A stretch of DNA of 64,000 bases from the NCBI GenBank assembly GCA_947499145.1, contig CANMNB010000008.1, positions 62,001 through 126,000 on the forward strand, given 5' to 3'. Of this stretch, positions 1 to 64,000 are shown in pieces. The position numbers were made by a program, and so were the translations under genes. Below the pieces are notes generated by a model that saw nothing but the letters and a program-made list of their open reading frames with translations, ran no database searches and was not told the origin of the DNA. The stretch is from an uncultured Arachnia sp. Lineage in GTDB: Bacteria; Actinomycetota; Actinomycetes; Propionibacteriales; Propionibacteriaceae. Each line of letters begins with the position of its first letter. Position 1 is the first letter of the stretch.

Positions 1-210
1 GCACTCATCGGCCGTGCCCACTCGCACCCGGGCACGCTCGGCACGAACTCGGCCGGAGTTCTTGTCGGAGCCTTCCTCATCGGCTATGTCCTGATCGGTG
101 TCCCTCGCAACCAAGTGCAGGAGGAGCTTCCCCGCTGCTTGAAGGCGTGGATGGGCGCGGCAGTCATTCCCCACCGCTGGATCATGGCCATCCCCTACAT
201 CGATGCTTGA
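1..210 (+). CDS. C-terminal end of an unknown membrane-associated protein (partial)
   Basis: An open frame runs from the left edge to a TGA at 208-210 and gives the last 69 residues of a protein whose start lies outside the window. One hydrophobic stretch (AGVLVGAFLIGYVLIGVP, about residues 19-36) could be a membrane helix. It is followed by a mixed tail ending in MAIPYIDA. I do not recognise the family. No start codon or ribosome site is visible, and the reading as a gene rests on codon composition and position only. It could be a decayed gene end. Confidence 0.4.
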   Translation, partial: ALIGRAHSHPGTLGTNSAGVLVGAFLIGYVLIGVPRNQVQEELPRCLKAWMGAAVIPHRWIMAIPYIDA

Positions 211-290
211 CCGGGCGGCGCTGGCCTGCCCTCCCAGCCCAGAACGGTCAATGGGTACACCTGACCTTGACCACAGCATGCCTGAGACGC

Positions 291-317
291 ACGAAACCCC
301 GCCAACTGGGGCGGGGT
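291..317 (-). terminator. Rho-independent terminator of the tRNA transcript
   Basis: On the minus strand, just downstream of tRNA-Phe, an 8-bp stem (ACCCCGCC with GGCGGGGT, 310-317 and 296-303) closes a 6-nt loop and is followed by TTTCGTG. The position after the two tRNA genes fits the end of their shared transcript. Confidence 0.6.
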
Positions 318-322
318 GGTGG

Positions 323-396
323 TGGCCAGGGCCGGGGTCGAACCGGCGACCTTTCACTTTTCAGGCGAACGCTGCTACCAACTGAGCTACCTGGCC
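323..396 (-). tRNA. tRNA-Phe (anticodon GAA)
   Basis: The minus strand folds into a full cloverleaf. The acceptor stem is GGCCAGG with CCTGGCC, the anticodon stem is TTCGC with GTGAA, the anticodon loop CTGAAAA carries GAA, and the T arm is GCCGG-TTCGACC-CCGGC. The discriminator is A at 323. CCA is encoded immediately after it (320-322). It lies downstream of tRNA-Asp and probably shares its transcript. Confidence 0.95.
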
Positions 397-431
397 ATGT
401 GCTGCGGTGCTGCGTGCGACGCTGCACCGAG

Positions 432-505
432 CGACCCCGACGGGACTCGAACCCGCGACCTCCGCCGTGACAGGGCGGCGCGCTAACCAACTGCGCCACG
501 GGGCC
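432..505 (-). tRNA. tRNA-Asp (anticodon GTC)
   Basis: The minus strand gives a canonical 74-nt cloverleaf. The acceptor is GGCCCCG with CGGGGTC (a terminal G-U type pair), the D stem GCGC/GCGC, the anticodon stem CCGCC/GGCGG, the anticodon loop CTGTCAC with GTC, and the T arm GCGGG-TTCGAGT-CCCGT. The discriminator is G. CCA is not encoded, unlike in the neighbouring tRNA-Phe. Confidence 0.95.
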
Positions 506-545
506 AAACTTTTCAATCTGACCTGCCGGTTTTCCCGGCTCGGAA

Positions 546-575
546 ACTATAGCGTGCCCTCGCGACGGATGCGAA
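546..575 (-). promoter_or_regulatory. Likely promoter of the tRNA-Asp/tRNA-Phe transcript
   Basis: On the minus strand a good -10 hexamer TATAGT (546-551) lies about 40 bp upstream of tRNA-Asp, with TTCGCA 18 bp further upstream as a weak -35. The site falls in the gap between the hydrolase stop and the tRNA. Inferred by eye only. Confidence 0.45.
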
Positions 576-585
576 ATCGACGCTT

Positions 586-4177
<3,592 letters not shown>

Positions 4178-4180
4178 CCG

Positions 4181-4714
4181 CTAGCTGACGGCGACGAACA
4201 CGACGAACGCCGCGACGCTGATCACCGTGTGTAGGCTCAACACATTGTTGGCCAGGGTGAGCTCGTCGCGGCGTTCGCGTGGGAGGTAGATCGGCACGAT
4301 GAACGGCGGCGGCAGGATCAGCAGGGTGAAGATCGACGCCTCGACGATGGGCGGCAGGCCGAGCCACAGGTCGACCACGACGTGGTTGAAGGCCAGCGCG
4401 ATCAGCAGCATGACGGTGAACCGGACCAGCACCAGCGGGGCCGCCTGTCGCACGCCGACTCGGGTGAGCCGGGTTCCGTAGCCCACGACGACGAGAATGA
4501 CCGGCACGATCATGGCCGACAGGTACGTGACGGTCTGCAGGAACGCCGATCCGACCACGCCGGCAGCCAGCGCGTCGCGGCCCACCAGCAGGTTCAGCGC
4601 CACACCCGCCCCGTCCACGAGTCCGTCGTCCAGCAGCCGGGTCTCACGAAGCACCGCTCCCAGGACGATGATCGGGAGCACTGAGCCCCAGCATGTCAAC
4701 CATGACCGCATCAT
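4181..4714 (-). CDS. Auxin-efflux-carrier-like permease, N-terminally truncated
   Basis: About 177 residues with five or so hydrophobic helices. The end (LPPPFIVPIYL followed by NNVLSLHTVISVAAFVV) resembles the C-terminal half of AEC-family permeases, which normally have about 300 residues and ten helices. The N-terminal half is missing, because the reading frame upstream runs into the start of the glgP gene on the other strand. The best start is the ATG pair at 4709-4714. This is probably a degraded remnant, but a short functional protein cannot be ruled out. The family assignment is moderate. Confidence 0.5.
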   Translation of the reverse strand: MMRSWLTCWGSVLPIIVLGAVLRETRLLDDGLVDGAGVALNLLVGRDALAAGVVGSAFLQTVTYLSAMIVPVILVVVGYGTRLTRVGVRQAAPLVLVRFTVMLLIALAFNHVVVDLWLGLPPIVEASIFTLLILPPPFIVPIYLPRERRDELTLANNVLSLHTVISVAAFVVFVAVS

Positions 4715-4774
4715 CGCAGATGTCAGTTTGCTGAAAATTGCATGGGCGGTGTCATCAATCGGGTGAATGTGATC

Positions 4775-4780
4775 TAGTCT
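4775..4780 (+). promoter_or_regulatory. -10 element of glgP, compatible with a leaderless mRNA
   Basis: TAGTCT matches the actinobacterial -10 pattern TANNNT and ends 7 nt before the ATG of glgP. No Shine-Dalgarno sequence precedes that ATG (GGGCTCC). This spacing would place transcription start at or next to the start codon. Confidence 0.4.
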
Positions 4781-4787
4781 GGGCTCC

Positions 4788-7328
4788 ATGCTTTCCGACG
4801 AGAACACGCAGCCGATCTGGAGCAGCTCACCACTGGATCCCAGCGAGGCGCTCGCTCTGGCCACCCCCGCCAACCCCAAGCACACCGTCGAGGGGTTCCT
4901 GGCCGAGTTCCTGCACGAACTGCACAACCGGCAGGGCGTCAACCTCGCCGACGCCAGCCCCCACGACCAGTACCAGGCGCTCGGCAGCGCGGTGCGCCAC
5001 TACCTCATGGACGAGTGGCTCGAGACCAACCAGCGCAACAAGCAGGGCGCCAGCCGCACCGTGGGCTACCTCTCGGCCGAATACCTCCTCGGCCCGCAGC
5101 TGGAGAACGCGCTGCTGGCGGCTGACCTGGAGGAGATCGCGACGGAGGCGCTGCTCCAGTGCGGCATCGATCTGCGCAGCCTGCTCCCCCAGGAGGTGGA
5201 GCCCGGCCTCGGCAACGGCGGTCTCGGGCGCCTCGCCGCCTGCTTCATCGATTCCCTGGCCACCATGGACGTCCCCTGCATCGGGTACGGCATCCGCTAC
5301 GAGTACGGCATCTTCCGCCAGACGTTCGTCGACGGCCGCCAGGTCGAGGAACCCGACACGTGGCTCGAGCTCAGCTCGCCGTGGGAGTTCCCGCACCCCG
5401 AGGAGGCCGTGGAGGTCGGCTTCGCCGGGCATGTCGAGGACGTGACGGAGACCGACGGCACCGTGCGTCGCCGCTGGGTGCCGGGCTGGCGCGTCATGGG
5501 CGTGCCCTACAACTACCTCGTCCCCGGCTACCGCAACGGGCGCGTCAACACCCTGCGCCTCTGGCGTTCTCAGGCGGTCCGCGACTTCGACCTGCAGATC
5601 TTCAACTCAGGCGACTACATCGAGGCCGTCCGGGCCCAGACCTTCGCCGAGAACATCTCCAAGGTCCTCTACCCCGAGGACTCCACGCCGCAGGGCAAGG
5701 AGCTGCGCCTGCAGCAGCAGTACTTCTTCGTCGCCTGTTCACTGCGCGACTTCATCGACAACCAGCTCGAGGACGACTTCGACATCCGTCGGCTCGGCGA
5801 GCGTGTGATCTTCCAGCTCAACGACACCCACCCCGTCATCGCCGTCCCGGAACTGATGCGCATCCTGCTCGACGAGTACGGGCTGGACTTCGACGAGGCG
5901 TGGGAGACCACCCAGGCCTGCTTCGCCTACACCTGCCACACGCTCCTGCCGGAGGCACTCGAGGTCTGGTCCACCGACCTGCTGGGCAGGCTGCTGCCGC
6001 GGCACCTGGAGATCATCTTCGCCATCAACGAGAAGTTCATGGCGGAGGTCCGCTCGGCCTACCCCGGCGACGAGGACCGCGCCCGCCGCATGTCCATCGT
6101 CACGGAGCTCCCCTCCCCCGCCGTCCGCATGGCGCACCTGGCCACCGTCGCGGGCTCCAAGGTCAACGGCGTGGCGGAGCTCCACAGCGAGCTGCTGCGC
6201 GACAAGGTCCTGCCGGACTTCTCGTCCCTGTGGCCGGAGAAGTTCACCAACGTGACCAACGGCGTCACCCCGCGCCGGTTCATGAAGCTGGCCAACCCGC
6301 GCCTGTCGCGGCTCATCACCGAGGCGATCGGCGAGGACTGGGTCACCGACCTCGACGAGCTGCGCAAGCTGGAGGCCTTCGCCGACGACGCCGAGTTCCG
6401 TCGCCGGTTCCGTGAGGTCAAGAGCCGCAACCAGGACGTCCTCCGGGCGGTCCTCAAGCGTCGCGACGGGCTGGACCTCCCCGAGGGCCACCTGTTCGAC
6501 GTCATGGTCAAGCGCCTGCACGAGTACAAGCGCCAGACCCTCAAGCTGCTCCACGTCGTCTCGCTGTACGAGCAGGTGGTCTCCGGGAAGGTTCCGGCCT
6601 CGGCGCTCACCCCGCGGACCGTGCTCTTCGGCGCCAAGGCCGCCCCGGGCTACCGAATGGCCAAGGAGATCATCCACCTCATCAACTCCGTCGCGGAGGT
6701 GGTCAACGCCGACGCACGGCTCGAGGGCCGCCTGAAGGTGGCGTTCCCCGCCAACTACAACGTGACGCTGGCGGAGCGGCTGATCCCGGCCGCCGACCTG
6801 TCGGAGCAGATCTCGCTCGCGGGCATGGAAGCTTCTGGTACCGGCAACATGAAGTTCGCCCTCAACGGCGCGCTGACCATCGGCACGGACGACGGCGCCA
6901 ACGTCGAGATCCGCAAGCTGGTGGGCGACGACAACTTCTTCCTCTTCGGCATGGACGAACCCGCCGTCGCGGCGGCCAAGGAGCAGGGCCACCGTGCCCG
7001 GGACTTCTACGAGTCCGACGAGCGGCTGCGCGCCACGATCGACCTCATCAACTCCGGCGCGTTCGCCGACGGTGATGGTGGCCGGTTCGCCGCCGTGACC
7101 GGTGCCCTGCTCGACGAGGACCGCTACATGGCGCTGGCGGACTTCGACAGCTACGTGAGCGCGCAGGAGGCCGTCGAGGCCAAGTACGCCGACCAGGAGG
7201 CTTGGACGCGTTCGGCCATCCTCAACGTCGCCCGCACGGGCTTCTTCTCCTCCGACCGCTCCATGCGGGACTACCTGGACCGGATCTGGCAAGCGCATCC
7301 GGTGCCGACCGGCCACAGCTACGCCTGA
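4788..7328 (+). CDS. glgP: Glycogen/starch (alpha-glucan) phosphorylase
   Basis: An 846-residue GT35 phosphorylase, close to the usual 800-850. It releases glucose-1-phosphate from glycogen or maltodextrins using PLP. The family blocks are GNGGLGRLAACF near the N-terminus, QLNDTHP, VKRLHEYKRQ, and the PLP site EASGTGNMKFALNG with the Schiff-base lysine at about residue 689. It is monocistronic between a truncated permease and the convergent purM. No Shine-Dalgarno sequence is seen, so it may be translated from a leaderless transcript. Confidence 0.97.
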   Translation: MLSDENTQPIWSSSPLDPSEALALATPANPKHTVEGFLAEFLHELHNRQGVNLADASPHDQYQALGSAVRHYLMDEWLETNQRNKQGASRTVGYLSAEYLLGPQLENALLAADLEEIATEALLQCGIDLRSLLPQEVEPGLGNGGLGRLAACFIDSLATMDVPCIGYGIRYEYGIFRQTFVDGRQVEEPDTWLELSSPWEFPHPEEAVEVGFAGHVEDVTETDGTVRRRWVPGWRVMGVPYNYLVPGYRNGRVNTLRLWRSQAVRDFDLQIFNSGDYIEAVRAQTFAENISKVLYPEDSTPQGKELRLQQQYFFVACSLRDFIDNQLEDDFDIRRLGERVIFQLNDTHPVIAVPELMRILLDEYGLDFDEAWETTQACFAYTCHTLLPEALEVWSTDLLGRLLPRHLEIIFAINEKFMAEVRSAYPGDEDRARRMSIVTELPSPAVRMAHLATVAGSKVNGVAELHSELLRDKVLPDFSSLWPEKFTNVTNGVTPRRFMKLANPRLSRLITEAIGEDWVTDLDELRKLEAFADDAEFRRRFREVKSRNQDVLRAVLKRRDGLDLPEGHLFDVMVKRLHEYKRQTLKLLHVVSLYEQVVSGKVPASALTPRTVLFGAKAAPGYRMAKEIIHLINSVAEVVNADARLEGRLKVAFPANYNVTLAERLIPAADLSEQISLAGMEASGTGNMKFALNGALTIGTDDGANVEIRKLVGDDNFFLFGMDEPAVAAAKEQGHRARDFYESDERLRATIDLINSGAFADGDGGRFAAVTGALLDEDRYMALADFDSYVSAQEAVEAKYADQEAWTRSAILNVARTGFFSSDRSMRDYLDRIWQAHPVPTGHSYA

Positions 7329-7359
7329 GGAAATCTCGGGCCAGCGGCGGGGGTGTTGC

Positions 7360-8400
7360 TCAGACCAACTGGGCGGCGCCCCCGCCGTCGTGTTCCACGA
7401 TCTCGCCGAGCACCCAGCTCTGGACCCCACGGGCGCCGAGCACGGACTGCGCCCGGTCGGCCTGGTCGGCGGGCAGCACGGCCACCATGCCGACCCCCAT
7501 GTTGAGGGTGGCGTCGACGTCGGCCTGGCTGAGGCCTCCGACCTGCTGGACGAGCTGGAAGATGGCCGGAGGTGTCCACGAGTCGCGGCGCAGGACGGCG
7601 CGCTTGCCGTCGGGGATGACGCGGGCCAGGTTGTTCCCCAGCCCGCCGCCGGTGATGTGGCTGAAGGCGTGCACCTCCACGCGGTCGATCAGCTCGAGCA
7701 CGTCGAGGGCGTAGATCCGGGTGGGCTCCAGGAGCTCCTCGCCGAGGGTGCGGCCGAGCTCGTCGACGTGCCGGTCGAGCTGCCAGCCCGCCTGCTGCAG
7801 CAGGACGTGGCGTACCAGCGAGTAGCCGTTGGAGTGCAGCCCGGACGAGGCCATGGCGAGGACCACGTCGCCGGTGGCGATCCTGTTCGCGCCGAGGATG
7901 CGGTCCTTCTCGACGACGCCGGTGGTGGCGCCGGCGATGTCGTACTCGTCCGGCTCCAGAAGGCCGGGGTGCTCGGCGGTCTCGCCGCCGACGAGCGCGC
8001 AGCCGGCGAGGACGCAGGCGTCGGCGATGCCGGAGACGATGGCGGCGATGCGTTCGGGCACCACCTTCCCGCAGGCGATGTAGTCGGTGACGAACAGCGG
8101 CTCGGCGCCGACGACGACCAGGTCGTCGACGAGCATGCCCACCAAGTCGTGGCCGATGGTGTCGTGGACGTCCATGGCCTGCGCGATCGCGACCTTGGTG
8201 CCCACGCCGTCGGTGGAGGATGCCAGCACAGGGTGGCGGTAGTCCTTGAGCGCGACGGCGTCGAAGAACCCGGCGAAGCCACCGAGCCCACCCAGCACCT
8301 CCGGGCGGTGGGTGCGGGCGACGGACGCCTTCATCAGTTCGACGGCGCGATCGCCCGCCTCGATGTCGACGCCGGCGGCGGCATATGCGGGTCGGGTCAC
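7360..8400 (-). CDS. purM: Phosphoribosylformylglycinamidine cyclo-ligase (AIR synthetase)
   Basis: A 346-residue PurM of normal length. It closes the imidazole ring in de novo purine synthesis (FGAM + ATP to AIR). The diagnostic N-terminal block YAAAGVDIEAGD, the ATP-site region LASSTDGVGTK and the later ITGGGLGNNL are all visible. The start is GTG, overlapping the purF stop by 4 nt. The ribosome site GGAGG lies inside the purF end, so the two genes are translationally coupled. Confidence 0.97.
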   Translation of the reverse strand: MTRPAYAAAGVDIEAGDRAVELMKASVARTHRPEVLGGLGGFAGFFDAVALKDYRHPVLASSTDGVGTKVAIAQAMDVHDTIGHDLVGMLVDDLVVVGAEPLFVTDYIACGKVVPERIAAIVSGIADACVLAGCALVGGETAEHPGLLEPDEYDIAGATTGVVEKDRILGANRIATGDVVLAMASSGLHSNGYSLVRHVLLQQAGWQLDRHVDELGRTLGEELLEPTRIYALDVLELIDRVEVHAFSHITGGGLGNNLARVIPDGKRAVLRRDSWTPPAIFQLVQQVGGLSQADVDATLNMGVGMVAVLPADQADRAQSVLGARGVQSWVLGEIVEHDGGGAAQLV

Positions 8401-9860
8401 GGTGCCTCCAGGTGCAGCAGGTCGGCTTGGGCGGGCGGGATCTCAACGGGGTAATGGCCGTCGAAGCAGGCGCGGCAGAGCCGCTCGGCGGGGATCTCGG
8501 TGGCGGCGGTCAGGCCCTCGAGCGAGATGTAGCCGAGCGAGTCGGCGCCGATGGAGCGACAGATCTCCTCCACCGCCAGCCCGGGCGCGATGAGCTCGGC
8601 GCGGCTGGCGAAGTCGATGCCGTAGAAGCACGGCCACTGCACGGGCGGCGACGAGATGCGCACGTGCACCTGGCGGGCGCCCGCCTCGCGGAGCATCCGG
8701 ACGAGGGCTCGCTGGGTGTTGCCGCGCACGATCGAGTCGTCGACGACGACGAGGCGCTGGCCCGCGATGATCTCGCGCAGCGGGTTGAGCTTGAGGCGGA
8801 TGCCGAGCTGTCGGATGGTCTGGCTGGGCTGGATGAAGGTCCGGCCGACGTAGGAGTTCTTGACCAGGCCCTGCCCGTAGGGGATGCCCGAGCCCTGGGC
8901 GTATCCGATGGCCGACGGCGTCCCCGACTCCGGGACCGGGATCACGAGGTCGGCGTCGACCGGGTGCTCGGCGGCCAACCGGCGGCCGATCTCGACGCGG
9001 GTGGCGTGGACGCCGCGGCCGGCGATGGTGGTGTCGGGACGGGCGAGGTAGACGTACTCGAACAGGCAGCCCTTGGGGGCCGGCTCGGCGAATCGGTGGC
9101 TGCGGAGCCCCGCCTCGTCGATGACGAGGAACTCGCCGGGCTCCACCTCGCGGACGAGGCTGGCGCCCACGATGTCCAGCGCGGCGGTCTCCGAGGCGAC
9201 GACCCAGCCGTTGGCGAGGCGGCCGAGCACGAGAGGCCGGATGCCCTGGGGGTCCCGGGCGGCGAACAGCGTGGTCTCGTTCATGAAGGTGAGGCAGAAC
9301 GCGCCGCGCAGCCGGGGCAGGACCTCCATCGCGATGTCCTCGAGCGGCCGGTCGCCCAGGCTCACCATCAGTGCGGTGACCAGGGAGGTGTCGTTCGTCG
9401 AGTCCATGGTGGTCTTGTGCGGCACCGGCGTCGACGGCGTCAGCTCGCCCAGCCACGCCTCGAGCTCGTGGGTGTTGGTGAGGTTCCCGTTGTGGGCCAG
9501 CGCGACGCCGCCCCGCGGCCCGGAACGGAACGTGGGCTGGGCGTTGTGCCAGACCGAGGCTCCGGTGGTGGAGTAGCGGGTGTGGCCGACGCAGAGCCGG
9601 CCGCGCAGCGAGGTGATGGTGGTGTCGTCGAAGACCTGGGAGACCAGCCCCATGTCCTTGAAGACCGTGATGCGGGATCCGTTGGAGACGGCCATGCCGG
9701 CGGACTCCTGGCCGCGGTGCTGCAGCGCGAACAGCCCGTAGTAGGTGAGCTGGGCGACGTCCTCGTCGGGTGCCCAGACGCCGAAGACGCCACAGGCGTC
9801 CTGGGGGGATCGTTCTTCCGCGTCGAGTTCCAGGCTCAGTCGGCCGTCGGGGCGAAGCAC
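8397..9860 (-). CDS. purF: Amidophosphoribosyltransferase
   Basis: A 487-residue enzyme catalysing the first committed purine step (PRPP + glutamine to phosphoribosylamine). From the GTG start a 22-residue propeptide precedes Cys23 in DACGVFGVW. This is the N-terminal nucleophile exposed by processing, as in propeptide-bearing PurF. The glutaminase domain comes first and the PRPP domain second, with the motif LVVVDDSIVRGNT. Late cysteines (PCFYGIDFAS, CRACFDG) fit the Fe-S cluster ligands of this subclass. It is operonic with purM downstream. Confidence 0.96.
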   Translation of the reverse strand: MLRPDGRLSLELDAEERSPQDACGVFGVWAPDEDVAQLTYYGLFALQHRGQESAGMAVSNGSRITVFKDMGLVSQVFDDTTITSLRGRLCVGHTRYSTTGASVWHNAQPTFRSGPRGGVALAHNGNLTNTHELEAWLGELTPSTPVPHKTTMDSTNDTSLVTALMVSLGDRPLEDIAMEVLPRLRGAFCLTFMNETTLFAARDPQGIRPLVLGRLANGWVVASETAALDIVGASLVREVEPGEFLVIDEAGLRSHRFAEPAPKGCLFEYVYLARPDTTIAGRGVHATRVEIGRRLAAEHPVDADLVIPVPESGTPSAIGYAQGSGIPYGQGLVKNSYVGRTFIQPSQTIRQLGIRLKLNPLREIIAGQRLVVVDDSIVRGNTQRALVRMLREAGARQVHVRISSPPVQWPCFYGIDFASRAELIAPGLAVEEICRSIGADSLGYISLEGLTAATEIPAERLCRACFDGHYPVEIPPAQADLLHLEAP

Positions 9861-9870
9861 ACGCGAGAGC

Positions 9871-10812
9871 CTACCCGTTGTCGTCGGCCTCATCCCTCGC
9901 CGCCCACTCCAGGAGGGTCTCCAGCCGGAAGACCTCGTCGTCGATGCCGGCGTGCAGGTCGCCGAGCTCCTCGAAGCGGTCGGGAACGGTGGCGAGGGTG
10001 AAGTCGCGCGGGTCGACGTCGGCGACCTCCTCCCACGAGATGGGCGTCGACACGGTTCCCTCAGGCACGCCGCGTAGGGAGTAAGCGCAGGCGATCGTGT
10101 GGTCGCGGGCGTTCTGGTTGTAGTCGACGAACACCGCGCTGGGGTCCCTGTCCTTGCGCCACCACGCGGTGGTGACGTCCTCGGGGAGCCGCCGCTCGAC
10201 CTCCCGGGCGAACGCCTGGGTCGCGCGTCGGACGTCGGCGAACTCCCACTCCGGCGCGATGCGGACGTAGACGTGGAGGCCGTCGCCGCCGGACGTCTTC
10301 GGGTAGCCCGTGATGTCCAGCTCGTCCAGGAGCTCGTGCACAGCGGCGGCCACGCGTCGGACGCGCGAGAAGTCGGCGTCGGGCATGGGGTCGAGGTCGA
10401 TGCGCCACTCGTCCGGGCGATCGACGTCCGCACGTCGCACGTTCCACGGGTGGAACTCGACGGTGCTCATCTGCACCGCCCAGATGATCTGCGCCACCTC
10501 GGTGGGGCACAGCTCGTCGGCGGTCAGGTCGTAGCGGGGGAAGTGGAGTTCGACCGTCTCGACCCAGTCGGGTGCACCGGCCGGCAGGCGCTTCTGGTGG
10601 ACCTTCTTGCCTGCGAGGCCCTTCGGGAAACGGTGCAGCATGGTGGGCCGCTCGCGCAGGGCGCGCAGGATGCCCTCGCCGACGCTGATGTAGTACTGCG
10701 CGACGTCGAGCTTGGTCCATCCCCGATCGGGGAAGTACACGCGGTCGGGGCTCGAGAGTCGGACAGTGCGCTCCCCGACCTGCAGCTCGACCGCATCCTT
10801 GGTGGCGGCCAT
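9871..10812 (-). CDS. Stand-alone LigD-type polymerase/primase (NHEJ polymerase domain)
   Basis: A 313-residue protein matching the archaeo-eukaryotic primase-like polymerase domain of LigD. The metal-binding pair is in WRIDLDP (Asp139, Asp141), the nucleotide-contact motif is SGGDGLHVYV, and the third carboxylate is in VFVDYNQN. In multidomain LigD this domain adds nucleotides during bacterial end joining. Here no ligase, nuclease or Ku gene is attached or adjacent, so its partners must be elsewhere if they exist. It ends 10 nt upstream of the purF start on the same strand, which may make it the first gene of that transcript. Confidence 0.9.
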   Translation of the reverse strand: MAATKDAVELQVGERTVRLSSPDRVYFPDRGWTKLDVAQYYISVGEGILRALRERPTMLHRFPKGLAGKKVHQKRLPAGAPDWVETVELHFPRYDLTADELCPTEVAQIIWAVQMSTVEFHPWNVRRADVDRPDEWRIDLDPMPDADFSRVRRVAAAVHELLDELDITGYPKTSGGDGLHVYVRIAPEWEFADVRRATQAFAREVERRLPEDVTTAWWRKDRDPSAVFVDYNQNARDHTIACAYSLRGVPEGTVSTPISWEEVADVDPRDFTLATVPDRFEELGDLHAGIDDEVFRLETLLEWAARDEADDNG

Positions 10813-10862
10813 GACCCGACGCTAAGCCTTCCCCAGCTCACGTCGCCCCGCTAGCCCGTCCC

Positions 10863-11003
10863 CGCTCGCCGAGTAGCCGCCGCAGCGGCGTGTCGAGGCG
10901 GGGCCTTCTCCTCGCTCGCCGAGTAGCCGCCGCAGGCGGCGTGTCGAGGCGGGGCCTTCTACTCGCTCGCCGAGTAGCCGCCGCAGGCGGCGTGTCGAGG
11001 CGG
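10863..11003 (+). repeat. Cluster of three REP-like palindromes (cluster A)
   Basis: Three direct copies (about 10863-10900, 10913-10951, 10964-11003) repeat every 50-51 bp. Each reads CGCCGAGTAG, an inner stem CCGCC/GGCGG around GCA (in copy 1 the left G is lost), then CGTGTCGAGGCG. The outer CGCC/GGCG pair encloses the unit. The cluster lies upstream of both divergent genes, the LigD-type polymerase and nfeD. Together with the next two repeats it fills the 426-bp gene-free gap 10813-11238. Confidence 0.85.
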
Positions 11004-11024
11004 CATCGTCGCGACTGACGCTTG

Positions 11025-11066
11025 AGTGGGAGCCTTGGTGGCAAGCTCGCCACCACACCTCCCACT
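11025..11066. repeat. Palindrome of the AGTGGGAG family, copy 1
   Basis: AGTGGGAG (11025-11032) pairs with CTCCCACT (11059-11066), and TGGTGGC (11036-11042) pairs with GCCACCA (11049-11055), leaving a short loop. A near-identical and more perfect copy lies at 13028-13069 on the other side of the nfeD-SPFH pair. Confidence 0.8.
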
Positions 11067-11095
11067 GACGGGCTCGCGACGGCGCAGCGGGATCG

Positions 11096-11180
11096 TGTCC
11101 CGACACGGCCGCTGCGCGGCCCACTCGACTACCGACATGACCTTCGTTCGCCGAGTAGCCGCCTGCTCAACCACCGCGCC
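11096..11180. repeat. Divergent REP-like copy plus a half copy
   Basis: On the minus strand 11096-11136 reads GTCGAGTGG, inner stem GGCCGC/GCGGCC, then GTGTCGGGAC. This is the REP core with GTGG in place of GTAG and outer arms GTC/GAC. At 11146-11180 a left half (CGCCGAGTAG) runs directly into a type-II-like tail (CTCAACCACCG), a hybrid or decayed unit. Confidence 0.6.
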
Positions 11181-11238
11181 AGCGCCTTGTCAACGCGCGA
11201 CGTAGACTCGTGAGGACTACCGAATGGAGGTGGTCCCG

Positions 11239-11679
11239 GTGTGGTGGTGGCTGTTGTGGCTGGTCGTCGCGGTCGCGCTGGGGATCGCCGAGGTCTTCAC
11301 GCTGACGTTGGCGTTCGGCATCTTCAGCGGCGCAGCGTTGCTGGCCGCCGTCGCGGCCGGAGCCGGCGCTTCGTGGGTGGTGCAAGTGCTGACCTTCACC
11401 GTCGCCTCCGCGCTGGGGCTCCTCGTGATTCGGCCCATCTCGCGCCAGCACGCCAGGCAACCACCGCTCAGCCGCGACGGCACCGATGCGTTGGTCGGGA
11501 AGGCCGCCACCGTGCTGGAGGAGGTCACCGACGCGCAGGGCCTCGTCAGGCTCTCCGGCGAGACCTGGTCCGCCCGTTCGCTCGACGAGCAGCTCGTCAT
11601 CCCCGTCGGCGCCACCGTCGACGTCATGGAGATCCAGGGCGCCACCGCCATCGTGTACCCCCGCGAGCTACTGCCGTAA
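11239..11679 (+). CDS. NfeD-like membrane protein
   Basis: 146 residues from the preferred GTG at 11239, which has GGAGG 8 nt upstream. An ATG at 11224 would overlap that ribosome site. Two or three hydrophobic helices are followed by a soluble C-terminal OB-fold region (DALVGKAATVLEEV...GLVRLSGETWSARS), the pattern of NfeD proteins. NfeD proteins work with SPFH/stomatin partners in membrane-domain organisation and quality control. Its partner lies 17 bp downstream. Confidence 0.85.
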   Translation: MWWWLLWLVVAVALGIAEVFTLTLAFGIFSGAALLAAVAAGAGASWVVQVLTFTVASALGLLVIRPISRQHARQPPLSRDGTDALVGKAATVLEEVTDAQGLVRLSGETWSARSLDEQLVIPVGATVDVMEIQGATAIVYPRELLP

Positions 11680-11696
11680 CCGACCGAGGAGTCGAC

Positions 11697-12767
11697 ATGG
11701 ATTTCTTTCTCGTCCCCATCATCGCCGCGGCGATCCTGGTGGTGTTCCTGGTGATCATGATGGTGCGCATCGTGCCGCAGGCGCACCGCTTCAACGTCGA
11801 GCGCTTCGGCCGCTACCGCGTGACGCTCCAGCCCGGGCTGAACTTCATCATCCCGCTCGCCGACCGCGTCCGCGACAAGCTCGACATCCGCGAGCAGGTG
11901 TTCACCTCGACGCCGCAACCGGTGATCACAGAGGACAACCTCGTCGTCCACATCGACACGGTGCTCTACTACCAGATCACCGATCCCCGGGCCGCCGCCT
12001 ACGAAGTGGCCAACTACCTGCAGGCCATCGACCAGCTCACCGTCACGACGCTGAGAAACCTCATCGGCACCATGGACCTGGAGCGCACCCTGACGTCGCG
12101 GGAGGCCATCAACGCCCAGCTGCGCAGCGTGCTCGACGAGGCCACCGGCAAGTGGGGCATCCGGGTGAACCGGGTGGAGATCAAGGCCATCGACCCGCCC
12201 GGCACCATCAAGGAGGCGATGGAGAAGCAGATGCGTGCCGAGCGCGACAAGCGCGCGGCCATCCTGCACGCCGAGGGCGAACGACAGTCCCGGATCCTCA
12301 CCGCCGAGGGCACCCGGCAGCAGGAGATCCTGCTGGCCCAGGGTGAGCAGCAGGCCCGGATCCTGCGGGCCGACGGCGAGGCCCAGGCCATCGAGCGGGT
12401 GTTCCAGGCCGTCCACGCCAACGACGCCGACCCGAAACTCCTCGCGTACAAGTACCTCGAGACCTTGCCGGCTCTGGCCAACGGCGAGAACAGCACGTTC
12501 TTCGTGATCCCGGGCGAGTTCACCGAGGCGATCAGGACCGTGACCACGGCGTTCGGCGACCACTCGGAGTCCAAGCCCCGGCCGGAGCCCACCACGTCGC
12601 CCGACCACGCGGGGGCCGACGACACCCCGCAGCTGGGCCGGGACGAGGGTCCCCGGCAGCTCGAGTCGATGGGCTCCACCCAGGCGGCCGATGAGGCCGC
12701 GCGCAGTGCGGAGATCGCTGTGAGCGAGGCGAAGGCCGAGGCCAGAGCCGCGCAGGGTGGCGTGTAA
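11697..12767 (+). CDS. SPFH/band 7 (stomatin-like) membrane protein
   Basis: A 356-residue protein with one N-terminal helix (VPIIAAAILVVFLVIMM), then an SPFH domain (QAHRFNVERFGRYRVTLQPGL onward). A long helical region rich in Glu, Arg and Ala follows (ILHAEGERQSRIL and related repeats), typical of stomatin coiled coils. The tail is low in complexity and acidic, rich in Pro, Asp and Ala. It probably oligomerises at the membrane with the NfeD protein encoded just upstream. A strong hairpin terminator follows 97 bp after the stop. Confidence 0.9.
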   Translation: MDFFLVPIIAAAILVVFLVIMMVRIVPQAHRFNVERFGRYRVTLQPGLNFIIPLADRVRDKLDIREQVFTSTPQPVITEDNLVVHIDTVLYYQITDPRAAAYEVANYLQAIDQLTVTTLRNLIGTMDLERTLTSREAINAQLRSVLDEATGKWGIRVNRVEIKAIDPPGTIKEAMEKQMRAERDKRAAILHAEGERQSRILTAEGTRQQEILLAQGEQQARILRADGEAQAIERVFQAVHANDADPKLLAYKYLETLPALANGENSTFFVIPGEFTEAIRTVTTAFGDHSESKPRPEPTTSPDHAGADDTPQLGRDEGPRQLESMGSTQAADEAARSAEIAVSEAKAEARAAQGGV

Positions 12768-12864
12768 GCGACCCCACGCCGCGAGGTCGCGCCGCAAGCG
12801 GGACGCGCGGCCGCACCCCACGAGTTCGACCGCCACCAACCATCAGTAGTGACCGGCACGTACC

Positions 12865-12931
12865 CGAAAGGGGCCGGATCGGCGGAGGCAAGGACACTAT
12901 GTCCTCGGCTTCCTCGATCCGGCCCCTTTCG
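12865..12931 (+). terminator. Long perfect hairpin after the nfeD-SPFH operon
   Basis: A 17-bp perfect stem (12865-12881 with 12915-12931) containing GGGGCC closes a 33-nt loop that holds a second 5-bp stem (AGGAC/GTCCT). The right arm ends in CCCCTTTCG, giving a short pyrimidine run. It probably stops the nfeD-SPFH transcript and, being symmetrical, may also block convergent reads. It lies in the 471-bp gene-free gap 12768-13238, which otherwise holds repeats. Confidence 0.7.
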
Positions 12932-13027
12932 TGCACGCTCTGTCATGGGACGGCCGAACCCAGGGGGCTCACCACCAGCCACGACCAGGCGGCGCGACGG
13001 TGCACACGAGGCCGCGGACGCCACTCA

Positions 13028-13069
13028 AGTGGGAGCTTTGGTGGCGAGCTCGCGACCAAAGCTCCCACT
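13028..13069. repeat. Palindrome of the AGTGGGAG family, copy 2 (nearly perfect, 42 bp)
   Basis: The 15-bp arms AGTGGGAGCTTTGGT and ACCAAAGCTCCCACT are perfectly paired around a centre that is itself palindromic (GCGAGCTCGC). One G-G pair is the only mismatch in 21 positions. It shares both arms in shortened form with the copy at 11025-11066. Confidence 0.85.
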
Positions 13070-13099
13070 CAGTGCAGGTGCCGGAGCCGAGGCGACGTC

Positions 13100-13226
13100 G
13101 TTTCGACACGGCCGCTCCGCGGCCTACTCAACGACCGAATCCACGCACGCCGAGCAGCCGCCGCCAGGCGGCGTGTCGAGGCGACGTCGTTTCGACACGG
13201 CCGCTCCGCGGCCTACTCAACGACCG
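13100..13226. repeat. Cluster of three REP-like palindromes, two of a TCGTT/AACGA subtype (cluster B)
   Basis: Copies at 13100-13137 and 13189-13226 are identical. On the minus strand they read GTTGAGTAG, stem GGCCGC/GCGGCC, then GTGTCGAAAC, so the outer arms are TCGTT/AACGA. Between them, at 13146-13183, is a plus-strand CGCC/GGCG copy with GCAG in place of GTAG. The cluster sits between the convergent SPFH and M20 genes. Confidence 0.8.
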
Positions 13227-13238
13227 GGGGCGCCGCAA

Positions 13239-14570
13239 TCAACGACCGGCGAGGTTCTGCAGCAGCAGGGTCTCAGCCTGGATGGCGCGAGCGAGGTCGC
13301 CGAGGTTCAGGGACTCGTCGATCCCGTGCATGCGGGAGTCCGGGTCCGTGACGGCGGTGACCAGCACCGTCGCCCCCGGGTAGCGCTCGGCGAACTCGGC
13401 GACGATCGGGATGCTGCCGCCGCAGCCGATCTCGACGGCGTCGGTTCCGAAGGCGTCGCGGAAGGCGGCCCGGGCCGCCTCGGCGTGCGGACCGTCCAGT
13501 TCGATGGAGCTGGGTCCGCCGCGCTGCCCCGGCTCCACCTCGACGTGGGCCCCCCACGGCGCGTGTGCGACGAGGTGGTCGCGCAGCAGGCGCTCGGCCT
13601 CCTCGGGGTCCTGCCCCGGCGCCAGCCGGACGCTGACCTTGGCGGACGCCGTCGGGATGAGCGTGTTGGAGGCGTCGGCGACGCGGGTGGCGTCGATGGC
13701 CAGGACGGAGGCCGACGGCCGGTACCACATCTTCTCGACGGCGCTGCCGTCGCCGATCAGCTCCACGCCGTCGAGGACGCCGGTCTCCTCGCGGAGTCGG
13801 TCGAGCGGGTAGTCGAGCTCCGGGGCGGATCGGCTCACCAGTCCCTCGATGGCGACGTTGCCCGCGTCGTCGTGCAGGGTGGCGAGCAGTCGACACAGGG
13901 CGGTGAGCGCGTCCGGCACCACTCCGCCGAATTGTCCGGAGTGCAGACCGGCCTCCAGCGTCGAGACCGTCACCACGGCGTCGACGACCCCGCGCAGCGA
14001 CGTGGTGAGGCTGGGGACGCCGACGGTCCAGTTGATGGAGTCGGCGATCACGAAGACGTCCGCGGACAACTCGTCAGCGTGGCGGTCCAGCAGGGCCTCC
14101 ATCGACGGCGACCCGATCTCCTCCTCGCCCTCGATGAACAGCTTCACCCCCACGGGCGGGTTGCCGTCGAACGCGCGCAGTGCCCCCAGGTGGGCGGCGA
14201 TCCCGCCCTTGTCGTCCGCGGAGCCACGGGCGAACAGCCGGCCGTCGCGCTCCTCGGGGGTGAACGGCTCCGACGTCCACGCAGCCAGTTCGCCGGTGGG
14301 CTGCACGTCGTAGTGGGCGTAGAGCAGGGCCGTGGGCTTCCCGGGCGGGGCCGGGTAGTGGCCGTAGACGGCGGGCTTGCCCCCGGCTTCCAGGAGTCGC
14401 ACCTCCGGGCAGCGCGCGCCGCGCAGCAGTGCGGCGACGTGGTCCGCGCAGGCGCGGACGTCGGCGTCGTGCTCGGGCTGCGAGGAGATCGACGGGATGG
14501 CGATCAGCTCGTGCAGGTCGGCGATGACCGAGGGCAGCACGCCCTCGATGTCCCAGGCGAGATTGCTCAT
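13239..14570 (-). CDS. M20 family zinc dipeptidase/peptidase
   Basis: A 443-residue M20 (CNDP/PepV-like) metallopeptidase that cleaves dipeptides or acylated amino acids in the cytoplasm. The metal-binding and catalytic motifs appear in order: YAHYDVQP, GSADDKGG, FIEGEEEIGS, ADSINW, and a late MHGIDE histidine. The ATG at 14570 is followed by SNLAWDIEGVLP. Sequence further upstream is not coding in this frame. It is divergent from the LacI gene. Confidence 0.92.
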   Translation of the reverse strand: MSNLAWDIEGVLPSVIADLHELIAIPSISSQPEHDADVRACADHVAALLRGARCPEVRLLEAGGKPAVYGHYPAPPGKPTALLYAHYDVQPTGELAAWTSEPFTPEERDGRLFARGSADDKGGIAAHLGALRAFDGNPPVGVKLFIEGEEEIGSPSMEALLDRHADELSADVFVIADSINWTVGVPSLTTSLRGVVDAVVTVSTLEAGLHSGQFGGVVPDALTALCRLLATLHDDAGNVAIEGLVSRSAPELDYPLDRLREETGVLDGVELIGDGSAVEKMWYRPSASVLAIDATRVADASNTLIPTASAKVSVRLAPGQDPEEAERLLRDHLVAHAPWGAHVEVEPGQRGGPSSIELDGPHAEAARAAFRDAFGTDAVEIGCGGSIPIVAEFAERYPGATVLVTAVTDPDSRMHGIDESLNLGDLARAIQAETLLLQNLAGR

Positions 14571-14667
14571 GCCCCCCACCGTACCGATGAACACCTTGCT
14601 GCAACTTTTCGCCACCGGTTTGATAGCGTTGCACGAGCACCGAGGACACCGTGAGGGAGGGCGCACC

Positions 14668-15663
14668 GTGGCGCAGACACGCCGGACCAGGATGGCCGAC
14701 GTCGCCGAGCTCGCGGGCGTCTCCACCGCCACCGTCTCCCGAGTGCTGTCGGGCAAGCCCGGCGTGAAGGAGGACACGCGCGTCGCCGTGCTCAGCGCCA
14801 TGGAGGAGGCCGGCTACATCCGCGAGAAGGCGCCGTCGCGCCGCTCCGGGGTGGTGGCCATCGTCGTGCCGGAGCTCTCGAACCCCGCCTTCCCCGCGTT
14901 CGTCGAGGAACTCGACATCCTGCTCTTCGCCGCCGGCCAGCCGGTGGTCGTGTGCCCGGCGGGCTCGTCGGGCACCAGCGAGATGCACCACCTCGAGACG
15001 CTGCAGGACATGAACATCTCCGGCGTCATCTCGGTCTCCGGCACCCCGGCCGACAGCCAGGGCAGCAACGAGCACTACCAGCGGCTCATCGACTCCGGCG
15101 TCCCCACGGTCTTCGTCAACGGCTACTCCGCCGCCCTCAAGGGCGCCTTCTTCTCCTGCTCCGACGCCGAAGCCGTCACGGCGTCGGTGGCGCACCTGCG
15201 CTCGCTGGGACACCAGCGCATCGGACTCGCGATCGGGCCCGAGCGCTACCTGCCCACGCGACGCAAGATCGAGGCCTTCACCGCCCTCGGCTTCAAGCGG
15301 GACAGCATCGCGGCCACCATCTTCACTGCCGAGGGCGGCCAGCTCGCCGCCGCCCGCCTCATCGACTCCGACCACACCGCCATCGTCTGCGGCTCCGACC
15401 TCATGGCGCTGGGCGCCATCCGCGAGGCGCGCCGTCGCGGGATGTCCGTCCCGGGCGACCTGTCGGTCGTCGGCTACGACGACAGCCCGCTCATGGCGTT
15501 CACCGACCCGGCCCTGACCACCGTCCGGCAGCCGGTGCGGGCCATGTGCGAGGCGGCCGTCACCGCCCTCCTCGAGGCGCTCGAGGGCGCCGCGCTGGAC
15601 CGCTCCGAGATGCTGTTCCACCCTGACCTGATCATCCGACACTCGACAGGACCCGCTGCATGA
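14668..15663 (+). CDS. LacI-family transcriptional regulator
   Basis: 331 residues. The helix-turn-helix and hinge helix are MADVAELAGVSTATVSRVLSG at the N-terminus, followed by a periplasmic-binding-like sensor domain (GVVAIVVPELSNPAF through VVGYDDSPLMAFTDPALTTV). The start is a GTG with GAGGGAGG 7 nt upstream. It overlaps the alpha-glucosidase start by 4 nt, so it probably controls that operon in response to an alpha-glucoside. Upstream, TTGCTGCAA (14596-14604) and GTTGCA (14628-14633) are possible operator parts, unproven. Confidence 0.92.
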   Translation: MAQTRRTRMADVAELAGVSTATVSRVLSGKPGVKEDTRVAVLSAMEEAGYIREKAPSRRSGVVAIVVPELSNPAFPAFVEELDILLFAAGQPVVVCPAGSSGTSEMHHLETLQDMNISGVISVSGTPADSQGSNEHYQRLIDSGVPTVFVNGYSAALKGAFFSCSDAEAVTASVAHLRSLGHQRIGLAIGPERYLPTRRKIEAFTALGFKRDSIAATIFTAEGGQLAAARLIDSDHTAIVCGSDLMALGAIREARRRGMSVPGDLSVVGYDDSPLMAFTDPALTTVRQPVRAMCEAAVTALLEALEGAALDRSEMLFHPDLIIRHSTGPAA

Positions 15664-17279
15664 CCCAGACCCCCGAATGGTGGCGCACCGCCGTCATCTA
15701 CCAGATCTACCCCCGCTCCTTCCGCGACCTCTCGGGCGACGGCTACGGTGACCTCCCAGGCGTGATCGACCGACTGGACTACCTGCGTGACCTCGGTGTC
15801 GACGCCGTCTGGCTGTCGCCGTTCTACCGCTCCCCCATGGCCGACGCGGGCTACGACGTCGCTGACTACCGCGCGGTGGACCCCATGTTCGGCGAGACCG
15901 CCGACGCGCACCGGCTCATTGAAGAGGCCCACGCCCGCGGCCTCAAGGTGATCTTCGACCTGGTCCCGAACCACACCTCCGACGAGCACGCGTGGTTCCA
16001 GGCGGCGCTGGCCGCCAAGCCCGGCTCCCCGGAGCGCGACCGCTACATGTTCCGCGACGGCAAGGGCGCCGACGGCGAACTGCCGCCGAACAACTGGACC
16101 AGCGTCTTCGGTGGCCCCGCCTGGACCCGGCTCACCGGCGCCGACGGCACCCCCGAGCAGTGGTACCTGCACCTCTTCGACGTCAAGCAGCCCGACCTGA
16201 ACTGGGACTCCCCCGTGGTCCGCTCCGAGTTCGAGGACATCCTGCGCCACTGGCTCGACGCCGGCGTGGACGGGTTCCGCATCGACGTCGCCCACGGGCT
16301 GGTCAAGGCCGAGGGTCTGCCGGACGTCGACCACGACACCCTCATGCTGTCCAGCGACTCCGGTCCCCAGTGGGACCAGGACGGGGTGCACGAGATCTAC
16401 CGCTCCTGGCACCGGGTGCTGGCGGACTACGACGGCGACCGCGCCCTCGTCGCCGAGGCCTGGGTCCACTCGGACCGCCTGCCGCTGTACGTCCGCCGCG
16501 ACGAGATGCACCAGGCGTTCAACTTCGACTTCCTCACCTGCCCGTGGGACGCCGACGCCTACCGCGACGTCATCACCTCCTCGCTGGAGGCCAACGACGC
16601 CGTGGGTGCCCCCACCACGTGGGTGCTCAGCAACCACGACGTGCTGCGGCACCGTTCGCGGCTCGGGCGCGAGGACACCGGCAACCGCTTCGGCATCGGC
16701 CCCGACGACGAGCAGCCGGACCACGAGCTCGGCCTGGCCCGCGCCACGGCCGCCACGCTGATGATGCTGGCGCTGCCCGGCTCCGCCTACGTCTACCAGG
16801 GCGAGGAGCTGGGGCTGCCCGACCACACCACCCTCCCGCACGAGTACCGACAGGACCCGACGTGGGAGCGCTCCGACCACGAGCAGGTGGGCCGCGACGG
16901 CTGCCGCGTCCCGCTGCCCTGGACCGCCGACGCCCCCGGGCTCGGCTTCTCCCCCACCGGCGAGACCTGGCTGCCGCAGCCCGAGTCCTACCGCGACCTC
17001 GCCGCCGACCAGCAGGTGGACGACCCCGACTCCGTCTGGAGCCTCTACCACGCAGCCCTGGCCGAGCGCCGCGCGCGCGGGCTGGGTGCAGGGTCGCTGG
17101 AATGGATCGAGGGCTACGGCGACGGCGTGGTGGCGTTCCGCAACGGCGACGTCGTCTGCATCGCCAACATCTCCGGCCCCGAGATCCACCTCCCCGACGA
17201 CGCGTCGGTCCTCCTGTGCACCGGACCCCGGGATGGGGTGCTGACCGCCAACCGGACCGTCTGGCTGGCCCAGCAGTGA
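15660..17279 (+). CDS. GH13 alpha-glucosidase
   Basis: A 539-residue GH13 hydrolase of the alpha-glucosidase/oligo-1,6-glucosidase type, acting on short alpha-glucans in the cytoplasm. The conserved regions are DLVPNHTSDEH, the nucleophile in DGFRIDVAHG (Asp209), the acid in LVAEAWV (Glu266), and the third carboxylate in LSNHD (Asp327). The start ATGA overlaps the stop of the LacI gene, and its own stop overlaps the following acyl-CoA ligase. The exact linkage specificity cannot be read from the sequence. Confidence 0.93.
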   Translation: MTQTPEWWRTAVIYQIYPRSFRDLSGDGYGDLPGVIDRLDYLRDLGVDAVWLSPFYRSPMADAGYDVADYRAVDPMFGETADAHRLIEEAHARGLKVIFDLVPNHTSDEHAWFQAALAAKPGSPERDRYMFRDGKGADGELPPNNWTSVFGGPAWTRLTGADGTPEQWYLHLFDVKQPDLNWDSPVVRSEFEDILRHWLDAGVDGFRIDVAHGLVKAEGLPDVDHDTLMLSSDSGPQWDQDGVHEIYRSWHRVLADYDGDRALVAEAWVHSDRLPLYVRRDEMHQAFNFDFLTCPWDADAYRDVITSSLEANDAVGAPTTWVLSNHDVLRHRSRLGREDTGNRFGIGPDDEQPDHELGLARATAATLMMLALPGSAYVYQGEELGLPDHTTLPHEYRQDPTWERSDHEQVGRDGCRVPLPWTADAPGLGFSPTGETWLPQPESYRDLAADQQVDDPDSVWSLYHAALAERRARGLGAGSLEWIEGYGDGVVAFRNGDVVCIANISGPEIHLPDDASVLLCTGPRDGVLTANRTVWLAQQ

Positions 17280-18979
17280 GCGGGGCTGCGCTGCCGGAGG
17301 CCACCTGGGTCCGGCACTACCAGCCCGGGGTGCCGGCGGAGATCGAGGTGCCGCAGGAGTCCCTGGTCGCGCTGTACGAGCGGGCCACGGCCGAGGCCGG
17401 TGACGCCGTCGCCACCGAGTTCTTCGGCCGCGAGACCAGCTACCGGGAGCTCGGCGACCAGATCGCCCGGGCCGCCGAGGGACTCCGCAGACTCGGGGTG
17501 CGTGCCGGCGACCGGGTGGCGCTGATCCTGCCCAACTGCCCGCAGCACGTCGTCGCCTTCTACGCCGTCCTGCGCCTCGGGGCGATCGCGGTCGAGCACA
17601 ACCCCCTCTACACGGCCCGCGAGCTGCGGCACATGTTCGAGGACCACGGCGCCCGCGTCGTCATCGCCTGGGACGCCGCCGTCGCCAAGCTGCGCGAGCA
17701 GCCGGCCGACGTCGAACTCGACGCCATCGTCTCCGTGAACCTGCTCAAGGCCTTCCCGCTGGTCAAGAGGCTGGCGCTCGGGCTGCCGGTGCCGAAGCTG
17801 CGCGCCACGCGCAACCGGCTCACCCAGCCCGCGCCCGGCACGACGTCGTGGGAGGAGTTGCTCACCGCACCCGCCATCGACGCCGCACACCCGCGACCCA
17901 CCGTCGACGACCTGGCCGTGATCCAGTACACCTCCGGCACCACCGGCCGCCCCAAGGGCGCCATGCTGACGCACAAGAACCTCTACTCCAACGCCCTGCA
18001 GGGCGAGGCGTGGATGCACGGGGCGCAGTACCGCCAGGAGACGTTCTACGCGATCCTGCCGATGTTCCACGCCTTCGGCATGACCCTGTTCCTCACCTAC
18101 GGCATCCACAAGCAGGGGCGGCTGGTGCTGTTCCCGAGCTTCGACGTGGACCTGGTCCTCGACGCCGCCCGCAAGCACCCGCCCACCGTCTACTGCGCCG
18201 TGCCGCCGATCTACGAGGCCACGGCCCGCCGGGCCAAGGAGCGCGGGATCGACCTCAGCACCGCCAAGTACTGCATCTCCGGCGCGATGAGCCTGCCGGA
18301 CTCCACGGTGGAGCTGTGGGAGTCGGTCTCCGGGGGTCTGCTGGTGGAGGGCTATGGCATGACGGAGGCCTCGCCCGTCTGCCTGGGCAACCCGTTCCAC
18401 CCGTCGCGGCGCACCGGCACCATCGGCGTGCCGTTCCCGAGTACCTGGATGCGGGTCGCGGACCCCGAGGACCTCGACCGTGACGTCGCCCCCGGCGAGC
18501 CGGGCGAGCTGCTCATCCACGGCCCGCAGGTCTTCCAGGGCTACTGGCACAACGAGGCCGAGACGGCGCAGACCCTGCTGCCGGGCCACTGGCTGCGCAC
18601 CGGCGACATCGTCACGGTGGACGACGACGGCTTCACCACGATTGTCGACCGTGCCAAGGAGATCATCATCACCGGCGGCTTCAACGTCGCGCCCTCCGAG
18701 GTGGAGCAGGTGCTGACGTCGCACGGCGCGATCGCCGACGCGGCGGTGGTCGGGATGCCGAACCCCTCGGGTGGTGAGCGGGTGGTGGCCGCGGTCACGC
18801 TGGATGCGGGGGCCGAGGTGTCCCACGACGAGCTGCGCGCCTTCTGCCGCGACCGGCTGGCCGCCTACAAGGTCCCGAGGGAGTTCCACGTCGTCGACGA
18901 GCTGCCGAAGTCCATGCTGGGCAAGGTGTTGCGACGCCAGGTGCGGGACTCGCTGGAGTCTCACGCCCCCTTGCGGTAG
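17276..18979 (+). CDS. Long-chain acyl-CoA synthetase (AMP-binding)
   Basis: A 567-residue ANL-superfamily ligase activating fatty acids to acyl-CoA through an acyl-adenylate. The AMP-binding P-loop YTSGTTGRPKGAML, the motif VEGYGMTEASPV, the hinge TGDIVTVDDDGF and the catalytic lysine near KSMLGKVLRR are all present. The GTG start overlaps the alpha-glucosidase stop (GTGA). This tight coupling to a sugar enzyme is unusual and may only reflect packing. The 3' end overlaps the convergent MFS gene by 19 nt. Confidence 0.93.
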   Translation: MSGAALPEATWVRHYQPGVPAEIEVPQESLVALYERATAEAGDAVATEFFGRETSYRELGDQIARAAEGLRRLGVRAGDRVALILPNCPQHVVAFYAVLRLGAIAVEHNPLYTARELRHMFEDHGARVVIAWDAAVAKLREQPADVELDAIVSVNLLKAFPLVKRLALGLPVPKLRATRNRLTQPAPGTTSWEELLTAPAIDAAHPRPTVDDLAVIQYTSGTTGRPKGAMLTHKNLYSNALQGEAWMHGAQYRQETFYAILPMFHAFGMTLFLTYGIHKQGRLVLFPSFDVDLVLDAARKHPPTVYCAVPPIYEATARRAKERGIDLSTAKYCISGAMSLPDSTVELWESVSGGLLVEGYGMTEASPVCLGNPFHPSRRTGTIGVPFPSTWMRVADPEDLDRDVAPGEPGELLIHGPQVFQGYWHNEAETAQTLLPGHWLRTGDIVTVDDDGFTTIVDRAKEIIITGGFNVAPSEVEQVLTSHGAIADAAVVGMPNPSGGERVVAAVTLDAGAEVSHDELRAFCRDRLAAYKVPREFHVVDELPKSMLGKVLRRQVRDSLESHAPLR

Positions 18980-20220
18980 ACGTCCAGCCGGGGCGGCCAC
19001 CGCAGGGTGAGTCGGGCTCGCAGCTCCCGGCGGGACATGAGGAACCAGCCGACGGCGGCGAAGGTGAGCAGGCAGGCGAGCCCGCCGATGAGCAGGGTCC
19101 AGCGCGGACCGAGCGCGTCGCCCACCCACCCGATCAGCGGGGCGCCGATCGGCGTGCCGCCCATGAAGATGGCCATGTAGAGCGCCATCACGCGGCCCCG
19201 GAACTCGGGTGCCGTCGACAGCTGGACGGTGGAGTTCGCCGTCGTCATCACCGTGAGCGCGAAGAGACCGCACGGGATCAGCAGCAGGGCGAACGTGACG
19301 TAGTTGGGCGCCAGGCCGGCCAGGATGCAGAAGACCGAGAAGAGGCCGAGGCCTCCCAGGAGGGTGCGGAGCCGGGGTCGGGCCCGGCGGGCCGACAGCA
19401 GGGCCCCGGCCAGCGTTCCCACGGCCATGAGGGAGCCGAGCAGGCCGAACTCCTCGGCGCCCTTGCCGAAGACCGACGTCGCCATCAGCGCCATGGTGAT
19501 CTGGAAGTTCATGCCGAACGTGCCCAGCATGAAGACCACCAGGAAGACCAGCACCAGATCGGGGCGGGCGCGCACGTAGGCAACGCCCTCCGCCACGGTG
19601 CCGCGGGTCTTCCGCACCGGCGGCAGGAGCAGTTCGTCGTCCCGGATCAGCAGCAACCCCAACAGGACAGCGATGAAACTGGCGGCGTTGATCGCCAGCG
19701 CGGGGGCGATTCCCCACCAGCCGATGACGAGGCCGGCCACGCCCGGACCGATGAGGCGGGCGCCGTTGAACGACGCCGAGTTGAGGCCGACGGCGTTGGG
19801 CACGAGGTGGTGGGGCACCAGCTCGTTGACGAACGCCTGGCGGGCCGGGTTGTCGAAGGAGACCGTGGCGCCCTGGAGGAACGCCAACAGGTAGACGTGC
19901 CAGAGCTCAGCGACGCCCAGCCCCACCAGCGCGAACAGGATGAACCCGTTGAGCGCCAGCAGCAGTTGGGTGTTGACGAGCAGGCGTTTGCGGCTCATGC
20001 GGTCCGCGATCAGCCCGGCGTAGGGCGCGAGGAGCGGGATGGGCAGGAACTGCAGGCCGGTGACCACACCGAGGGCGGTGGCCGACTGGTCGGTGAGCTC
20101 GGTGAGCACCAGCCAGTCCTGGGCGATGCGCGCCATCCACGTCCCGACGTTCGAGACCAGCGCACCCGCCGCGAAGACGCGGTAGTTGTGGATGCCGAGG
20201 CTGGCGAACGTTCTGGACAT
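18961..20220 (-). CDS. MFS transporter (EntS/MFS_3-like exporter)
   Basis: 419 residues with about twelve hydrophobic segments in two halves. The loop between helices 2 and 3, GLIADRMSRKRLLV, is the MFS signature. The arrangement and the start FASLGIHNYRVFAAGALVSNVGTWMARIAQDWLVL resemble the MFS_3/EntS group of drug or siderophore exporters. The ribosome site GGTGGAGG precedes the ATG. It follows xylB on the same strand by 11 bp, so it may share the xylAB transcript, but a role in pentose transport is not indicated by its family. Confidence 0.85.
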   Translation of the reverse strand: MSRTFASLGIHNYRVFAAGALVSNVGTWMARIAQDWLVLTELTDQSATALGVVTGLQFLPIPLLAPYAGLIADRMSRKRLLVNTQLLLALNGFILFALVGLGVAELWHVYLLAFLQGATVSFDNPARQAFVNELVPHHLVPNAVGLNSASFNGARLIGPGVAGLVIGWWGIAPALAINAASFIAVLLGLLLIRDDELLLPPVRKTRGTVAEGVAYVRARPDLVLVFLVVFMLGTFGMNFQITMALMATSVFGKGAEEFGLLGSLMAVGTLAGALLSARRARPRLRTLLGGLGLFSVFCILAGLAPNYVTFALLLIPCGLFALTVMTTANSTVQLSTAPEFRGRVMALYMAIFMGGTPIGAPLIGWVGDALGPRWTLLIGGLACLLTFAAVGWFLMSRRELRARLTLRWPPRLDVYRKGA

Positions 20221-20231
20221 GTACCTCCACC

Positions 20232-21641
20232 TTAGGCGTACGTGGAGGCAGCCTCCCGGTACACGTCGCGGACCTGCTCGTGCAACTCACCGGTACGGGT
20301 CTCGGAGCCCTCGATCGGCCAGTCGGGCGGGGTGTCCCCGCCTGCCAGGACCCAGGCCGCCTGCCGCGCGGCGCCGCGGGCGACGTACTCCCCGGCGGGC
20401 GGGATCTCGACGTCGACGCCCAGCACGTGCGGGGCGAGCTCGCGGACGGCCAGCAGCCGGGCACCGCCGCCGACCAGGCTGATGCGTTCGATGTCGACGC
20501 CCTGGGCGGCCACGGCGTCGGCGCAGGCTCCCATGAGGCCCAGGAGGCCCTCGACGGCGGCCCGCGCGACGTTCTCGCGGGTCATGTTGCCGAGCGTGAG
20601 GCCGCGCAGTTGGCCGGTGGCGTCGGGCAGGTTGGGGGTCCGTTCACCCTCGAGGTACGGGACCATGACAAGGCCGCCCGCGCCGGGCTCGGCGGCGAGC
20701 GCGAGCTCGCTGAACGCGTCGTAGTCCACGTCCAGCACCCGGGCGGTCGCGTCGACGACACGGGAGGCGTTGAGCGTGCAGGCCAGCGGCAGGTAGGCGC
20801 CGGTCGCGTCGGCGAAGCCCGTCACCAGGCCCGTGCCGTCGTGGGTGGGGGTGCTGGAGACCGCGGCGACGACGCCCGAGGTGCCGAGCGAGAGGCTTGT
20901 CGCCCCCGGTGCCAGTCCGAGCCCGAGGGCGGCTCCGGCGTTGTCGCCGCAGCCGGGGCCCAGGACGGCCTGGGCGGTGGGAAAGGCCGTCACCTTCGGG
21001 CCGGCCTCGCTGGGTCCGAGGACCCGGGGCAGGACGACGTCGGAGGCGTCACGACGCAGTCCCAGGGACAGCAGGTCGCGCCGCCACTCGTTGGCGACGC
21101 AGTCGAAGTAGCCGGTCCCCGAGGCGTCGGACCGGTCGGTGACGAGCGTCTCGAGGGACTCGGCCCCCGACAGCTTCCACGTCAGCCAGTCGTGCGGGAG
21201 GCAGACGGCCGCCACCTTGGCGGCGATCTCCGGCTCGTTGTCGGCCAGCCACCGCAGCTTGGTGACGGTGAGCGACGCGACGGGCACGGAGCCGATCGCG
21301 TCGGCCCACTCCTGGGCGCCGTACTCGGCAACCAGGTCGGAGGCGGCCTTGGCGCTGCGGGTGTCGTTCCACAGCAGCGCGTCGTGGAGGACGTTGCCGT
21401 CGGCGTCGAGCACGACCATGCCGTGCTGCTGCCCGCCGACGGAGACAGCCGCCACGTCGTCGAGGCCGCCGGCGGCCTGGACCGCCTCCTGCAGAGCTGT
21501 CCACCAGTGGTCCGGATGGACCGCGGTGCCCTCCGGGTGGCGGGCACTCCCCTCCCTCAGCACCGTGCCGTCGGAGGCGTCGCAGACCAGTACTTTGACC
21601 GATTGCGTCGAGGAGTCGATTCCCGCCACTCGGAGAGTCAT
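20232..21641 (-). CDS. xylB: Xylulokinase
   Basis: A 469-residue FGGY-family kinase phosphorylating D-xylulose to xylulose-5-phosphate. The N-terminal phosphate motif [14 protein letters not shown], the block [13 protein letters not shown] that is typical of xylulokinase rather than glycerol kinase, and the late ADP-binding [12 protein letters not shown] are present. It lies 16 bp downstream of xylA, forming the classic xylAB pair that feeds the pentose-phosphate pathway. Confidence 0.95.
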
Positions 21642-21657
21642 CTGTGGATCAGTCCCT

Positions 21658-22836
21658 TCAGCCGATGAGGTGTTCCATCGCCAGCTGCTGGAGCTGGACG
21701 AAGTGGTACTCGCGGGCACCCTTGGCGTCGGCGTCGAACTCATCCTCCTGGGCGAGGAAGTCGGCGACCGACTCACCCTCGGCCAGCGTGGACTGGGCGA
21801 GCTCGTTGATGCCGGCGGCCTCCATGAGCTCGGTGACCCGGGAGTCCTGGCGGAAGGCGCGGGCCTTCTCGGCGAGCATGAGGTAGGTGGACATGTTGGC
21901 GCGCGCGGAGTCCCACACACCCTCCATGCCCTCGGTGCGGCTCGGCTTGTAGTCGAAGTGGATCGGGCCGTCGTAGCGGGGGGCGTCCGGGGAGGCCGGG
22001 AACCCGTTGACCAGCAGGTCGACGGTGAAGAAGGCGCTCATGAGGTCGCCGTGGCCGAAGGCCAGGTCCTGGTCGTACTTCAGGCCGCGCTGGCCGTTGA
22101 GGTCGATGTGGAACAGCTTCCCGCAGTACAGCGCCAGGGCCAGGCCGTGGGTGTAGTTGAGGTTGGCCATCTGCTCGTGCCCGACCTCGGGGTTGAGGCC
22201 GACGATGTCGCCGTTGTCGAGCTCGTTGATGAGCGCGAGGGCGTGGCCGATGGTGGGCAGGAAGATGTCACCGCGGGGCTCGTTGGGTTTGGGCTCCAGG
22301 CCGATCTTGAGGTCGTAGCCCTGCTCCTTGATGTAGCCGGCGATGGTGTCGAGGCCCTCGGCGTAGCGGGCGTGAGCGGCGTACAGGTCCTTGGAGGAGT
22401 CGTACTCGGCGCCCTCGCGGCCGCCCCACATGACGAAGGTGGAGGCGCCCATCTCGGCGGCCAGGTCGACGTTCTTCAGCACCTTGCGGAGGCCGAAGCG
22501 GCGCACGGCGCGGTCGTTGGAGGTGAGGCCACCGTCCTTGAACAGCGGGTGGGTGAAGGTGTTGGTGGTGACCATCTCGACGACGAGGCCGGCGCTGTCA
22601 GCGGCGTCCTTGAGGCGCTTGAAGGCGGCCTTGCGCTCCTCCTCCGGAGCGTCGAAGGGGACGACGTCGTCGTCGTGGAACGTGATGCCCCAGGCGCCGA
22701 GCTCAGCGAGCTTCTCGGCGTAGTCCCAGGCGCCGAGCGCCGGGCGGGAGGGGGTTCCGAAGGGATCGGTGCCGGTCCAGCCGACGGTCCAGAGGCCGAA
22801 GGAGAACTTGTCGGACTTGCTAGGCGTGGGTGCCAT
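21658..22836 (-). CDS. xylA: Xylose isomerase
   Basis: A 392-residue isomerase converting D-xylose to D-xylulose, of the short actinobacterial type. Active-site and metal-binding segments include [37 protein letters not shown] and [10 protein letters not shown]. The chosen ATG at 22836 ([11 protein letters not shown]) has GAGGAG 7-8 nt upstream. An in-frame ATG 15 bp earlier overlaps that site and is less likely. It is divergent from the ROK regulator over an 87-bp intergenic region with overlapping promoters. Confidence 0.97.
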
Positions 22837-22871
22837 GGGTTCACTCCTCATCGAGATTTGTTGTTCTTCAT

Positions 22872-22900
22872 AACATAAGAGCAGGAAGCGATATAGTCAA
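22872..22900 (-). promoter_or_regulatory. Promoter of xylA
   Basis: On the minus strand TTGACT (22895-22900) and TATGTT (22872-22877) are separated by exactly 17 bp, a near-consensus housekeeping promoter about 36 bp upstream of the xylA ATG. Its -35 shares bases with the presumed -10 (TATAGT, 22892-22897, plus strand) of the divergent regulator gene. Confidence 0.65.
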
Positions 22901-22923
22901 GCTACTCCAAGGAGGTGGTGGCC

Positions 22924-24183
22924 GTGTCCGAGATCGGCGTCCAGACCCCGCTCGTCCGGCGACGAGCACGCCCGCAGTCCGGATTGGGGCGCGACGGCAT
23001 CGGAGCACGCCAGGCCAGCCTCCGCCAGCGCAACCTCTCGCTCGTCCTGCGGCAGGTGCTCGCGTGCAGCGAGCCGCCGTCGCGCGCCGACGTCGCGGCC
23101 CTGACCGGCCTCACCCGCTCGACGGTGTCCCGGCTGGTGGACGAACTGATCGAGGGCCAGTTGCTCGCCGAACTCGAGGCCCAGGGCACCGGTCGCGCGG
23201 GCCGCCCGGCCCTGCCGCTGGTCCCCCGCGGCGGCCACCTCATGAGCCTCGGGCTCGAGCTGAACGTCTCGCACCTCAGCGTCTACCTGCTGGACTTCGC
23301 GGGCGACGTCGTGGCAGAACGCGTCGTCGACGGCGACTTCGCCAACTCGGACCCGGAGGCCGCCTTGGCGCTGGTCGCCCAGCACGCCCGCGAGGTGCTG
23401 GCCGAGGCGCCCCACGGACGGCTCGTCGCCTGCGGTCTCGCGCTACCCGGACTGGTGGACGTCGACCAGGGGATCCTGCTGCGCGCCCCCAACCTCGGCT
23501 GGTCCGGCGTCCCGGCCGCCGACATCCTCCGACGCCACCTCGCTCTGCCCGACGACGTCGTCGTCACGCTGGGCAACGAGGCGGACACCTCCGCCATCAC
23601 CGTCGCCATGGACGCCCCCGGCAGCCCGTCTGACATCAGCGGTTTCCTCTACATCTCCGGCGAGACCGGCATCGGCTCCTCCGCGGTCCTGAGTGGCGGA
23701 GTCATCGGGGGCCGGCACGGCTGGGCCGGCGAGTTGGGCCACGTGTGCGTGGACCCGGACGGCCTGCAATGTCGCTGCGGCGCCACCGGCTGCGTCGAGG
23801 CCTACGCGGGCGCCCGGGCACTGTGCCAGCACGCCGGGGTCGACGAGGTCGAGCAGCTGCGGGCCGCGGCCGAGGCCGGGGACGCCCACGCGCTGCGCGC
23901 CATCCGTCAGGCCGGCAGCGCCCTGGGGGTCGGAGTCTCCGCCGCGCTCAACCTGCTGGACCTGCCCGTCGTCGTTCTCGGCGGCCACCTCAGCCGGCTC
24001 GACAAGTGGGTGGTGCCGGAGCTCGAGGCCCAGTTGGCGTCGCGGCTACTGGCCTACGAGCTCGCGCCGCCGCAGGTGGTGATCGTCGACTCCGCGGTGA
24101 GCCGCGCGGCCCACGGCGCCGCGATCGCCGGTTTCGAGCCGGTCCTGGCCCATCCGGACCAGTTCCTCCACGCCGCCTCGTGA
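22924..24183 (+). CDS. xylR: ROK-family repressor of xylose genes (XylR-type)
   Basis: 419 residues. An N-terminal winged-helix DNA-binding domain (PSRADVAALTGLTRSTVSRLVDELIEGQLL) is followed by a ROK sugar-kinase-like domain with GGVIGGRHGWAGELGHV and the zinc motif CRCGATGCVEAYAG. ROK repressors of this layout beside xylA act as xylose-responsive repressors. The GTG at 22924 has a very strong AAGGAGGTGG 6 nt upstream. The gene is transcribed away from xylA, and its stop overlaps the GH95 start by 4 nt, linking it to the glycosidase genes. Confidence 0.88.
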   Translation: MSEIGVQTPLVRRRARPQSGLGRDGIGARQASLRQRNLSLVLRQVLACSEPPSRADVAALTGLTRSTVSRLVDELIEGQLLAELEAQGTGRAGRPALPLVPRGGHLMSLGLELNVSHLSVYLLDFAGDVVAERVVDGDFANSDPEAALALVAQHAREVLAEAPHGRLVACGLALPGLVDVDQGILLRAPNLGWSGVPAADILRRHLALPDDVVVTLGNEADTSAITVAMDAPGSPSDISGFLYISGETGIGSSAVLSGGVIGGRHGWAGELGHVCVDPDGLQCRCGATGCVEAYAGARALCQHAGVDEVEQLRAAAEAGDAHALRAIRQAGSALGVGVSAALNLLDLPVVVLGGHLSRLDKWVVPELEAQLASRLLAYELAPPQVVIVDSAVSRAAHGAAIAGFEPVLAHPDQFLHAAS

Positions 24184-26639
24184 GCGCCCGCCGACTGCTC
24201 TGGACCGCGCCGGCGTCGCGGTTCCATGACGGCATGCCGATCGGGACCGGGCGCCTGGGCGCGATGGGGCTGGGCCGCCCGGACGACGTCGACGTGTGGG
24301 TGCTGAACGAGGAGTCGTGCTGGTCGGGTGGCAACTACTCGACGCCGGGCGTGCCCGCGCATCCCGACCCGGCGGGCGAGTGGGAGGCGGCGGCCGAGGC
24401 CCTGCGCGCCGGCGACGTGGTGCGCGCCGAGGAGCATGTCCGCCACGTCCAGTTCGGGCACTCGCAGGCCTACCAGCCGCTCGTGACGCTGCGCGTCGCT
24501 TGGTCCGAGGCCTCCCCCGGGCTGGCGCGCCGCGAGCTGGACACGGCGGCCGGAGTGGTGACGTGGTCGACGCTGCCGGGGCGCGGCGAGCGGTCCTGCC
24601 TCGCCGTCGCCTGCGCGCCGCGAGAGGTGCTGGCCTTCCGCTACGACCTCGATGGCACCGTGGACCTCGACGTCCTCGTCGACTCCCCGCATCCTGACCT
24701 CGCCGCGGTGAGCACCGGCGATCCCCTCTCCCTGGCGCTCGAGGCGACGATGCCCTCCGACGTCGCGCCCGCCCACGACAATGCTGCCGACCCGGTGACC
24801 CGCGACGGCCGGGGCGTCCGCGCCCGCGTGGCCTTCCGGCTGGTGACCGACGGCGTGGTCGAGGTGGCGGCCGCACCCGGGGTCGGCTGGAGGATCACCG
24901 GCGCCCGCCGCGTCGAACTGTTCGCGGCCGCCGCCACGGACAACGACGGCCCGCTGAGACCGGTCGAGCCCGCGTGGCGCGAGCTCCCCGGTCAACGCGT
25001 GACCGTGGCCGCGGCGCTGGGCGTCGACGGCCTCCTGGCGGAGCAGACCGCGCACCGGGAGGAGCTGGTCTCCCGGCTGGTGCTGGATCTCCCCACCACG
25101 GACGCCGCCGTGTCCGAGCTGCTCGCCGCGGACCGTTCGCCGAGTAGCTCCGCAGACCGCACGCCGAGTACCCCCGCAGACCACACGCCGAGTACCCCCG
25201 GAGACCGTTCGCCGAGTACCCCCGGAGACCGTTCGCCGAGTAGCCCCCGCAGGGGGCGTGTCGAGGCGCCGCTGACCGCCGAGCTGGGCGCCCGCGCCGT
25301 CGAGCTGGCCCGCCACCTCATGCTGTCCTCATCGGCACCCGAGGGCCTGCCGATCCCGCTGCAGGGGCTGTGGAACGACGAGGTCCAGCCTCCGTGGAGC
25401 GCCAACTACACCCTCAACATCAACGCTGAGATGAACTACTGGCCCGCCCTGCCCCTCGGGCTGGGCGAGCACATCGAGCCACTCGTCGCGCTCACCCGCG
25501 CCGTCGCGTCCACGGGCGAGGCCACCGCCCGCGACGTGCTCCGGGCGCCCGGCTGGGCGGCGTTCCACAACACCGACGCCTGGGGCTTCTCCCGCCCGGT
25601 CGGCGACGGCACCGCGCTGCCCTGCTGGACCGTGTGGCCGATGGCCGGTCCGTGGCTGCTGCTGACGCTGTGGGACCGCTTCGAGTACACCCTCGACGCC
25701 GAGTGGCTGGCGGAGGCCTGGCTGCCGCTGGCCGAGGGCGCCGTCCGCCACGCGCTGGCACGGCTGGAGCCACATCCGGACGGCTCGCTGGTCACCGTGC
25801 CCGCGTCCTCCCCGGAGAACCAGTACCTGCTGCCCGACGGCACGTCCGCGGCCATCGCCGTCGGCTCGACGATGGACGACTCCCTCCTCCGCGGGCTGTT
25901 CGAGGCGTGGCTGGCCGCCCACCGTGTGCTGGACGCCGAGCACGAGACCCTCGAGCAGGTCCGCGACGCGCTGCCCCGGATCCCGTGGCCCGACGTCGCC
26001 GCGGGCGAGCCCTACCCCGAGTGGCGGGAGCCCGTCGCCGACGCCGAACCCGAGCACCGGCACGTCAGCCACCTCGTCGACTTCTACCCCCTGCAGGGTG
26101 CGCTCGCCCGCCCCGACGCCGACCTCCGCCGCGCCGCGGCACTCGAGACGCTTCGACGACGCGGTCCCGACAGCACCGGCTGGGCCCTGGCCTGGCGCGT
26201 CTGCCTGGCCGCGCGCCTCCGGGACGGCGAGGCCGTCGAGCGCTACCTGGCCCGCTACTTCACCCCGAGCGGCGACGAGGGGCTGGGCGGGGTCTACGAC
26301 TCGCTGCTCTGCGCGCACCCGCCGTTCCAGATCGACGGCAACTTCGGCGTCGCCGCCGGCATCCTGGAGAGCCTGGTGCAGTCCCGCCTGGTGCCCGGAC
26401 CCGCCTGGCCGGCCGAGGTCGAGGTGCATCTGCTGCCTGCGCTGCCGCCCAGTTGGGTCGAGGGCAGCGTGCGCGGCGTGCACTGCCGAGGCGGACTGGT
26501 GGTGGACGTCGCGTGGGTCGACGGCGAGGTCGCGGAGGCCACGATCCACGCGACCCACGACGTCGCGGTGAGCGTGCACGTGCCGGGTCAGGCCGTCCGG
26601 CGCGTGGCGCTTCGGGCCGGTACTTCCTCCCGCGTGTGA
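24180..26639 (+). CDS. GH95 alpha-L-fucosidase with an in-frame REP insertion
   Basis: 819 residues. The N-terminal beta-sandwich (FHDGMPIGTGRLGAMGLG) is followed by an alpha/alpha barrel with GH95 blocks LQGLWNDEVQPPWSANYTLN, EMNYWPALP, EHRHVSHLVDFYP and HPPFQIDGNFG. The family includes 1,2-alpha-L-fucosidases and some alpha-L-galactosidases. No signal peptide is seen, so it acts on imported oligosaccharides. Residues about 318-363 are low-complexity Ser/Pro/Asp/Thr (units such as DRSPSTPG) encoded by a REP palindrome and its tandem left halves, at the junction between the two domains. It is translationally coupled to xylR (GTGA) and followed by GH42 and GH31. Confidence 0.88.
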   Translation: MSARRLLWTAPASRFHDGMPIGTGRLGAMGLGRPDDVDVWVLNEESCWSGGNYSTPGVPAHPDPAGEWEAAAEALRAGDVVRAEEHVRHVQFGHSQAYQPLVTLRVAWSEASPGLARRELDTAAGVVTWSTLPGRGERSCLAVACAPREVLAFRYDLDGTVDLDVLVDSPHPDLAAVSTGDPLSLALEATMPSDVAPAHDNAADPVTRDGRGVRARVAFRLVTDGVVEVAAAPGVGWRITGARRVELFAAAATDNDGPLRPVEPAWRELPGQRVTVAAALGVDGLLAEQTAHREELVSRLVLDLPTTDAAVSELLAADRSPSSSADRTPSTPADHTPSTPGDRSPSTPGDRSPSSPRRGRVEAPLTAELGARAVELARHLMLSSSAPEGLPIPLQGLWNDEVQPPWSANYTLNINAEMNYWPALPLGLGEHIEPLVALTRAVASTGEATARDVLRAPGWAAFHNTDAWGFSRPVGDGTALPCWTVWPMAGPWLLLTLWDRFEYTLDAEWLAEAWLPLAEGAVRHALARLEPHPDGSLVTVPASSPENQYLLPDGTSAAIAVGSTMDDSLLRGLFEAWLAAHRVLDAEHETLEQVRDALPRIPWPDVAAGEPYPEWREPVADAEPEHRHVSHLVDFYPLQGALARPDADLRRAAALETLRRRGPDSTGWALAWRVCLAARLRDGEAVERYLARYFTPSGDEGLGGVYDSLLCAHPPFQIDGNFGVAAGILESLVQSRLVPGPAWPAEVEVHLLPALPPSWVEGSVRGVHCRGGLVVDVAWVDGEVAEATIHATHDVAVSVHVPGQAVRRVALRAGTSSRV
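25131..25268 (+). repeat. REP-like palindrome with a 24-bp tandem expansion inside the GH95 gene (G)
   Basis: Four 24-bp units (25131, 25155, 25179, 25203), each GACC-NNNN-GCCGAGTA plus a C-rich tail, precede a complete palindrome at 25230-25268: CGCCGAGTAG, stem CCCCC/GGGGG around GCA, CGTGTCGAGGCG. The length keeps the reading frame, and the TAG within GAGTAG is out of frame. The translated units are DRSPSSSA, DRTPSTPA, DHTPSTPG and DRSPSTPG. Confidence 0.9.
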
Positions 26640-26675
26640 TCCGGCGATGGATCGGGTACTGTGGGATCCATCGTT

Positions 26676-26685
26676 GAAGCGCTTC
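26676..26685. promoter_or_regulatory. LacI-type operator candidate upstream of the GH42 gene
   Basis: The perfect 10-bp palindrome GAAGCGCTTC (extended GTTGAAGCGCTTCGAC) sits 34 bp before the GTG start of the beta-galactosidase gene. A TANNNT element, TACTGT (26657-26662), lies just upstream. CG-centred palindromes of this kind are typical LacI-family operators. No LacI gene is adjacent. The nearest is at 14668. Confidence 0.5.
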
Positions 26686-26718
26686 GACAATTGCGTCGAC
26701 AAAGTGGAGTAGTGAGCC

Positions 26719-28677
26719 GTGTTCCCTGATCGAATCGCCTACGGCGGCGACTACAACCCCGAGCAGTGGGACGAGTCCGTCTGGGCCGAGGACGTCGCCC
26801 TCATGCGCGAGGCGGGCGTCAACGTCGTCACCCTCGGCGTCTTCTCGTGGGGACGGCTCCAGCCGGACGCCGACACCTGGGACAGCGGTTGGCTGCACCG
26901 CGTCGTCGACCTGCTGCACGCCGGTGGCATCGCGGTGGATATGGCCACGCCGACGGCATCCCCGCCACCCTGGCTGGGTGCGCTCCACCCCGAGGTGCTG
27001 GCGACCGACCGCGATGGGGTGCGCATGACGCATGGGTCGCGCAACCACTTCTGTCCCTCCTCCCCCGCGTACCGAGCGGCCAGCCGCGACATCGCGCGCA
27101 GGCTTGCCGACGAGTTCGCCGAGCACCCGGCCGTGGTGATGTGGCACGTCGGGAACGAGTACGGCCAGCAGTGCTGGTGTGAGCGCTGCGAGGACGGCTT
27201 CCGGGGCTGGCTGCGGGAGCGCTACGGCTCGCTGGAGGCCCTCAACAGGGACTGGGGCACCGCGTTCTGGAGCCAGCACTACAGCGACTGGGACCACGTC
27301 AGCCTGCCGCGCCGCGTGCCGTACCTGGTGAACCCGGCCCAGTACCTGGACCTCAAGCGCTTCGTGTCGTGGCAGCAGCTGGACTGCTACCGCGACCAGC
27401 GTGACGTCCTGCGCCCGCTCGTCGGGGAGGCCCCCGTGACGACGAACTTCATGGGGTTCTTCGACATGGTCGACTACCGGGAGTTCGCCGGCAGCGTCGA
27501 CGTCGTGGCCGACGACCACTACGGGGACCCGGCCGACCCGGACCAGCCACACCGCACTTCCCTGGTGCATGACCTCATGCGCTCGCTGCGCCACGCGCCG
27601 TGGCTGATGATGGAGCAGGCGATGGGGGCGGTGAACTTCCGCGAACACAACGTCCCGAAGACCTCGGCGCAGCGCCGACTCGACGTGCTACGCGCCGTTG
27701 CCCGGGGCGCCGATGGGGTGCTGAGCTTCCAGTGGCGGGCGTCCCGCGCCGGGTCCGAGCGGTTCCACTCCGCGATGCTCCCCCACGCCGGGACGGACTC
27801 CGCGCTGCACCGCGACGTCCGGGCACTCGGCCGCGAACTGGCCTCGCTCGGGGACGTCGTCGGCTCCCACGCCCGCGCGCGGGTGGCGCTGGTGTTCGAC
27901 TGGGAGTCGATGTGGGCGCAGCAGGAGCCGAGCGTGCCGTCGCGGCGGCTGCGCACCCTGCCGATGCTGGAGGCCTGGTATCGGCCGCTGTGGGAGCGCG
28001 GGGTGGCGGTCGACGTCGTGGCGTCGACGGAGGACCTGTCCGGCTACCAGCTCATCCTCCTGCCCGCCCAGCACCTCCTGCGCGACGAGGCGATCGCCGG
28101 GCTGCGACGCGCCGTCGAGGCCGGGACGCACGTGGTGATGGGTCCGTTCTCCGGGGTCGTCGACGAGCACACGACGGTGCGCCCGGGCCCCTTCCCGGCC
28201 GGCCTCACGGACCTGCTCGGCGCGGGTTGCGAGCAGTGGTGGCCGCTGCCGGAGTCGGGAGTCGGGGTGCGCTCGTCGCTGTTCGGCGATGCCCGCACCA
28301 TGCTCTGGACCGAGCAGCTGACCGTCGGAGACGCCGACGTGCTGGCGCGGTTCGACCACCCCGACTTGGGCGCGGCGATCGTCCGGCGCGAGAACCTCAC
28401 CTACGTCGCCTGCGACCTGCCGACCGACGCCTTGGACGCGGTGCTCGCCGACGTGCTCTCCCGGGCCGACGTGGCGGCGGACCTCGGGCCCCTCCGCGAG
28501 ACGGGCGGCGCGGAGGTCGTCGTGCGCGGGCCGTTCACGTTCGTGCTGAACCACCAGGACCACGAGGTGGTCCTGCCCCTGAACCACCCGGTGCGCGACA
28601 TCGCGACCGGCAGACGGCTCGACGACGTGGTCGTCGTCGGCCCCACAGACGCGAGAATCCTCAGGAAGGACGCCTAG
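26719..28677 (+). CDS. GH42 beta-galactosidase
   Basis: A 652-residue GH42 enzyme releasing terminal beta-galactose. The TIM barrel starts IAYGGDYNPEQWDESVW. The acid/base Glu147 lies in WHVGNEYG and the nucleophile Glu299 in LMMEQAMGAVNFR. A cysteine cluster (CWCERCEDGF) fits the GH42 zinc site. A trimerisation domain and small C-terminal domain follow. No signal peptide is present. It is joined without a gap to the GH31 gene, whose ATG follows its TAG directly. The GTG start lies behind the LacI-like operator. Confidence 0.94.
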   Translation: MFPDRIAYGGDYNPEQWDESVWAEDVALMREAGVNVVTLGVFSWGRLQPDADTWDSGWLHRVVDLLHAGGIAVDMATPTASPPPWLGALHPEVLATDRDGVRMTHGSRNHFCPSSPAYRAASRDIARRLADEFAEHPAVVMWHVGNEYGQQCWCERCEDGFRGWLRERYGSLEALNRDWGTAFWSQHYSDWDHVSLPRRVPYLVNPAQYLDLKRFVSWQQLDCYRDQRDVLRPLVGEAPVTTNFMGFFDMVDYREFAGSVDVVADDHYGDPADPDQPHRTSLVHDLMRSLRHAPWLMMEQAMGAVNFREHNVPKTSAQRRLDVLRAVARGADGVLSFQWRASRAGSERFHSAMLPHAGTDSALHRDVRALGRELASLGDVVGSHARARVALVFDWESMWAQQEPSVPSRRLRTLPMLEAWYRPLWERGVAVDVVASTEDLSGYQLILLPAQHLLRDEAIAGLRRAVEAGTHVVMGPFSGVVDEHTTVRPGPFPAGLTDLLGAGCEQWWPLPESGVGVRSSLFGDARTMLWTEQLTVGDADVLARFDHPDLGAAIVRRENLTYVACDLPTDALDAVLADVLSRADVAADLGPLRETGGAEVVVRGPFTFVLNHQDHEVVLPLNHPVRDIATGRRLDDVVVVGPTDARILRKDA

Positions 28678-30942
28678 ATGAAGTTCACCGACGGCTACTG
28701 GCAGCTGCTCCCCGGCGTCGAGGTCCTGAGGCCGCGCGACGTCTCGGAGATCGAGGTGCTGGACGACTCGCTCGTGGTGCACGCCCCGACGCGCGTGATC
28801 ACCTCCCGTGGCGACACGCTGAACTGTCCCCAGCTCACCATCACCTTCGATTCCCCGGCCGAGGGCGTCGTCGGCGTCACCATCGAGCACTGGGACCAGC
28901 CGGTGGCCACGCCGGCCTTCGAGCTCGCGTCGGGCGACGTCGACGTCCGCACGCGTCGGCTCGATGACGGCGCCGAGCTGGTCTCGGGCGAGCTCACCGT
29001 GCGGGTGCGGCGGTCTCGTCCGTGGCAGGTGGACTTCCTGCACGGGGATCGGGTGCTGACGTCGTCGACCGAGCGGTCGGTGGGGGCGGTGACCATGCCG
29101 GACGGCTCGCGCCACGTGAAGGAGCAGCTGCGGATCTCGCCCGGAGAGCACCTGTACGGCCTGGGCGAGCGCTTCGGGCCGCTGGCGAAGAACGGCCAGA
29201 GTGTCGACATCTGGAACGCCGACGGCGGCACGTCCAGCGAGCAGGCGTACAAAAACGTCCCCTTCTACCTGAGCGACCGCGGCTACGGCGTTGTCGTCGA
29301 CTCCCCGGACAAGGTGTCCTACGAGCTCGCCAGCGAGTCCGTCTCCCGCGCGCAGTTCTCCGTCCCCGGGCACCGGCTGCGCTACCTCATCATCGACGGC
29401 CCCACCCCGGCCGACGTCCTGCGCCGCTACACCGCGCTGACCGGTCGCCCCGCCCGCGTGCCTGCCTGGAGCTACGGCCTGTGGCTGTCGACGAGCTTCA
29501 CCACCGACTACGACGAGGCCACGGTCAGCTCGTTCATCGACGGGATGGCCGAGCGCGACCTGCCGCTGTCGGTGTTCCACTTCGACTGCTTCTGGATGCG
29601 CGGCTTCCACTGGACCGACTTCGAGTGGGACCCCGCAACCTTCCCGGACCCGGCGGGCATGCTGCGGCGGCTGAAGGAGAAGGGGTTGCGGATCTGTGTG
29701 TGGATCAACCCGTACATCGCCCGCCGCTCCGCGCTGTTCGAGGAGGGCAAGGAGCGCGGCTACCTGGTCCGCTGGCCCGACGGCTCGGTGTGGCAGTGGG
29801 ACATGTGGCAGGCCGGGATGGCACTGGTGGACTTCACCAACCCCGACGCGAGGGCTTGGTACGAGGGCTACCTCCACCGCCTGCTGGACGAGGGCGTCGA
29901 CTGCTTCAAGACCGACTTCGGCGAGCGGATCCCCACCGACGTCGTCTGGCACGACGGCTCGGACCCCCAGCGGATGCACAACTACTACACCCACCTGTAC
30001 AACAAGTCGGTCTTCGACGTCCTCGTCGAGCGCCGTGGTGAGGGCGAGGCCGTCCTGTTCGCCCGCTCCGCCACGGCGGGTGGCCAGCAGTTCCCCGTCC
30101 ATTGGGGCGGCGACTGCGAGTCCACCTTCGACGCGATGGCCGAGACGCTGCGCGGCGGGCTGAGCCTGGCGGCGTCGGGCTTCGGCTTCTGGAGCCACGA
30201 CATCGGCGGCTTCGAGGGCACCCCCGACCCGGCCGTGTTCAAGCGCTGGCTGGCGTTCGGGCTGCTGTCGTCGCACAGCCGGCTCCACGGGTCGAACTCC
30301 TACCGGGTGCCGTGGGCCTTCGACGAGGAGGCGGTGGCCGTCACGCGGCGGTTCACGAAGCTGAAGCTCTCGCTGATGCCCTACCTGGGCGCGATGGCGG
30401 AGCGGGCCCACACCGAGGGCCTCCCCTTGATGCGGCCGATGTTCCTCGAGTTCCCCGACGATCCCGCGACCGCCGGGGTGGAGCTGCAGTACATGCTGGG
30501 CGACGACCTGCTGGTCGCGCCGGTGTTCACCGCCGACGGGGACGTCACCTACTACGTGCCCGAGGGGACGTGGACCAGCGTCCTCGACGGCCGCACGGTG
30601 GCGGGGCCCCGCTGGGTGCGTGAGCAGCACGGCTTCGACTCGGTCCCGCTGCTCGCTCGGCCGGGAGCGGTGGTGGCGCGTGGCGCGGTGACGGACCGAC
30701 CGGATTACGACTGGGCCGACGGCGTCACCCTGGAGGTCTACGCCCCGTACGACGGGCTGGAGCGACGCGTCGTCGTGCCGCGCCCGGACGGTAGCGAGGC
30801 GGTGTTCGACGTCGCCGTCGCGGGTGGGGAACTGGTGGTCCGCGCTGCGGGTGCGCCCCACGGCTGGGGGGTTCGAGTTGTCGGCGGCGCGGAGGCCCGG
30901 GGCGACGGCGACGAGCTGCGGATGTCGTCGCTCCCCGAGTAG
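28678..30942 (+). CDS. GH31 alpha-xylosidase (YicI-like)
   Basis: A 754-residue GH31 enzyme aligned in length and motifs with YicI alpha-xylosidase: nucleophile Asp413 in CFKTDFGERIP, acid/base Asp479 in WGGDCEST, and LWLSTSFTTDYDE at the start of the barrel. It would remove alpha-1,6-xylose from xyloglucan-type oligosaccharides (isoprimeverose units), giving xylose for XylA/XylB. It is cytoplasmic. As the last gene of the GH95-GH42-GH31 block, it is followed by a REP cluster. Confidence 0.92.
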   Translation: MKFTDGYWQLLPGVEVLRPRDVSEIEVLDDSLVVHAPTRVITSRGDTLNCPQLTITFDSPAEGVVGVTIEHWDQPVATPAFELASGDVDVRTRRLDDGAELVSGELTVRVRRSRPWQVDFLHGDRVLTSSTERSVGAVTMPDGSRHVKEQLRISPGEHLYGLGERFGPLAKNGQSVDIWNADGGTSSEQAYKNVPFYLSDRGYGVVVDSPDKVSYELASESVSRAQFSVPGHRLRYLIIDGPTPADVLRRYTALTGRPARVPAWSYGLWLSTSFTTDYDEATVSSFIDGMAERDLPLSVFHFDCFWMRGFHWTDFEWDPATFPDPAGMLRRLKEKGLRICVWINPYIARRSALFEEGKERGYLVRWPDGSVWQWDMWQAGMALVDFTNPDARAWYEGYLHRLLDEGVDCFKTDFGERIPTDVVWHDGSDPQRMHNYYTHLYNKSVFDVLVERRGEGEAVLFARSATAGGQQFPVHWGGDCESTFDAMAETLRGGLSLAASGFGFWSHDIGGFEGTPDPAVFKRWLAFGLLSSHSRLHGSNSYRVPWAFDEEAVAVTRRFTKLKLSLMPYLGAMAERAHTEGLPLMRPMFLEFPDDPATAGVELQYMLGDDLLVAPVFTADGDVTYYVPEGTWTSVLDGRTVAGPRWVREQHGFDSVPLLARPGAVVARGAVTDRPDYDWADGVTLEVYAPYDGLERRVVVPRPDGSEAVFDVAVAGGELVVRAAGAPHGWGVRVVGGAEARGDGDELRMSSLPE

Positions 30943-30969
30943 GGCGCCTCCCACTCATCGAGACAACGG

Positions 30970-31098
30970 TCCCCGAGTAGGCCGCGAAGCGGCCGTGTCG
31001 AGGGGTCGGTATGGAACGCCTCGACACGCCGCCTCCGGCGGCTACTCGGCGAGCGTAGGGCCTCGACACGCCGCCTTCGGCGGCTACTCGGCGAGCGT
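30970..31098. repeat. Cluster of three REP-like palindromes (cluster C)
   Basis: Copy 30970-31005 is on the plus strand with outer arms CCCC/GGGG and inner stem GGCCGC/GCGGCC. Copies 31017-31055 and 31060-31098 are inverted, with CGCC/GGCG outer arms and CCGCC/GGCGG stems around TCC or TTC. The cluster fills the gap between convergent GH31 and purL. Confidence 0.85.
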
Positions 31099-31110
31099 TG
31101 CTGGCGAGCG

Positions 31111-33366
<2,256 letters not shown>

Positions 33367-33376
33367 GGGGCCCAAT

Positions 33377-34228
33377 CTACCGGTTGTCGGCCGGACGCTG
33401 GTTCGCGCGTTCGGCCCGGGCCAACTCCAGCGTGCGCAGGATCCGCGGGGCGGTGATGATGAGGATGCCGCCCAGCATGTTGAGCGGGATCACCCAGGCG
33501 AACCAGACCAGCCATTCCAGGAACGGGATCGACGAACCCGCGTGCCAGGCGGCGAAGACGATCACCGAATTGAGCGCCCCGTGCAGCATGCCGAGGCCGA
33601 CGACGAGCAGACCGCCCATCAGCGAGATGATGAACGTCACGAGGTCCTCCGACGTGCTCTGCGCCATCCGGGTGGACAGGGTGATACTGCTGCCGGCCAG
33701 CACGGCGAGCGCGGCCGTCTCCCAGGTGAGCCCGCCCTCGAAGTAGCCCTCGGCCGTCGCGAGGAGGTCGTCGTGGAAGCGCGGGAACGCCACCACGATC
33801 AGCCAGGTGAACAGCCAGCCGCCCGCCAGGTTGGTCACCAGCGTCACCCACCACAGCCGCCACAGCTGGCCCCAGCTGCCGTGCCCGGAGACGACGGCCT
33901 GGATGGGGACGAGGAAGTCCTCGGTGAACAGCTCGGAGTGCGCGAGCCGCAGTGCAAACAGGCCGATGCCGAACGCCATGCCGGCGAGCAGGGGCGAGCC
34001 GGTGGCCTCCTTGACCGCGAGCATCGCCATGATGCCCAGCCCGACGTCGATGCCGCCGAACAGGCCGGTGATGATGAGCCCGCGCCAGGTGCGGGTGAGG
34101 CGCTCGGCGCCCTCGACGATGGTGGCGTCGAACGCCTCGACGAGCTCGTCCTCGACGGGGTCGTCGGTCTCCCCCAGTTCCCGACGCCGATCCTCGGCCT
34201 CGGCGTCGTCGGGCTTGACGTCGTCCAT
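33377..34228 (-). CDS. Formate/nitrite transporter family channel (YfdC-like)
   Basis: 283 residues: a charged acidic N-terminal tail of about 40 residues, then six hydrophobic helices in the FNT fold ([45 protein letters not shown]). The segment [17 protein letters not shown] resembles the YfdC subgroup, whose substrate is unsettled. The FNT family moves small monovalent anions such as formate or nitrite. The start ATG overlaps the pepN stop by one base, so the two are translationally coupled. Confidence 0.85.
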
Positions 34229-36684
34229 CAGAGTTCCTGCGCCGCGGCGGCGATCCGCAGCTCGGCGTCGCGCTCGATGACCAGGCGGCGCAGGGCCCCG
34301 GGCGCGTCGGCGTGCTCGCGGAGCCACTCCCCCGAGCGCTCGAGATGGGCGACGTCGCGCGGGAACCCCTGGACGACGAGCCGCCGGGCGATCTCGATCG
34401 GCTGCTCCCGCCACACCTGCAGCAGCGTGTCGAAGTACGGCTCCGCGAACGGCTCGGTGAGCGCCGGGTCGCCGGGCGCGAACGCCCCGGCCATGAGGGC
34501 GTCGACCTCGTCGTTGCTGGGGCCGTCGACGGTGTGCGCCCGCTCCCAGGCCGCCGCCCGGAGCGCCGCGGCGGGGCGCGAGTGCCAGGCGCGGAGGTGG
34601 GCGATGCTGCCGCTGGCGGTGCGGTCGGCGGCGAGCACGGCGTCGAGGTCGGCGTCGGTGGCGCGGCCCTGGGCGGCCCGGGTCTGCCAGACCAGCCAGG
34701 TGAGGTCGTCGGAGATCTCCAGCCCGGGGAGGGGCTCGTAGAGGACCCACGCAACGTCGACGTCGGAGCGCGCGGCGGCGGCGAGGTGGGCCTTGGTCCA
34801 CTGGAGCTGCTGGTCAGAGCCGGGCTCAGCGTCGGCGGCTGCCCGGCGCGTGGTGGTGCACCAGTCCGCGAGCAGTCCTGCCCGCTCGCCGGGCGCGACG
34901 TAGTGGTCCAGCCCGTGGAGGGTGTTGGCGAGCAGCGTCGCCAGGATCCCGGGGCGGTCCTCGACGGGGGCGTGGCGGCTGGTGGCGGCGACGTAGTCGC
35001 GCATCGGGAGGCGCGCGGCGCGGACGTCGGTCCACAGCGCGCCCCAGACCACGGCGCGGGTGAGCGGTTCCAGGCCGGAGAGGTGCTGCATCACCGTCGT
35101 CCGGGAGGCCGGGTCCAGCTGGAGCCGGGCGAAGGTCTGGTCGGTGTCGTTGGGGATGACGACGTCGCCGCCCCCGGCCAGCGCGGTGCGCTCGCCCTCC
35201 ACGCGCACGCCCTCCCGTCGGTCCAGGACGAGCCGGCCACCGTCGATGCGGTAGTGGCCGACGGTGGTGGCGTGGGGACGGAAGCCGTCGCGGAGGAGGG
35301 TGTCGCCGTCGACGACGAGGGTGTCGTGCCCGCTGGTGGTGAGCCACGCGTCGCTCCAGGCGGCGAGGTCCTTGCCGCTGACATCGGCGAGGGCGGCGAG
35401 GAAGTCGGCGAGGGTGGCGGTGTCGTGGGCGTGGCGGGCGAAGTAGAGCCGGCAGCCGGCGAAGAAGTCGTCCTCGCCGACGTAGTGCACCAGCTGGGTG
35501 AGGGCGGAGGCGCCCTTGGAGTAGGTGATGCGGTCGAAGTTGTTCTTGGCGGCCTCGAGGTCGGGGATGTCGGCGACGATCGGGTGCGTGGTGGGCAGCG
35601 AGTCGGCGGCGTAGGCCCCGGCCTTGCGGCCGATGGCGAAGTTGAGCCACGCGTCGTCGAAGCCGGCGGCGCGCTGGGAGAGGAAGGCCCCCATGAACTC
35701 GGCGAAGGACTCCTTCAGCCACAGGTCGGACCACCAGCGCGGGGTCACGAGGTCGCCGAACCACATGTGGCTCATCTCGTGGAGGATCGTGTTGGAGCGG
35801 CCCTGGTACTGGGCCGCGGTGGCGCGGGAGCGGAACAGGTACTGCTCGGTGAACGTGACCAGGCCGGGGTTCTCCATGGCGCCGAGGTTGTACTCGGGGA
35901 CGAACACCTGGTCGTACTTGCCCCAGGTGTAGGGGCCGAAGACGTCGTGCAGCATCCCGAGTCCGGCCTTCGTGATGCGGAACAGCTCGTCACCGTCGAG
36001 GTGCTCGGCCAGCGAGGCCCGGCACAGCAGCGCCAGCGGCACCTCCACCTCTCCGTCGTCGGAGGTCCAGTGGTCCTCGACGCGGGCGTAGGGGCCGGCG
36101 ACGATGCAGGTGAGGTAGCTGGACAGCTGCGGCGTCGGGGCGTACTCCACGACGACGATCCCCTCCTCCGCGCGCGACCGACGCACCTCGGGCTGGTTGG
36201 TGAGCAGCTGCCACCCGTCGGGCCCGATGACGGTGAACGACCAGCGGGCCTTCATGTCCGGCTGCTCGAAGCACGGCATTACGCGACGCGCGTCGGCGGG
36301 CTCGTACTGGGTGTAGAGGTACACCTCGCCGTCGGCGGGGTCCTGGAAGCGGTGGAGGCCCTCACCGCTGCGGGAGTAGCGGCTGGCGCCCTCGATCACG
36401 ACGGTGCACTCGCTCCCGACGGGCAGGTCGCGCAGCCACACGCGGGCGCCGTCGAACTCCACGGGACGCGGCGCCCCGTCGACGAGGACCGCGGTGACGC
36501 TCTCCCCCAAGTAGTCCACCCACGTCTCCGCCTCGGCGGTCTCCAGCGTCAGGGTGGAGCGGACGGGGTAGGTGGGCTGTTCGAGGTCGCGGCAGTTGCT
36601 GAGGTCGACGGTGACCTCCTGGGTGCGGAGGTCGACGGCGTCGGCGCGGGCGGCGGTCTCGGCGAGCGTGAGGTTGGCGGACAT
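34228..36684 (-). CDS. pepN: Aminopeptidase N (M1 metallopeptidase)
   Basis: An 818-residue M1 aminopeptidase removing N-terminal residues from peptides. The substrate-recognition GAMEN sits in LGAMENPGLVTF, and the zinc motif HEMSH at 302-306 is followed by the second ligand Glu in LKESFAEF. Actinobacterial PepN length is normal. The start ATG (MSANLTLAET) has a weak AGG upstream. An alternative ATG is 9 bp earlier. It is divergent from the secreted protease gene. Confidence 0.95.
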   Translation of the reverse strand: MSANLTLAETAARADAVDLRTQEVTVDLSNCRDLEQPTYPVRSTLTLETAEAETWVDYLGESVTAVLVDGAPRPVEFDGARVWLRDLPVGSECTVVIEGASRYSRSGEGLHRFQDPADGEVYLYTQYEPADARRVMPCFEQPDMKARWSFTVIGPDGWQLLTNQPEVRRSRAEEGIVVVEYAPTPQLSSYLTCIVAGPYARVEDHWTSDDGEVEVPLALLCRASLAEHLDGDELFRITKAGLGMLHDVFGPYTWGKYDQVFVPEYNLGAMENPGLVTFTEQYLFRSRATAAQYQGRSNTILHEMSHMWFGDLVTPRWWSDLWLKESFAEFMGAFLSQRAAGFDDAWLNFAIGRKAGAYAADSLPTTHPIVADIPDLEAAKNNFDRITYSKGASALTQLVHYVGEDDFFAGCRLYFARHAHDTATLADFLAALADVSGKDLAAWSDAWLTTSGHDTLVVDGDTLLRDGFRPHATTVGHYRIDGGRLVLDRREGVRVEGERTALAGGGDVVIPNDTDQTFARLQLDPASRTTVMQHLSGLEPLTRAVVWGALWTDVRAARLPMRDYVAATSRHAPVEDRPGILATLLANTLHGLDHYVAPGERAGLLADWCTTTRRAAADAEPGSDQQLQWTKAHLAAAARSDVDVAWVLYEPLPGLEISDDLTWLVWQTRAAQGRATDADLDAVLAADRTASGSIAHLRAWHSRPAAALRAAAWERAHTVDGPSNDEVDALMAGAFAPGDPALTEPFAEPYFDTLLQVWREQPIEIARRLVVQGFPRDVAHLERSGEWLREHADAPGALRRLVIERDAELRIAAAAQEL

Positions 36685-36841
36685 GGACCTCATCCAATCA
36701 CGGCACGAAAGGACCCGCGGGGTGACCGATCGGGGACACGCCCCTGAGGGTGTAGTGCTCCGGGGGGCCAATTGATGAAAGATGTGGCGGGGCACCTCAT
36801 GGATGAGGCGTCCGTTTCCCACGACCCAGGAAGGCACCTGC

Positions 36842-39490
36842 ATGGTCCGACGATCATCCACCCGCCACCTCCGACTCGCCGCGGCGCTGTCCCTGACGGC
36901 TGCGCTCAGCCTCTCGATGACGGGCAACGCCGTCGCCGACGAGGACGACACGCTCGACGAACGCCTCGCGCCCTTCTCCGAATCCCACGTGCCCAACCGG
37001 TGGCTCGTCGAGGTCGCCGGCCCGTCCCAGGCCAAGGGCGGCAACCCGAAGGCCGCGAAGCAGGCTCAGGACAAGGTGGCCGCGGCCGCCAAGAAGGCTG
37101 GGCTCACGGTCAAGGTCGACAAGTCCTACACCAAGGCGTTCAACGGCATGGCCGTCACCGTGGACGACTCGAGGGTTTCGACGCTGGCGCAGTTGCCCGG
37201 CGTGGAGTCCGTGCACCCCGTGCTGGAGGTGGACGCCCCGACGACCATCGACGCTGAGCCGGCGATGGAGTACGCACGCGGCATGACCGGCGCCGACGTC
37301 GCCAACGACGAGCTCGGCTTCACGGGCGAGGGCGTCAAGGTGGGCGTCATCGACTCCGGCATCGACTACAACCATCCCGACTTCGGCGGCTCCGGGACGA
37401 ATGACGAGACCGCGGACTTCGGCGAGGGCCGGGTCACGTACGGCTACGACTTCGTCGGTGACGACTACGATGCCGGCAAGGACGACTCCGTGCCGCAACC
37501 CGATGCCTGGCCGGACGACTGCGGCGGCCACGGCACCCACGTCGCCGGCATCATCGGCGCCAACGGTGGGGTCACCGGCGTCGCACCGGACATCGAGCTG
37601 GGCGCCTACCGCGTCTTCGGCTGCGACGGCAGCAGCTCCTCCGACATCATCGTCGATGCCATGGAGCGCGCCTACGCAGACGGCATGGACATCATCAACA
37701 TGAGCCTCGGGGCGTCGTTCATGACGTGGCCGAGCTACCCGACGGCCCAAGCCGCGGACGCGCTCGTCGCGGCAGGCCTGACTGTGGTGGTCTCCCAGGG
37801 CAACGAGGGCCGGGCCGGAACGTTCTCCGGCGGCGCCCCCTCGGTGGCGCACAACGTGATCTCTGTCGGCTCCATCGACAACAAGCAGCTGATGGCCAGC
37901 TACGTCACAACGGATACCGGCGCGGAGGTCTTCTACATGCCGGCCACCTCAGCTCCTGCCCCGGAGCCCGGCGCCACGATGGGTCTGTTCATGGACCAGA
38001 ACTCTCCCCTCGGGTGCCCGACGACCGACTTGGCGCCCGCCCCCGAGGAGCCCACGGCACTGCTGGTCAACCGTGGCGTTTGCTCATTCCACGAGAAGGC
38101 CGCGACTGCCCAGGCCGCCGGCTACGACGCGCTCATCGTCGCCAACAACACCTCCGGCATCATCAACATGACCGTTGAGGGGCCGGTGGAGATCACCATC
38201 CCCGCGGTCTCGGTGCTCCAGACGGCCGGGCCTGTGCTAGCCGAGTCCAGCGAGGTCACCTTCTCCGAGGACCAGAAGCGCTTCCCGAACCCGACCGGCG
38301 GTTACCAGTCCGACTTCAGCAGCTACGGTCTCGCCGCTGACCTGACGCTGAAGCCTGACGTCTCGGCCCCGGGTGGCAGCATCTACTCGACCTACCCGCT
38401 GGAGGAGGGCCGGTACGCCACCATCTCGGGCACGTCCATGGCGGCTCCGCACGTGGCCGGCGCGGCGGCGCTCCTGCTGCAGGCCAAGCCGGGCCTCGAT
38501 CCGTTCGAGGTGCGGACGGCGCTGACGAACACGGCAGATCCCTTCACGTGGGGTTTCTTGCCCGAGTTCGGTCTGCCCGAGCCGGTCCATCGCCAGGGCG
38601 GCGGCCTGATCGACATCCCGCAGGCCATCGGCACCACCACCGCCGTGGAGCCCCAGAAGATCTCGCTCGGCGAGGGCGAGGCAGGCCCGGTCACCACCAC
38701 GGTCACCGTGCGGAACGACGGCGATGCCGATGTCACCTACGCACTCGACGTGGTCCACGGGGTCGCCACCTTCGGGTCCCCGGCTGCAACCGACTTCACC
38801 ATCCTGGACGCGACGGTGGAGTTCTCCGATGACACCATCACAGTGCCAGCCGGCTCCGAGGCCACCTTCACGGTCTCCATCGGTGAGGACTCCGGAGCAG
38901 ACGGTGTCATCTACGGCGGCTGGCTGACCCTGGACGGGGAGACGGAACAGCTCGTCGTTCCCTTCGCCGGCCTCTCAGGGGACTACCAAGCGCTCGTGGC
39001 CCTGGATCTGGCCGCGCTGGCTTACCTCGAGGACGGCGGTCTCTACCTGGCGGAGCCGTTCCACGAGTACTCGATGGTCGGCGAGGACTTCCCGTACGTC
39101 TACTTCAACCTCGCCTACCCCGTCCAGGCGCTGTACTTCGACATCTACCACGCCAACGAGGACGGCTCGAAGGGCAGGAAGGTGCACAGCAACTTCATCA
39201 ACTACGCCACCTTCCTCGACGAAGGCCGCTTCGCCGGTCCCGCGACGCTCGCGTGGGACGGGAGTTATCAGGGCAACAAGGGCAACTCGAAGCTCCGCCG
39301 CGTTGACAACGGCGACTACGTCCTGGAGCTCCGCGTCCTCAAGGCGCTCGGTGACCCCAGCAACCCGGACCATTGGGAGATCTGGAACACCCCGGCCTTG
39401 ACCATCGCCTATGGCGACGGGGCGGACACCTCGGCCGGCAACGGCCCGGGCGTGAAGCCCGACAAGCCTGCCAAGGGAAAGAAGAACTGA
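36842..39490 (+). CDS. Secreted subtilisin-like serine protease with PA domain
   Basis: 882 residues. The signal peptide is RRSSTRHLRLAAALSLTAAL followed by SLSMTGNAVADE. An I9-type propeptide precedes the S8 domain with Asp171 (VIDSGIDYNHPDF), His230 (GGHGTHVAG) and Ser532 (ISGTSMAAPHVAG). A PA insert (LLVNRGVCSFHEKAATAQAAGYDALIVAN) divides the catalytic domain. Two beta-rich C-terminal domains follow, ending in a Lys/Pro tail without LPXTG. It is probably an extracellular nutrient-acquisition protease. AGGAAGG precedes the ATG at 36842. Confidence 0.93.
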   Translation: MVRRSSTRHLRLAAALSLTAALSLSMTGNAVADEDDTLDERLAPFSESHVPNRWLVEVAGPSQAKGGNPKAAKQAQDKVAAAAKKAGLTVKVDKSYTKAFNGMAVTVDDSRVSTLAQLPGVESVHPVLEVDAPTTIDAEPAMEYARGMTGADVANDELGFTGEGVKVGVIDSGIDYNHPDFGGSGTNDETADFGEGRVTYGYDFVGDDYDAGKDDSVPQPDAWPDDCGGHGTHVAGIIGANGGVTGVAPDIELGAYRVFGCDGSSSSDIIVDAMERAYADGMDIINMSLGASFMTWPSYPTAQAADALVAAGLTVVVSQGNEGRAGTFSGGAPSVAHNVISVGSIDNKQLMASYVTTDTGAEVFYMPATSAPAPEPGATMGLFMDQNSPLGCPTTDLAPAPEEPTALLVNRGVCSFHEKAATAQAAGYDALIVANNTSGIINMTVEGPVEITIPAVSVLQTAGPVLAESSEVTFSEDQKRFPNPTGGYQSDFSSYGLAADLTLKPDVSAPGGSIYSTYPLEEGRYATISGTSMAAPHVAGAAALLLQAKPGLDPFEVRTALTNTADPFTWGFLPEFGLPEPVHRQGGGLIDIPQAIGTTTAVEPQKISLGEGEAGPVTTTVTVRNDGDADVTYALDVVHGVATFGSPAATDFTILDATVEFSDDTITVPAGSEATFTVSIGEDSGADGVIYGGWLTLDGETEQLVVPFAGLSGDYQALVALDLAALAYLEDGGLYLAEPFHEYSMVGEDFPYVYFNLAYPVQALYFDIYHANEDGSKGRKVHSNFINYATFLDEGRFAGPATLAWDGSYQGNKGNSKLRRVDNGDYVLELRVLKALGDPSNPDHWEIWNTPALTIAYGDGADTSAGNGPGVKPDKPAKGKKN

Positions 39491-39510
39491 TCCTTCCCTG
39501 ACCTCTGCGC

Positions 39511-39542
39511 CAGCGCCCTCGCCCTCTCCGGCGGGGGCGCTG
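39511..39542 (+). terminator. GC-rich hairpin after the subtilase gene
   Basis: CAGCGCCC (39511-39518) pairs with GGGCGCTG (39535-39542) around a CT-rich loop, 20 bp after the stop codon. No U-run follows, as is common in high-GC actinobacteria. Confidence 0.5.
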
Positions 39543-39564
39543 TCGTATGGGCGAGAGTCTGGGC

Positions 39565-39600
39565 GATCGCCGAGTAGCGACGCAGGCGCGTGTCGAGGCG
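39565..39600 (+). repeat. Single REP-like copy (D)
   Basis: CGCCGAGTAG is followed by a shortened, imperfect inner stem (GCG/CGC around ACGCAGG) and GTGTCGAGGCG. The outer CGCC/GGCG arms and core are conserved while the inner hairpin is degraded. Confidence 0.7.
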
Positions 39601-39612
39601 CCGCGCCGGGGC

Positions 39613-39679
39613 CACAATTCTGCGTATACGTGCCGATGTGCGCACATGCAGGACATCGGCACGCATGCGCAGATTTGTG
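39613..39679. repeat. Long inverted repeat (27-bp arms) between subtilase and purQ
   Basis: Arms 39613-39639 and 39653-39679 match at 24 of 27 positions around a 13-nt loop. The perfect part includes ACATCGGCACG and its complement. It is AT-richer than its surroundings and lies between convergent genes, so it could be a bidirectional terminator or a remnant of a mobile element. It is not related in sequence to the REP copies. Confidence 0.8.
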
Positions 39680-39745
39680 TCCCGATTCTGGCAGGCCCCT
39701 ACCGCCACCCTGCTCGACAACGCGGTGGGCTGGCTCGCGGGCTGA

Positions 39746-40420
39746 TCAGACGCGCGCGGAGAGGAAGTTCAGCACGGAGCTGAAGAACAGCCGGCCGTCG
39801 AGGCTGGGGCTGGTGAGGTCCTCGACGTTGTGCTCGGGGTGCGGCATGAGGCCGACGACGTTGCCGCGGGCGTTTGTGATGCCGGCGATGTCGTGGGCGG
39901 AGCCGTTGGGGTTGTCGAGGTAGCGGAACACCACCTGGTCGTTGTCCTCGAGGCGCTTGAGCGTCTCCGGATCGGCCTGGTAGTTCCCCTCCCTGTTCTT
40001 GAGCACGATCGTGATCTCCTGGCCCGGCGTGAAGTCGCAGGTCCAGACGGTGTCGATGGTCTCGACGCGCAGCCGCTCGTCGCGGCAGATGAAGTGCTGG
40101 TCGACGTTGCGGATCATGGCGCCCTCCAGGAGGTGCGCCTCGCACAGCAACTGGAAGCCGTTGCAGATGCCGAGCACGGGCATGCCCTTGTTGGCGGCAT
40201 CGATGACGGTGTCCATGATGGGGCTGAACCGGGCGATGGCGCCGCAGCGCAGGTAGTCGCCGTAGGAGAAGCCGCCGGGGAGGATGATCGCGTCGATGTC
40301 GTCGACGGAGTCGGAACCGTGCCACAGCGGGACGGCCTCGGCCCCGGCCAGGCGGACGGCGCGGAGGGCGTCGTGGTCGTCGAGGGAGCCGGGGAAGGTG
40401 ACGACACCGATCTTCGGCAT
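39746..40420 (-). CDS. purQ: Phosphoribosylformylglycinamidine synthase, glutaminase subunit PurQ
   Basis: A 224-residue class-I glutamine amidotransferase supplying ammonia to Pur[15 protein letters not shown] is near the N-terminus, the nucleophile Cys lies in [11 protein letters not shown], and the His-Glu pair in [10 protein letters not shown]. The ATG at 40420 shares bases with the purS stop (TGATG), so the genes are coupled. A GTG one codon earlier is an alternative. Confidence 0.96.
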
Positions 40421-40659
40421 CACTCCACCACCACGTCGAAGGACTCGATGACGGTGTTGGCCAGCAGCCGCTCGGCGGCCTGCTCCACCTGCTCCAGCCG
40501 CTCGGGGGTGAGCTCACCGTCGACCTCGATCTCGAAGCGCTTGCCCTGCCGCACCGACATGCCGGCGAAGCCGAGGCGCTGCAGGGCGCCGGTGACGGCC
40601 TTGCCCTGCGGGTCCAGGATCTCGGGCTTGGGCATGACGTTGACGACGACTCGGGCCAT
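40420..40659 (-). CDS. purS: Phosphoribosylformylglycinamidine synthase subunit PurS
   Basis: A 79-residue PurS that bridges PurL and PurQ. The start [21 protein letters not shown] and the middle [12 protein letters not shown] are typical. Length is normal for the family (about 80). It is the first gene of the purSQ pair. Confidence 0.95.
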
Positions 40660-40735
40660 GGCACGGATCCTAGCTGACTCGCTTGGGAAGTCAGGATCGT
40701 GGTCAGAGGCCTGACCGACGGCGCACGCTCAGCGA

Positions 40736-40924
40736 CGCCTCGACACGCGGCCTGCGGCCGCTACTCGGCGATCGAGATGCCGGAACCGCTCCCCGAGTAG
40801 GGCGCGCAGCGCCCGTGTCGAGGGGAGGGTCGCCACGCCTCGACACGCCGCCTTGCGGCGGCTACTCGGCGATCAGGGGTGGCGGCGCCTCGACACGCGG
40901 CCTTCGGCCGCTACTCGGCGATCG
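40736..40924. repeat. Cluster of four REP-like palindromes (cluster E)
   Basis: Copies at 40736-40774, 40836-40874 and 40886-40924 are in minus orientation, with CGCC/GGCG outer arms and inner stems GCGGCC/GGCCGC, CCGCC/GGCGG and GCGGCC/GGCCGC. The copy at 40789-40825 is in plus orientation with CCCC/GGGG arms and GGGCGC/GCGCCC. The last copy touches the stop codon of the pabC-like gene at 40925. Confidence 0.9.
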
Positions 40925-41767
40925 TCACGGGGTCAGCAGGTCCGTCAGCGCGGCGTCGAGTGGCGACGTGGGGAGCGCGACGTCGTCGGCGTGGGTGATG
41001 CGCGCGATGATCCGGCCGCTGGAGAGCAGCCACGCGCCGCGGGAGGCGACCAGGTCGTCGCGGTGCAGGGGCCGGACGTCGACGTCGAGGCCGGCGCCCG
41101 GCGCCTTCTCAAGCATCTCGGCAACCGTGATGGAGCGGAGGATTCCGTCCAGCGGCGGGGTGACCAGTACGCCGTCGAGGTCGAGCACGACGCTGGAGGT
41201 GGGCCCCTCGAGGAGCGCGCCGGACGGGGAGACGAAGACGACGTCGTCGGCGCCGTGCGCCTTCGCGTGGCGCTTGGCGGCCATGTTGATGCCGTAGCTC
41301 AGCGACTTCGCACCGGGCAGCAGCCAGGGCAGGTCGACGACGTCCCCGCCCTCCCAGCCGCGGTTCAGCAGCATCACCTTGACGCCCTCGGCGCGCTCGC
41401 GGCGGATGGCGTCGTCGATGGGCAGCGCGGTCACCCAGCCGTGCGTCTCGTCGCCGCCCTCGGGTCCGCGGGTGTGGACCAGCCGCAGCACGGCCTCGGG
41501 ATCGGCGTCCCAGTCCCAGGCGGCCAGGATGGCGTCGACGGCGCGGCGATAGCCGGCCTCGTCGGGAGCCGGCAGCTGCAGCAGCCCGGCGGAGGCAGCG
41601 AGGCGCTCGAGGTGAGCGTCGAGGTAGTGCGCCCGCCCGGCCTTGGCGAGGGTGGCGTCGAAGACCCCGTCGCCGCGCATCACGCCCTGGTCGTCGGCCC
41701 GGACGATCGGCTGGGAGGGATCGACGACGGTGCCGTCGAGGAGCGCGACGAGGCGGATGGCGGTCAT
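40925..41767 (-). CDS. Class-IV aminotransferase, aminodeoxychorismate lyase-like
   Basis: A 280-residue PLP fold-type IV enzyme. The start IRLVALLDGTVVDPSQPIVRADDQGVMRGDGVFDA, the lysine block PGAKSLSYGINMAAKRHAK and VFVSPSGALLEGPTSS fit PabC or branched-chain/D-amino-acid aminotransferase-like proteins. PabC would make 4-aminobenzoate for folate, which would fit a purine-linked one-carbon context, but the family cannot be split safely by eye. Its start overlaps the purC stop by 4 nt. Confidence 0.82.
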   Translation of the reverse strand: MTAIRLVALLDGTVVDPSQPIVRADDQGVMRGDGVFDATLAKAGRAHYLDAHLERLAASAGLLQLPAPDEAGYRRAVDAILAAWDWDADPEAVLRLVHTRGPEGGDETHGWVTALPIDDAIRRERAEGVKVMLLNRGWEGGDVVDLPWLLPGAKSLSYGINMAAKRHAKAHGADDVVFVSPSGALLEGPTSSVVLDLDGVLVTPPLDGILRSITVAEMLEKAPGAGLDVDVRPLHRDDLVASRGAWLLSSGRIIARITHADDVALPTSPLDAALTDLLTP

Positions 41768-42657
41768 GCAGGCGAGGATACGGTGAAGTCCTCGCCCGTG
41801 AGGCGTCGGTAGGCCTCCAGGTAGCGGCCGCGGGTGGCGGCGACGACGTGGGGCGGCAGCAGGGGCGGCGCCTGGTCGGAGGCCCGGTCCCAGCCGGACG
41901 CGCGCGCGAGCCAGTCCCGGACGTACTGCTTGTCGAAGCTCGGCAGCGACGTGCCCGGTCGGTACCCGTCGGCGTCCCAGAAGCGCGACGAGTCGGGGGT
42001 GAGCACCTCGTCGGCCAGCACCAGGGTGCCGTCGGCGCGGCGGCCGAATTCGAACTTGGTGTCGGCCAGGATGATGCCCCGCTCGGCGGCGATGTCGGCG
42101 GCGCGGGAGTAGATGGCCAGCGTCAGGTCGCGGAGCTGGGAGGCGAGTTCCTCGCCGTGGAGGCGGACGATGGTGTCGTAGTCGACGTTCTCGTCGTGCT
42201 CCCCCAGCGGCGCCTTGATGGCGGGGGTGAAGATGGGCTCGGGCAGCTTGTCGCCGTCGCGGAGCCCCTCGGGCAGCGGGACGCCGCAGACCGTGCCGTC
42301 GGCCTGGTACTCGGCCCAGCCGGAGCCGGTGAGGTAGCCGCGGGCGACGCACTCCACGTCGATCATGTCCAGCGCCTCGACGACGGTGGCCCGGCCCGCG
42401 ACGGCGCCCGGCACGTCGGCGCTGAGGACGTGGTTGTCGGCGATGTCGGCGAGTTGGTCGAACCACCACAGCGACAGCTGCGTGAGGATCGCGCCCTTGT
42501 CCGGGATGGGGGTGGCCAGGACGTGGTCGAAGGCGGAGATGTTGTCGGTGGCCACCATGAGGATGGCCGGCTCGCCCCGGTGGGTGGTGTCGTACAGCTC
42601 GCGGACCTTGCCGGCGTGGCGGAGGGGGAGGCCGAGGGCGGCGGCGTACTGGCTCAT
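41764..42657 (-). CDS. purC: Phosphoribosylaminoimidazole-succinocarboxamide synthase
   Basis: A 297-residue SAICAR synthetase joining aspartate to CAIR. HAGKVRELYDT, the ATP/CAIR block VATDNISAFDHVLATPIPDKG, VECVARGYLTGSGW and IILADTKFEFG are the family signatures. It is divergent from the histidine kinase gene with only 47 bp between, and coupled to the class-IV aminotransferase downstream. Confidence 0.96.
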   Translation of the reverse strand: MSQYAAALGLPLRHAGKVRELYDTTHRGEPAILMVATDNISAFDHVLATPIPDKGAILTQLSLWWFDQLADIADNHVLSADVPGAVAGRATVVEALDMIDVECVARGYLTGSGWAEYQADGTVCGVPLPEGLRDGDKLPEPIFTPAIKAPLGEHDENVDYDTIVRLHGEELASQLRDLTLAIYSRAADIAAERGIILADTKFEFGRRADGTLVLADEVLTPDSSRFWDADGYRPGTSLPSFDKQYVRDWLARASGWDRASDQAPPLLPPHVVAATRGRYLEAYRRLTGEDFTVSSPA

Positions 42658-42704
42658 GGCGGCATCGTAGGCTCGCCGGCGCGGCGGCCAGTAGCATCGG
42701 CGCC

Positions 42705-43922
42705 ATGGTGGAACGACCCCTCCCCGACGGCTGGTTGCGCTACGACGCCGCCCTCGCCGCGGTGCTGGCCGTTGTGGGCGCCGCGATGGCGTGGCTGACC
42801 GACACCGCCGGCGTCGGGGTCTTCGACCAGGACGTGCGCCTCCAGATGCTGGGCTCGGCCCTGCTGGCGATCCCGCTGGTGTGGCGGCGGCGGTTCCCCA
42901 TCGCGATGGCGCTCGTCCAGTCGGCGCTCTACATCGCGCTCCCCTACGTCACGGGCATGGACCTCTACTCCTCGCAGGTGGTGCTGTTCCTCGGCTTCTA
43001 CAGCATCGGCGCTTGGTCGGCCCGACGCGGCTGGGCGCTGGTCAGCCGCATCGTGATCAGCGTCGCCATGGCCGTGTGGCTGGTCAGCAGCATCTTCGGC
43101 GGGCCCATGTTCGGCGGCGAGGGGCCGGAGGCCATGACCGCCACCCAGATCATGGCGATCTTCGCGATCAACGGCAGTATCAACATCGCCTTCTTCGCCG
43201 GGGCGTGGGTCTTCGGCAACCGCGCCTGGCAGCAGGCGCTGGAGCGGCGCGAGCTCGAACAGGCCGGGCAGGAGATCCGCGGCCTGCAGGCCGAAATCGT
43301 CGCCCACGCCGTCGAGAACGAGCGGCTGCGGATCGCCCGCGAGCTGCACGACGTCGTCGCGCACCACGTGACCGCCATGTCCGTGCAGGCCGCTGCGGCC
43401 CGGCGGGTGCTCTCCAGCGACCCGGCCCGGGCCGAGGCGTCGCTGAAGGCCGTGGAGTCCAGCGCGCGGTCCGCCGTCGCCGACCTGCGCACGATGGTCA
43501 CGACCCTGCGCTCCGCGGACGAGACCGAGTCCCTGCCCACCCTCGACGACGTCGCCGCGCTCGTCGAGGAGGCCCGGGGCGCCGGACGGAGCGTGACGTA
43601 CGAGCGGATCGGCGAGATTCCCGAGCTCACGCCCGCCACCGAGCTCACGCTGTACCGGGTGGCGCAGGAGGGGCTCACCAACGTCCACAAGCACGCCGGC
43701 GCCGCCGCCCACGTGGCGCTCCGGCTCCGCGGCACCCGCGACGGCGTGGAGCTGGAGGTCTCCGACGACGGCCAGGGCTCCACCTCGGCGCTGCCCGGCA
43801 CCGGCACCGGCCTGACCGGGATGCGGGAGCGGATCGCGGCCGTCGGCGGCACCCTGGAGGCCGGCCCCAAGCCCCGCGGCGGCTTCCTCGTCCGCGCGGC
43901 CATCCCGGTGGGTGCGGCGTGA
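42705..43922 (+). CDS. NarL-type sensor histidine kinase
   Basis: 405 residues. The N-terminal half has about five hydrophobic helices and little extracellular sequence, suggesting membrane-stress or lipid sensing. A coiled linker leads to the HisKA_3 dimerisation domain with His215 in ARELHDVVAHHVTAM, then an HATPase domain with VAQEGLTNVHKHAG and GTGTGLTGMRERI. It phosphorylates the response regulator encoded next, whose GTG overlaps its stop. Confidence 0.93.
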   Translation: MVERPLPDGWLRYDAALAAVLAVVGAAMAWLTDTAGVGVFDQDVRLQMLGSALLAIPLVWRRRFPIAMALVQSALYIALPYVTGMDLYSSQVVLFLGFYSIGAWSARRGWALVSRIVISVAMAVWLVSSIFGGPMFGGEGPEAMTATQIMAIFAINGSINIAFFAGAWVFGNRAWQQALERRELEQAGQEIRGLQAEIVAHAVENERLRIARELHDVVAHHVTAMSVQAAAARRVLSSDPARAEASLKAVESSARSAVADLRTMVTTLRSADETESLPTLDDVAALVEEARGAGRSVTYERIGEIPELTPATELTLYRVAQEGLTNVHKHAGAAAHVALRLRGTRDGVELEVSDDGQGSTSALPGTGTGLTGMRERIAAVGGTLEAGPKPRGGFLVRAAIPVGAA

Positions 43923-44575
43923 TCCGCGTGCTGCTGGTGGACGACCAGGCCCTCATCCGGACCGGCTTCACCACCATCCTCGAGAGCGAGCCGGACATCG
44001 AGGTGGTCGGCCAGGCCGCCAACGGCCTCGACGGCGTCCGCCTGGCGGCCGAGCTGCGGCCCGACGTCGTGTGCATGGACGTGCAGATGCCGGTGATGGA
44101 CGGCATCGAGGCCACCCGCCGCATCACCGCCGACGGGACCCCGACGTCGGTGCTGATCCTCACGACGTTCGACCGCGACGACTTCCTCTTCGAGACCCTC
44201 GACGCCGGCGCGTCGGGCTTCCTGCTGAAGACCGCCGAGGCGGAGGAGCTGATCGAGGCCGTGCAGGTCCTGGGCCGCGGCGACGCCCTGCTCTCCCCCC
44301 AGGTGACCCGCCGGGTGATCGAGCGCTTCACCGCCGCCCGGCCCGCCCCGGTGCGCGGCCGGAGCGTCGAGCAGCTGACCGAGCGGGAGTGCGACACCCT
44401 CCAGTGGCTGGCGCGCGGCCTCAGCAACGCCGAGATCGCCGCCCAGATGCACGTCAGCCCGGAGACGGTGAAGTCGCACGTCTCCAGCATCCTCATGAAG
44501 CTGGGTCTCCGCGACCGCATCAACGCCGTCATCTGGGCCTACGAGCAGGGTCTGGTCTCACCCGGGTCGCACTGA
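43919..44575 (+). CDS. NarL/LuxR-type response regulator
   Basis: 218 residues. The receiver domain has acceptor Asp54 (VVCMDVQMPVMDG), Thr in LILTTFDRD and Lys in FLLKTAEAEE. The C-terminal LuxR helix-turn-helix is LTERECDTLQWLARGLSNAEIAAQMHVSPETVKSHV. It is coupled to the kinase gene (GTGA overlap) and followed by a palindromic region and an ABC exporter, which is its probable target. Confidence 0.94.
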   Translation: MIRVLLVDDQALIRTGFTTILESEPDIEVVGQAANGLDGVRLAAELRPDVVCMDVQMPVMDGIEATRRITADGTPTSVLILTTFDRDDFLFETLDAGASGFLLKTAEAEELIEAVQVLGRGDALLSPQVTRRVIERFTAARPAPVRGRSVEQLTERECDTLQWLARGLSNAEIAAQMHVSPETVKSHVSSILMKLGLRDRINAVIWAYEQGLVSPGSH

Positions 44576-44631
44576 CTCCCCCGCACGGGGGAGGTCGCGA
44601 TTTCCCCCGCACGCGGGACGCGCACCGGGGG
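44576..44631. promoter_or_regulatory. Repeated CCCCCGCACG palindromes upstream of the ABC exporter
   Basis: Directly after the regulator stop, CTCCCCCG-CA-CGGGGGAG (44576-44593) is an 8-bp-arm palindrome. A second copy, TCCCCCGCACGCGGGA, is centred 26 bp downstream, and a weaker GCGCACCGGGGG follows. The 79-bp gap leads to the ABC ATPase ATG. These may be binding sites for the adjacent regulator. The first could instead act as a terminator. Confidence 0.5.
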
Positions 44632-44654
44632 CGGTTCTCCGTAGCCTCAATGGC

Positions 44655-45536
44655 ATGATCAGCGTCCAGAACGTCCACCGGTTCTTCGGGGACAAGCACG
44701 TCCTCAAGGACATCAGCTTCGACATCCGGCCCGGGCTCATGACCGGCTTCGTCGGCGGCAACGGCGCGGGCAAGACCACCACGATGCGCATCATCCTGGG
44801 AGTCCTGGCCGCCAACGAGGGCCGGGTGCTCGTCGACGGGAAGCCGATCTCCACCGACTACCGCGCCAACATCGGCTACATGCCGGAGGAACGCGGGCTG
44901 TACCCGAAGATGAAGGTCATCGACCAGCTCGTCTACCTAGGCCAGCTGCACGGCATGAGCGCCGCCGACGCGAAGCAGCGCAGCCTCGAGCTGCTGGACC
45001 GGCTGGGCCTGGTGGGCAAGCCGACGGACACGCTGGAGTCGCTGTCGCTGGGCAACCAGCAGCGCGCCCAGATCGCCGCCGCTCTCGTGCACCGCCCGGC
45101 CGCGCTGATCCTTGACGAGCCGTTCTCCGGTCTCGACCCCACCGCCGTCGACGCCACCGTCGCCGTCCTGCGCGACGTCGCCGCCACCGGCGCCCCGGTG
45201 CTGTTCTCCTCCCACCAGCTCGACCTGGTGGAGCGGCTCTGCGACGAGCTGGTCATCATCGCCGAGGGCGAGATCCGCGCCAACGGCACCCGCGAGCAGC
45301 TCCTGGCGGCCGGCAGCACCGGCGAGTGGGAGATGACGGCGTCGGCCGACACGGGCTGGGTGCGCGACAACGGCGTGCAGGTGCTGGAGTTCGACGGCGG
45401 CTACGTGCGCTTCACCGCGCCCACCGAGCAGCAGGCCAACTCCGTCCTGACCGCCGCGCTGGCCCGCGGCACGGTAAAGAGCTTCGGCCCCGTGCAGCGC
45501 TCGCTGCACGAGATCTACAAGGAGGTCACCCAGTGA
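44655..45536 (+). CDS. ABC transporter ATP-binding protein
   Basis: 293 residues. Walker A is GGNGAGKTTTMR, the signature is LSLGNQQRAQIAAAL (LSLGN, a common exporter variant), and Walker B is LILDEPFSGLDP, with the H-loop at LFSSHQLDLVE. A C-terminal domain of about 70 residues (from EWEMTASADTGWV) is typical of NatA/DrrA-like exporters. It pairs with the permease, whose GTG overlaps its stop. Confidence 0.93.
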   Translation: MISVQNVHRFFGDKHVLKDISFDIRPGLMTGFVGGNGAGKTTTMRIILGVLAANEGRVLVDGKPISTDYRANIGYMPEERGLYPKMKVIDQLVYLGQLHGMSAADAKQRSLELLDRLGLVGKPTDTLESLSLGNQQRAQIAAALVHRPAALILDEPFSGLDPTAVDATVAVLRDVAATGAPVLFSSHQLDLVERLCDELVIIAEGEIRANGTREQLLAAGSTGEWEMTASADTGWVRDNGVQVLEFDGGYVRFTAPTEQQANSVLTAALARGTVKSFGPVQRSLHEIYKEVTQ

Positions 45537-46636
45537 TTACCCCGCGCCCCCCGTTCTGGAACTCCGTCGGCATCGTCGCGCAGCGGGAGATCCGCGCCCG
45601 CATCCTGTCGAAGTCCTTCCTGATCTCCACGCTCATCACGCTGGTGGTGATCCTCCTGGTGATGGTGCTGATGCCGCGGATGGAGGACTTCTTCGGCGGC
45701 GGCCCCGACACCGTGGCCGTGGTGGGCGAGGCTCAGGGCGTCGTCGAATCGTTGGGCGGTGACGAGGAGATCCTCGTCCTGGCCGACGACGCCGCCGCCC
45801 GCGACGCCGTGCTCTCCGAGGAGGCCGACGTCGCCGTCGTCCCCGACCCCAGCAACCCGATCGGGGTGAAGCTCTACACGCTCGACGAGCTGCCCAGCTC
45901 GTGGATCCAGATGCTCTCGGTCTCCCCGACGGTGGAGATGCTCGACACCGAGGCCGCCAACCCCGGCGTGCTGTACATCATCGCGCTGGGCTTCGGGATC
46001 GTGTGGATGATGTCGGCCATCACGTTCGGCATGAGCATCGCGAACTCCGTGGTGGAGGAGAAGCAGACCCGCATCGTGGAGATCCTGCTGGCCACCGTCT
46101 CCGCCCGGGCCCTGCTGACGGGCAAGATCGTCGGCAACTCGCTTGCAGCGCTGGTGCAGATCGCGCTCATCGTGGGCACGGTGTTCCTCGGGATGGCGAT
46201 CAACGGCGACCAGCTGCCCACGATGAACCTCACCGCCCCGATCCTGTGGTTCGTGGTGCTGTTCCTAGTGGGCTTCGTGATGGTGGCGTCGCTGTATGCC
46301 GCCGCGGCCGCGCTGGTCTCCCGCCCGGAGGACCTGGCCAACGTGCAGCAGCCGATCATGTGGCTGGTGATGCTCCCCTACTTCGGCATCATCTTCGCCT
46401 TCAACAACCCGTTCGCGCTGACGGTGATGAGCTACATCCCGTTCTCCGCCCCCGTGGCCGTGCCGCTGCGGGTGTTCACGGGCGAGCAGGCGTTCTGGGA
46501 GCCCTTCGCCTCCCTGGGCATCCTGTTCGCCACCACGATGCTGATCATCTGGTTCGCGGCGCGGATCTACGAGAACGCCCTGCTGCGCACCGGCAAGCCA
46601 GTGAAGTGGCGGGAAGCCCTGCAGACCTCGGCCTGA
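45533..46636 (+). CDS. ABC-2 type permease (NatB-like)
   Basis: 367 residues. One N-terminal helix (SFLISTLITLVVILLVMVL) is followed by an extracellular domain of about 90 residues and then a group of five helices beginning VLYIIALGFGIVWMMSAITFG. The motif VEEKQTRIVEILLATVSARALLTGKIVG is diagnostic for NatB/ABC2_membrane_3 exporters. It forms an efflux or stress-response exporter with the upstream ATPase, probably controlled by the two-component system. Confidence 0.9.
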   Translation: MITPRPPFWNSVGIVAQREIRARILSKSFLISTLITLVVILLVMVLMPRMEDFFGGGPDTVAVVGEAQGVVESLGGDEEILVLADDAAARDAVLSEEADVAVVPDPSNPIGVKLYTLDELPSSWIQMLSVSPTVEMLDTEAANPGVLYIIALGFGIVWMMSAITFGMSIANSVVEEKQTRIVEILLATVSARALLTGKIVGNSLAALVQIALIVGTVFLGMAINGDQLPTMNLTAPILWFVVLFLVGFVMVASLYAAAAALVSRPEDLANVQQPIMWLVMLPYFGIIFAFNNPFALTVMSYIPFSAPVAVPLRVFTGEQAFWEPFASLGILFATTMLIIWFAARIYENALLRTGKPVKWREALQTSA

Positions 46637-47027
46637 TGTCGGCGGTCCTGCAGCCGGTCACCGAGTAGCCGCCGAAGGCGGCGTGCCGAGGTGGGACGGA
46701 ACGATCACCGAGTAGCCGCCGTGAGGCGGCGTGTCGAGGTGGGACCAACGATCACCGAGTAGCCGCCGTGAGGCGGCGTGTCGAGGTGCATCTGACCCGA
46801 CGCCGAATGCCGCGCGATGAATGGGTAAGCGCCTCGCGCTGGGAGATCGAGAAGTGAGTCCGCTTTCTCGACCTCTCACCCAACAGCTAAGGTGATCCTT
46901 GAAAATCGCCGTGGCATCCGGTGCCACAAGCACTTTCGCGGTGATATTCATCAGTTGGCCGAATTGCATGAGCGAGCGGATATATGGACCAAGTGTTGAT
47001 CGAGCGCGACATCACCGAGGCGCAGCG
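46637..47027. other. Gene-free region before the glycan island
   Basis: 391 bp with no credible gene. The first part holds the REP cluster F. The rest (46800-47027) is visibly AT-richer than the flanking genes. GATATA (46979-46984) with TTGGCC 18 bp upstream is a weak promoter candidate for the aminotransferase gene. This looks like the left boundary and regulatory region of the island. Confidence 0.5.
46657..46788 (+). repeat. Cluster of three REP-like palindromes with CACC/GGTG arms (cluster F)
   Basis: Direct copies at 46657-46693, 46703-46741 and 46750-46788 (period 46-47 bp) read TCACCGAGTAG, stem GCCGCC/GGCGGC around GAA or GTGA, and GTGTCGAGGTG (GTGCCGAGGTG in the first). The outer arms are CACC/GGTG, different from the CGCC/GGCG copies but still complementary. 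The second and third copies are identical, so the duplication is recent. Confidence 0.88.
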
Positions 47028-48191
47028 GTGACGGAACGCATCTACCTCTCCTCCCCCGACGTGACGCAGTTGGAAGAGGACGCCCTAGTCCGCGCCATCC
47101 GCTCCGGCTGGGTGGCCCCGCTCGGTCCCGAGGTCGACGCGTTCGAGGAGGAGCTCGCCGAGTACACCGGCCGCAAGCACGCCGTGGCGCTCTCCTCCGG
47201 GACCGCCGCCCTGCACCTGGCCCTGTTGAACCTCGGAGCCGGACCCGGCGACCTCGTCCTCACCTCCACCCTGACCTTCGCTGCCACCGCCAACTCGATC
47301 AAGTACACCGGCGCCGAGCCCGTGTTCGTCGACTGCGACGAGACCGGCAACATGAACCCCGACCTGCTCGAGGAGGCCTTCGCCACTCTCGAGAGTGAGG
47401 GCCGCCACGTGAAGGCCGTCGTGCCGGTCGACCTGCTGGGCAAGGTCGTCGACCACGAACGCATCGACGCCATCGCAGCGCAACATGGCGTCCCGGTTCT
47501 CTCCGACGCCGCGGAGTCCTTGGGCGCCGTGCGCGACGGCCGCTCCTCGGCCTCGTTCGGCGTGGCGGCCGCGCTGTCCTTCAATGGCAACAAGATCATG
47601 ACCACCTCCGGCGGTGGCGCCTTGCTGACCGACGACGAGGAGATGGCGCAGCGCACGCGCTACCTGGCAACCCAGGCCAGGCAGCCGGTGGTGCATTACG
47701 AGCACACCGACGTGGGCTACAACTACCGTATGTCGAACATCCTGGCCGCGCTGGGACGGGCCCAACTCTCACGGCTGGACGACATGATCGAGCGACGCCG
47801 TCAGCACCGCGTCCGCTACCGCGAACTCTTCCAAGATGTGCCCGGTGTGACGATGTTCGGTGAGCCATCCGGGGCTGACGGCGGCGACACCCGCGACAAC
47901 TTCTGGCTCACGTCGATCGTGGTGGACGCTGAGCACGCCGGCTTCACGGCTGAAGAGCTCCGGCTACACCTCGCGGAGCAGAACATCGAGGCGCGTCCAC
48001 TGTGGAAGCCGATGCACATGCAGCCGGTTTACGGCGAGCACCGTGCTTTCGTTGACGGGACCAGTGAGCGGCTCTTCCACGCGGGCCTGTCCCTCCCCAG
48101 CGCCTCAGCTCTCGACGAGACGCAGAGTGCCCGAGTGAGTGACTCAATCACGCAGTTCTTACGGCAGGAGCAGGCAGATGTCGCGTCCTGA
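47028..48191 (+). CDS. DegT/DnrJ/EryC1/StrS sugar aminotransferase (PglE-like)
   Basis: A 387-residue PLP enzyme adding an amino group to a nucleotide 4-keto-6-deoxysugar. The start RIYLSSPDV...GWVAPLGPEVDAFEEELAEYTGRKHAVALSSGTAALHLAL and the Schiff-base Lys189 in SFNGNKIMTTSGGG match the PglE/LegC/perosamine-synthase group. The start is GTG. It overlaps the next gene by 14 nt. With the PglC- and PglD-like genes downstream it points to UDP-bacillosamine-type sugar synthesis. The dehydratase (PglF) is not in the window. Confidence 0.9.
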   Translation: MTERIYLSSPDVTQLEEDALVRAIRSGWVAPLGPEVDAFEEELAEYTGRKHAVALSSGTAALHLALLNLGAGPGDLVLTSTLTFAATANSIKYTGAEPVFVDCDETGNMNPDLLEEAFATLESEGRHVKAVVPVDLLGKVVDHERIDAIAAQHGVPVLSDAAESLGAVRDGRSSASFGVAAALSFNGNKIMTTSGGGALLTDDEEMAQRTRYLATQARQPVVHYEHTDVGYNYRMSNILAALGRAQLSRLDDMIERRRQHRVRYRELFQDVPGVTMFGEPSGADGGDTRDNFWLTSIVVDAEHAGFTAEELRLHLAEQNIEARPLWKPMHMQPVYGEHRAFVDGTSERLFHAGLSLPSASALDETQSARVSDSITQFLRQEQADVAS

Positions 48192-48804
48192 CGCCCGGCC
48201 TTACGACGCGGTCAAACGAGTGATCGATATCTCCGTCAGCGCCATTGGCTTGGTGATCACCCTGCCGATCCAAGCGGCGACCGCGGCTGTGGTCCTGGCT
48301 ACACATGGACGTCCGGTCTTGTTCCGTCAGCCACGGCCAGGCAAAGGCGGCAAGGTCTTCGAACTTGTGAAGTTCCGGACGATGAAGCATCCCACAGCAA
48401 CTATGGTCACCGACGAACAACGACTCACCCGAGTGGGTCAGGTTCTCCGCTCAACCAGCCTCGACGAGTTGCCCAGCCTTTGGAACGTGCTCAAGGGAGA
48501 TATGAGTCTGGTCGGACCGCGGCCGCTCAGGACCCATTATCTTCCTCTCTACAATGCCCATCAAGCGCGGCGCCACGAGGTGCGCCCCGGGGTGACCGGC
48601 CTAGCACAAGTTCGCGGGCGAAACCTCCTGACTTGGGAAGATCGCTTCGACTTGGATGTGGAGTATGTAGGGCGCCGGTCCCTACGTTTGGACCTCTGCA
48701 TTCTCACTGAGACGATCACTGCCGTCTTACATCGAACTGGGATCTCGGCTCATGGCGAAGCAACGATGAAACCGTTCACGGGGACCGAGGAGCCCAATGG
48801 GTAG
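48178..48804 (+). CDS. Undecaprenyl-phosphate sugar phosphotransferase (PglC-like)
   Basis: A 208-residue monotopic phosphoglycosyltransferase. One re-entrant N-terminal helix (AVKRVIDISVSAIGLVITLPI) is followed by RQPRPGKGGKVFELVKFRTM, the catalytic region STSLDELPSLWNVLKGDMSLVGPRPL and PGVTGLAQVRGRN. It transfers a sugar-1-phosphate to the lipid carrier, the first membrane step of glycan assembly. The small size fits PglC rather than the larger WbaP. G+C is clearly lower than in the housekeeping genes. Confidence 0.92.
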   Translation: MSRPDARPYDAVKRVIDISVSAIGLVITLPIQAATAAVVLATHGRPVLFRQPRPGKGGKVFELVKFRTMKHPTATMVTDEQRLTRVGQVLRSTSLDELPSLWNVLKGDMSLVGPRPLRTHYLPLYNAHQARRHEVRPGVTGLAQVRGRNLLTWEDRFDLDVEYVGRRSLRLDLCILTETITAVLHRTGISAHGEATMKPFTGTEEPNG

Positions 48805-49459
48805 TGAACTCGCGCAAGAGCACCGCGACATCGCAATCATCGGTGCAGGAAGCTATGCCGCAACTATCGCCGAGTTAGCCAGTACATGCGGATATGTAAC
48901 CACTCAATACCTTGACGACGATTGCGCCAAGAACGGCAGTAGACTTGATGGAGCCCCGATTCACTCTCCAATCGCCGCGGGCCTCGCCGATCTGCCTTCC
49001 GACTGCTCCGTCGCTGTGGCAATCGGCAATAACGACGTCCGTCTCTTCTGGCTGGAACGGGCTCGGGCCCTCGGGTTGGACACGCCCTCGTTGATTAGCC
49101 CCATGTCCCTTGTCAGTCCCAAGGCCAGCATCGGCGAGGCTGTCTATCTCCACCCTGGTTGCCAAGTATGGACCCATGCCACCCTAGGGAACGGAACAAT
49201 CCTAAGCCCACACGCTACGGTTGCGCATCACACGCAACTCGGCGAAGGCTGCTTCGTTTCGACCGGCGCGAACGTGGGCGCATCAATCACCGTCGACGCT
49301 GGGTGCATGTTCGGGATCGGCTCAGTGGTTTCGACAGGCGTGAGTCATGTCTCCTCACACACTCTTGTAGGAGCCGGCGCTACCGTAATTCGCAACACCG
49401 AGCCCTACGGAGTTTATGTCGGAAACCCAGCTAGGCTGATCAGGACTCAGACCTCGTGA
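48797..49459 (+). CDS. Hexapeptide-repeat sugar O/N-acetyltransferase (PglD-like)
   Basis: 220 residues. A Rossmann-like N-terminal domain (IAIIGAGSYAATIAELA) binds the nucleotide sugar. A left-handed beta-helix with many imperfect hexapeptides follows (ASIGEAVYLHPGCQVWTHATLGNGTILSP), with the catalytic-type His in TVAHHTQLG. This is the layout of PglD and NeuD acetyltransferases, which acetylate a 4-amino sugar after PglE. It overlaps the end of the PglC-like gene. Confidence 0.88.
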   Translation: MGSELAQEHRDIAIIGAGSYAATIAELASTCGYVTTQYLDDDCAKNGSRLDGAPIHSPIAAGLADLPSDCSVAVAIGNNDVRLFWLERARALGLDTPSLISPMSLVSPKASIGEAVYLHPGCQVWTHATLGNGTILSPHATVAHHTQLGEGCFVSTGANVGASITVDAGCMFGIGSVVSTGVSHVSSHTLVGAGATVIRNTEPYGVYVGNPARLIRTQTS

Positions 49460-49661
49460 ACTCCACAACGTATCCGGCGCTGCATAGACCCCCAGCCTCC
49501 TATGCAACATCTAGACGAAAGCGCCCTTCCCAAGAAGGACCAATCTACATTGTCTCCTTAGCACGCCCCACGCGAGGGCAAGGGCCAAACCGGAGAGCAA
49601 ACCTCTTCACACGCCACAGCTTGACACAGTACGAAATGGCCATACCGAGAGAGTCGGCGGA

Positions 49662-50789
49662 ATGCATATACTTGTGATGACAACGGTCTCTGGAACAGTG
49701 AACGCCTTTCTTGAACCACATATCGCGGCCCTCACCGACGAGGGTCATTCAGTTGATATTGCCTGCGCGGTCCAACGCCCATTAGAGCACTCGATTTTGA
49801 CTCTTGTGAACCAAGTTCACGATGTACCTTTGCATCGATCGCCGCTGAATCCAAGAAACTTGGCGGCACTAAGGGCACTCCGTCGCCTCATCCGCATTGA
49901 AGCCTACGACGTTATCCACGTCCACACTCCAGTGGCAGCGTTCATAGGCAGGCTGGCCGCCATCAACCGTCGAAAGCCTATCGTCATCTACACCGCGCAC
50001 GGCTTTCATTTTATGCATGACGGCCCCAAGAGCGCCTGGTTGCTCTACTTTCCTCTCGAATGGCTGATGTCTCACTTCACGGACTATCTCGCCACCCTGA
50101 ACCGGGAGGATTATAGCCGGGCTCGCCGGTGGTTCACTCACCCACAGGTGGCTTTCGTTCCTGGTGTAGGGATATCAGCACGACCATCGCCCAGCAGTCT
50201 TACCTCGAAACAGTCCAGAGGCACTCTGGGTGTGAACTCCAAGGAGGTTCTTCTTCTCTCCGTGGGCGAGCTGAACAGCAACAAAGGACACCGACTTGCT
50301 ATCGAAGCACTCGCCCAGCTACCTCAGCATTTCAAACTAGCGATCGCTGGGGAGGGACCTGAATACGATGCCCTCACAGAAATGGCCGAATCCTTCGGAG
50401 TTATGGATCGAGTCAAGCTGTTGGGATATAGAAATGATGTGGAAAACCTGATCGCGGCTGCAGACCTCCTCATTCACCCATCGAGGAGAGAAGGATTGCC
50501 TGTCGCCGTGATGGAAGCGATGAGAGCAGCCACTCCAGTCATCGGTGGACGGATACGTGGGGTCACCGACCTGGTCGATCGTCATTCCGGCCTGCTTATC
50601 GAAGGCCGCGATCCGTCAGACTGGGCCCACGCCATCTTGGAAGTCGCTGGCCAACCTGACAAGTTCCGAGGGGGGCCAACGGCACTACGCCCTTACAGTG
50701 TCGAAAGAGCCGTCGCCTCTACGCTGGACATCTATCGCGACATCTCAAACCGCCTCGCCAGCCCCGTGGAACATGATGAGCAGCCCTGA
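49662..50789 (+). CDS. GT4-family glycosyltransferase
   Basis: 375 residues with two Rossmann halves: N-terminal acceptor domain MHILVMTTVSGTVNAFLEPHI and C-terminal donor domain with VGELNSNKGHRLAIEAL and the GT4 EX7E-type region SRREGLPVAVMEAM. It resembles EpsD/PglA-like retaining transferases adding a sugar to a lipid-linked intermediate. Codon use is less GC-biased than its neighbours outside the island. The 202-bp gap before it (49460-49661) holds no convincing gene. Confidence 0.88.
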   Translation: MHILVMTTVSGTVNAFLEPHIAALTDEGHSVDIACAVQRPLEHSILTLVNQVHDVPLHRSPLNPRNLAALRALRRLIRIEAYDVIHVHTPVAAFIGRLAAINRRKPIVIYTAHGFHFMHDGPKSAWLLYFPLEWLMSHFTDYLATLNREDYSRARRWFTHPQVAFVPGVGISARPSPSSLTSKQSRGTLGVNSKEVLLLSVGELNSNKGHRLAIEALAQLPQHFKLAIAGEGPEYDALTEMAESFGVMDRVKLLGYRNDVENLIAAADLLIHPSRREGLPVAVMEAMRAATPVIGGRIRGVTDLVDRHSGLLIEGRDPSDWAHAILEVAGQPDKFRGGPTALRPYSVERAVASTLDIYRDISNRLASPVEHDEQP

Positions 50790-51648
50790 CTATTCCGACA
50801 AGCTCGAGGCCTCCACATTGCCGAACCGCGTAGACGTGTCCGTGGTGATACCGTTCTATAATTCGGCCAGCACGTTGGCTCGTGCCCTCGATTCCGTTGA
50901 CTCCCAGTCCATCAGGCCGCGGGAGATCATCATCGTCGACGATGGCTCCGACGCGAGGAACTCTGCTTGGGCGATGCAAGTCCTCAAGAACTATCCACTC
51001 GCTCGCATCATTACGCTCCCCCAGAATGCTGGTCCTGCCGAAGCACGCAACGCCGGCTGGGCACAAGCGTCCGGAAAGTGGATCGCCTTCCTCGACTGCG
51101 ACGACGCTTGGCATCCAAGAAAGCTCGAGCTTCAGTTCCACTGCATAGAAATGAATCCTTCAGTGGCGATGGTTGCTGCAAAATGGGTCCTGAGCAGCGA
51201 TGAAGTCGACTTCGCACGATCAGAAATATGGCCCTATGCTACTCGCAGAGTTACTAAGACCGACCTGTTAATCCGCAATCGCATGTCCACGCCGTCGGTT
51301 CTCGTCAAGCGTGATCTAAAGTTCCGATTCCCGCGAGGACGTCGTTTCTGCGAGGACTACGAACTATGGTTGAACATCGCCGCCTCAGGTGAGGAAATCG
51401 TCCGCTTGGAAGTACCGCTCGTTGCTCTCTTTAAGGCCCCATACGGCGCGTCCGGGCAGTCGGCCGCCGTGTGGCGAATGATCGCCGGAGAGTACTCGGC
51501 ATTTCTCGGAGCTAAGAAGGTCGGCAAGCTTACCAACTTTGACCTTGCAGTCGGCCTGTCATCTCTGACCACAAGGACGGCTGTGCGCTTGTCGCGCATT
51601 ATGTTGAGGAAGCTAAAGCATCAACTGCGATCTGCGAACCGAAATTGA
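50773..51648 (+). CDS. GT2-family glycosyltransferase
   Basis: 291 residues with a GT-A fold. VDVSVVIPFYNSASTLARALDSVDSQSIRPREIIIVDDGS carries the first nucleotide-binding aspartates, and AFLDCDDAWHP holds the DxD-like metal motif. It is an inverting transferase, probably in repeat-unit assembly. The start overlaps the preceding gene by 17 nt. A second ATG is the next codon. Confidence 0.88.
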   Translation: MMSSPDYSDKLEASTLPNRVDVSVVIPFYNSASTLARALDSVDSQSIRPREIIIVDDGSDARNSAWAMQVLKNYPLARIITLPQNAGPAEARNAGWAQASGKWIAFLDCDDAWHPRKLELQFHCIEMNPSVAMVAAKWVLSSDEVDFARSEIWPYATRRVTKTDLLIRNRMSTPSVLVKRDLKFRFPRGRRFCEDYELWLNIAASGEEIVRLEVPLVALFKAPYGASGQSAAVWRMIAGEYSAFLGAKKVGKLTNFDLAVGLSSLTTRTAVRLSRIMLRKLKHQLRSANRN

Positions 51649-51683
51649 CAGCCTGACTTTACAATGGATTGGAGCTTATCCAC

Positions 51684-52772
51684 ATGAGTGCGAGAAGCCG
51701 GAGGCGAGTGCACGCCGTCGGCGCCTATGGAATGGGAAACTTCGGGGACGATCTCTTCACCGCGACTGTTCGCCAACAGAGCGGCAAGCTCTGGCCCGGG
51801 GCGACCGTACGGACGTTCGCACCCACAGCGGTTGGTGTTTATGCTCGGAGTACCCCCTTGGGCAGAGCTCTGAGAGTTCTACTCGCCACTGTGGGTTTTC
51901 TCTGGGCGGATACCGTCGCAATGTGCGGCGGCTCCATTCTTCAGGACGTAACTGGTGTGGACAGGCTGCGCCAACGCCTTCTACGGTTTCGACGCTTCGA
52001 GGCACTGGGTGTCTCCGTGGGGCCGTTTGACTCGCCGGAAGCCGTCCGCCGCGTCACTCTGTCGCTGAGTCAACTGAGTTGGCTCGTCGTGCGCGACACT
52101 CGTTCGGCAGAAGTGTTTGGGAATCTAGTCCCAAACGCTCCAGCCCCTCGTGTCGGGGGCGACCTCGTGGCTCTCAACGAGTCTATCCGTGTCCACCCCA
52201 CCGTAGCTGGCCTCATCACCGTGTGCCCGTCGGCGGCAGCTGTTTCCGACCCTGCCGAGCTGGCGACGCGGATCCAGTCGGCACTTGTCGCCGCGCAAGA
52301 TGCCCGCGCCACACCCAACATCGTGCGACTTCTCGCTCTCGCGAGCACGCCCGCATCCAACGACGTCCCCCTGTGTCATGATCTATCCCGGCGGTTAAGC
52401 GCCGCCGGCTGGACCGTGGAGGTCCAGACCTACGGGGAGATGGGGCTTGAGGGCACCTTGAAGTCCATCGCCGAGAGTTCCATGGTTTGGAGCCAGCGTC
52501 TGCACGGAGCGATCGTGGCCTATCTCACCGAGGTACCATTCCTCCTCGAGGGGCATCATCAAAAGTGCCTAGACTTCGGACAAGATGTGGGGATGCATCC
52601 CTCCACCCTCGTCCCAAGGGGGGCCCAGTGGCTAGAGGCAGCAAAGCATCTGTCAACGCACGGTTCCAGTGTCACGCTCCCAGCACATGAGTACCGAGCA
52701 AACGCCAGGGAGGCCTATTCTGCCGCGCCCGACGGTGGTAATCCGAGGCGTGCGTGCAGCAGTGACGAATAG
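51684..52772 (+). CDS. Polysaccharide pyruvyl transferase family protein
   Basis: 362 residues from an ATG with GGAG 9 nt upstream. GAYGMGNFGDDLFTATV at the N-terminus and SQRLHGAIVAYLTEVPFLLEGHHQKCLDF near the C-terminus are the two conserved blocks of the CsaB/WcaK pyruvyl transferases. These add a ketal pyruvate from phosphoenolpyruvate to a sugar and so give a negative charge to the surface glycan. The acceptor sugar is unknown. Confidence 0.85.
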   Translation: MSARSRRRVHAVGAYGMGNFGDDLFTATVRQQSGKLWPGATVRTFAPTAVGVYARSTPLGRALRVLLATVGFLWADTVAMCGGSILQDVTGVDRLRQRLLRFRRFEALGVSVGPFDSPEAVRRVTLSLSQLSWLVVRDTRSAEVFGNLVPNAPAPRVGGDLVALNESIRVHPTVAGLITVCPSAAAVSDPAELATRIQSALVAAQDARATPNIVRLLALASTPASNDVPLCHDLSRRLSAAGWTVEVQTYGEMGLEGTLKSIAESSMVWSQRLHGAIVAYLTEVPFLLEGHHQKCLDFGQDVGMHPSTLVPRGAQWLEAAKHLSTHGSSVTLPAHEYRANAREAYSAAPDGGNPRRACSSDE

Positions 52773-54150
52773 AGAGGGCACTCCCCGTCCCGTCCACGGA
52801 ACAACCCCAAACGCTCTGGGACGCGGTGCGGCTGGGACATTCGCTTGGACGAGACCGAAGCTAACGTCGGTCCTATCGCCTCCATTTCCGCTTGGCCACC
52901 AGCTCCCCGCTGGCTACACGGTGTTGATAGCGGCGCTGGGCGTGGGTCTGCACCATTCGTCAGTTGTGTTTGGTACCAATCTTTCGATTGCCGACCCCAT
53001 CGCCGCCCTCTTGCTGGTCGGTTTCGTCGCTAGCCGGATGCTGGTTATTCCCCAATCGCTCGCAGTGGCGGCGTTGGCCCTGTCGGCGTCGACAATTCTT
53101 ACTTCTCTACTCGTGGCCACCTATGGGTTGACAACCGGAGTAGCATTCGTAGATGTCCTCAGCGGTTACGTGAAATTGCTAACCTCATTTGTTTTTTTGC
53201 TCCTCGGCCTCTCCGTAGGATTGTACGGGCGTGGGGCCATTCTACTCCGATGGTTCGGTATCGGGGGAGCAATTTTGGGCACAGTCGCTACTGCTTACAT
53301 AGTTTTTCCCGGCCTCCCACGGGCGCATGAGTTCTTCTACGCTTCATTCCGATTCCGTGGATTGATGAATGACCCCAACTACTACTCTGTTCTGGCCGTC
53401 GCGGCACTCACCGCCATCTGGAAGGACGATGCGCTTAACCGTATAGTTAAGCTGTGGGCAGTTAGCGTCTTGGTGATCGGAACATTGATGTCCGGCTCAA
53501 AGACGGGCGCGGTAGTGCTCTTCGCCTGGGGTGTCTTGATTTCGCTGCAGGCGCTGCGACGCCGTCCTGGTCCCTCACGACGATTCGAAAAGGTGTTGTT
53601 GTACGCCATTGCATTGTGCTTTGGTGTCGCCGTCGTCTATAGCCTAGCTCTTTCCAATGGGCCATCGAACCTCGTGAGTTACATCGAATCCAATCGGGCA
53701 TTCAACCGTCTCCTCCCGCTATTGACGGACTTTGATGTTGCCATTGACGAACAGGGGTCAAGCCGGGCGCTAGCTTGGGGCACAGGGATTGGCATCATCA
53801 CGATGTCTCCACTGCTCGGCGTGGGTGTAGGCACGTACACCGCCCTGGCGGCCCAGCTATCGGGCGTCGGCGTCTTGGCTCACAATACGTTTATTCAGGT
53901 GGGGGCCGAATGGGGATTGGTTTGGGCACTGATCTTCCTCACATGGGTTTGCTACGTCCTGCTCCGACGCCCGACACGCAGCACTGTCCGAGATCTGCAA
54001 TCTTGGGCTTCTGCACGTCTGGTGGTGATGGTGATGCTCTTTGGCTCTTTTGCTATATCTCTGAACAATGCGAGGATCCTCTGGGTAGCTTTGGGAATAA
54101 TGCTCGGAGTCACAATGAAAGATAAACTATCATCAAGACCAGAGAGGTAG
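52687..54150 (+). CDS. O-antigen ligase/polymerase family membrane protein (Wzy-like)
   Basis: About 487 residues with ten or more hydrophobic helices from TVLIAALGVGLHH onward. A long loop contains RGLMNDPNYYSVL and a later HNTFIQVGAEWG, the pattern of the O-antigen ligase/polymerase family. It probably polymerises or ligates repeat units outside the membrane. The start is uncertain: this ATG overlaps the pyruvyl transferase by 86 nt. GTG codons at 52750 and 52762 would shorten it to 466 or 462 residues without losing any helix. Confidence 0.8.
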   Translation: MSTEQTPGRPILPRPTVVIRGVRAAVTNREGTPRPVHGTTPNALGRGAAGTFAWTRPKLTSVLSPPFPLGHQLPAGYTVLIAALGVGLHHSSVVFGTNLSIADPIAALLLVGFVASRMLVIPQSLAVAALALSASTILTSLLVATYGLTTGVAFVDVLSGYVKLLTSFVFLLLGLSVGLYGRGAILLRWFGIGGAILGTVATAYIVFPGLPRAHEFFYASFRFRGLMNDPNYYSVLAVAALTAIWKDDALNRIVKLWAVSVLVIGTLMSGSKTGAVVLFAWGVLISLQALRRRPGPSRRFEKVLLYAIALCFGVAVVYSLALSNGPSNLVSYIESNRAFNRLLPLLTDFDVAIDEQGSSRALAWGTGIGIITMSPLLGVGVGTYTALAAQLSGVGVLAHNTFIQVGAEWGLVWALIFLTWVCYVLLRRPTRSTVRDLQSWASARLVVMVMLFGSFAISLNNARILWVALGIMLGVTMKDKLSSRPER

Positions 54151-54210
54151 GCGCGCTGCCGGGCGCATCGATCGGTCCCGCCCGCCTGTGGTCCATGAAA
54201 TGAGACTGCC

Positions 54211-55413
54211 ATGATGGCTAGAATTGGCACTAAGACCCTAGTCCTCTTAGGAACGCTTGCAGGGGCCTTCTCTCACTGGTTTATTGTTTGGCTCTTGGCG
54301 CGGTCCCCCGATGGCCCCAAGGCAGTTGGTGAATACAGCATAATCCTTGCAGCGGGCACGCCCATCTTTATAGTCGCCCAGATGGGTCTACGAACCATCT
54401 TTGTCTCATCCTCCAACCAGTGGCCGTGGAGGATATACACTAACCTCCGGATCATTGGAATAGCGCTCGGCTCGGCCGCCCTTCTGGCCTATATCCTCGG
54501 ACATCCCGCGGTTGCTCTCGGCCTTGGGTTTGCCGTGCTGCTGTTCAAGATCGCCTCAGCTCTCGCTGACCTCGAGTTGGCTCGCGTTCAGTTCGCTAAC
54601 CGCCTCGGCCTCTTGGGCATGATGATGATTGTCAATGCCGGATTGACAATGCTCTTGGCAACACTGGCTGTTGTTGTTGCTGGCAGTTCTGAACTTGCCA
54701 TCATCGGCTCAGCTCTCGCTGCCGCAGCCGTGGCACTGTGGGCACGCGCGCACGGGTCCCGGCTCACGTATGACGAGGACGAGGTCAGCGGATACAAGTT
54801 TGTAGTCCGCGCGGGCCTAACCGTGACGCTTGGCCAAGTATTCGCGTCGCTCTTGTTCCAGTTGCCAATCTTCGCTCTCGGCTTCATCGCCGGAAGTACG
54901 CTTGCGGGAAAGTACGCGGCGGCAGCGTACGTCCTAACCGCATCTGAACTCATCGGGTCCAGCCTCCAGACGATATTTATCACACCATTTCGTCAGATTC
55001 GGTTGGCATCCGGCGTCGAGGCCTTGAGGGGCAAGGCACAGAGTGTCGCTCTCACCGTCCTGTTGTTGGGGATGCCCGTCGGCGGCGCTGTCGTGGCTGT
55101 CGGACCTAAGATCCTGGGCCTCGTTTACTCGGAGATGTTTGTGATGGAACGACTACCGCTGACATTCTTGGCGATAGGCGCGATATGCACGCCCGTAGCC
55201 TATATTTTGAGCGTAACTCTCAATGTAATGAATGCCTACCGTCGCGTTACTGAGGCGCTCGGGGTTGCATCCTTAAGCGTCTGTGCGAGTGTTGTCATCC
55301 TGTACTTTGCAGGCATCGATCCACTGACGTCTGCTGCAGCCGGTGCCGCCGCAGGCGCCGTTGTCAGGGTTCTTATGCTGTTCGCCGCCTCTCTGCGGTC
55401 GCCAGCCGCCTGA
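54211..55413 (+). CDS. Polysaccharide flippase (Wzx/MATE-like)
   Basis: 400 residues, almost all in about twelve hydrophobic helices with short loops. The start is MMARIGTKTLVLLGTLAGAFSHWFIVWLL. Such proteins of the polysaccharide-transporter superfamily move lipid-linked repeat units to the outer face of the membrane, matching the PglC-like enzyme and Wzy-like protein of the same cluster. It is the last clear gene of the island. Confidence 0.85.
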   Translation: MMARIGTKTLVLLGTLAGAFSHWFIVWLLARSPDGPKAVGEYSIILAAGTPIFIVAQMGLRTIFVSSSNQWPWRIYTNLRIIGIALGSAALLAYILGHPAVALGLGFAVLLFKIASALADLELARVQFANRLGLLGMMMIVNAGLTMLLATLAVVVAGSSELAIIGSALAAAAVALWARAHGSRLTYDEDEVSGYKFVVRAGLTVTLGQVFASLLFQLPIFALGFIAGSTLAGKYAAAAYVLTASELIGSSLQTIFITPFRQIRLASGVEALRGKAQSVALTVLLLGMPVGGAVVAVGPKILGLVYSEMFVMERLPLTFLAIGAICTPVAYILSVTLNVMNAYRRVTEALGVASLSVCASVVILYFAGIDPLTSAAAGAAAGAVVRVLMLFAASLRSPAA

Positions 55414-55974
55414 CTAGCTAGCGAGCCCGAGGAGTCGCCAATTCGCGACCAGACGGAGGCGGCCCACAGATGCTGGGTGCAGCTTCGAAAATTGACGGCC
55501 TCAGCCAGGAGCGGTACGGGACGCCACCGCCAGAACGGTGGCCGACTGAGAATGATGTGGCCGACATCGGGCAGCACCGGTCCACGCGACTGTGTTGCGG
55601 TTACACTCCAATTCTTTATGAGCGTGGCAGCGACCAAGGGAGGGAAGCGCACCCGCACCTCCAGTGCGCGCCCACGCGGAGCCTCGTACGCGTCCTCACT
55701 AGCCAATTGCGGATACGCAGTCCTTTCTATGGGTAAGGCATCAGCCTGGGCAGCGCAGGCGCTACAAGACTCAGAATCATCCGAGAGGCTCGCCTTTCGA
55801 CTGGCCATCTTCCGGCTAGCTCAGCAAGAGTGACCGCGGACAGGACTCCCTGAAGACCGATGGTGTTCACCAAGTTGCTCAGTGGCGACTGCCTCACTCA
55901 GATGAGCTCTCACTTCCGCTCTCGGCTCTGACGAAGAGACTCAAGGAGCTTGCTAAGTCCGACTAACGCTCCGC
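55414..55974. other. Gene-free region at the right end of the glycan island
   Basis: 561 bp without a gene I can support. Short frames of atypical composition occur on both strands. One plus-strand stretch ending at 55965 would read HQVAQWRLPHSDELSLPLS then ALTKRLKELAKSD before a stop, but it has no start or upstream continuity. It may be the eroded end of a lost gene. G+C is low compared with purB, which follows. Confidence 0.45.
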
Positions 55975-57405
55975 TCAGAGGACAATCCCCGGATGATAGG
56001 CCGCAGCCTCCGGCTCGGCGTCAGTGATCCGCGCCACCCGCGTCGCGATCCGCTCCACCTGCGACTGCGCCGTGCCCGCCAACTCCAGCGGGCTGCCGAC
56101 CAGCGAGCCCAGCTCCTCGCGGTCCAGCTTGAGGCGCCCATCGGCCGCCAGCCGGTCGAGGAGATCGTTGGTCTGCAGCCCCTGGCGCATCTCCAGCGCC
56201 ACGGCCACGGCGTGCTCCTTGATGGCCTCGTGGGCCTCCTCGCGCCCCACACCCTTCCGCACCGCGGCCATCAGGACCTTGGTGGTGGTGAGGAACGGCA
56301 GGTAGCGCTCGAGCTCGGCGTCGATCACGGCCGGGAAGGCGCCGAAGTCGGCCAGCACCGTCAGGAACGTCTCGAACAGCCCCTCCAGCGCGTAGAACGC
56401 GTCCGGCAGGGCGATGCGCCGCACGACGGAACAGGAGACGTCGCCCTCGTTCCACTGGTCGCCGGCCAACTCCCCCACCATGGACACATAGCCCCGGAGG
56501 ATCACGGCCAGCCCATTCACGCGCTCGCAGGAGCGGGTGTTCATCTTGTGGGGCATGGCGGAGCTGCCCACCTGGCCCTCTTTGAAGCCCTCCGTCACCA
56601 GCTCGTGGCCCGCCATCAGCCGGATGGTCGTCGCCACGTTCGACGGCGCCGCCGCCACCTGCGCCAGGGCGGTCACGACGTCGTAGTCCAGCGAGCGCGG
56701 GTACACCTGCCCGGTCGAGGTCAGGACCTGCCCGAACCCGAGCTCCTCGGCGATCCGCAGCTCCAACTGGGCGAGCTTGTCGGCGTCGCCGCCGAGCAGG
56801 TCGAGCATGTCCTGGGCCGTCCCCACCGGGCCCTTGATGCCGCGGGCCGGGTAGCGGTCGATGAGGTCCTCCAGCCGCTGGTAGGCGACGAGCAGCTCGT
56901 CGGCGGCGGTCGCGAAGCGCTTGCCCAGCGTCGTGATCTGCGCGGCGACGTTGTGGGAGCGGCCGGTGAGCGCCTGGTCGGCGTACTCCACGGCGATGCG
57001 GGAGAGCTGCGCCAGAGTCGCGATCACGCGGGTGCGGATGACCTGCAGGCTGGCGAGCACCTGGAACTGCTCGATGTTCTCCGTAAGGTCGCGGGAGGTC
57101 ATGCCCTTGTGGACGTGCTCGTGGCCGGCCAGGGCGTTGAACTCCTCAATGCGCGCCTTGACGTCATGGCGGGTGACGCGCTCGCGCTCGGCGATGGCCT
57201 CCAGGTCCACGTGGTCGACGGCGCGCTCGTAGTCCGCGATCACCTGGTCGGCGTCGGCCCCGCCGAAGTCGACGCCCAGGTTGCGCTGGGCCCGCAGCAC
57301 CGCGATCCACAGCCGCCGCTCGGCGACGATCTTGGCCTCGGGGGCCCAGATGTCGCGCATCTGCTGCGAGGCGTAACGGGTGGCCAGCACATTGGGGACG
57401 CTCAT
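55975..57405 (-). CDS. purB: Adenylosuccinate lyase
   Basis: A 476-residue fumarase/aspartase-superfamily lyase acting twice in purine synthesis (SAICAR to AICAR, adenylosuccinate to AMP). The signature loop is EGQVGSSAMPHKMNTRSCE, with the substrate block GMTSRDLTENIEQ and the catalytic His in TGRSHNVAAQ. The ATG at 57405 follows a 131-bp region shared with the divergent siderophore operon. It is separated from purC by the two-component, exporter and glycan genes. Confidence 0.96.
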   Translation of the reverse strand: MSVPNVLATRYASQQMRDIWAPEAKIVAERRLWIAVLRAQRNLGVDFGGADADQVIADYERAVDHVDLEAIAERERVTRHDVKARIEEFNALAGHEHVHKGMTSRDLTENIEQFQVLASLQVIRTRVIATLAQLSRIAVEYADQALTGRSHNVAAQITTLGKRFATAADELLVAYQRLEDLIDRYPARGIKGPVGTAQDMLDLLGGDADKLAQLELRIAEELGFGQVLTSTGQVYPRSLDYDVVTALAQVAAAPSNVATTIRLMAGHELVTEGFKEGQVGSSAMPHKMNTRSCERVNGLAVILRGYVSMVGELAGDQWNEGDVSCSVVRRIALPDAFYALEGLFETFLTVLADFGAFPAVIDAELERYLPFLTTTKVLMAAVRKGVGREEAHEAIKEHAVAVALEMRQGLQTNDLLDRLAADGRLKLDREELGSLVGSPLELAGTAQSQVERIATRVARITDAEPEAAAYHPGIVL

Positions 57406-57505
57406 GGGGGCAAGCGTATTGCCTGCCCTCCGGAAGCGTGTGCGGCGCCCATCACCCCCTCCAGATTTTGGACAGGATTTCGTCACCTAAACTTGGTCCC
57501 CTTAA

Positions 57506-57521
57506 GTTAGGCACGCCTAAC
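57506..57521. promoter_or_regulatory. DtxR/IdeR-like iron box
   Basis: GTTAGGC-AC-GCCTAAC is a palindrome with 7-bp arms ending 15 bp before the ATG of the siderophore-binding protein. TTAGG-type half sites in inverted order are the core of actinobacterial DtxR/IdeR operators. Binding of iron-loaded DtxR here would block the uptake operon when iron is sufficient. Confidence 0.65.
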
Positions 57522-57536
57522 CTGAAGGAGTCTCCC

Positions 57537-58592
57537 ATGAGCGTCCCCCGTCGCCTCGTCCTCGCGAGCCTGGCCCTCGCCCCCGTCGCCGTCCTCGCCG
57601 GGTGCGCGGACGACACCGCCGAGGATCCGGTCGCCACGGGCACCGAGACCGCCGCCACGGCCGAGGCATGGCCCGTCGACGTCGAGCACATCTACGGCAC
57701 CACCACCGTCGAGGAGGAGCCGGAGCGCGTCGCGACGATCTCCTGGGTGAACGCCGACATCGCCCTGGCCCTCGGCGTCGTGCCCGTCGGGATGGACGCC
57801 GACACGTGGGGCATGAACGACAACAACTCCACGGACTGGAAGGACGCCAAGCTCGAGGAGCTCGGCGCCGGCTGGGACACCGACCAGGCGCCCGTCCAGT
57901 TCGACGTCGCCAGCGGCATCGACTTCGAGGCCATCGCCTCCGTGGAGCCCGACCTCATCATCGGCGCCTACTCCGGCATGACCGAGGAGGAGTACGAGCG
58001 GCTCAGCGCCATCGCCCCGGTCATCGGCCCCGGTGTCGCGGCCTACCAGACGCCGTGGCAGCAGTCGACCACCATGATCGGCGACGCCCTCGGCCGCTCC
58101 GCCGAGGCGGAGGCGCTCGTCGCCGAGACCGAGGAACTCGTCCGCGAGGCGGGCGTCGGCTCCCACCCGGAGTTCGGCGACCTCACGGCGATCGCCGGCA
58201 ACATCGACCCGAGCCAGAACGTGCTCAGCATCTACGGACTCGGCGACAACCGCAGCCGCTTCCTTGAGATGGCCGGCATCCCCGTCGCGGACTTCGTCGG
58301 GGCCAACGGCGGCACCGAGAACTTCTTCTTCGAGTGGTCCGCCGAGCGCGCCAACGAGGTGGAATCCGACCTGTTCTTCACCTGGCTCCCCGCGGGTACC
58401 ACGGCCGAGGACATCGCCGCGCACCCGCTGTTCGGGCAGATCCCCGCCGTTCAGAAAGGCGGGCTGGTGGTCCTGGGCAGCGACGCGGAGGTGCTCGCCA
58501 TCTCCGCAGCGAACCCGCTGAGCCTGCCGTGGGTGCTGGACAAGGTGATGCCGGCCTTCGCCGACGCGACGGCGCGCGTCCAGGAGTCCTGA
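57537..58592 (+). CDS. Iron-siderophore ABC transporter substrate-binding lipoprotein
   Basis: 351 residues. The lipoprotein signal is RRLVLASLALAPVAVLAGC, with the acylated Cys23. The class-III binding fold has the N-lobe block EPERVATISWVNADIALALGVVPVGM and C-lobe GGTENFFFEWSAERANEVESDLFF. It captures ferric siderophores and delivers them to the two FecCD-type permeases that follow. GAAGGAG precedes the ATG. Confidence 0.93.
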   Translation: MSVPRRLVLASLALAPVAVLAGCADDTAEDPVATGTETAATAEAWPVDVEHIYGTTTVEEEPERVATISWVNADIALALGVVPVGMDADTWGMNDNNSTDWKDAKLEELGAGWDTDQAPVQFDVASGIDFEAIASVEPDLIIGAYSGMTEEEYERLSAIAPVIGPGVAAYQTPWQQSTTMIGDALGRSAEAEALVAETEELVREAGVGSHPEFGDLTAIAGNIDPSQNVLSIYGLGDNRSRFLEMAGIPVADFVGANGGTENFFFEWSAERANEVESDLFFTWLPAGTTAEDIAAHPLFGQIPAVQKGGLVVLGSDAEVLAISAANPLSLPWVLDKVMPAFADATARVQES

Positions 58593-58601
58593 GCCACCGT
58601 C

Positions 58602-59600
58602 GTGCCCCCCACCCGACGCCGCGCCCTCATCGCGCCAGGACTGCTGGTCCTGGTGCTGCTGTTGGCGTTCGCGTCGCTCGCCGTGGGGGCGCGCACCACC
58701 GGCCTGGACGTGGTGTGGGAGGCGCTCGTCGCCCCCGATCCCGCCAACGGTGACCACCTCGTCGTCGCGTCGCGGTTCGCCCGCACCGTCGACGGGCTGG
58801 TGGTGGGCGCCGGGCTCGGGCTGGCCGGCGCCACGCTCCAGGGGATCACCCGCAACCCCCTGGCCGACCCGGGCATCCTAGGGGTCAACGCGGGAGCGGC
58901 CGTGGCCGTGATCATCGCCCTGGCCGCGGGCGTCGGCAGCCTCCCCGGCACCGCCGCGGCGGCCATCGTCGGGGCACTCGCCGCCTTCGCGCTGGTCTAC
59001 CTGGTGGCGGCGGCCTCCCCCGGCGGCGTGCAGCCGATCCGCCTGGCCCTCGCCGGCGCGGCCGTGGCCGCGGGACTCACCAGCGTCGTGGCGGCCATCG
59101 CGCTGCTGCGCCCCGCGGCCCTGGAGCGGTTCCGCTTCTGGCAGGCCGGCGTCCTGGGCACCCGCGGGCTCGACGCCCTCCCGGGCGCCATCGGCTTCTT
59201 CATCGTGGGCGCCGCCCTTTGCCTGTCCACCGCGGCGGCGCTGAACCGCCTCTCGCTCGGCGACGACTCCGCCCGCTCGCTCGGCACCCCCGTGACGCTC
59301 GTGCGCTCGCTCGGCGCCCTGGGGGCCGTCACCCTCGCGGGTGCCGCCACGGCGCTGGTGGGGCCGATCGGGTTCGTGGGGCTCGTCGTGCCGCATCTGG
59401 TGCGGCTGTCCTTCGGGCCCGACCACCGCTGGCTGCTCCCCCTCTCGATGCTGGCGGGCTCGGCACTGCTGCTGGCCGCGGACCTGGTCGGGCGGCTGGC
59501 GGCACCCCCTGGCGAGGTGGCGGTCGGCGTCATGACGGCCCTCTTGGGCGCCCCGGTCATGGTGATCCTGGTGCGCCGTCGCGGGGCGGTGGCGGCATGA
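58602..59600 (+). CDS. FecCD-family iron-siderophore permease 1
   Basis: 332 residues with about nine helices. LAGATLQGITRNPLADPGILGVNAGAA is the first FecCD block and GPIGFVGLVVPHLVRLSFGPDHRWLLP the coupling-helix block that docks on the ATPase. The GTG start is 9 bp after the binding-protein stop. It forms a heterodimer with the next permease, whose ATG overlaps its stop. Confidence 0.93.
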   Translation: MPPTRRRALIAPGLLVLVLLLAFASLAVGARTTGLDVVWEALVAPDPANGDHLVVASRFARTVDGLVVGAGLGLAGATLQGITRNPLADPGILGVNAGAAVAVIIALAAGVGSLPGTAAAAIVGALAAFALVYLVAAASPGGVQPIRLALAGAAVAAGLTSVVAAIALLRPAALERFRFWQAGVLGTRGLDALPGAIGFFIVGAALCLSTAAALNRLSLGDDSARSLGTPVTLVRSLGALGAVTLAGAATALVGPIGFVGLVVPHLVRLSFGPDHRWLLPLSMLAGSALLLAADLVGRLAAPPGEVAVGVMTALLGAPVMVILVRRRGAVAA

Positions 59601-60559
59601 GACGCACGTGGCCACTGGTGGTCGCCGTGGCGGTCGCCGCGGTGGCCGTCGTGCTGTTGGGCGACCGCCTCCTCACCCCCGTCGACGTCGTCTCCGCGCT
59701 CGACGGCAGCTCCGACGGCGGCCTGCGCTACGTGGTCACCCAGGTCCGGCTGCCCGTCGCCGCCGCCGGAATCCTCGCCGGGGCGGCGCTGGGCGCCTCG
59801 GGAGCGATCTTCCAGTCGCTGCTGCGCAACCCGCTGGCCAGCCCCGACGTCATCGGCATCCAGATGGGCGCCTCCGCCGCCACCGTGGCGTCGATGGTGC
59901 TGTGGGGGCTCGAGGGCTGGGCGCTCGCGGGCGTGGCCCTGGCTGGGGCCGGCGCCGCGGCGTTCGGCATCTACGCCCTCTCCCACCACGCGCAGGAGGT
60001 GGGCGGCGCGCTCATCCTGCATGGCGTCGCGATCGGCGCCATGCTGAGCGCCCTCGTGGTACACCTGCTCACGCGGGCCGACGCTCGTCAGGTGGGCGAC
60101 GTCTACCGCTGGCTGACCGGCTCGCTGGACTCGACGTCGTGGCAGGAGGTCGCCGCCCTGGCCGGGGCGCTCGCGCTGCTGCTGCCGGCCTCCATGGCGG
60201 CCCGGCGGAAGTTGGTGCTGCTGGAGCTGGGCGACGACGCGGCCGCGTCGCTGGGGGTGCGGGTCGCGGGGGTGCGGATGACGCTGGTGGGTGTCGGGGC
60301 CGCGCTCAGCGCCGTCGCCGTCGTCGCCACGGGCCCGATCGCGTTCGTCTCGCTCATGGCCGGGCCGCTGGCGCGGATGACCAGCCGGGGGCGGGCGTCG
60401 CTCCCCCGCGCCGCGCTGTTCGGGGCCCTGCTGGTGACCGGGGCCGAGACCGTGGGCAACACGGCGTTCGGGGGCACCGACCTGCCCGTGGGCGTCGTGA
60501 CCGGCGCGCTGGGCGCCCCCTTCCTCATGTGGCTGCTGACCCGATCCCGGAGGACCTGA
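59597..60559 (+). CDS. FecCD-family iron-siderophore permease 2
   Basis: 320 residues. LGASGAIFQSLLRNPLASPDVIGIQMGASAA and GPIAFVSLMAGPLARM correspond to the two conserved FecCD segments of its partner. The coupling region has lost the usual PH(L/I) of the partner and has AGPLARM instead, as seen in FepG/FhuB-like second subunits. It lies 1 bp before the ATPase gene. Confidence 0.92.
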   Translation: MRRTWPLVVAVAVAAVAVVLLGDRLLTPVDVVSALDGSSDGGLRYVVTQVRLPVAAAGILAGAALGASGAIFQSLLRNPLASPDVIGIQMGASAATVASMVLWGLEGWALAGVALAGAGAAAFGIYALSHHAQEVGGALILHGVAIGAMLSALVVHLLTRADARQVGDVYRWLTGSLDSTSWQEVAALAGALALLLPASMAARRKLVLLELGDDAAASLGVRVAGVRMTLVGVGAALSAVAVVATGPIAFVSLMAGPLARMTSRGRASLPRAALFGALLVTGAETVGNTAFGGTDLPVGVVTGALGAPFLMWLLTRSRRT

Positions 60560-60560
60560 G

Positions 60561-61361
<801 letters not shown>

Positions 61362-62342
61362 ATGTTCCGCATGCGCTGCGAGTCCTGCCCCACGCTCGCC
61401 CTGTCCGCGACGGTGCTGCACGTGGAGGACCTGTGCCCCACCCTGCGCCGGATCACGCTCGGCGGCCCGGAGCTCGAGCACTTCGGCGTCGACGGCCCCA
61501 GCATGGACCTCCGCTTCAAGCTCGTGCTGCCCACCACCGGGTCCAGCCACGAGACGGTGCTGGCCTGCCTGGACGACATCCGGCCCACCTCGCTGGATTC
61601 GGGCGACGACTCGTCGTGGTACCGCCAGTGGCTGTCACGTCCCGAGGACGAGCGCGGCGCCATGCGCACCTACACCGCCCGCGAGATCCGGCGGGGTGAG
61701 GCGGGCACGGAGGTGGTGGTCGACGTCGTGCTGCACCTCGACGAGGTGGACGGCGAGCTGGTCGGCGGGCCCGCGACGCTGTGGGCGGCCGGCGCGGTGC
61801 CCGGGGACCGCGTGACGGTCATCGGTCCCAACCGCGCCGTGTGCGGCCCCGGCTATGGGGGCATCGAGTGGCGCCCCGGCACCGCCCGCGACGTGCTGCT
61901 GGTGGGCGACGAGACCGCCGTGCCGGCCATCGCGGCCATCTGCACGGAGCTGGCCCGCGGCGACGACGTCGACCCGTGGCGCGGCACGGTGCTGCTGGAG
62001 GTGTCGAGCGAGGCGGACCGCGTCGCATTCGAGGCCCCCGACGGCGTCCGGGTGCAGTGGCTCGCGCGCAACGGGAGCCCTCGGGGCGCGCTGCTGGCGG
62101 CCGCCGTCGCCGAGGCGGCTCCGCCCCTGCACCGGTTCGGCTCGGCGAGCGTCGACGAGGTGGACGTGGACCACTCGATCCTGTGGGAGACGGCGGATAC
62201 CGGCCACAAGCAGCGCTACGCGTGGGTGGCCGGGGAGGCGGGCAGCCTGAAGCCGCTGCGACGGTGGCTGCTCGGCCCGGCGGGCTACCAGCGCGACGAG
62301 GTGGCCATCATGGGCTACTGGCGCGAGGGACGGGCTGGCTGA
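61362..62342 (+). CDS. Siderophore-interacting protein (FAD-linked ferric-siderophore reductase)
   Basis: 326 residues of the SIP/ViuB family. The FAD-binding barrel has MRTYTAREIRRGEAGTEVVVDVVLH. The C-terminal NAD(P)H domain has DVLLVGDETAVPAIAAI and the terminal YAWVAGEAGSLKPLRRWL. It reduces Fe(III) to release iron from the imported siderophore in the cytoplasm, the step following the ABC transporter. The N-terminus carries an unusual MFRMRCESC with two cysteines before the barrel. Confidence 0.93.
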   Translation: MFRMRCESCPTLALSATVLHVEDLCPTLRRITLGGPELEHFGVDGPSMDLRFKLVLPTTGSSHETVLACLDDIRPTSLDSGDDSSWYRQWLSRPEDERGAMRTYTAREIRRGEAGTEVVVDVVLHLDEVDGELVGGPATLWAAGAVPGDRVTVIGPNRAVCGPGYGGIEWRPGTARDVLLVGDETAVPAIAAICTELARGDDVDPWRGTVLLEVSSEADRVAFEAPDGVRVQWLARNGSPRGALLAAAVAEAAPPLHRFGSASVDEVDVDHSILWETADTGHKQRYAWVAGEAGSLKPLRRWLLGPAGYQRDEVAIMGYWREGRAG

Positions 62343-62364
62343 GCGGCGCCCTAGGATCGGACGG

Positions 62365-63132
62365 GTGGAGACTCGGAGCCGGCAGCTGGTGATCGTCGCG
62401 GCCGTTGGCGTGCTCGGGGCCGTGCTGCTGGGGATCGGCGTCAACGCCCCGCCGGGCGGGCTGGTGTTCTTCGTCTGCACCTTGGCCGTCGCGGCGCTGT
62501 GGGTGCTGGGCGGCGTCGCCGCGGGTCGCCGTCGGATGTTCCAGCGGCTGGGACCCAACGACGCCTGGCGCGACATCGCTTGGGGGCTCGGCGTCGGCGG
62601 TGGGCTGCTGGTGGCGTTCCTGCTGGGCGCGGGAGTGGTCGCCCAGATCCCGCCGCTCACGGGTCCCGTGGACGCGCTGCTGGAGCACGCGCGCTGGGGG
62701 TCGCTGGCGGCGGTCACGCTGGTCACCGCGATCTCCGGCATCACGGAGGAGGTGTACTTCCGCGGCGCGTTGTTCGACGTCATCCACTTCGACACGCGGC
62801 TGGATACGCCGGAGCGGCTTGACTCGGAGTCACGCCTCGACACGCCGCCTGACGGCTACTCGGCGAGCGGTTCGGCGGACGAGGACGACTACTCGGAGAG
62901 CGTGGTGGGGCGAGCGGGCTGGGCACGCATCGCCATCGCGACGGGCGCCTACGCGCTCGTGACCGTCGTCACGGGCGTCGCGCTGCTGGTCTTCGCCGCG
63001 GCCGTGCTCGGCGCCGCAACTGGGTGGCTGCGGGAGCGCACGACGTCGCTGCTGGCCCCGATCGTCGCGCACCTGACGTGGTCCCTCGGCATGCTCTACT
63101 TCCTGCCATCGGCACTCGACTTCTGGAGATGA
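62365..63132 (+). CDS. CPBP-family intramembrane metalloprotease with REP insertion
   Basis: 255 residues with several hydrophobic helices and the CPBP (Abi) catalytic motif EEVYFRG at 128-134. The later His-containing segment IVAHLTWSLGMLYFLP is the second conserved site. Between them, residues about 142-178 form a polar, acidic stretch (DTRLDTPERLDSESRLDTPPDG and on to DEDDYSES) with no family counterpart. It is encoded by one clear and two decayed REP palindromes. The start GTG lies 22 bp after the siderophore operon. Confidence 0.8.
   Translation: METRSRQLVIVAAVGVLGAVLLGIGVNAPPGGLVFFVCTLAVAALWVLGGVAAGRRRMFQRLGPNDAWRDIAWGLGVGGGLLVAFLLGAGVVAQIPPLTGPVDALLEHARWGSLAAVTLVTAISGITEEVYFRGALFDVIHFDTRLDTPERLDSESRLDTPPDGYSASGSADEDDYSESVVGRAGWARIAIATGAYALVTVVTGVALLVFAAAVLGAATGWLRERTTSLLAPIVAHLTWSLGMLYFLPSALDFWR
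62788..62902 (-). repeat. REP-like palindromes inside the CPBP gene (H)
   Basis: A recognisable inverted copy lies at 62833-62869 (CGCCTCGACACG, reduced inner stem CCGCCTGACGG, CTACTCGGCGA). Decayed relatives lie on both sides: TTCGACACGCGG...GACTCGGAG at 62788-62830 and CTACTCGGAGAGCG at 62889-62902. All preserve the reading frame. Confidence 0.75.
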
Positions 63133-63133
63133 C

Positions 63134-64000
63134 ATGAGCGACCCACGGCGAGGGCTCGTCACCGGCGCCACCGGCTACGTCGGCAGCCTGGTGGTGGAGC
63201 GGCTGCTGGACGAGGGCTGGCAGGTCCGCGTGCTGGTGCGCAGCCCGAAGAAGCTCGACGAGCACCCGTGGCACGACCGCGTCGAGGTGGTCGAGGGAGA
63301 CGCCTCCAACGCCGACGACGTCGCCCGCGCGCTGGAGGACGTCGACGTCGCCTGGTACCTGCTGCACTCCATGGGCGGCGACGGGGACTTCGTGACGCGC
63401 GACCGCGACCTAGCCGAAGTCTTCGCCACCGCGGCCCGAGAGCAGGGCGTGGAGCGGATCGTCTACCTGGGCGGGCTCCATCCCGACGCGACCGACCTCT
63501 CGCCGCACCTGGCCAGCCGCGCGGAGGTGGGTCAGGTCCTGATGGACTCCGGCGTCCCGACGGCCGTGCTGCAGGCGGGGGTGCTACTGGGTGCGGGGTC
63601 GGCGTCGTTCGAGATGCTGCGCCACCTCTCCGAGCGACTCCCGGCCGCCGTCGCGCCCAAGTGGATCCGCAACCGCATCCAGCCCATTGCCTCCGACGAC
63701 GCCGTCTACTACCTGGTCAAGGCGGCCGACCTGCCCGCCGACGTGAACCGCACCTTCGACATCGGCGGACCCGACGTCGTCTCCTACGCCGAGATGATGA
63801 AGCGCTACGCCCGCGTCCATGGGTTCACGCCGCGTCTGGTGGGCAATGCACCCGTCACGACGCCGCGGCTGGCGGGGCGCTGGATTGGGCTGATGACGCC
63901 GATCTCGGCGGAGTTGGCCGCCCCGCTGGTCGCGAGCCTGGTGCACGACACCGTCGTCAGCGAGCGCGACATCGACGACCACATCCCCCCGCCACCGGGC
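63134..64000 (+). CDS. NAD(P)H-binding SDR-like protein (YbjT-type), partial
   Basis: The first 289 residues of a protein that continues beyond the right edge. The start RGLVTGATGYVGSLVVERLL holds the NAD(P) glycine motif. WYLLHSMGGDGDF, RIVYLGGLHP and NRTFDIGGPDVVSYAEMM match atypical short-chain dehydrogenases of the NmrA/YbjT group, often fused to a DUF2867 domain at the C-terminus, which may follow outside the window. ATG follows the CPBP stop by one base. The function is unknown. Confidence 0.85.
   Translation, partial: MSDPRRGLVTGATGYVGSLVVERLLDEGWQVRVLVRSPKKLDEHPWHDRVEVVEGDASNADDVARALEDVDVAWYLLHSMGGDGDFVTRDRDLAEVFATAAREQGVERIVYLGGLHPDATDLSPHLASRAEVGQVLMDSGVPTAVLQAGVLLGAGSASFEMLRHLSERLPAAVAPKWIRNRIQPIASDDAVYYLVKAADLPADVNRTFDIGGPDVVSYAEMMKRYARVHGFTPRLVGNAPVTTPRLAGRWIGLMTPISAELAAPLVASLVHDTVVSERDIDDHIPPPPG

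Follow-up and report, generated by a model that had tools for sequence, protein, structure and literature searches.

Repeats in the Window and in Its Genome

The window analyzed here, a stretch of 64,000 nucleotides from an uncultured Arachnia sp., contained 20 two-stem palindromes located in 8 places, as identified with a covariance model (Table 1). The pattern GAGTAGN{3,30}GTGTCGA had 17 exact matches in the window, compared to a mean of 0.04 and a maximum of 1 in 100 shuffled sequences. Only two tRNAs were detected in the window by Rfam at gathering scores.

Table 1. Copies of the palindromic element in the window
Coordinates	Strand	Description	Evidence
10862..10901	+	CGCC/GGCG arms	covariance-model match + exact core
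10912..10952	+	tandem, period ~50	exact core + covariance model
10963..11003	+	tandem	exact core + covariance model
11095..11135	-	degenerate, GAGTGG..GTGTCGG	covariance model, E 1.2e-4
13098..13138	-	CGTT/AACG arms	exact core + covariance model
13143..13184	+	flanked on both sides by inverted copies	covariance model
13187..13227	-	CGTT/AACG arms	exact core + covariance model
25229..25269	+	within called gene 24180-26639	exact core + covariance model
30966..31006	+	CCCC/GGGG arms; convergent pair with 31016..31056	exact core + covariance model
31016..31056	-	CGCC/GGCG arms	exact core + covariance model
31058..31098	-		exact core + covariance model
39563..39601	+	single copy, convergent genes on either side	exact core + covariance model
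40735..40775	-	GCGGCC inner stem	exact core + covariance model
40786..40826	+	GGGCGC inner stem, CCCC/GGGG arms	exact core + covariance model
40835..40876	-		exact core + covariance model
40885..40925	-		exact core + covariance model
46654..46694	+	CACC/GGTG arms, first of 3 tandem copies	covariance model
46701..46742	+	tandem	exact core + covariance model
46748..46789	+	tandem	exact core + covariance model
62832..62870	-	within called gene, beyond the range of the original prediction	exact core + covariance model

The genome to which the window belongs (a Tessaracoccus, 2.88 Mb, designated G000) contained at least 125 copies (covariance model, E≤0.1), a number that represents a floor, as the model was applied to 150 of 7210 first-look candidates. 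The exact pattern occurred 81 times, compared to 7 occurrences of a reversed control. The 125 copies fell into 61 dispersed clusters, and 52 copies were located on one contig which made up 11.8% of the assembly. Close neighbors mostly alternated in orientation (27 +-, 21 -+, 11 ++ and 5 --), and tandem arrays had a period of 47–51 bp. The clusters lay near stop codons, with 22 of 56 classified clusters lying between convergent genes, and single copies between tandem genes were found in both senses (8 sense, 6 antisense). Two clusters were inside genes, the family being mostly extragenic.

Two Covarying Stems and a Constant Internal Loop

Covariation was tested with 74 of the 81 exact copies. 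In the inner and outer stems, 96.8% of pair cells were standard, compared to 70.3% in shuffled sets, and double-change cells numbered 159 versus 55. The covariation score was 0.603, compared to 0.163 for shuffled and at most 0.147 for slid alignments; in a cross-genus set (126 matches, 119 distinct) it was 0.511 versus 0.138. Outer arms were paired in 96.1% of cells in the G000 copies and 99.2% in the cross-genus set, and the inner stem was 97.3% paired in the G000 copies, with 5 of 6 pairs doubly changed. One-sided (wobble) changes were rare (10 versus 159 double changes in G000, and 8 versus 227 in the cross-genus set); this scarcity of intermediates hints at pairing as DNA. Thus, the repeat family of the original prediction is real, given the excess of exact cores over chance, and the genome-wide search and the statistical test that it had proposed revealed a high copy number and covariation at both stems.

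A CGNT motif was conserved immediately beyond the outer arm, and CGNTC preceded 67 of 74 G000 copies. An apical C-GNA-G was present in 58 of 74 G000 copies and, in the cross-genus set, in 63 of the 109 copies that were parsed; GNA triloops are especially stable in DNA. Predicted folding energies of single copies were ordinary (z from -0.3 to -1.9 for five copies), and the case for structure therefore rests on covariation, not stability. The invariant GAG/CGA of the internal loop may form tandem sheared G.A pairs, with canonical GA/TC pairing as the predicted alternative. GTAG was located within the outer stem and was not a terminal unpaired tag.

Occurrence in Relatives and Association with DUF222-HNH Genes

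The family extended to Nocardioidaceae and Microbacteriaceae, with CGNT, GAGTAG and GTGTCGA constant and the paired arms variable. Matches were found in 40 of 394 sampled actinobacterial genomes, 32 of the 394 being element-rich. The distribution was patchy (R1 in 18 of 147 family genomes). When the site of copy 39563..39601 was examined in 29 other Tessaracoccus genomes, no element was detected within 350 bp of the matching position in a model scan, repeated with R2, and all five own copies were recovered by the same model as a positive control. In the R2 scan, G009 had copies ~1 kb off and G021 a weak copy ~0.6 kb off. The 29 genomes were 80–86% identical, too diverged for exact junctions. 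Because none of the 29 had an element within 350 bp, copies at the tested locus are lineage-specific.

A Y1 (RAYT) transposase, the partner suggested originally, was not found: PF01797 had no match in G000, in which assembly gaps remain (contigs C17, C19 and C24 carry elements less than 350 bp from an end), nor did any of the 11 element-bearing genomes give one. Y1 was present in 64 of 394 sampled genomes and in none of the 32 element-rich ones (chance 0.003, ignoring kinship), and none of 30 actinobacterial Y1 loci carried an element (including the R2 scan, E≤0.05). The one NF047646 match in G000 was weak (E 0.0115) and was rejected, as it fell within an ORF that, by eye, was NERD/helicase-like. 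What stood of the REP-like assignment was a high-copy family defined by structure, with two covarying stems and a constant internal loop; its RAYT part failed the refutation test that the original prediction had set, namely the absence of such a gene.

Inspection by eye of the neighbors of all 61 G000 clusters revealed no transposase-like family, and none was present among the 40 of 50 gene clusters listed (1332 genes, 172 element loci). This gene clustering masked the DUF222 family: a re-check recovered 7 DUF222-like members from these 1332 genes, and 5 of the 7 had an element within 1 kb. An HNH motif search in these proteins gave no match, and the motif was judged too strict.

In relatives, genes of the DUF222-HNH family (PF02720, "REP13E12") were bracketed by elements as inverted repeats. 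DUF222 occurred in 273 of 394 sampled genomes and in 31 of the 32 element-rich ones (the other, G292, had no match at E≤1e-5). With 273 genomes carrying DUF222, its mere presence proves little and the flanking test is decisive. We used 100 loci from 12 genomes, chosen by DUF222; 39 were flanked by elements and 9 had elements on both sides. The nearest upstream element was in gene orientation in 33 of 36 loci, and the nearest downstream element was in opposite orientation in all 12. Within 1 kb of the domain, upstream elements were 80 same versus 9 opposite, and downstream elements 0 same versus 15 opposite. For ordinary genes, a control that still held 7 DUF222-like genes, the counts were 85 same and 74 opposite upstream and, for the nearest element, 185 same and 115 opposite downstream (Fisher against DUF222, 8e-6 upstream and 1.5e-5 downstream). 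A model-free element finder agreed (same:opposite 40:3 upstream and 0:7 downstream). In G311, G054, G032 and G393, 32 of 53 DUF222 loci were flanked within 1 kb, and of 37 control stretches 6 contained any element (3e-5); a seventh control stretch carried an element at E 0.009.

The mild same-orientation excess downstream of ordinary genes (185/300, p 6e-5, counts not independent) goes unexplained under a pure DNA reading and counts against it.

Several loci illustrate the arrangement. In G054, L426 had an element ~38 bp before the gene and an inverted one ~6 bp after it, and L424 had elements 93 bp before and 49 bp after. L059 of G096 was preceded by an element at 119 bp and followed by an inverted one at 10 bp, and L508 of Tessaracoccus G016 had a degenerate copy ~148 bp upstream and, starting ~15 bp past the stop, three inverted ones. 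G311 contained 10 dispersed copies of a DUF222 unit, 81–89% identical, 7 of which shared a sharp right end; counts from such multicopy units are non-independent. In both G393 and G311, elements were present on the upstream side of the units only. Unit copies L397 and L456 had no near elements, and those of L399 were 1.8 kb away. Flanking within 1 kb was found at 0 of 2 DUF222 loci in G161 (T. rhinocerotis) and 0 of 5 in G174 (Tessaracoccus sp. OS52), though both are element-rich.

The intact DUF222-HNH gene of G000 (C7:4619-5989) encodes a protein that matched Pfam DUF222 (2.6e-33) and HNH (3.6e-5) and was 39–42% identical to G054 proteins L423–L430. Both domains were matched by L402 (own protein), L425 and L514; in L401, L454 and L508, DUF222 was the only match at E≤0.01 and HNH-like residues were read by eye. 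PADLOC gave no match for six DUF222 proteins. The two DUF222 genes of G000, one of them broken, had no element within ~2.5 kb. Since the bracketing is seen in relatives and its own intact gene is unflanked, we can only infer mobilization in G000.

Known Systems and a Possible Mode of Mobilization

IS200/IS605 ends carry hairpins in a subterminal position, and the 5' flank of these is conserved; our elements are similarly hairpins with a conserved flank; unlike in that system, the associated gene encodes an HNH nuclease and no Y1 gene was found. For GTAG REPs and RAYT-based REPtrons, Di Nocera (2013; PMC3733652) and Nunvar (2010; PMC2817692) describe short GC-rich hairpins with GTAG at the foot, paired stem changes, high copy number, extragenic location, dimers in opposite orientation and, in some genomes, a gene bracketed by inverted copies. 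Our elements share the hairpin of 6–13 bp with a short loop, stems varying as pairs, high copy number, mostly extragenic location and frequent inverted dimers. However, their GTAG is enclosed by a covarying outer stem and the constant GTGTCGA, whereas that of GTAG REPs, as described there, is an unpaired terminal tag, and no Y1/HUH RAYT gene was found in the element-bearing genomes searched, the bracketed gene being DUF222-HNH. A REPtron-like arrangement with another enzyme, DUF222-HNH, between inverted elements was present in relatives and not in G000. The hosts are actinobacteria, and the words Actinobacteria, Streptomyces, Mycobacterium and Propionibacterium are absent from the main text of PMC3733652. 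CGTC REPs, which lack a dedicated transposase according to the cited part of the same paper, are also REP-like with common inverted dimers. They differ in tag and stem sequences: instead of a terminal CGTC and an 8–9 bp stem starting with AT pairs, our elements have a CGNT flank and GC-rich stems, as well as a candidate gene partner.

The partner protein belongs to the REP13E12/DUF222 HNH family, whose members contain DUF222, mostly with HNH, and are multicopy and dispersed (cited passages of PMC13061034 and PMC10589994). Mycobacterial REP13E12 regions have no defined biological function according to a 2026 preprint, and in the passages covered of the REP13E12/DUF222 literature, these papers included, no link with palindromic elements was found. 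The hairpin family was not found among the papers listed from CC-licensed PMC, the only literature covered.

On balance, these repeats are probably REP-like, non-autonomous mobile hairpins served by a DUF222-HNH nuclease. In single strands of DNA, each repeat would form two stems, one stacked on the other, with the constant internal loop GAGTA / GTGTCGA between them and CGNT outside, and the hairpin would act as DNA rather than RNA. A trans-acting protein would read the loop and the CGNT flank, leaving the paired arms free to change. By analogy with RAYT genes bracketed by REPs, the bracketed genes in relatives point to DUF222-HNH as the likely protein, which may recognize and nick the hairpin; the intact gene at C7:4619-5989 may serve the window copies in trans. 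More tentatively, DUF222-HNH could be a new kind of transposase, in which an HNH nuclease and a helical DNA-reading part cut folded single-stranded hairpin ends (GAGTAG / GTGTCGA, CGNT), move their own gene between inverted hairpins and, acting in trans, spread gene-less hairpins by the hundreds; this would be a REPtron that evolved independently of RAYTs.

Some insertion sequences target REPs, and DUF222-HNH units might likewise be guests that insert beside element arrays in a fixed orientation, with another factor spreading the elements. One-sided elements in G393 and G311, where the units' sharp right end is no element, agree with this, as do G000, G161 and G174, element-rich genomes with 0 DUF222 genes having an element within 1 kb, and L122, one of the 7 DUF222-like genes above, whose nearest downstream element is in the same orientation. 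We nevertheless regard guest insertion as unlikely: arrays would be expected on both sides in either order, not in the strictly opposite downstream orientation seen at the 100 loci, and the listed gene clusters contained no recurrent transposase-like gene.

That the elements are RNA or host sites under selection (terminators, mRNA ends, nucleoid or supercoiling sites), with DUF222 nearby incidentally, is quite improbable; proximity to stop codons, location between convergent genes and the gene-oriented downstream excess at ordinary genes fit such a role, but the mixed sense of single copies between tandem genes, few wobble intermediates, the element-free site in 29 other Tessaracoccus genomes and the patchy presence do not. 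Replication slippage and gene conversion alone, without an enzyme, could account for tandem arrays and the copy-rich contig, but very improbably for 61 dispersed clusters, a CGNT and loop constant across genera and oriented bracketing of a single gene family. Finally, despite GTAG immediately 5' of a GC-rich hairpin, alternating orientation and high copy number, classical GTAG REPs moved by a Y1 (HUH) RAYT can practically be dismissed, given the absence of Y1 from the element-bearing and element-rich genomes searched and of elements from the 30 Y1 loci.

For REP-like repeats that do not depend on RAYTs, CGTC REPs among them, no mover has been known so far, and no role has been defined for DUF222 (REP13E12) despite its wide presence in the sampled actinobacterial genomes. 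The oriented bracketing of DUF222-HNH genes joins these two questions, and a single protein and a single oligonucleotide would suffice to test both. The elements would also serve as markers with which recent changes in the genomes of Nocardioides, Tessaracoccus and Microbacteriaceae could be followed.

Structure and genomic placement of the element

The core motif of the element proved to be real: the window contained 17 exact matches compared with a shuffled mean of 0.04, and the whole source genome (G000) contained 81 compared with 7 for the reversed pattern. A covariance model was built on 74 of the 81 exact copies and used for the whole-genome search that the original prediction had called for, which identified at least 125 copies at E ≤ 0.1 in 2,880,921 bases with scoring applied to the best 150 of 7210 first-look candidates. 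In the window, this model detected 20 copies in eight places; the earlier estimate had been at least 18 copies in nine places.

In the consensus, CGNT is followed by a 4-bp outer arm and GAGTA, then by a G-C-closed inner stem with its short loop, and last by GTGTCGA and the outer arm; 67 of 74 G000 copies were preceded by CGNTC. As had been proposed, the stems covary. Pair counts in the G000 copies gave 96.8% standard pairs (70.3% when shuffled) and 159 double-change cells (55 when shuffled), and the outer arms varied as pairs (CGCC/GGCG in 34 of 74, CCCC/GGGG in 12, CATC/GATG and CGTT/AACG in 5 each, CACC/GGTG in 4). One-sided changes were few (10 versus 159 double in G000; 8 versus 227 in a cross-genus set), and this rarity provides a hint that the element may pair as DNA rather than RNA. 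Across genera, GAG and TCGA were near invariant while the arms covaried (119 distinct rows). The apical loop was C-GNA-G in 58 of 74 G000 copies; GNA loops are specially stable in DNA. Predicted folding energies of five copies were ordinary. An apical CGAG-GNA-CGAG, a miniature of the GAG...CGA of the main loop, occurred in three Microterricola loci (L134, L147 and L166) and many Tessaracoccus loci (8 of 109 parsed cross-genus copies). Genome G054 had two element sizes, with a 27-nt core and with a 48-nt core bearing a long inner hairpin (loci L057, L085 and L115-L122).

The 125 G000 copies formed 61 clusters of 1 to 7 copies, in which close neighbors were largely inverted (27 +-, 21 -+, 11 ++, 5 --). 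Based on our own gene caller, 22 clusters lay between convergent, 24 between tandem and 10 between divergent genes, 2 were inside genes and 3 at contig edges; single copies in tandem context were sense in 8 cases and antisense in 6. The window spans positions 62001-126000 of contig C8, which held 52 of the 125 copies on 11.8% of the assembly, perhaps through local hopping. Further features are listed in the table below.

Positions of individual features in the window and in G000
Feature	Position	Observation
Element copy inside a long called gene	window 25229-25269	reading frame stays open
Long called gene	window 24180-26639	glycoside-hydrolase-like (by eye)
Low-GC region	window 48000-56000	GC 0.56-0.63, down from about 0.70; perhaps acquired DNA
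Region without genes from codon-trained caller	window 48.2 to 56.0 kb	open frames present; zero elements
Intact DUF222-HNH gene	C7:4619-5989	457 aa; 39-42% identity to G054 proteins L423-L430
Second DUF222 gene	G000:C4:180069-180919	broken in two pieces

Occurrence in relatives and search for Y1 transposases

Within the family, 18 of 147 genomes matched covariance model R1. The broader model R2, run on a class-wide sample at E ≤ 1e-4, matched 40 of 394 genomes, and 32 of these had at least three copies among the matches listed. A narrower subtype was present in at least 111 stretches of named genomes, including Tessaracoccus, Arachnia, Nocardioides, Aeromicrobium, many Microbacteriaceae and a few others; the matches in Pseudomonas and Kitasatospora had, by eye, no inner stem. 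One viral contig matched. At a purQ/purS-like site (named by eye) with five copies in G000, 29 other Tessaracoccus genomes had zero elements within 350 bp on either side (39 genomes searched, 37 matched, 30 loci fetched; contig L294 is limited to about 250 bp on one flank), and R2 recovered five of five G000 copies in the same run. Farther out, copies were found about 1 kb away in G009 and a weak one about 0.6 kb away in G021.

The elements probably work like REPs. The original prediction placed them with GTAG REPs served by RAYT (Y1) transposases, an assignment that did not hold: the transposase of that class was not found in the genomes searched, and the terminal tag of the class is absent here. 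PF01797 was detected neither in G000 nor in any of 11 element-bearing genomes, and no transposase-like neighbor of the elements was seen by eye in G000. The family was present in 64 of the 394 genomes (taken as the R2 sample, since genome handles agree) and in none of the 32 element-rich ones (chance 0.003, ignoring kinship); G336 had Y1 and a single weak element match. None of 30 fetched Y1 loci contained an element.

Orientation of elements around DUF222-HNH genes

PF02720 (DUF222) was tested on the ground of its known distribution. It was present in 273 of 394 genomes, and its positions in element-rich genomes adjoined elements. We scanned 100 DUF222 loci from 12 genomes (the full list, in which some entries were two halves of one gene, covered 14) and 37 control stretches with R2, counting matches up to E about 0.001; three weaker ones, one in a control, were dropped. 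Within 1 kb of the domain, 80 upstream elements were in gene orientation and 9 opposite, versus 0 and 15 downstream. Counting only the nearest element per locus, 33 of 36 upstream were in gene orientation and 12 of 12 downstream opposite. Elements flanked 39 of the 100 loci, 9 on both sides, and occurred in 6 of 37 controls.

DUF222 loci with an upstream element in either orientation, by genome
Genome	Loci with element/loci
G054	8/11
G393	9/11
G311	8/16
G032	5/15
G016 (Tessaracoccus)	3/7
G548	2/8
G413	1/18
G000	0/2
G161 (T. rhinocerotis)	0/2
G174 (Tessaracoccus sp. OS52)	0/5
G438	0/4
G090	0/1

At ordinary genes beside elements in several genomes, the nearest element was in gene orientation in 85 of 159 cases upstream (74 opposite; no excess) and in 185 of 300 downstream (115 opposite; p 6e-5 if independent; 49 of 81 in G000 alone, p 0.07). 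Therefore, the DUF222 pattern is different (Fisher 8e-6 upstream, 1.5e-5 downstream). The mild downstream excess at ordinary genes is covered by none of the explanations offered. A model-free element finder gave same:opposite ratios of 40:3 upstream and 0:7 downstream of DUF222. Among seven DUF222-like genes in loci chosen for their elements, five had elements within 1 kb; the nearest upstream element was in gene orientation in 5 of 5, and the nearest downstream one opposite in 2 of 3 and same in 1 of 3 (L122).

DUF222 units and the candidate mover

Several units were closely bracketed, with gene starts of our own choice. In G054, an element ended about 38 bp before the gene of L426 and an inverted one started about 6 bp after it; the distances were 93 and 49 bp for L424, and 119 and 10 bp for L059 of G096. 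Locus L508 of Tessaracoccus G016 had a degenerate copy about 148 bp before the gene and three inverted copies beginning about 15 bp past the stop. Elements were upstream only in G311 and G393. G311 had ten dispersed unit copies (loci L391-L401), 81-89% identical, 7 of which shared a right end just past the unit's own hairpin (CCCCGC..GCGGGG, then GGCACGT or GGCATGT, with unrelated DNA beyond), and the ten copies in G393 diverged just past the stop codon. Element-flanked proteins fell in several branches of the DUF222 tree with 14 label changes (29.8 shuffled), and thus the association is clustered without being restricted to a single branch.

No element was found near either G000 DUF222 gene, and DUF222-HNH as the probable partner of the window's copies is therefore inferred from relatives. 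Elements come within 350 bp of a contig end on C17, C19 and C24, and therefore a bracketed unit could hide in an assembly gap. The main rival explanation is that DUF222 units are guests that simply insert next to element arrays. Because of the oriented bracketing, the DUF222-HNH nuclease is the best candidate for the mover of these elements.
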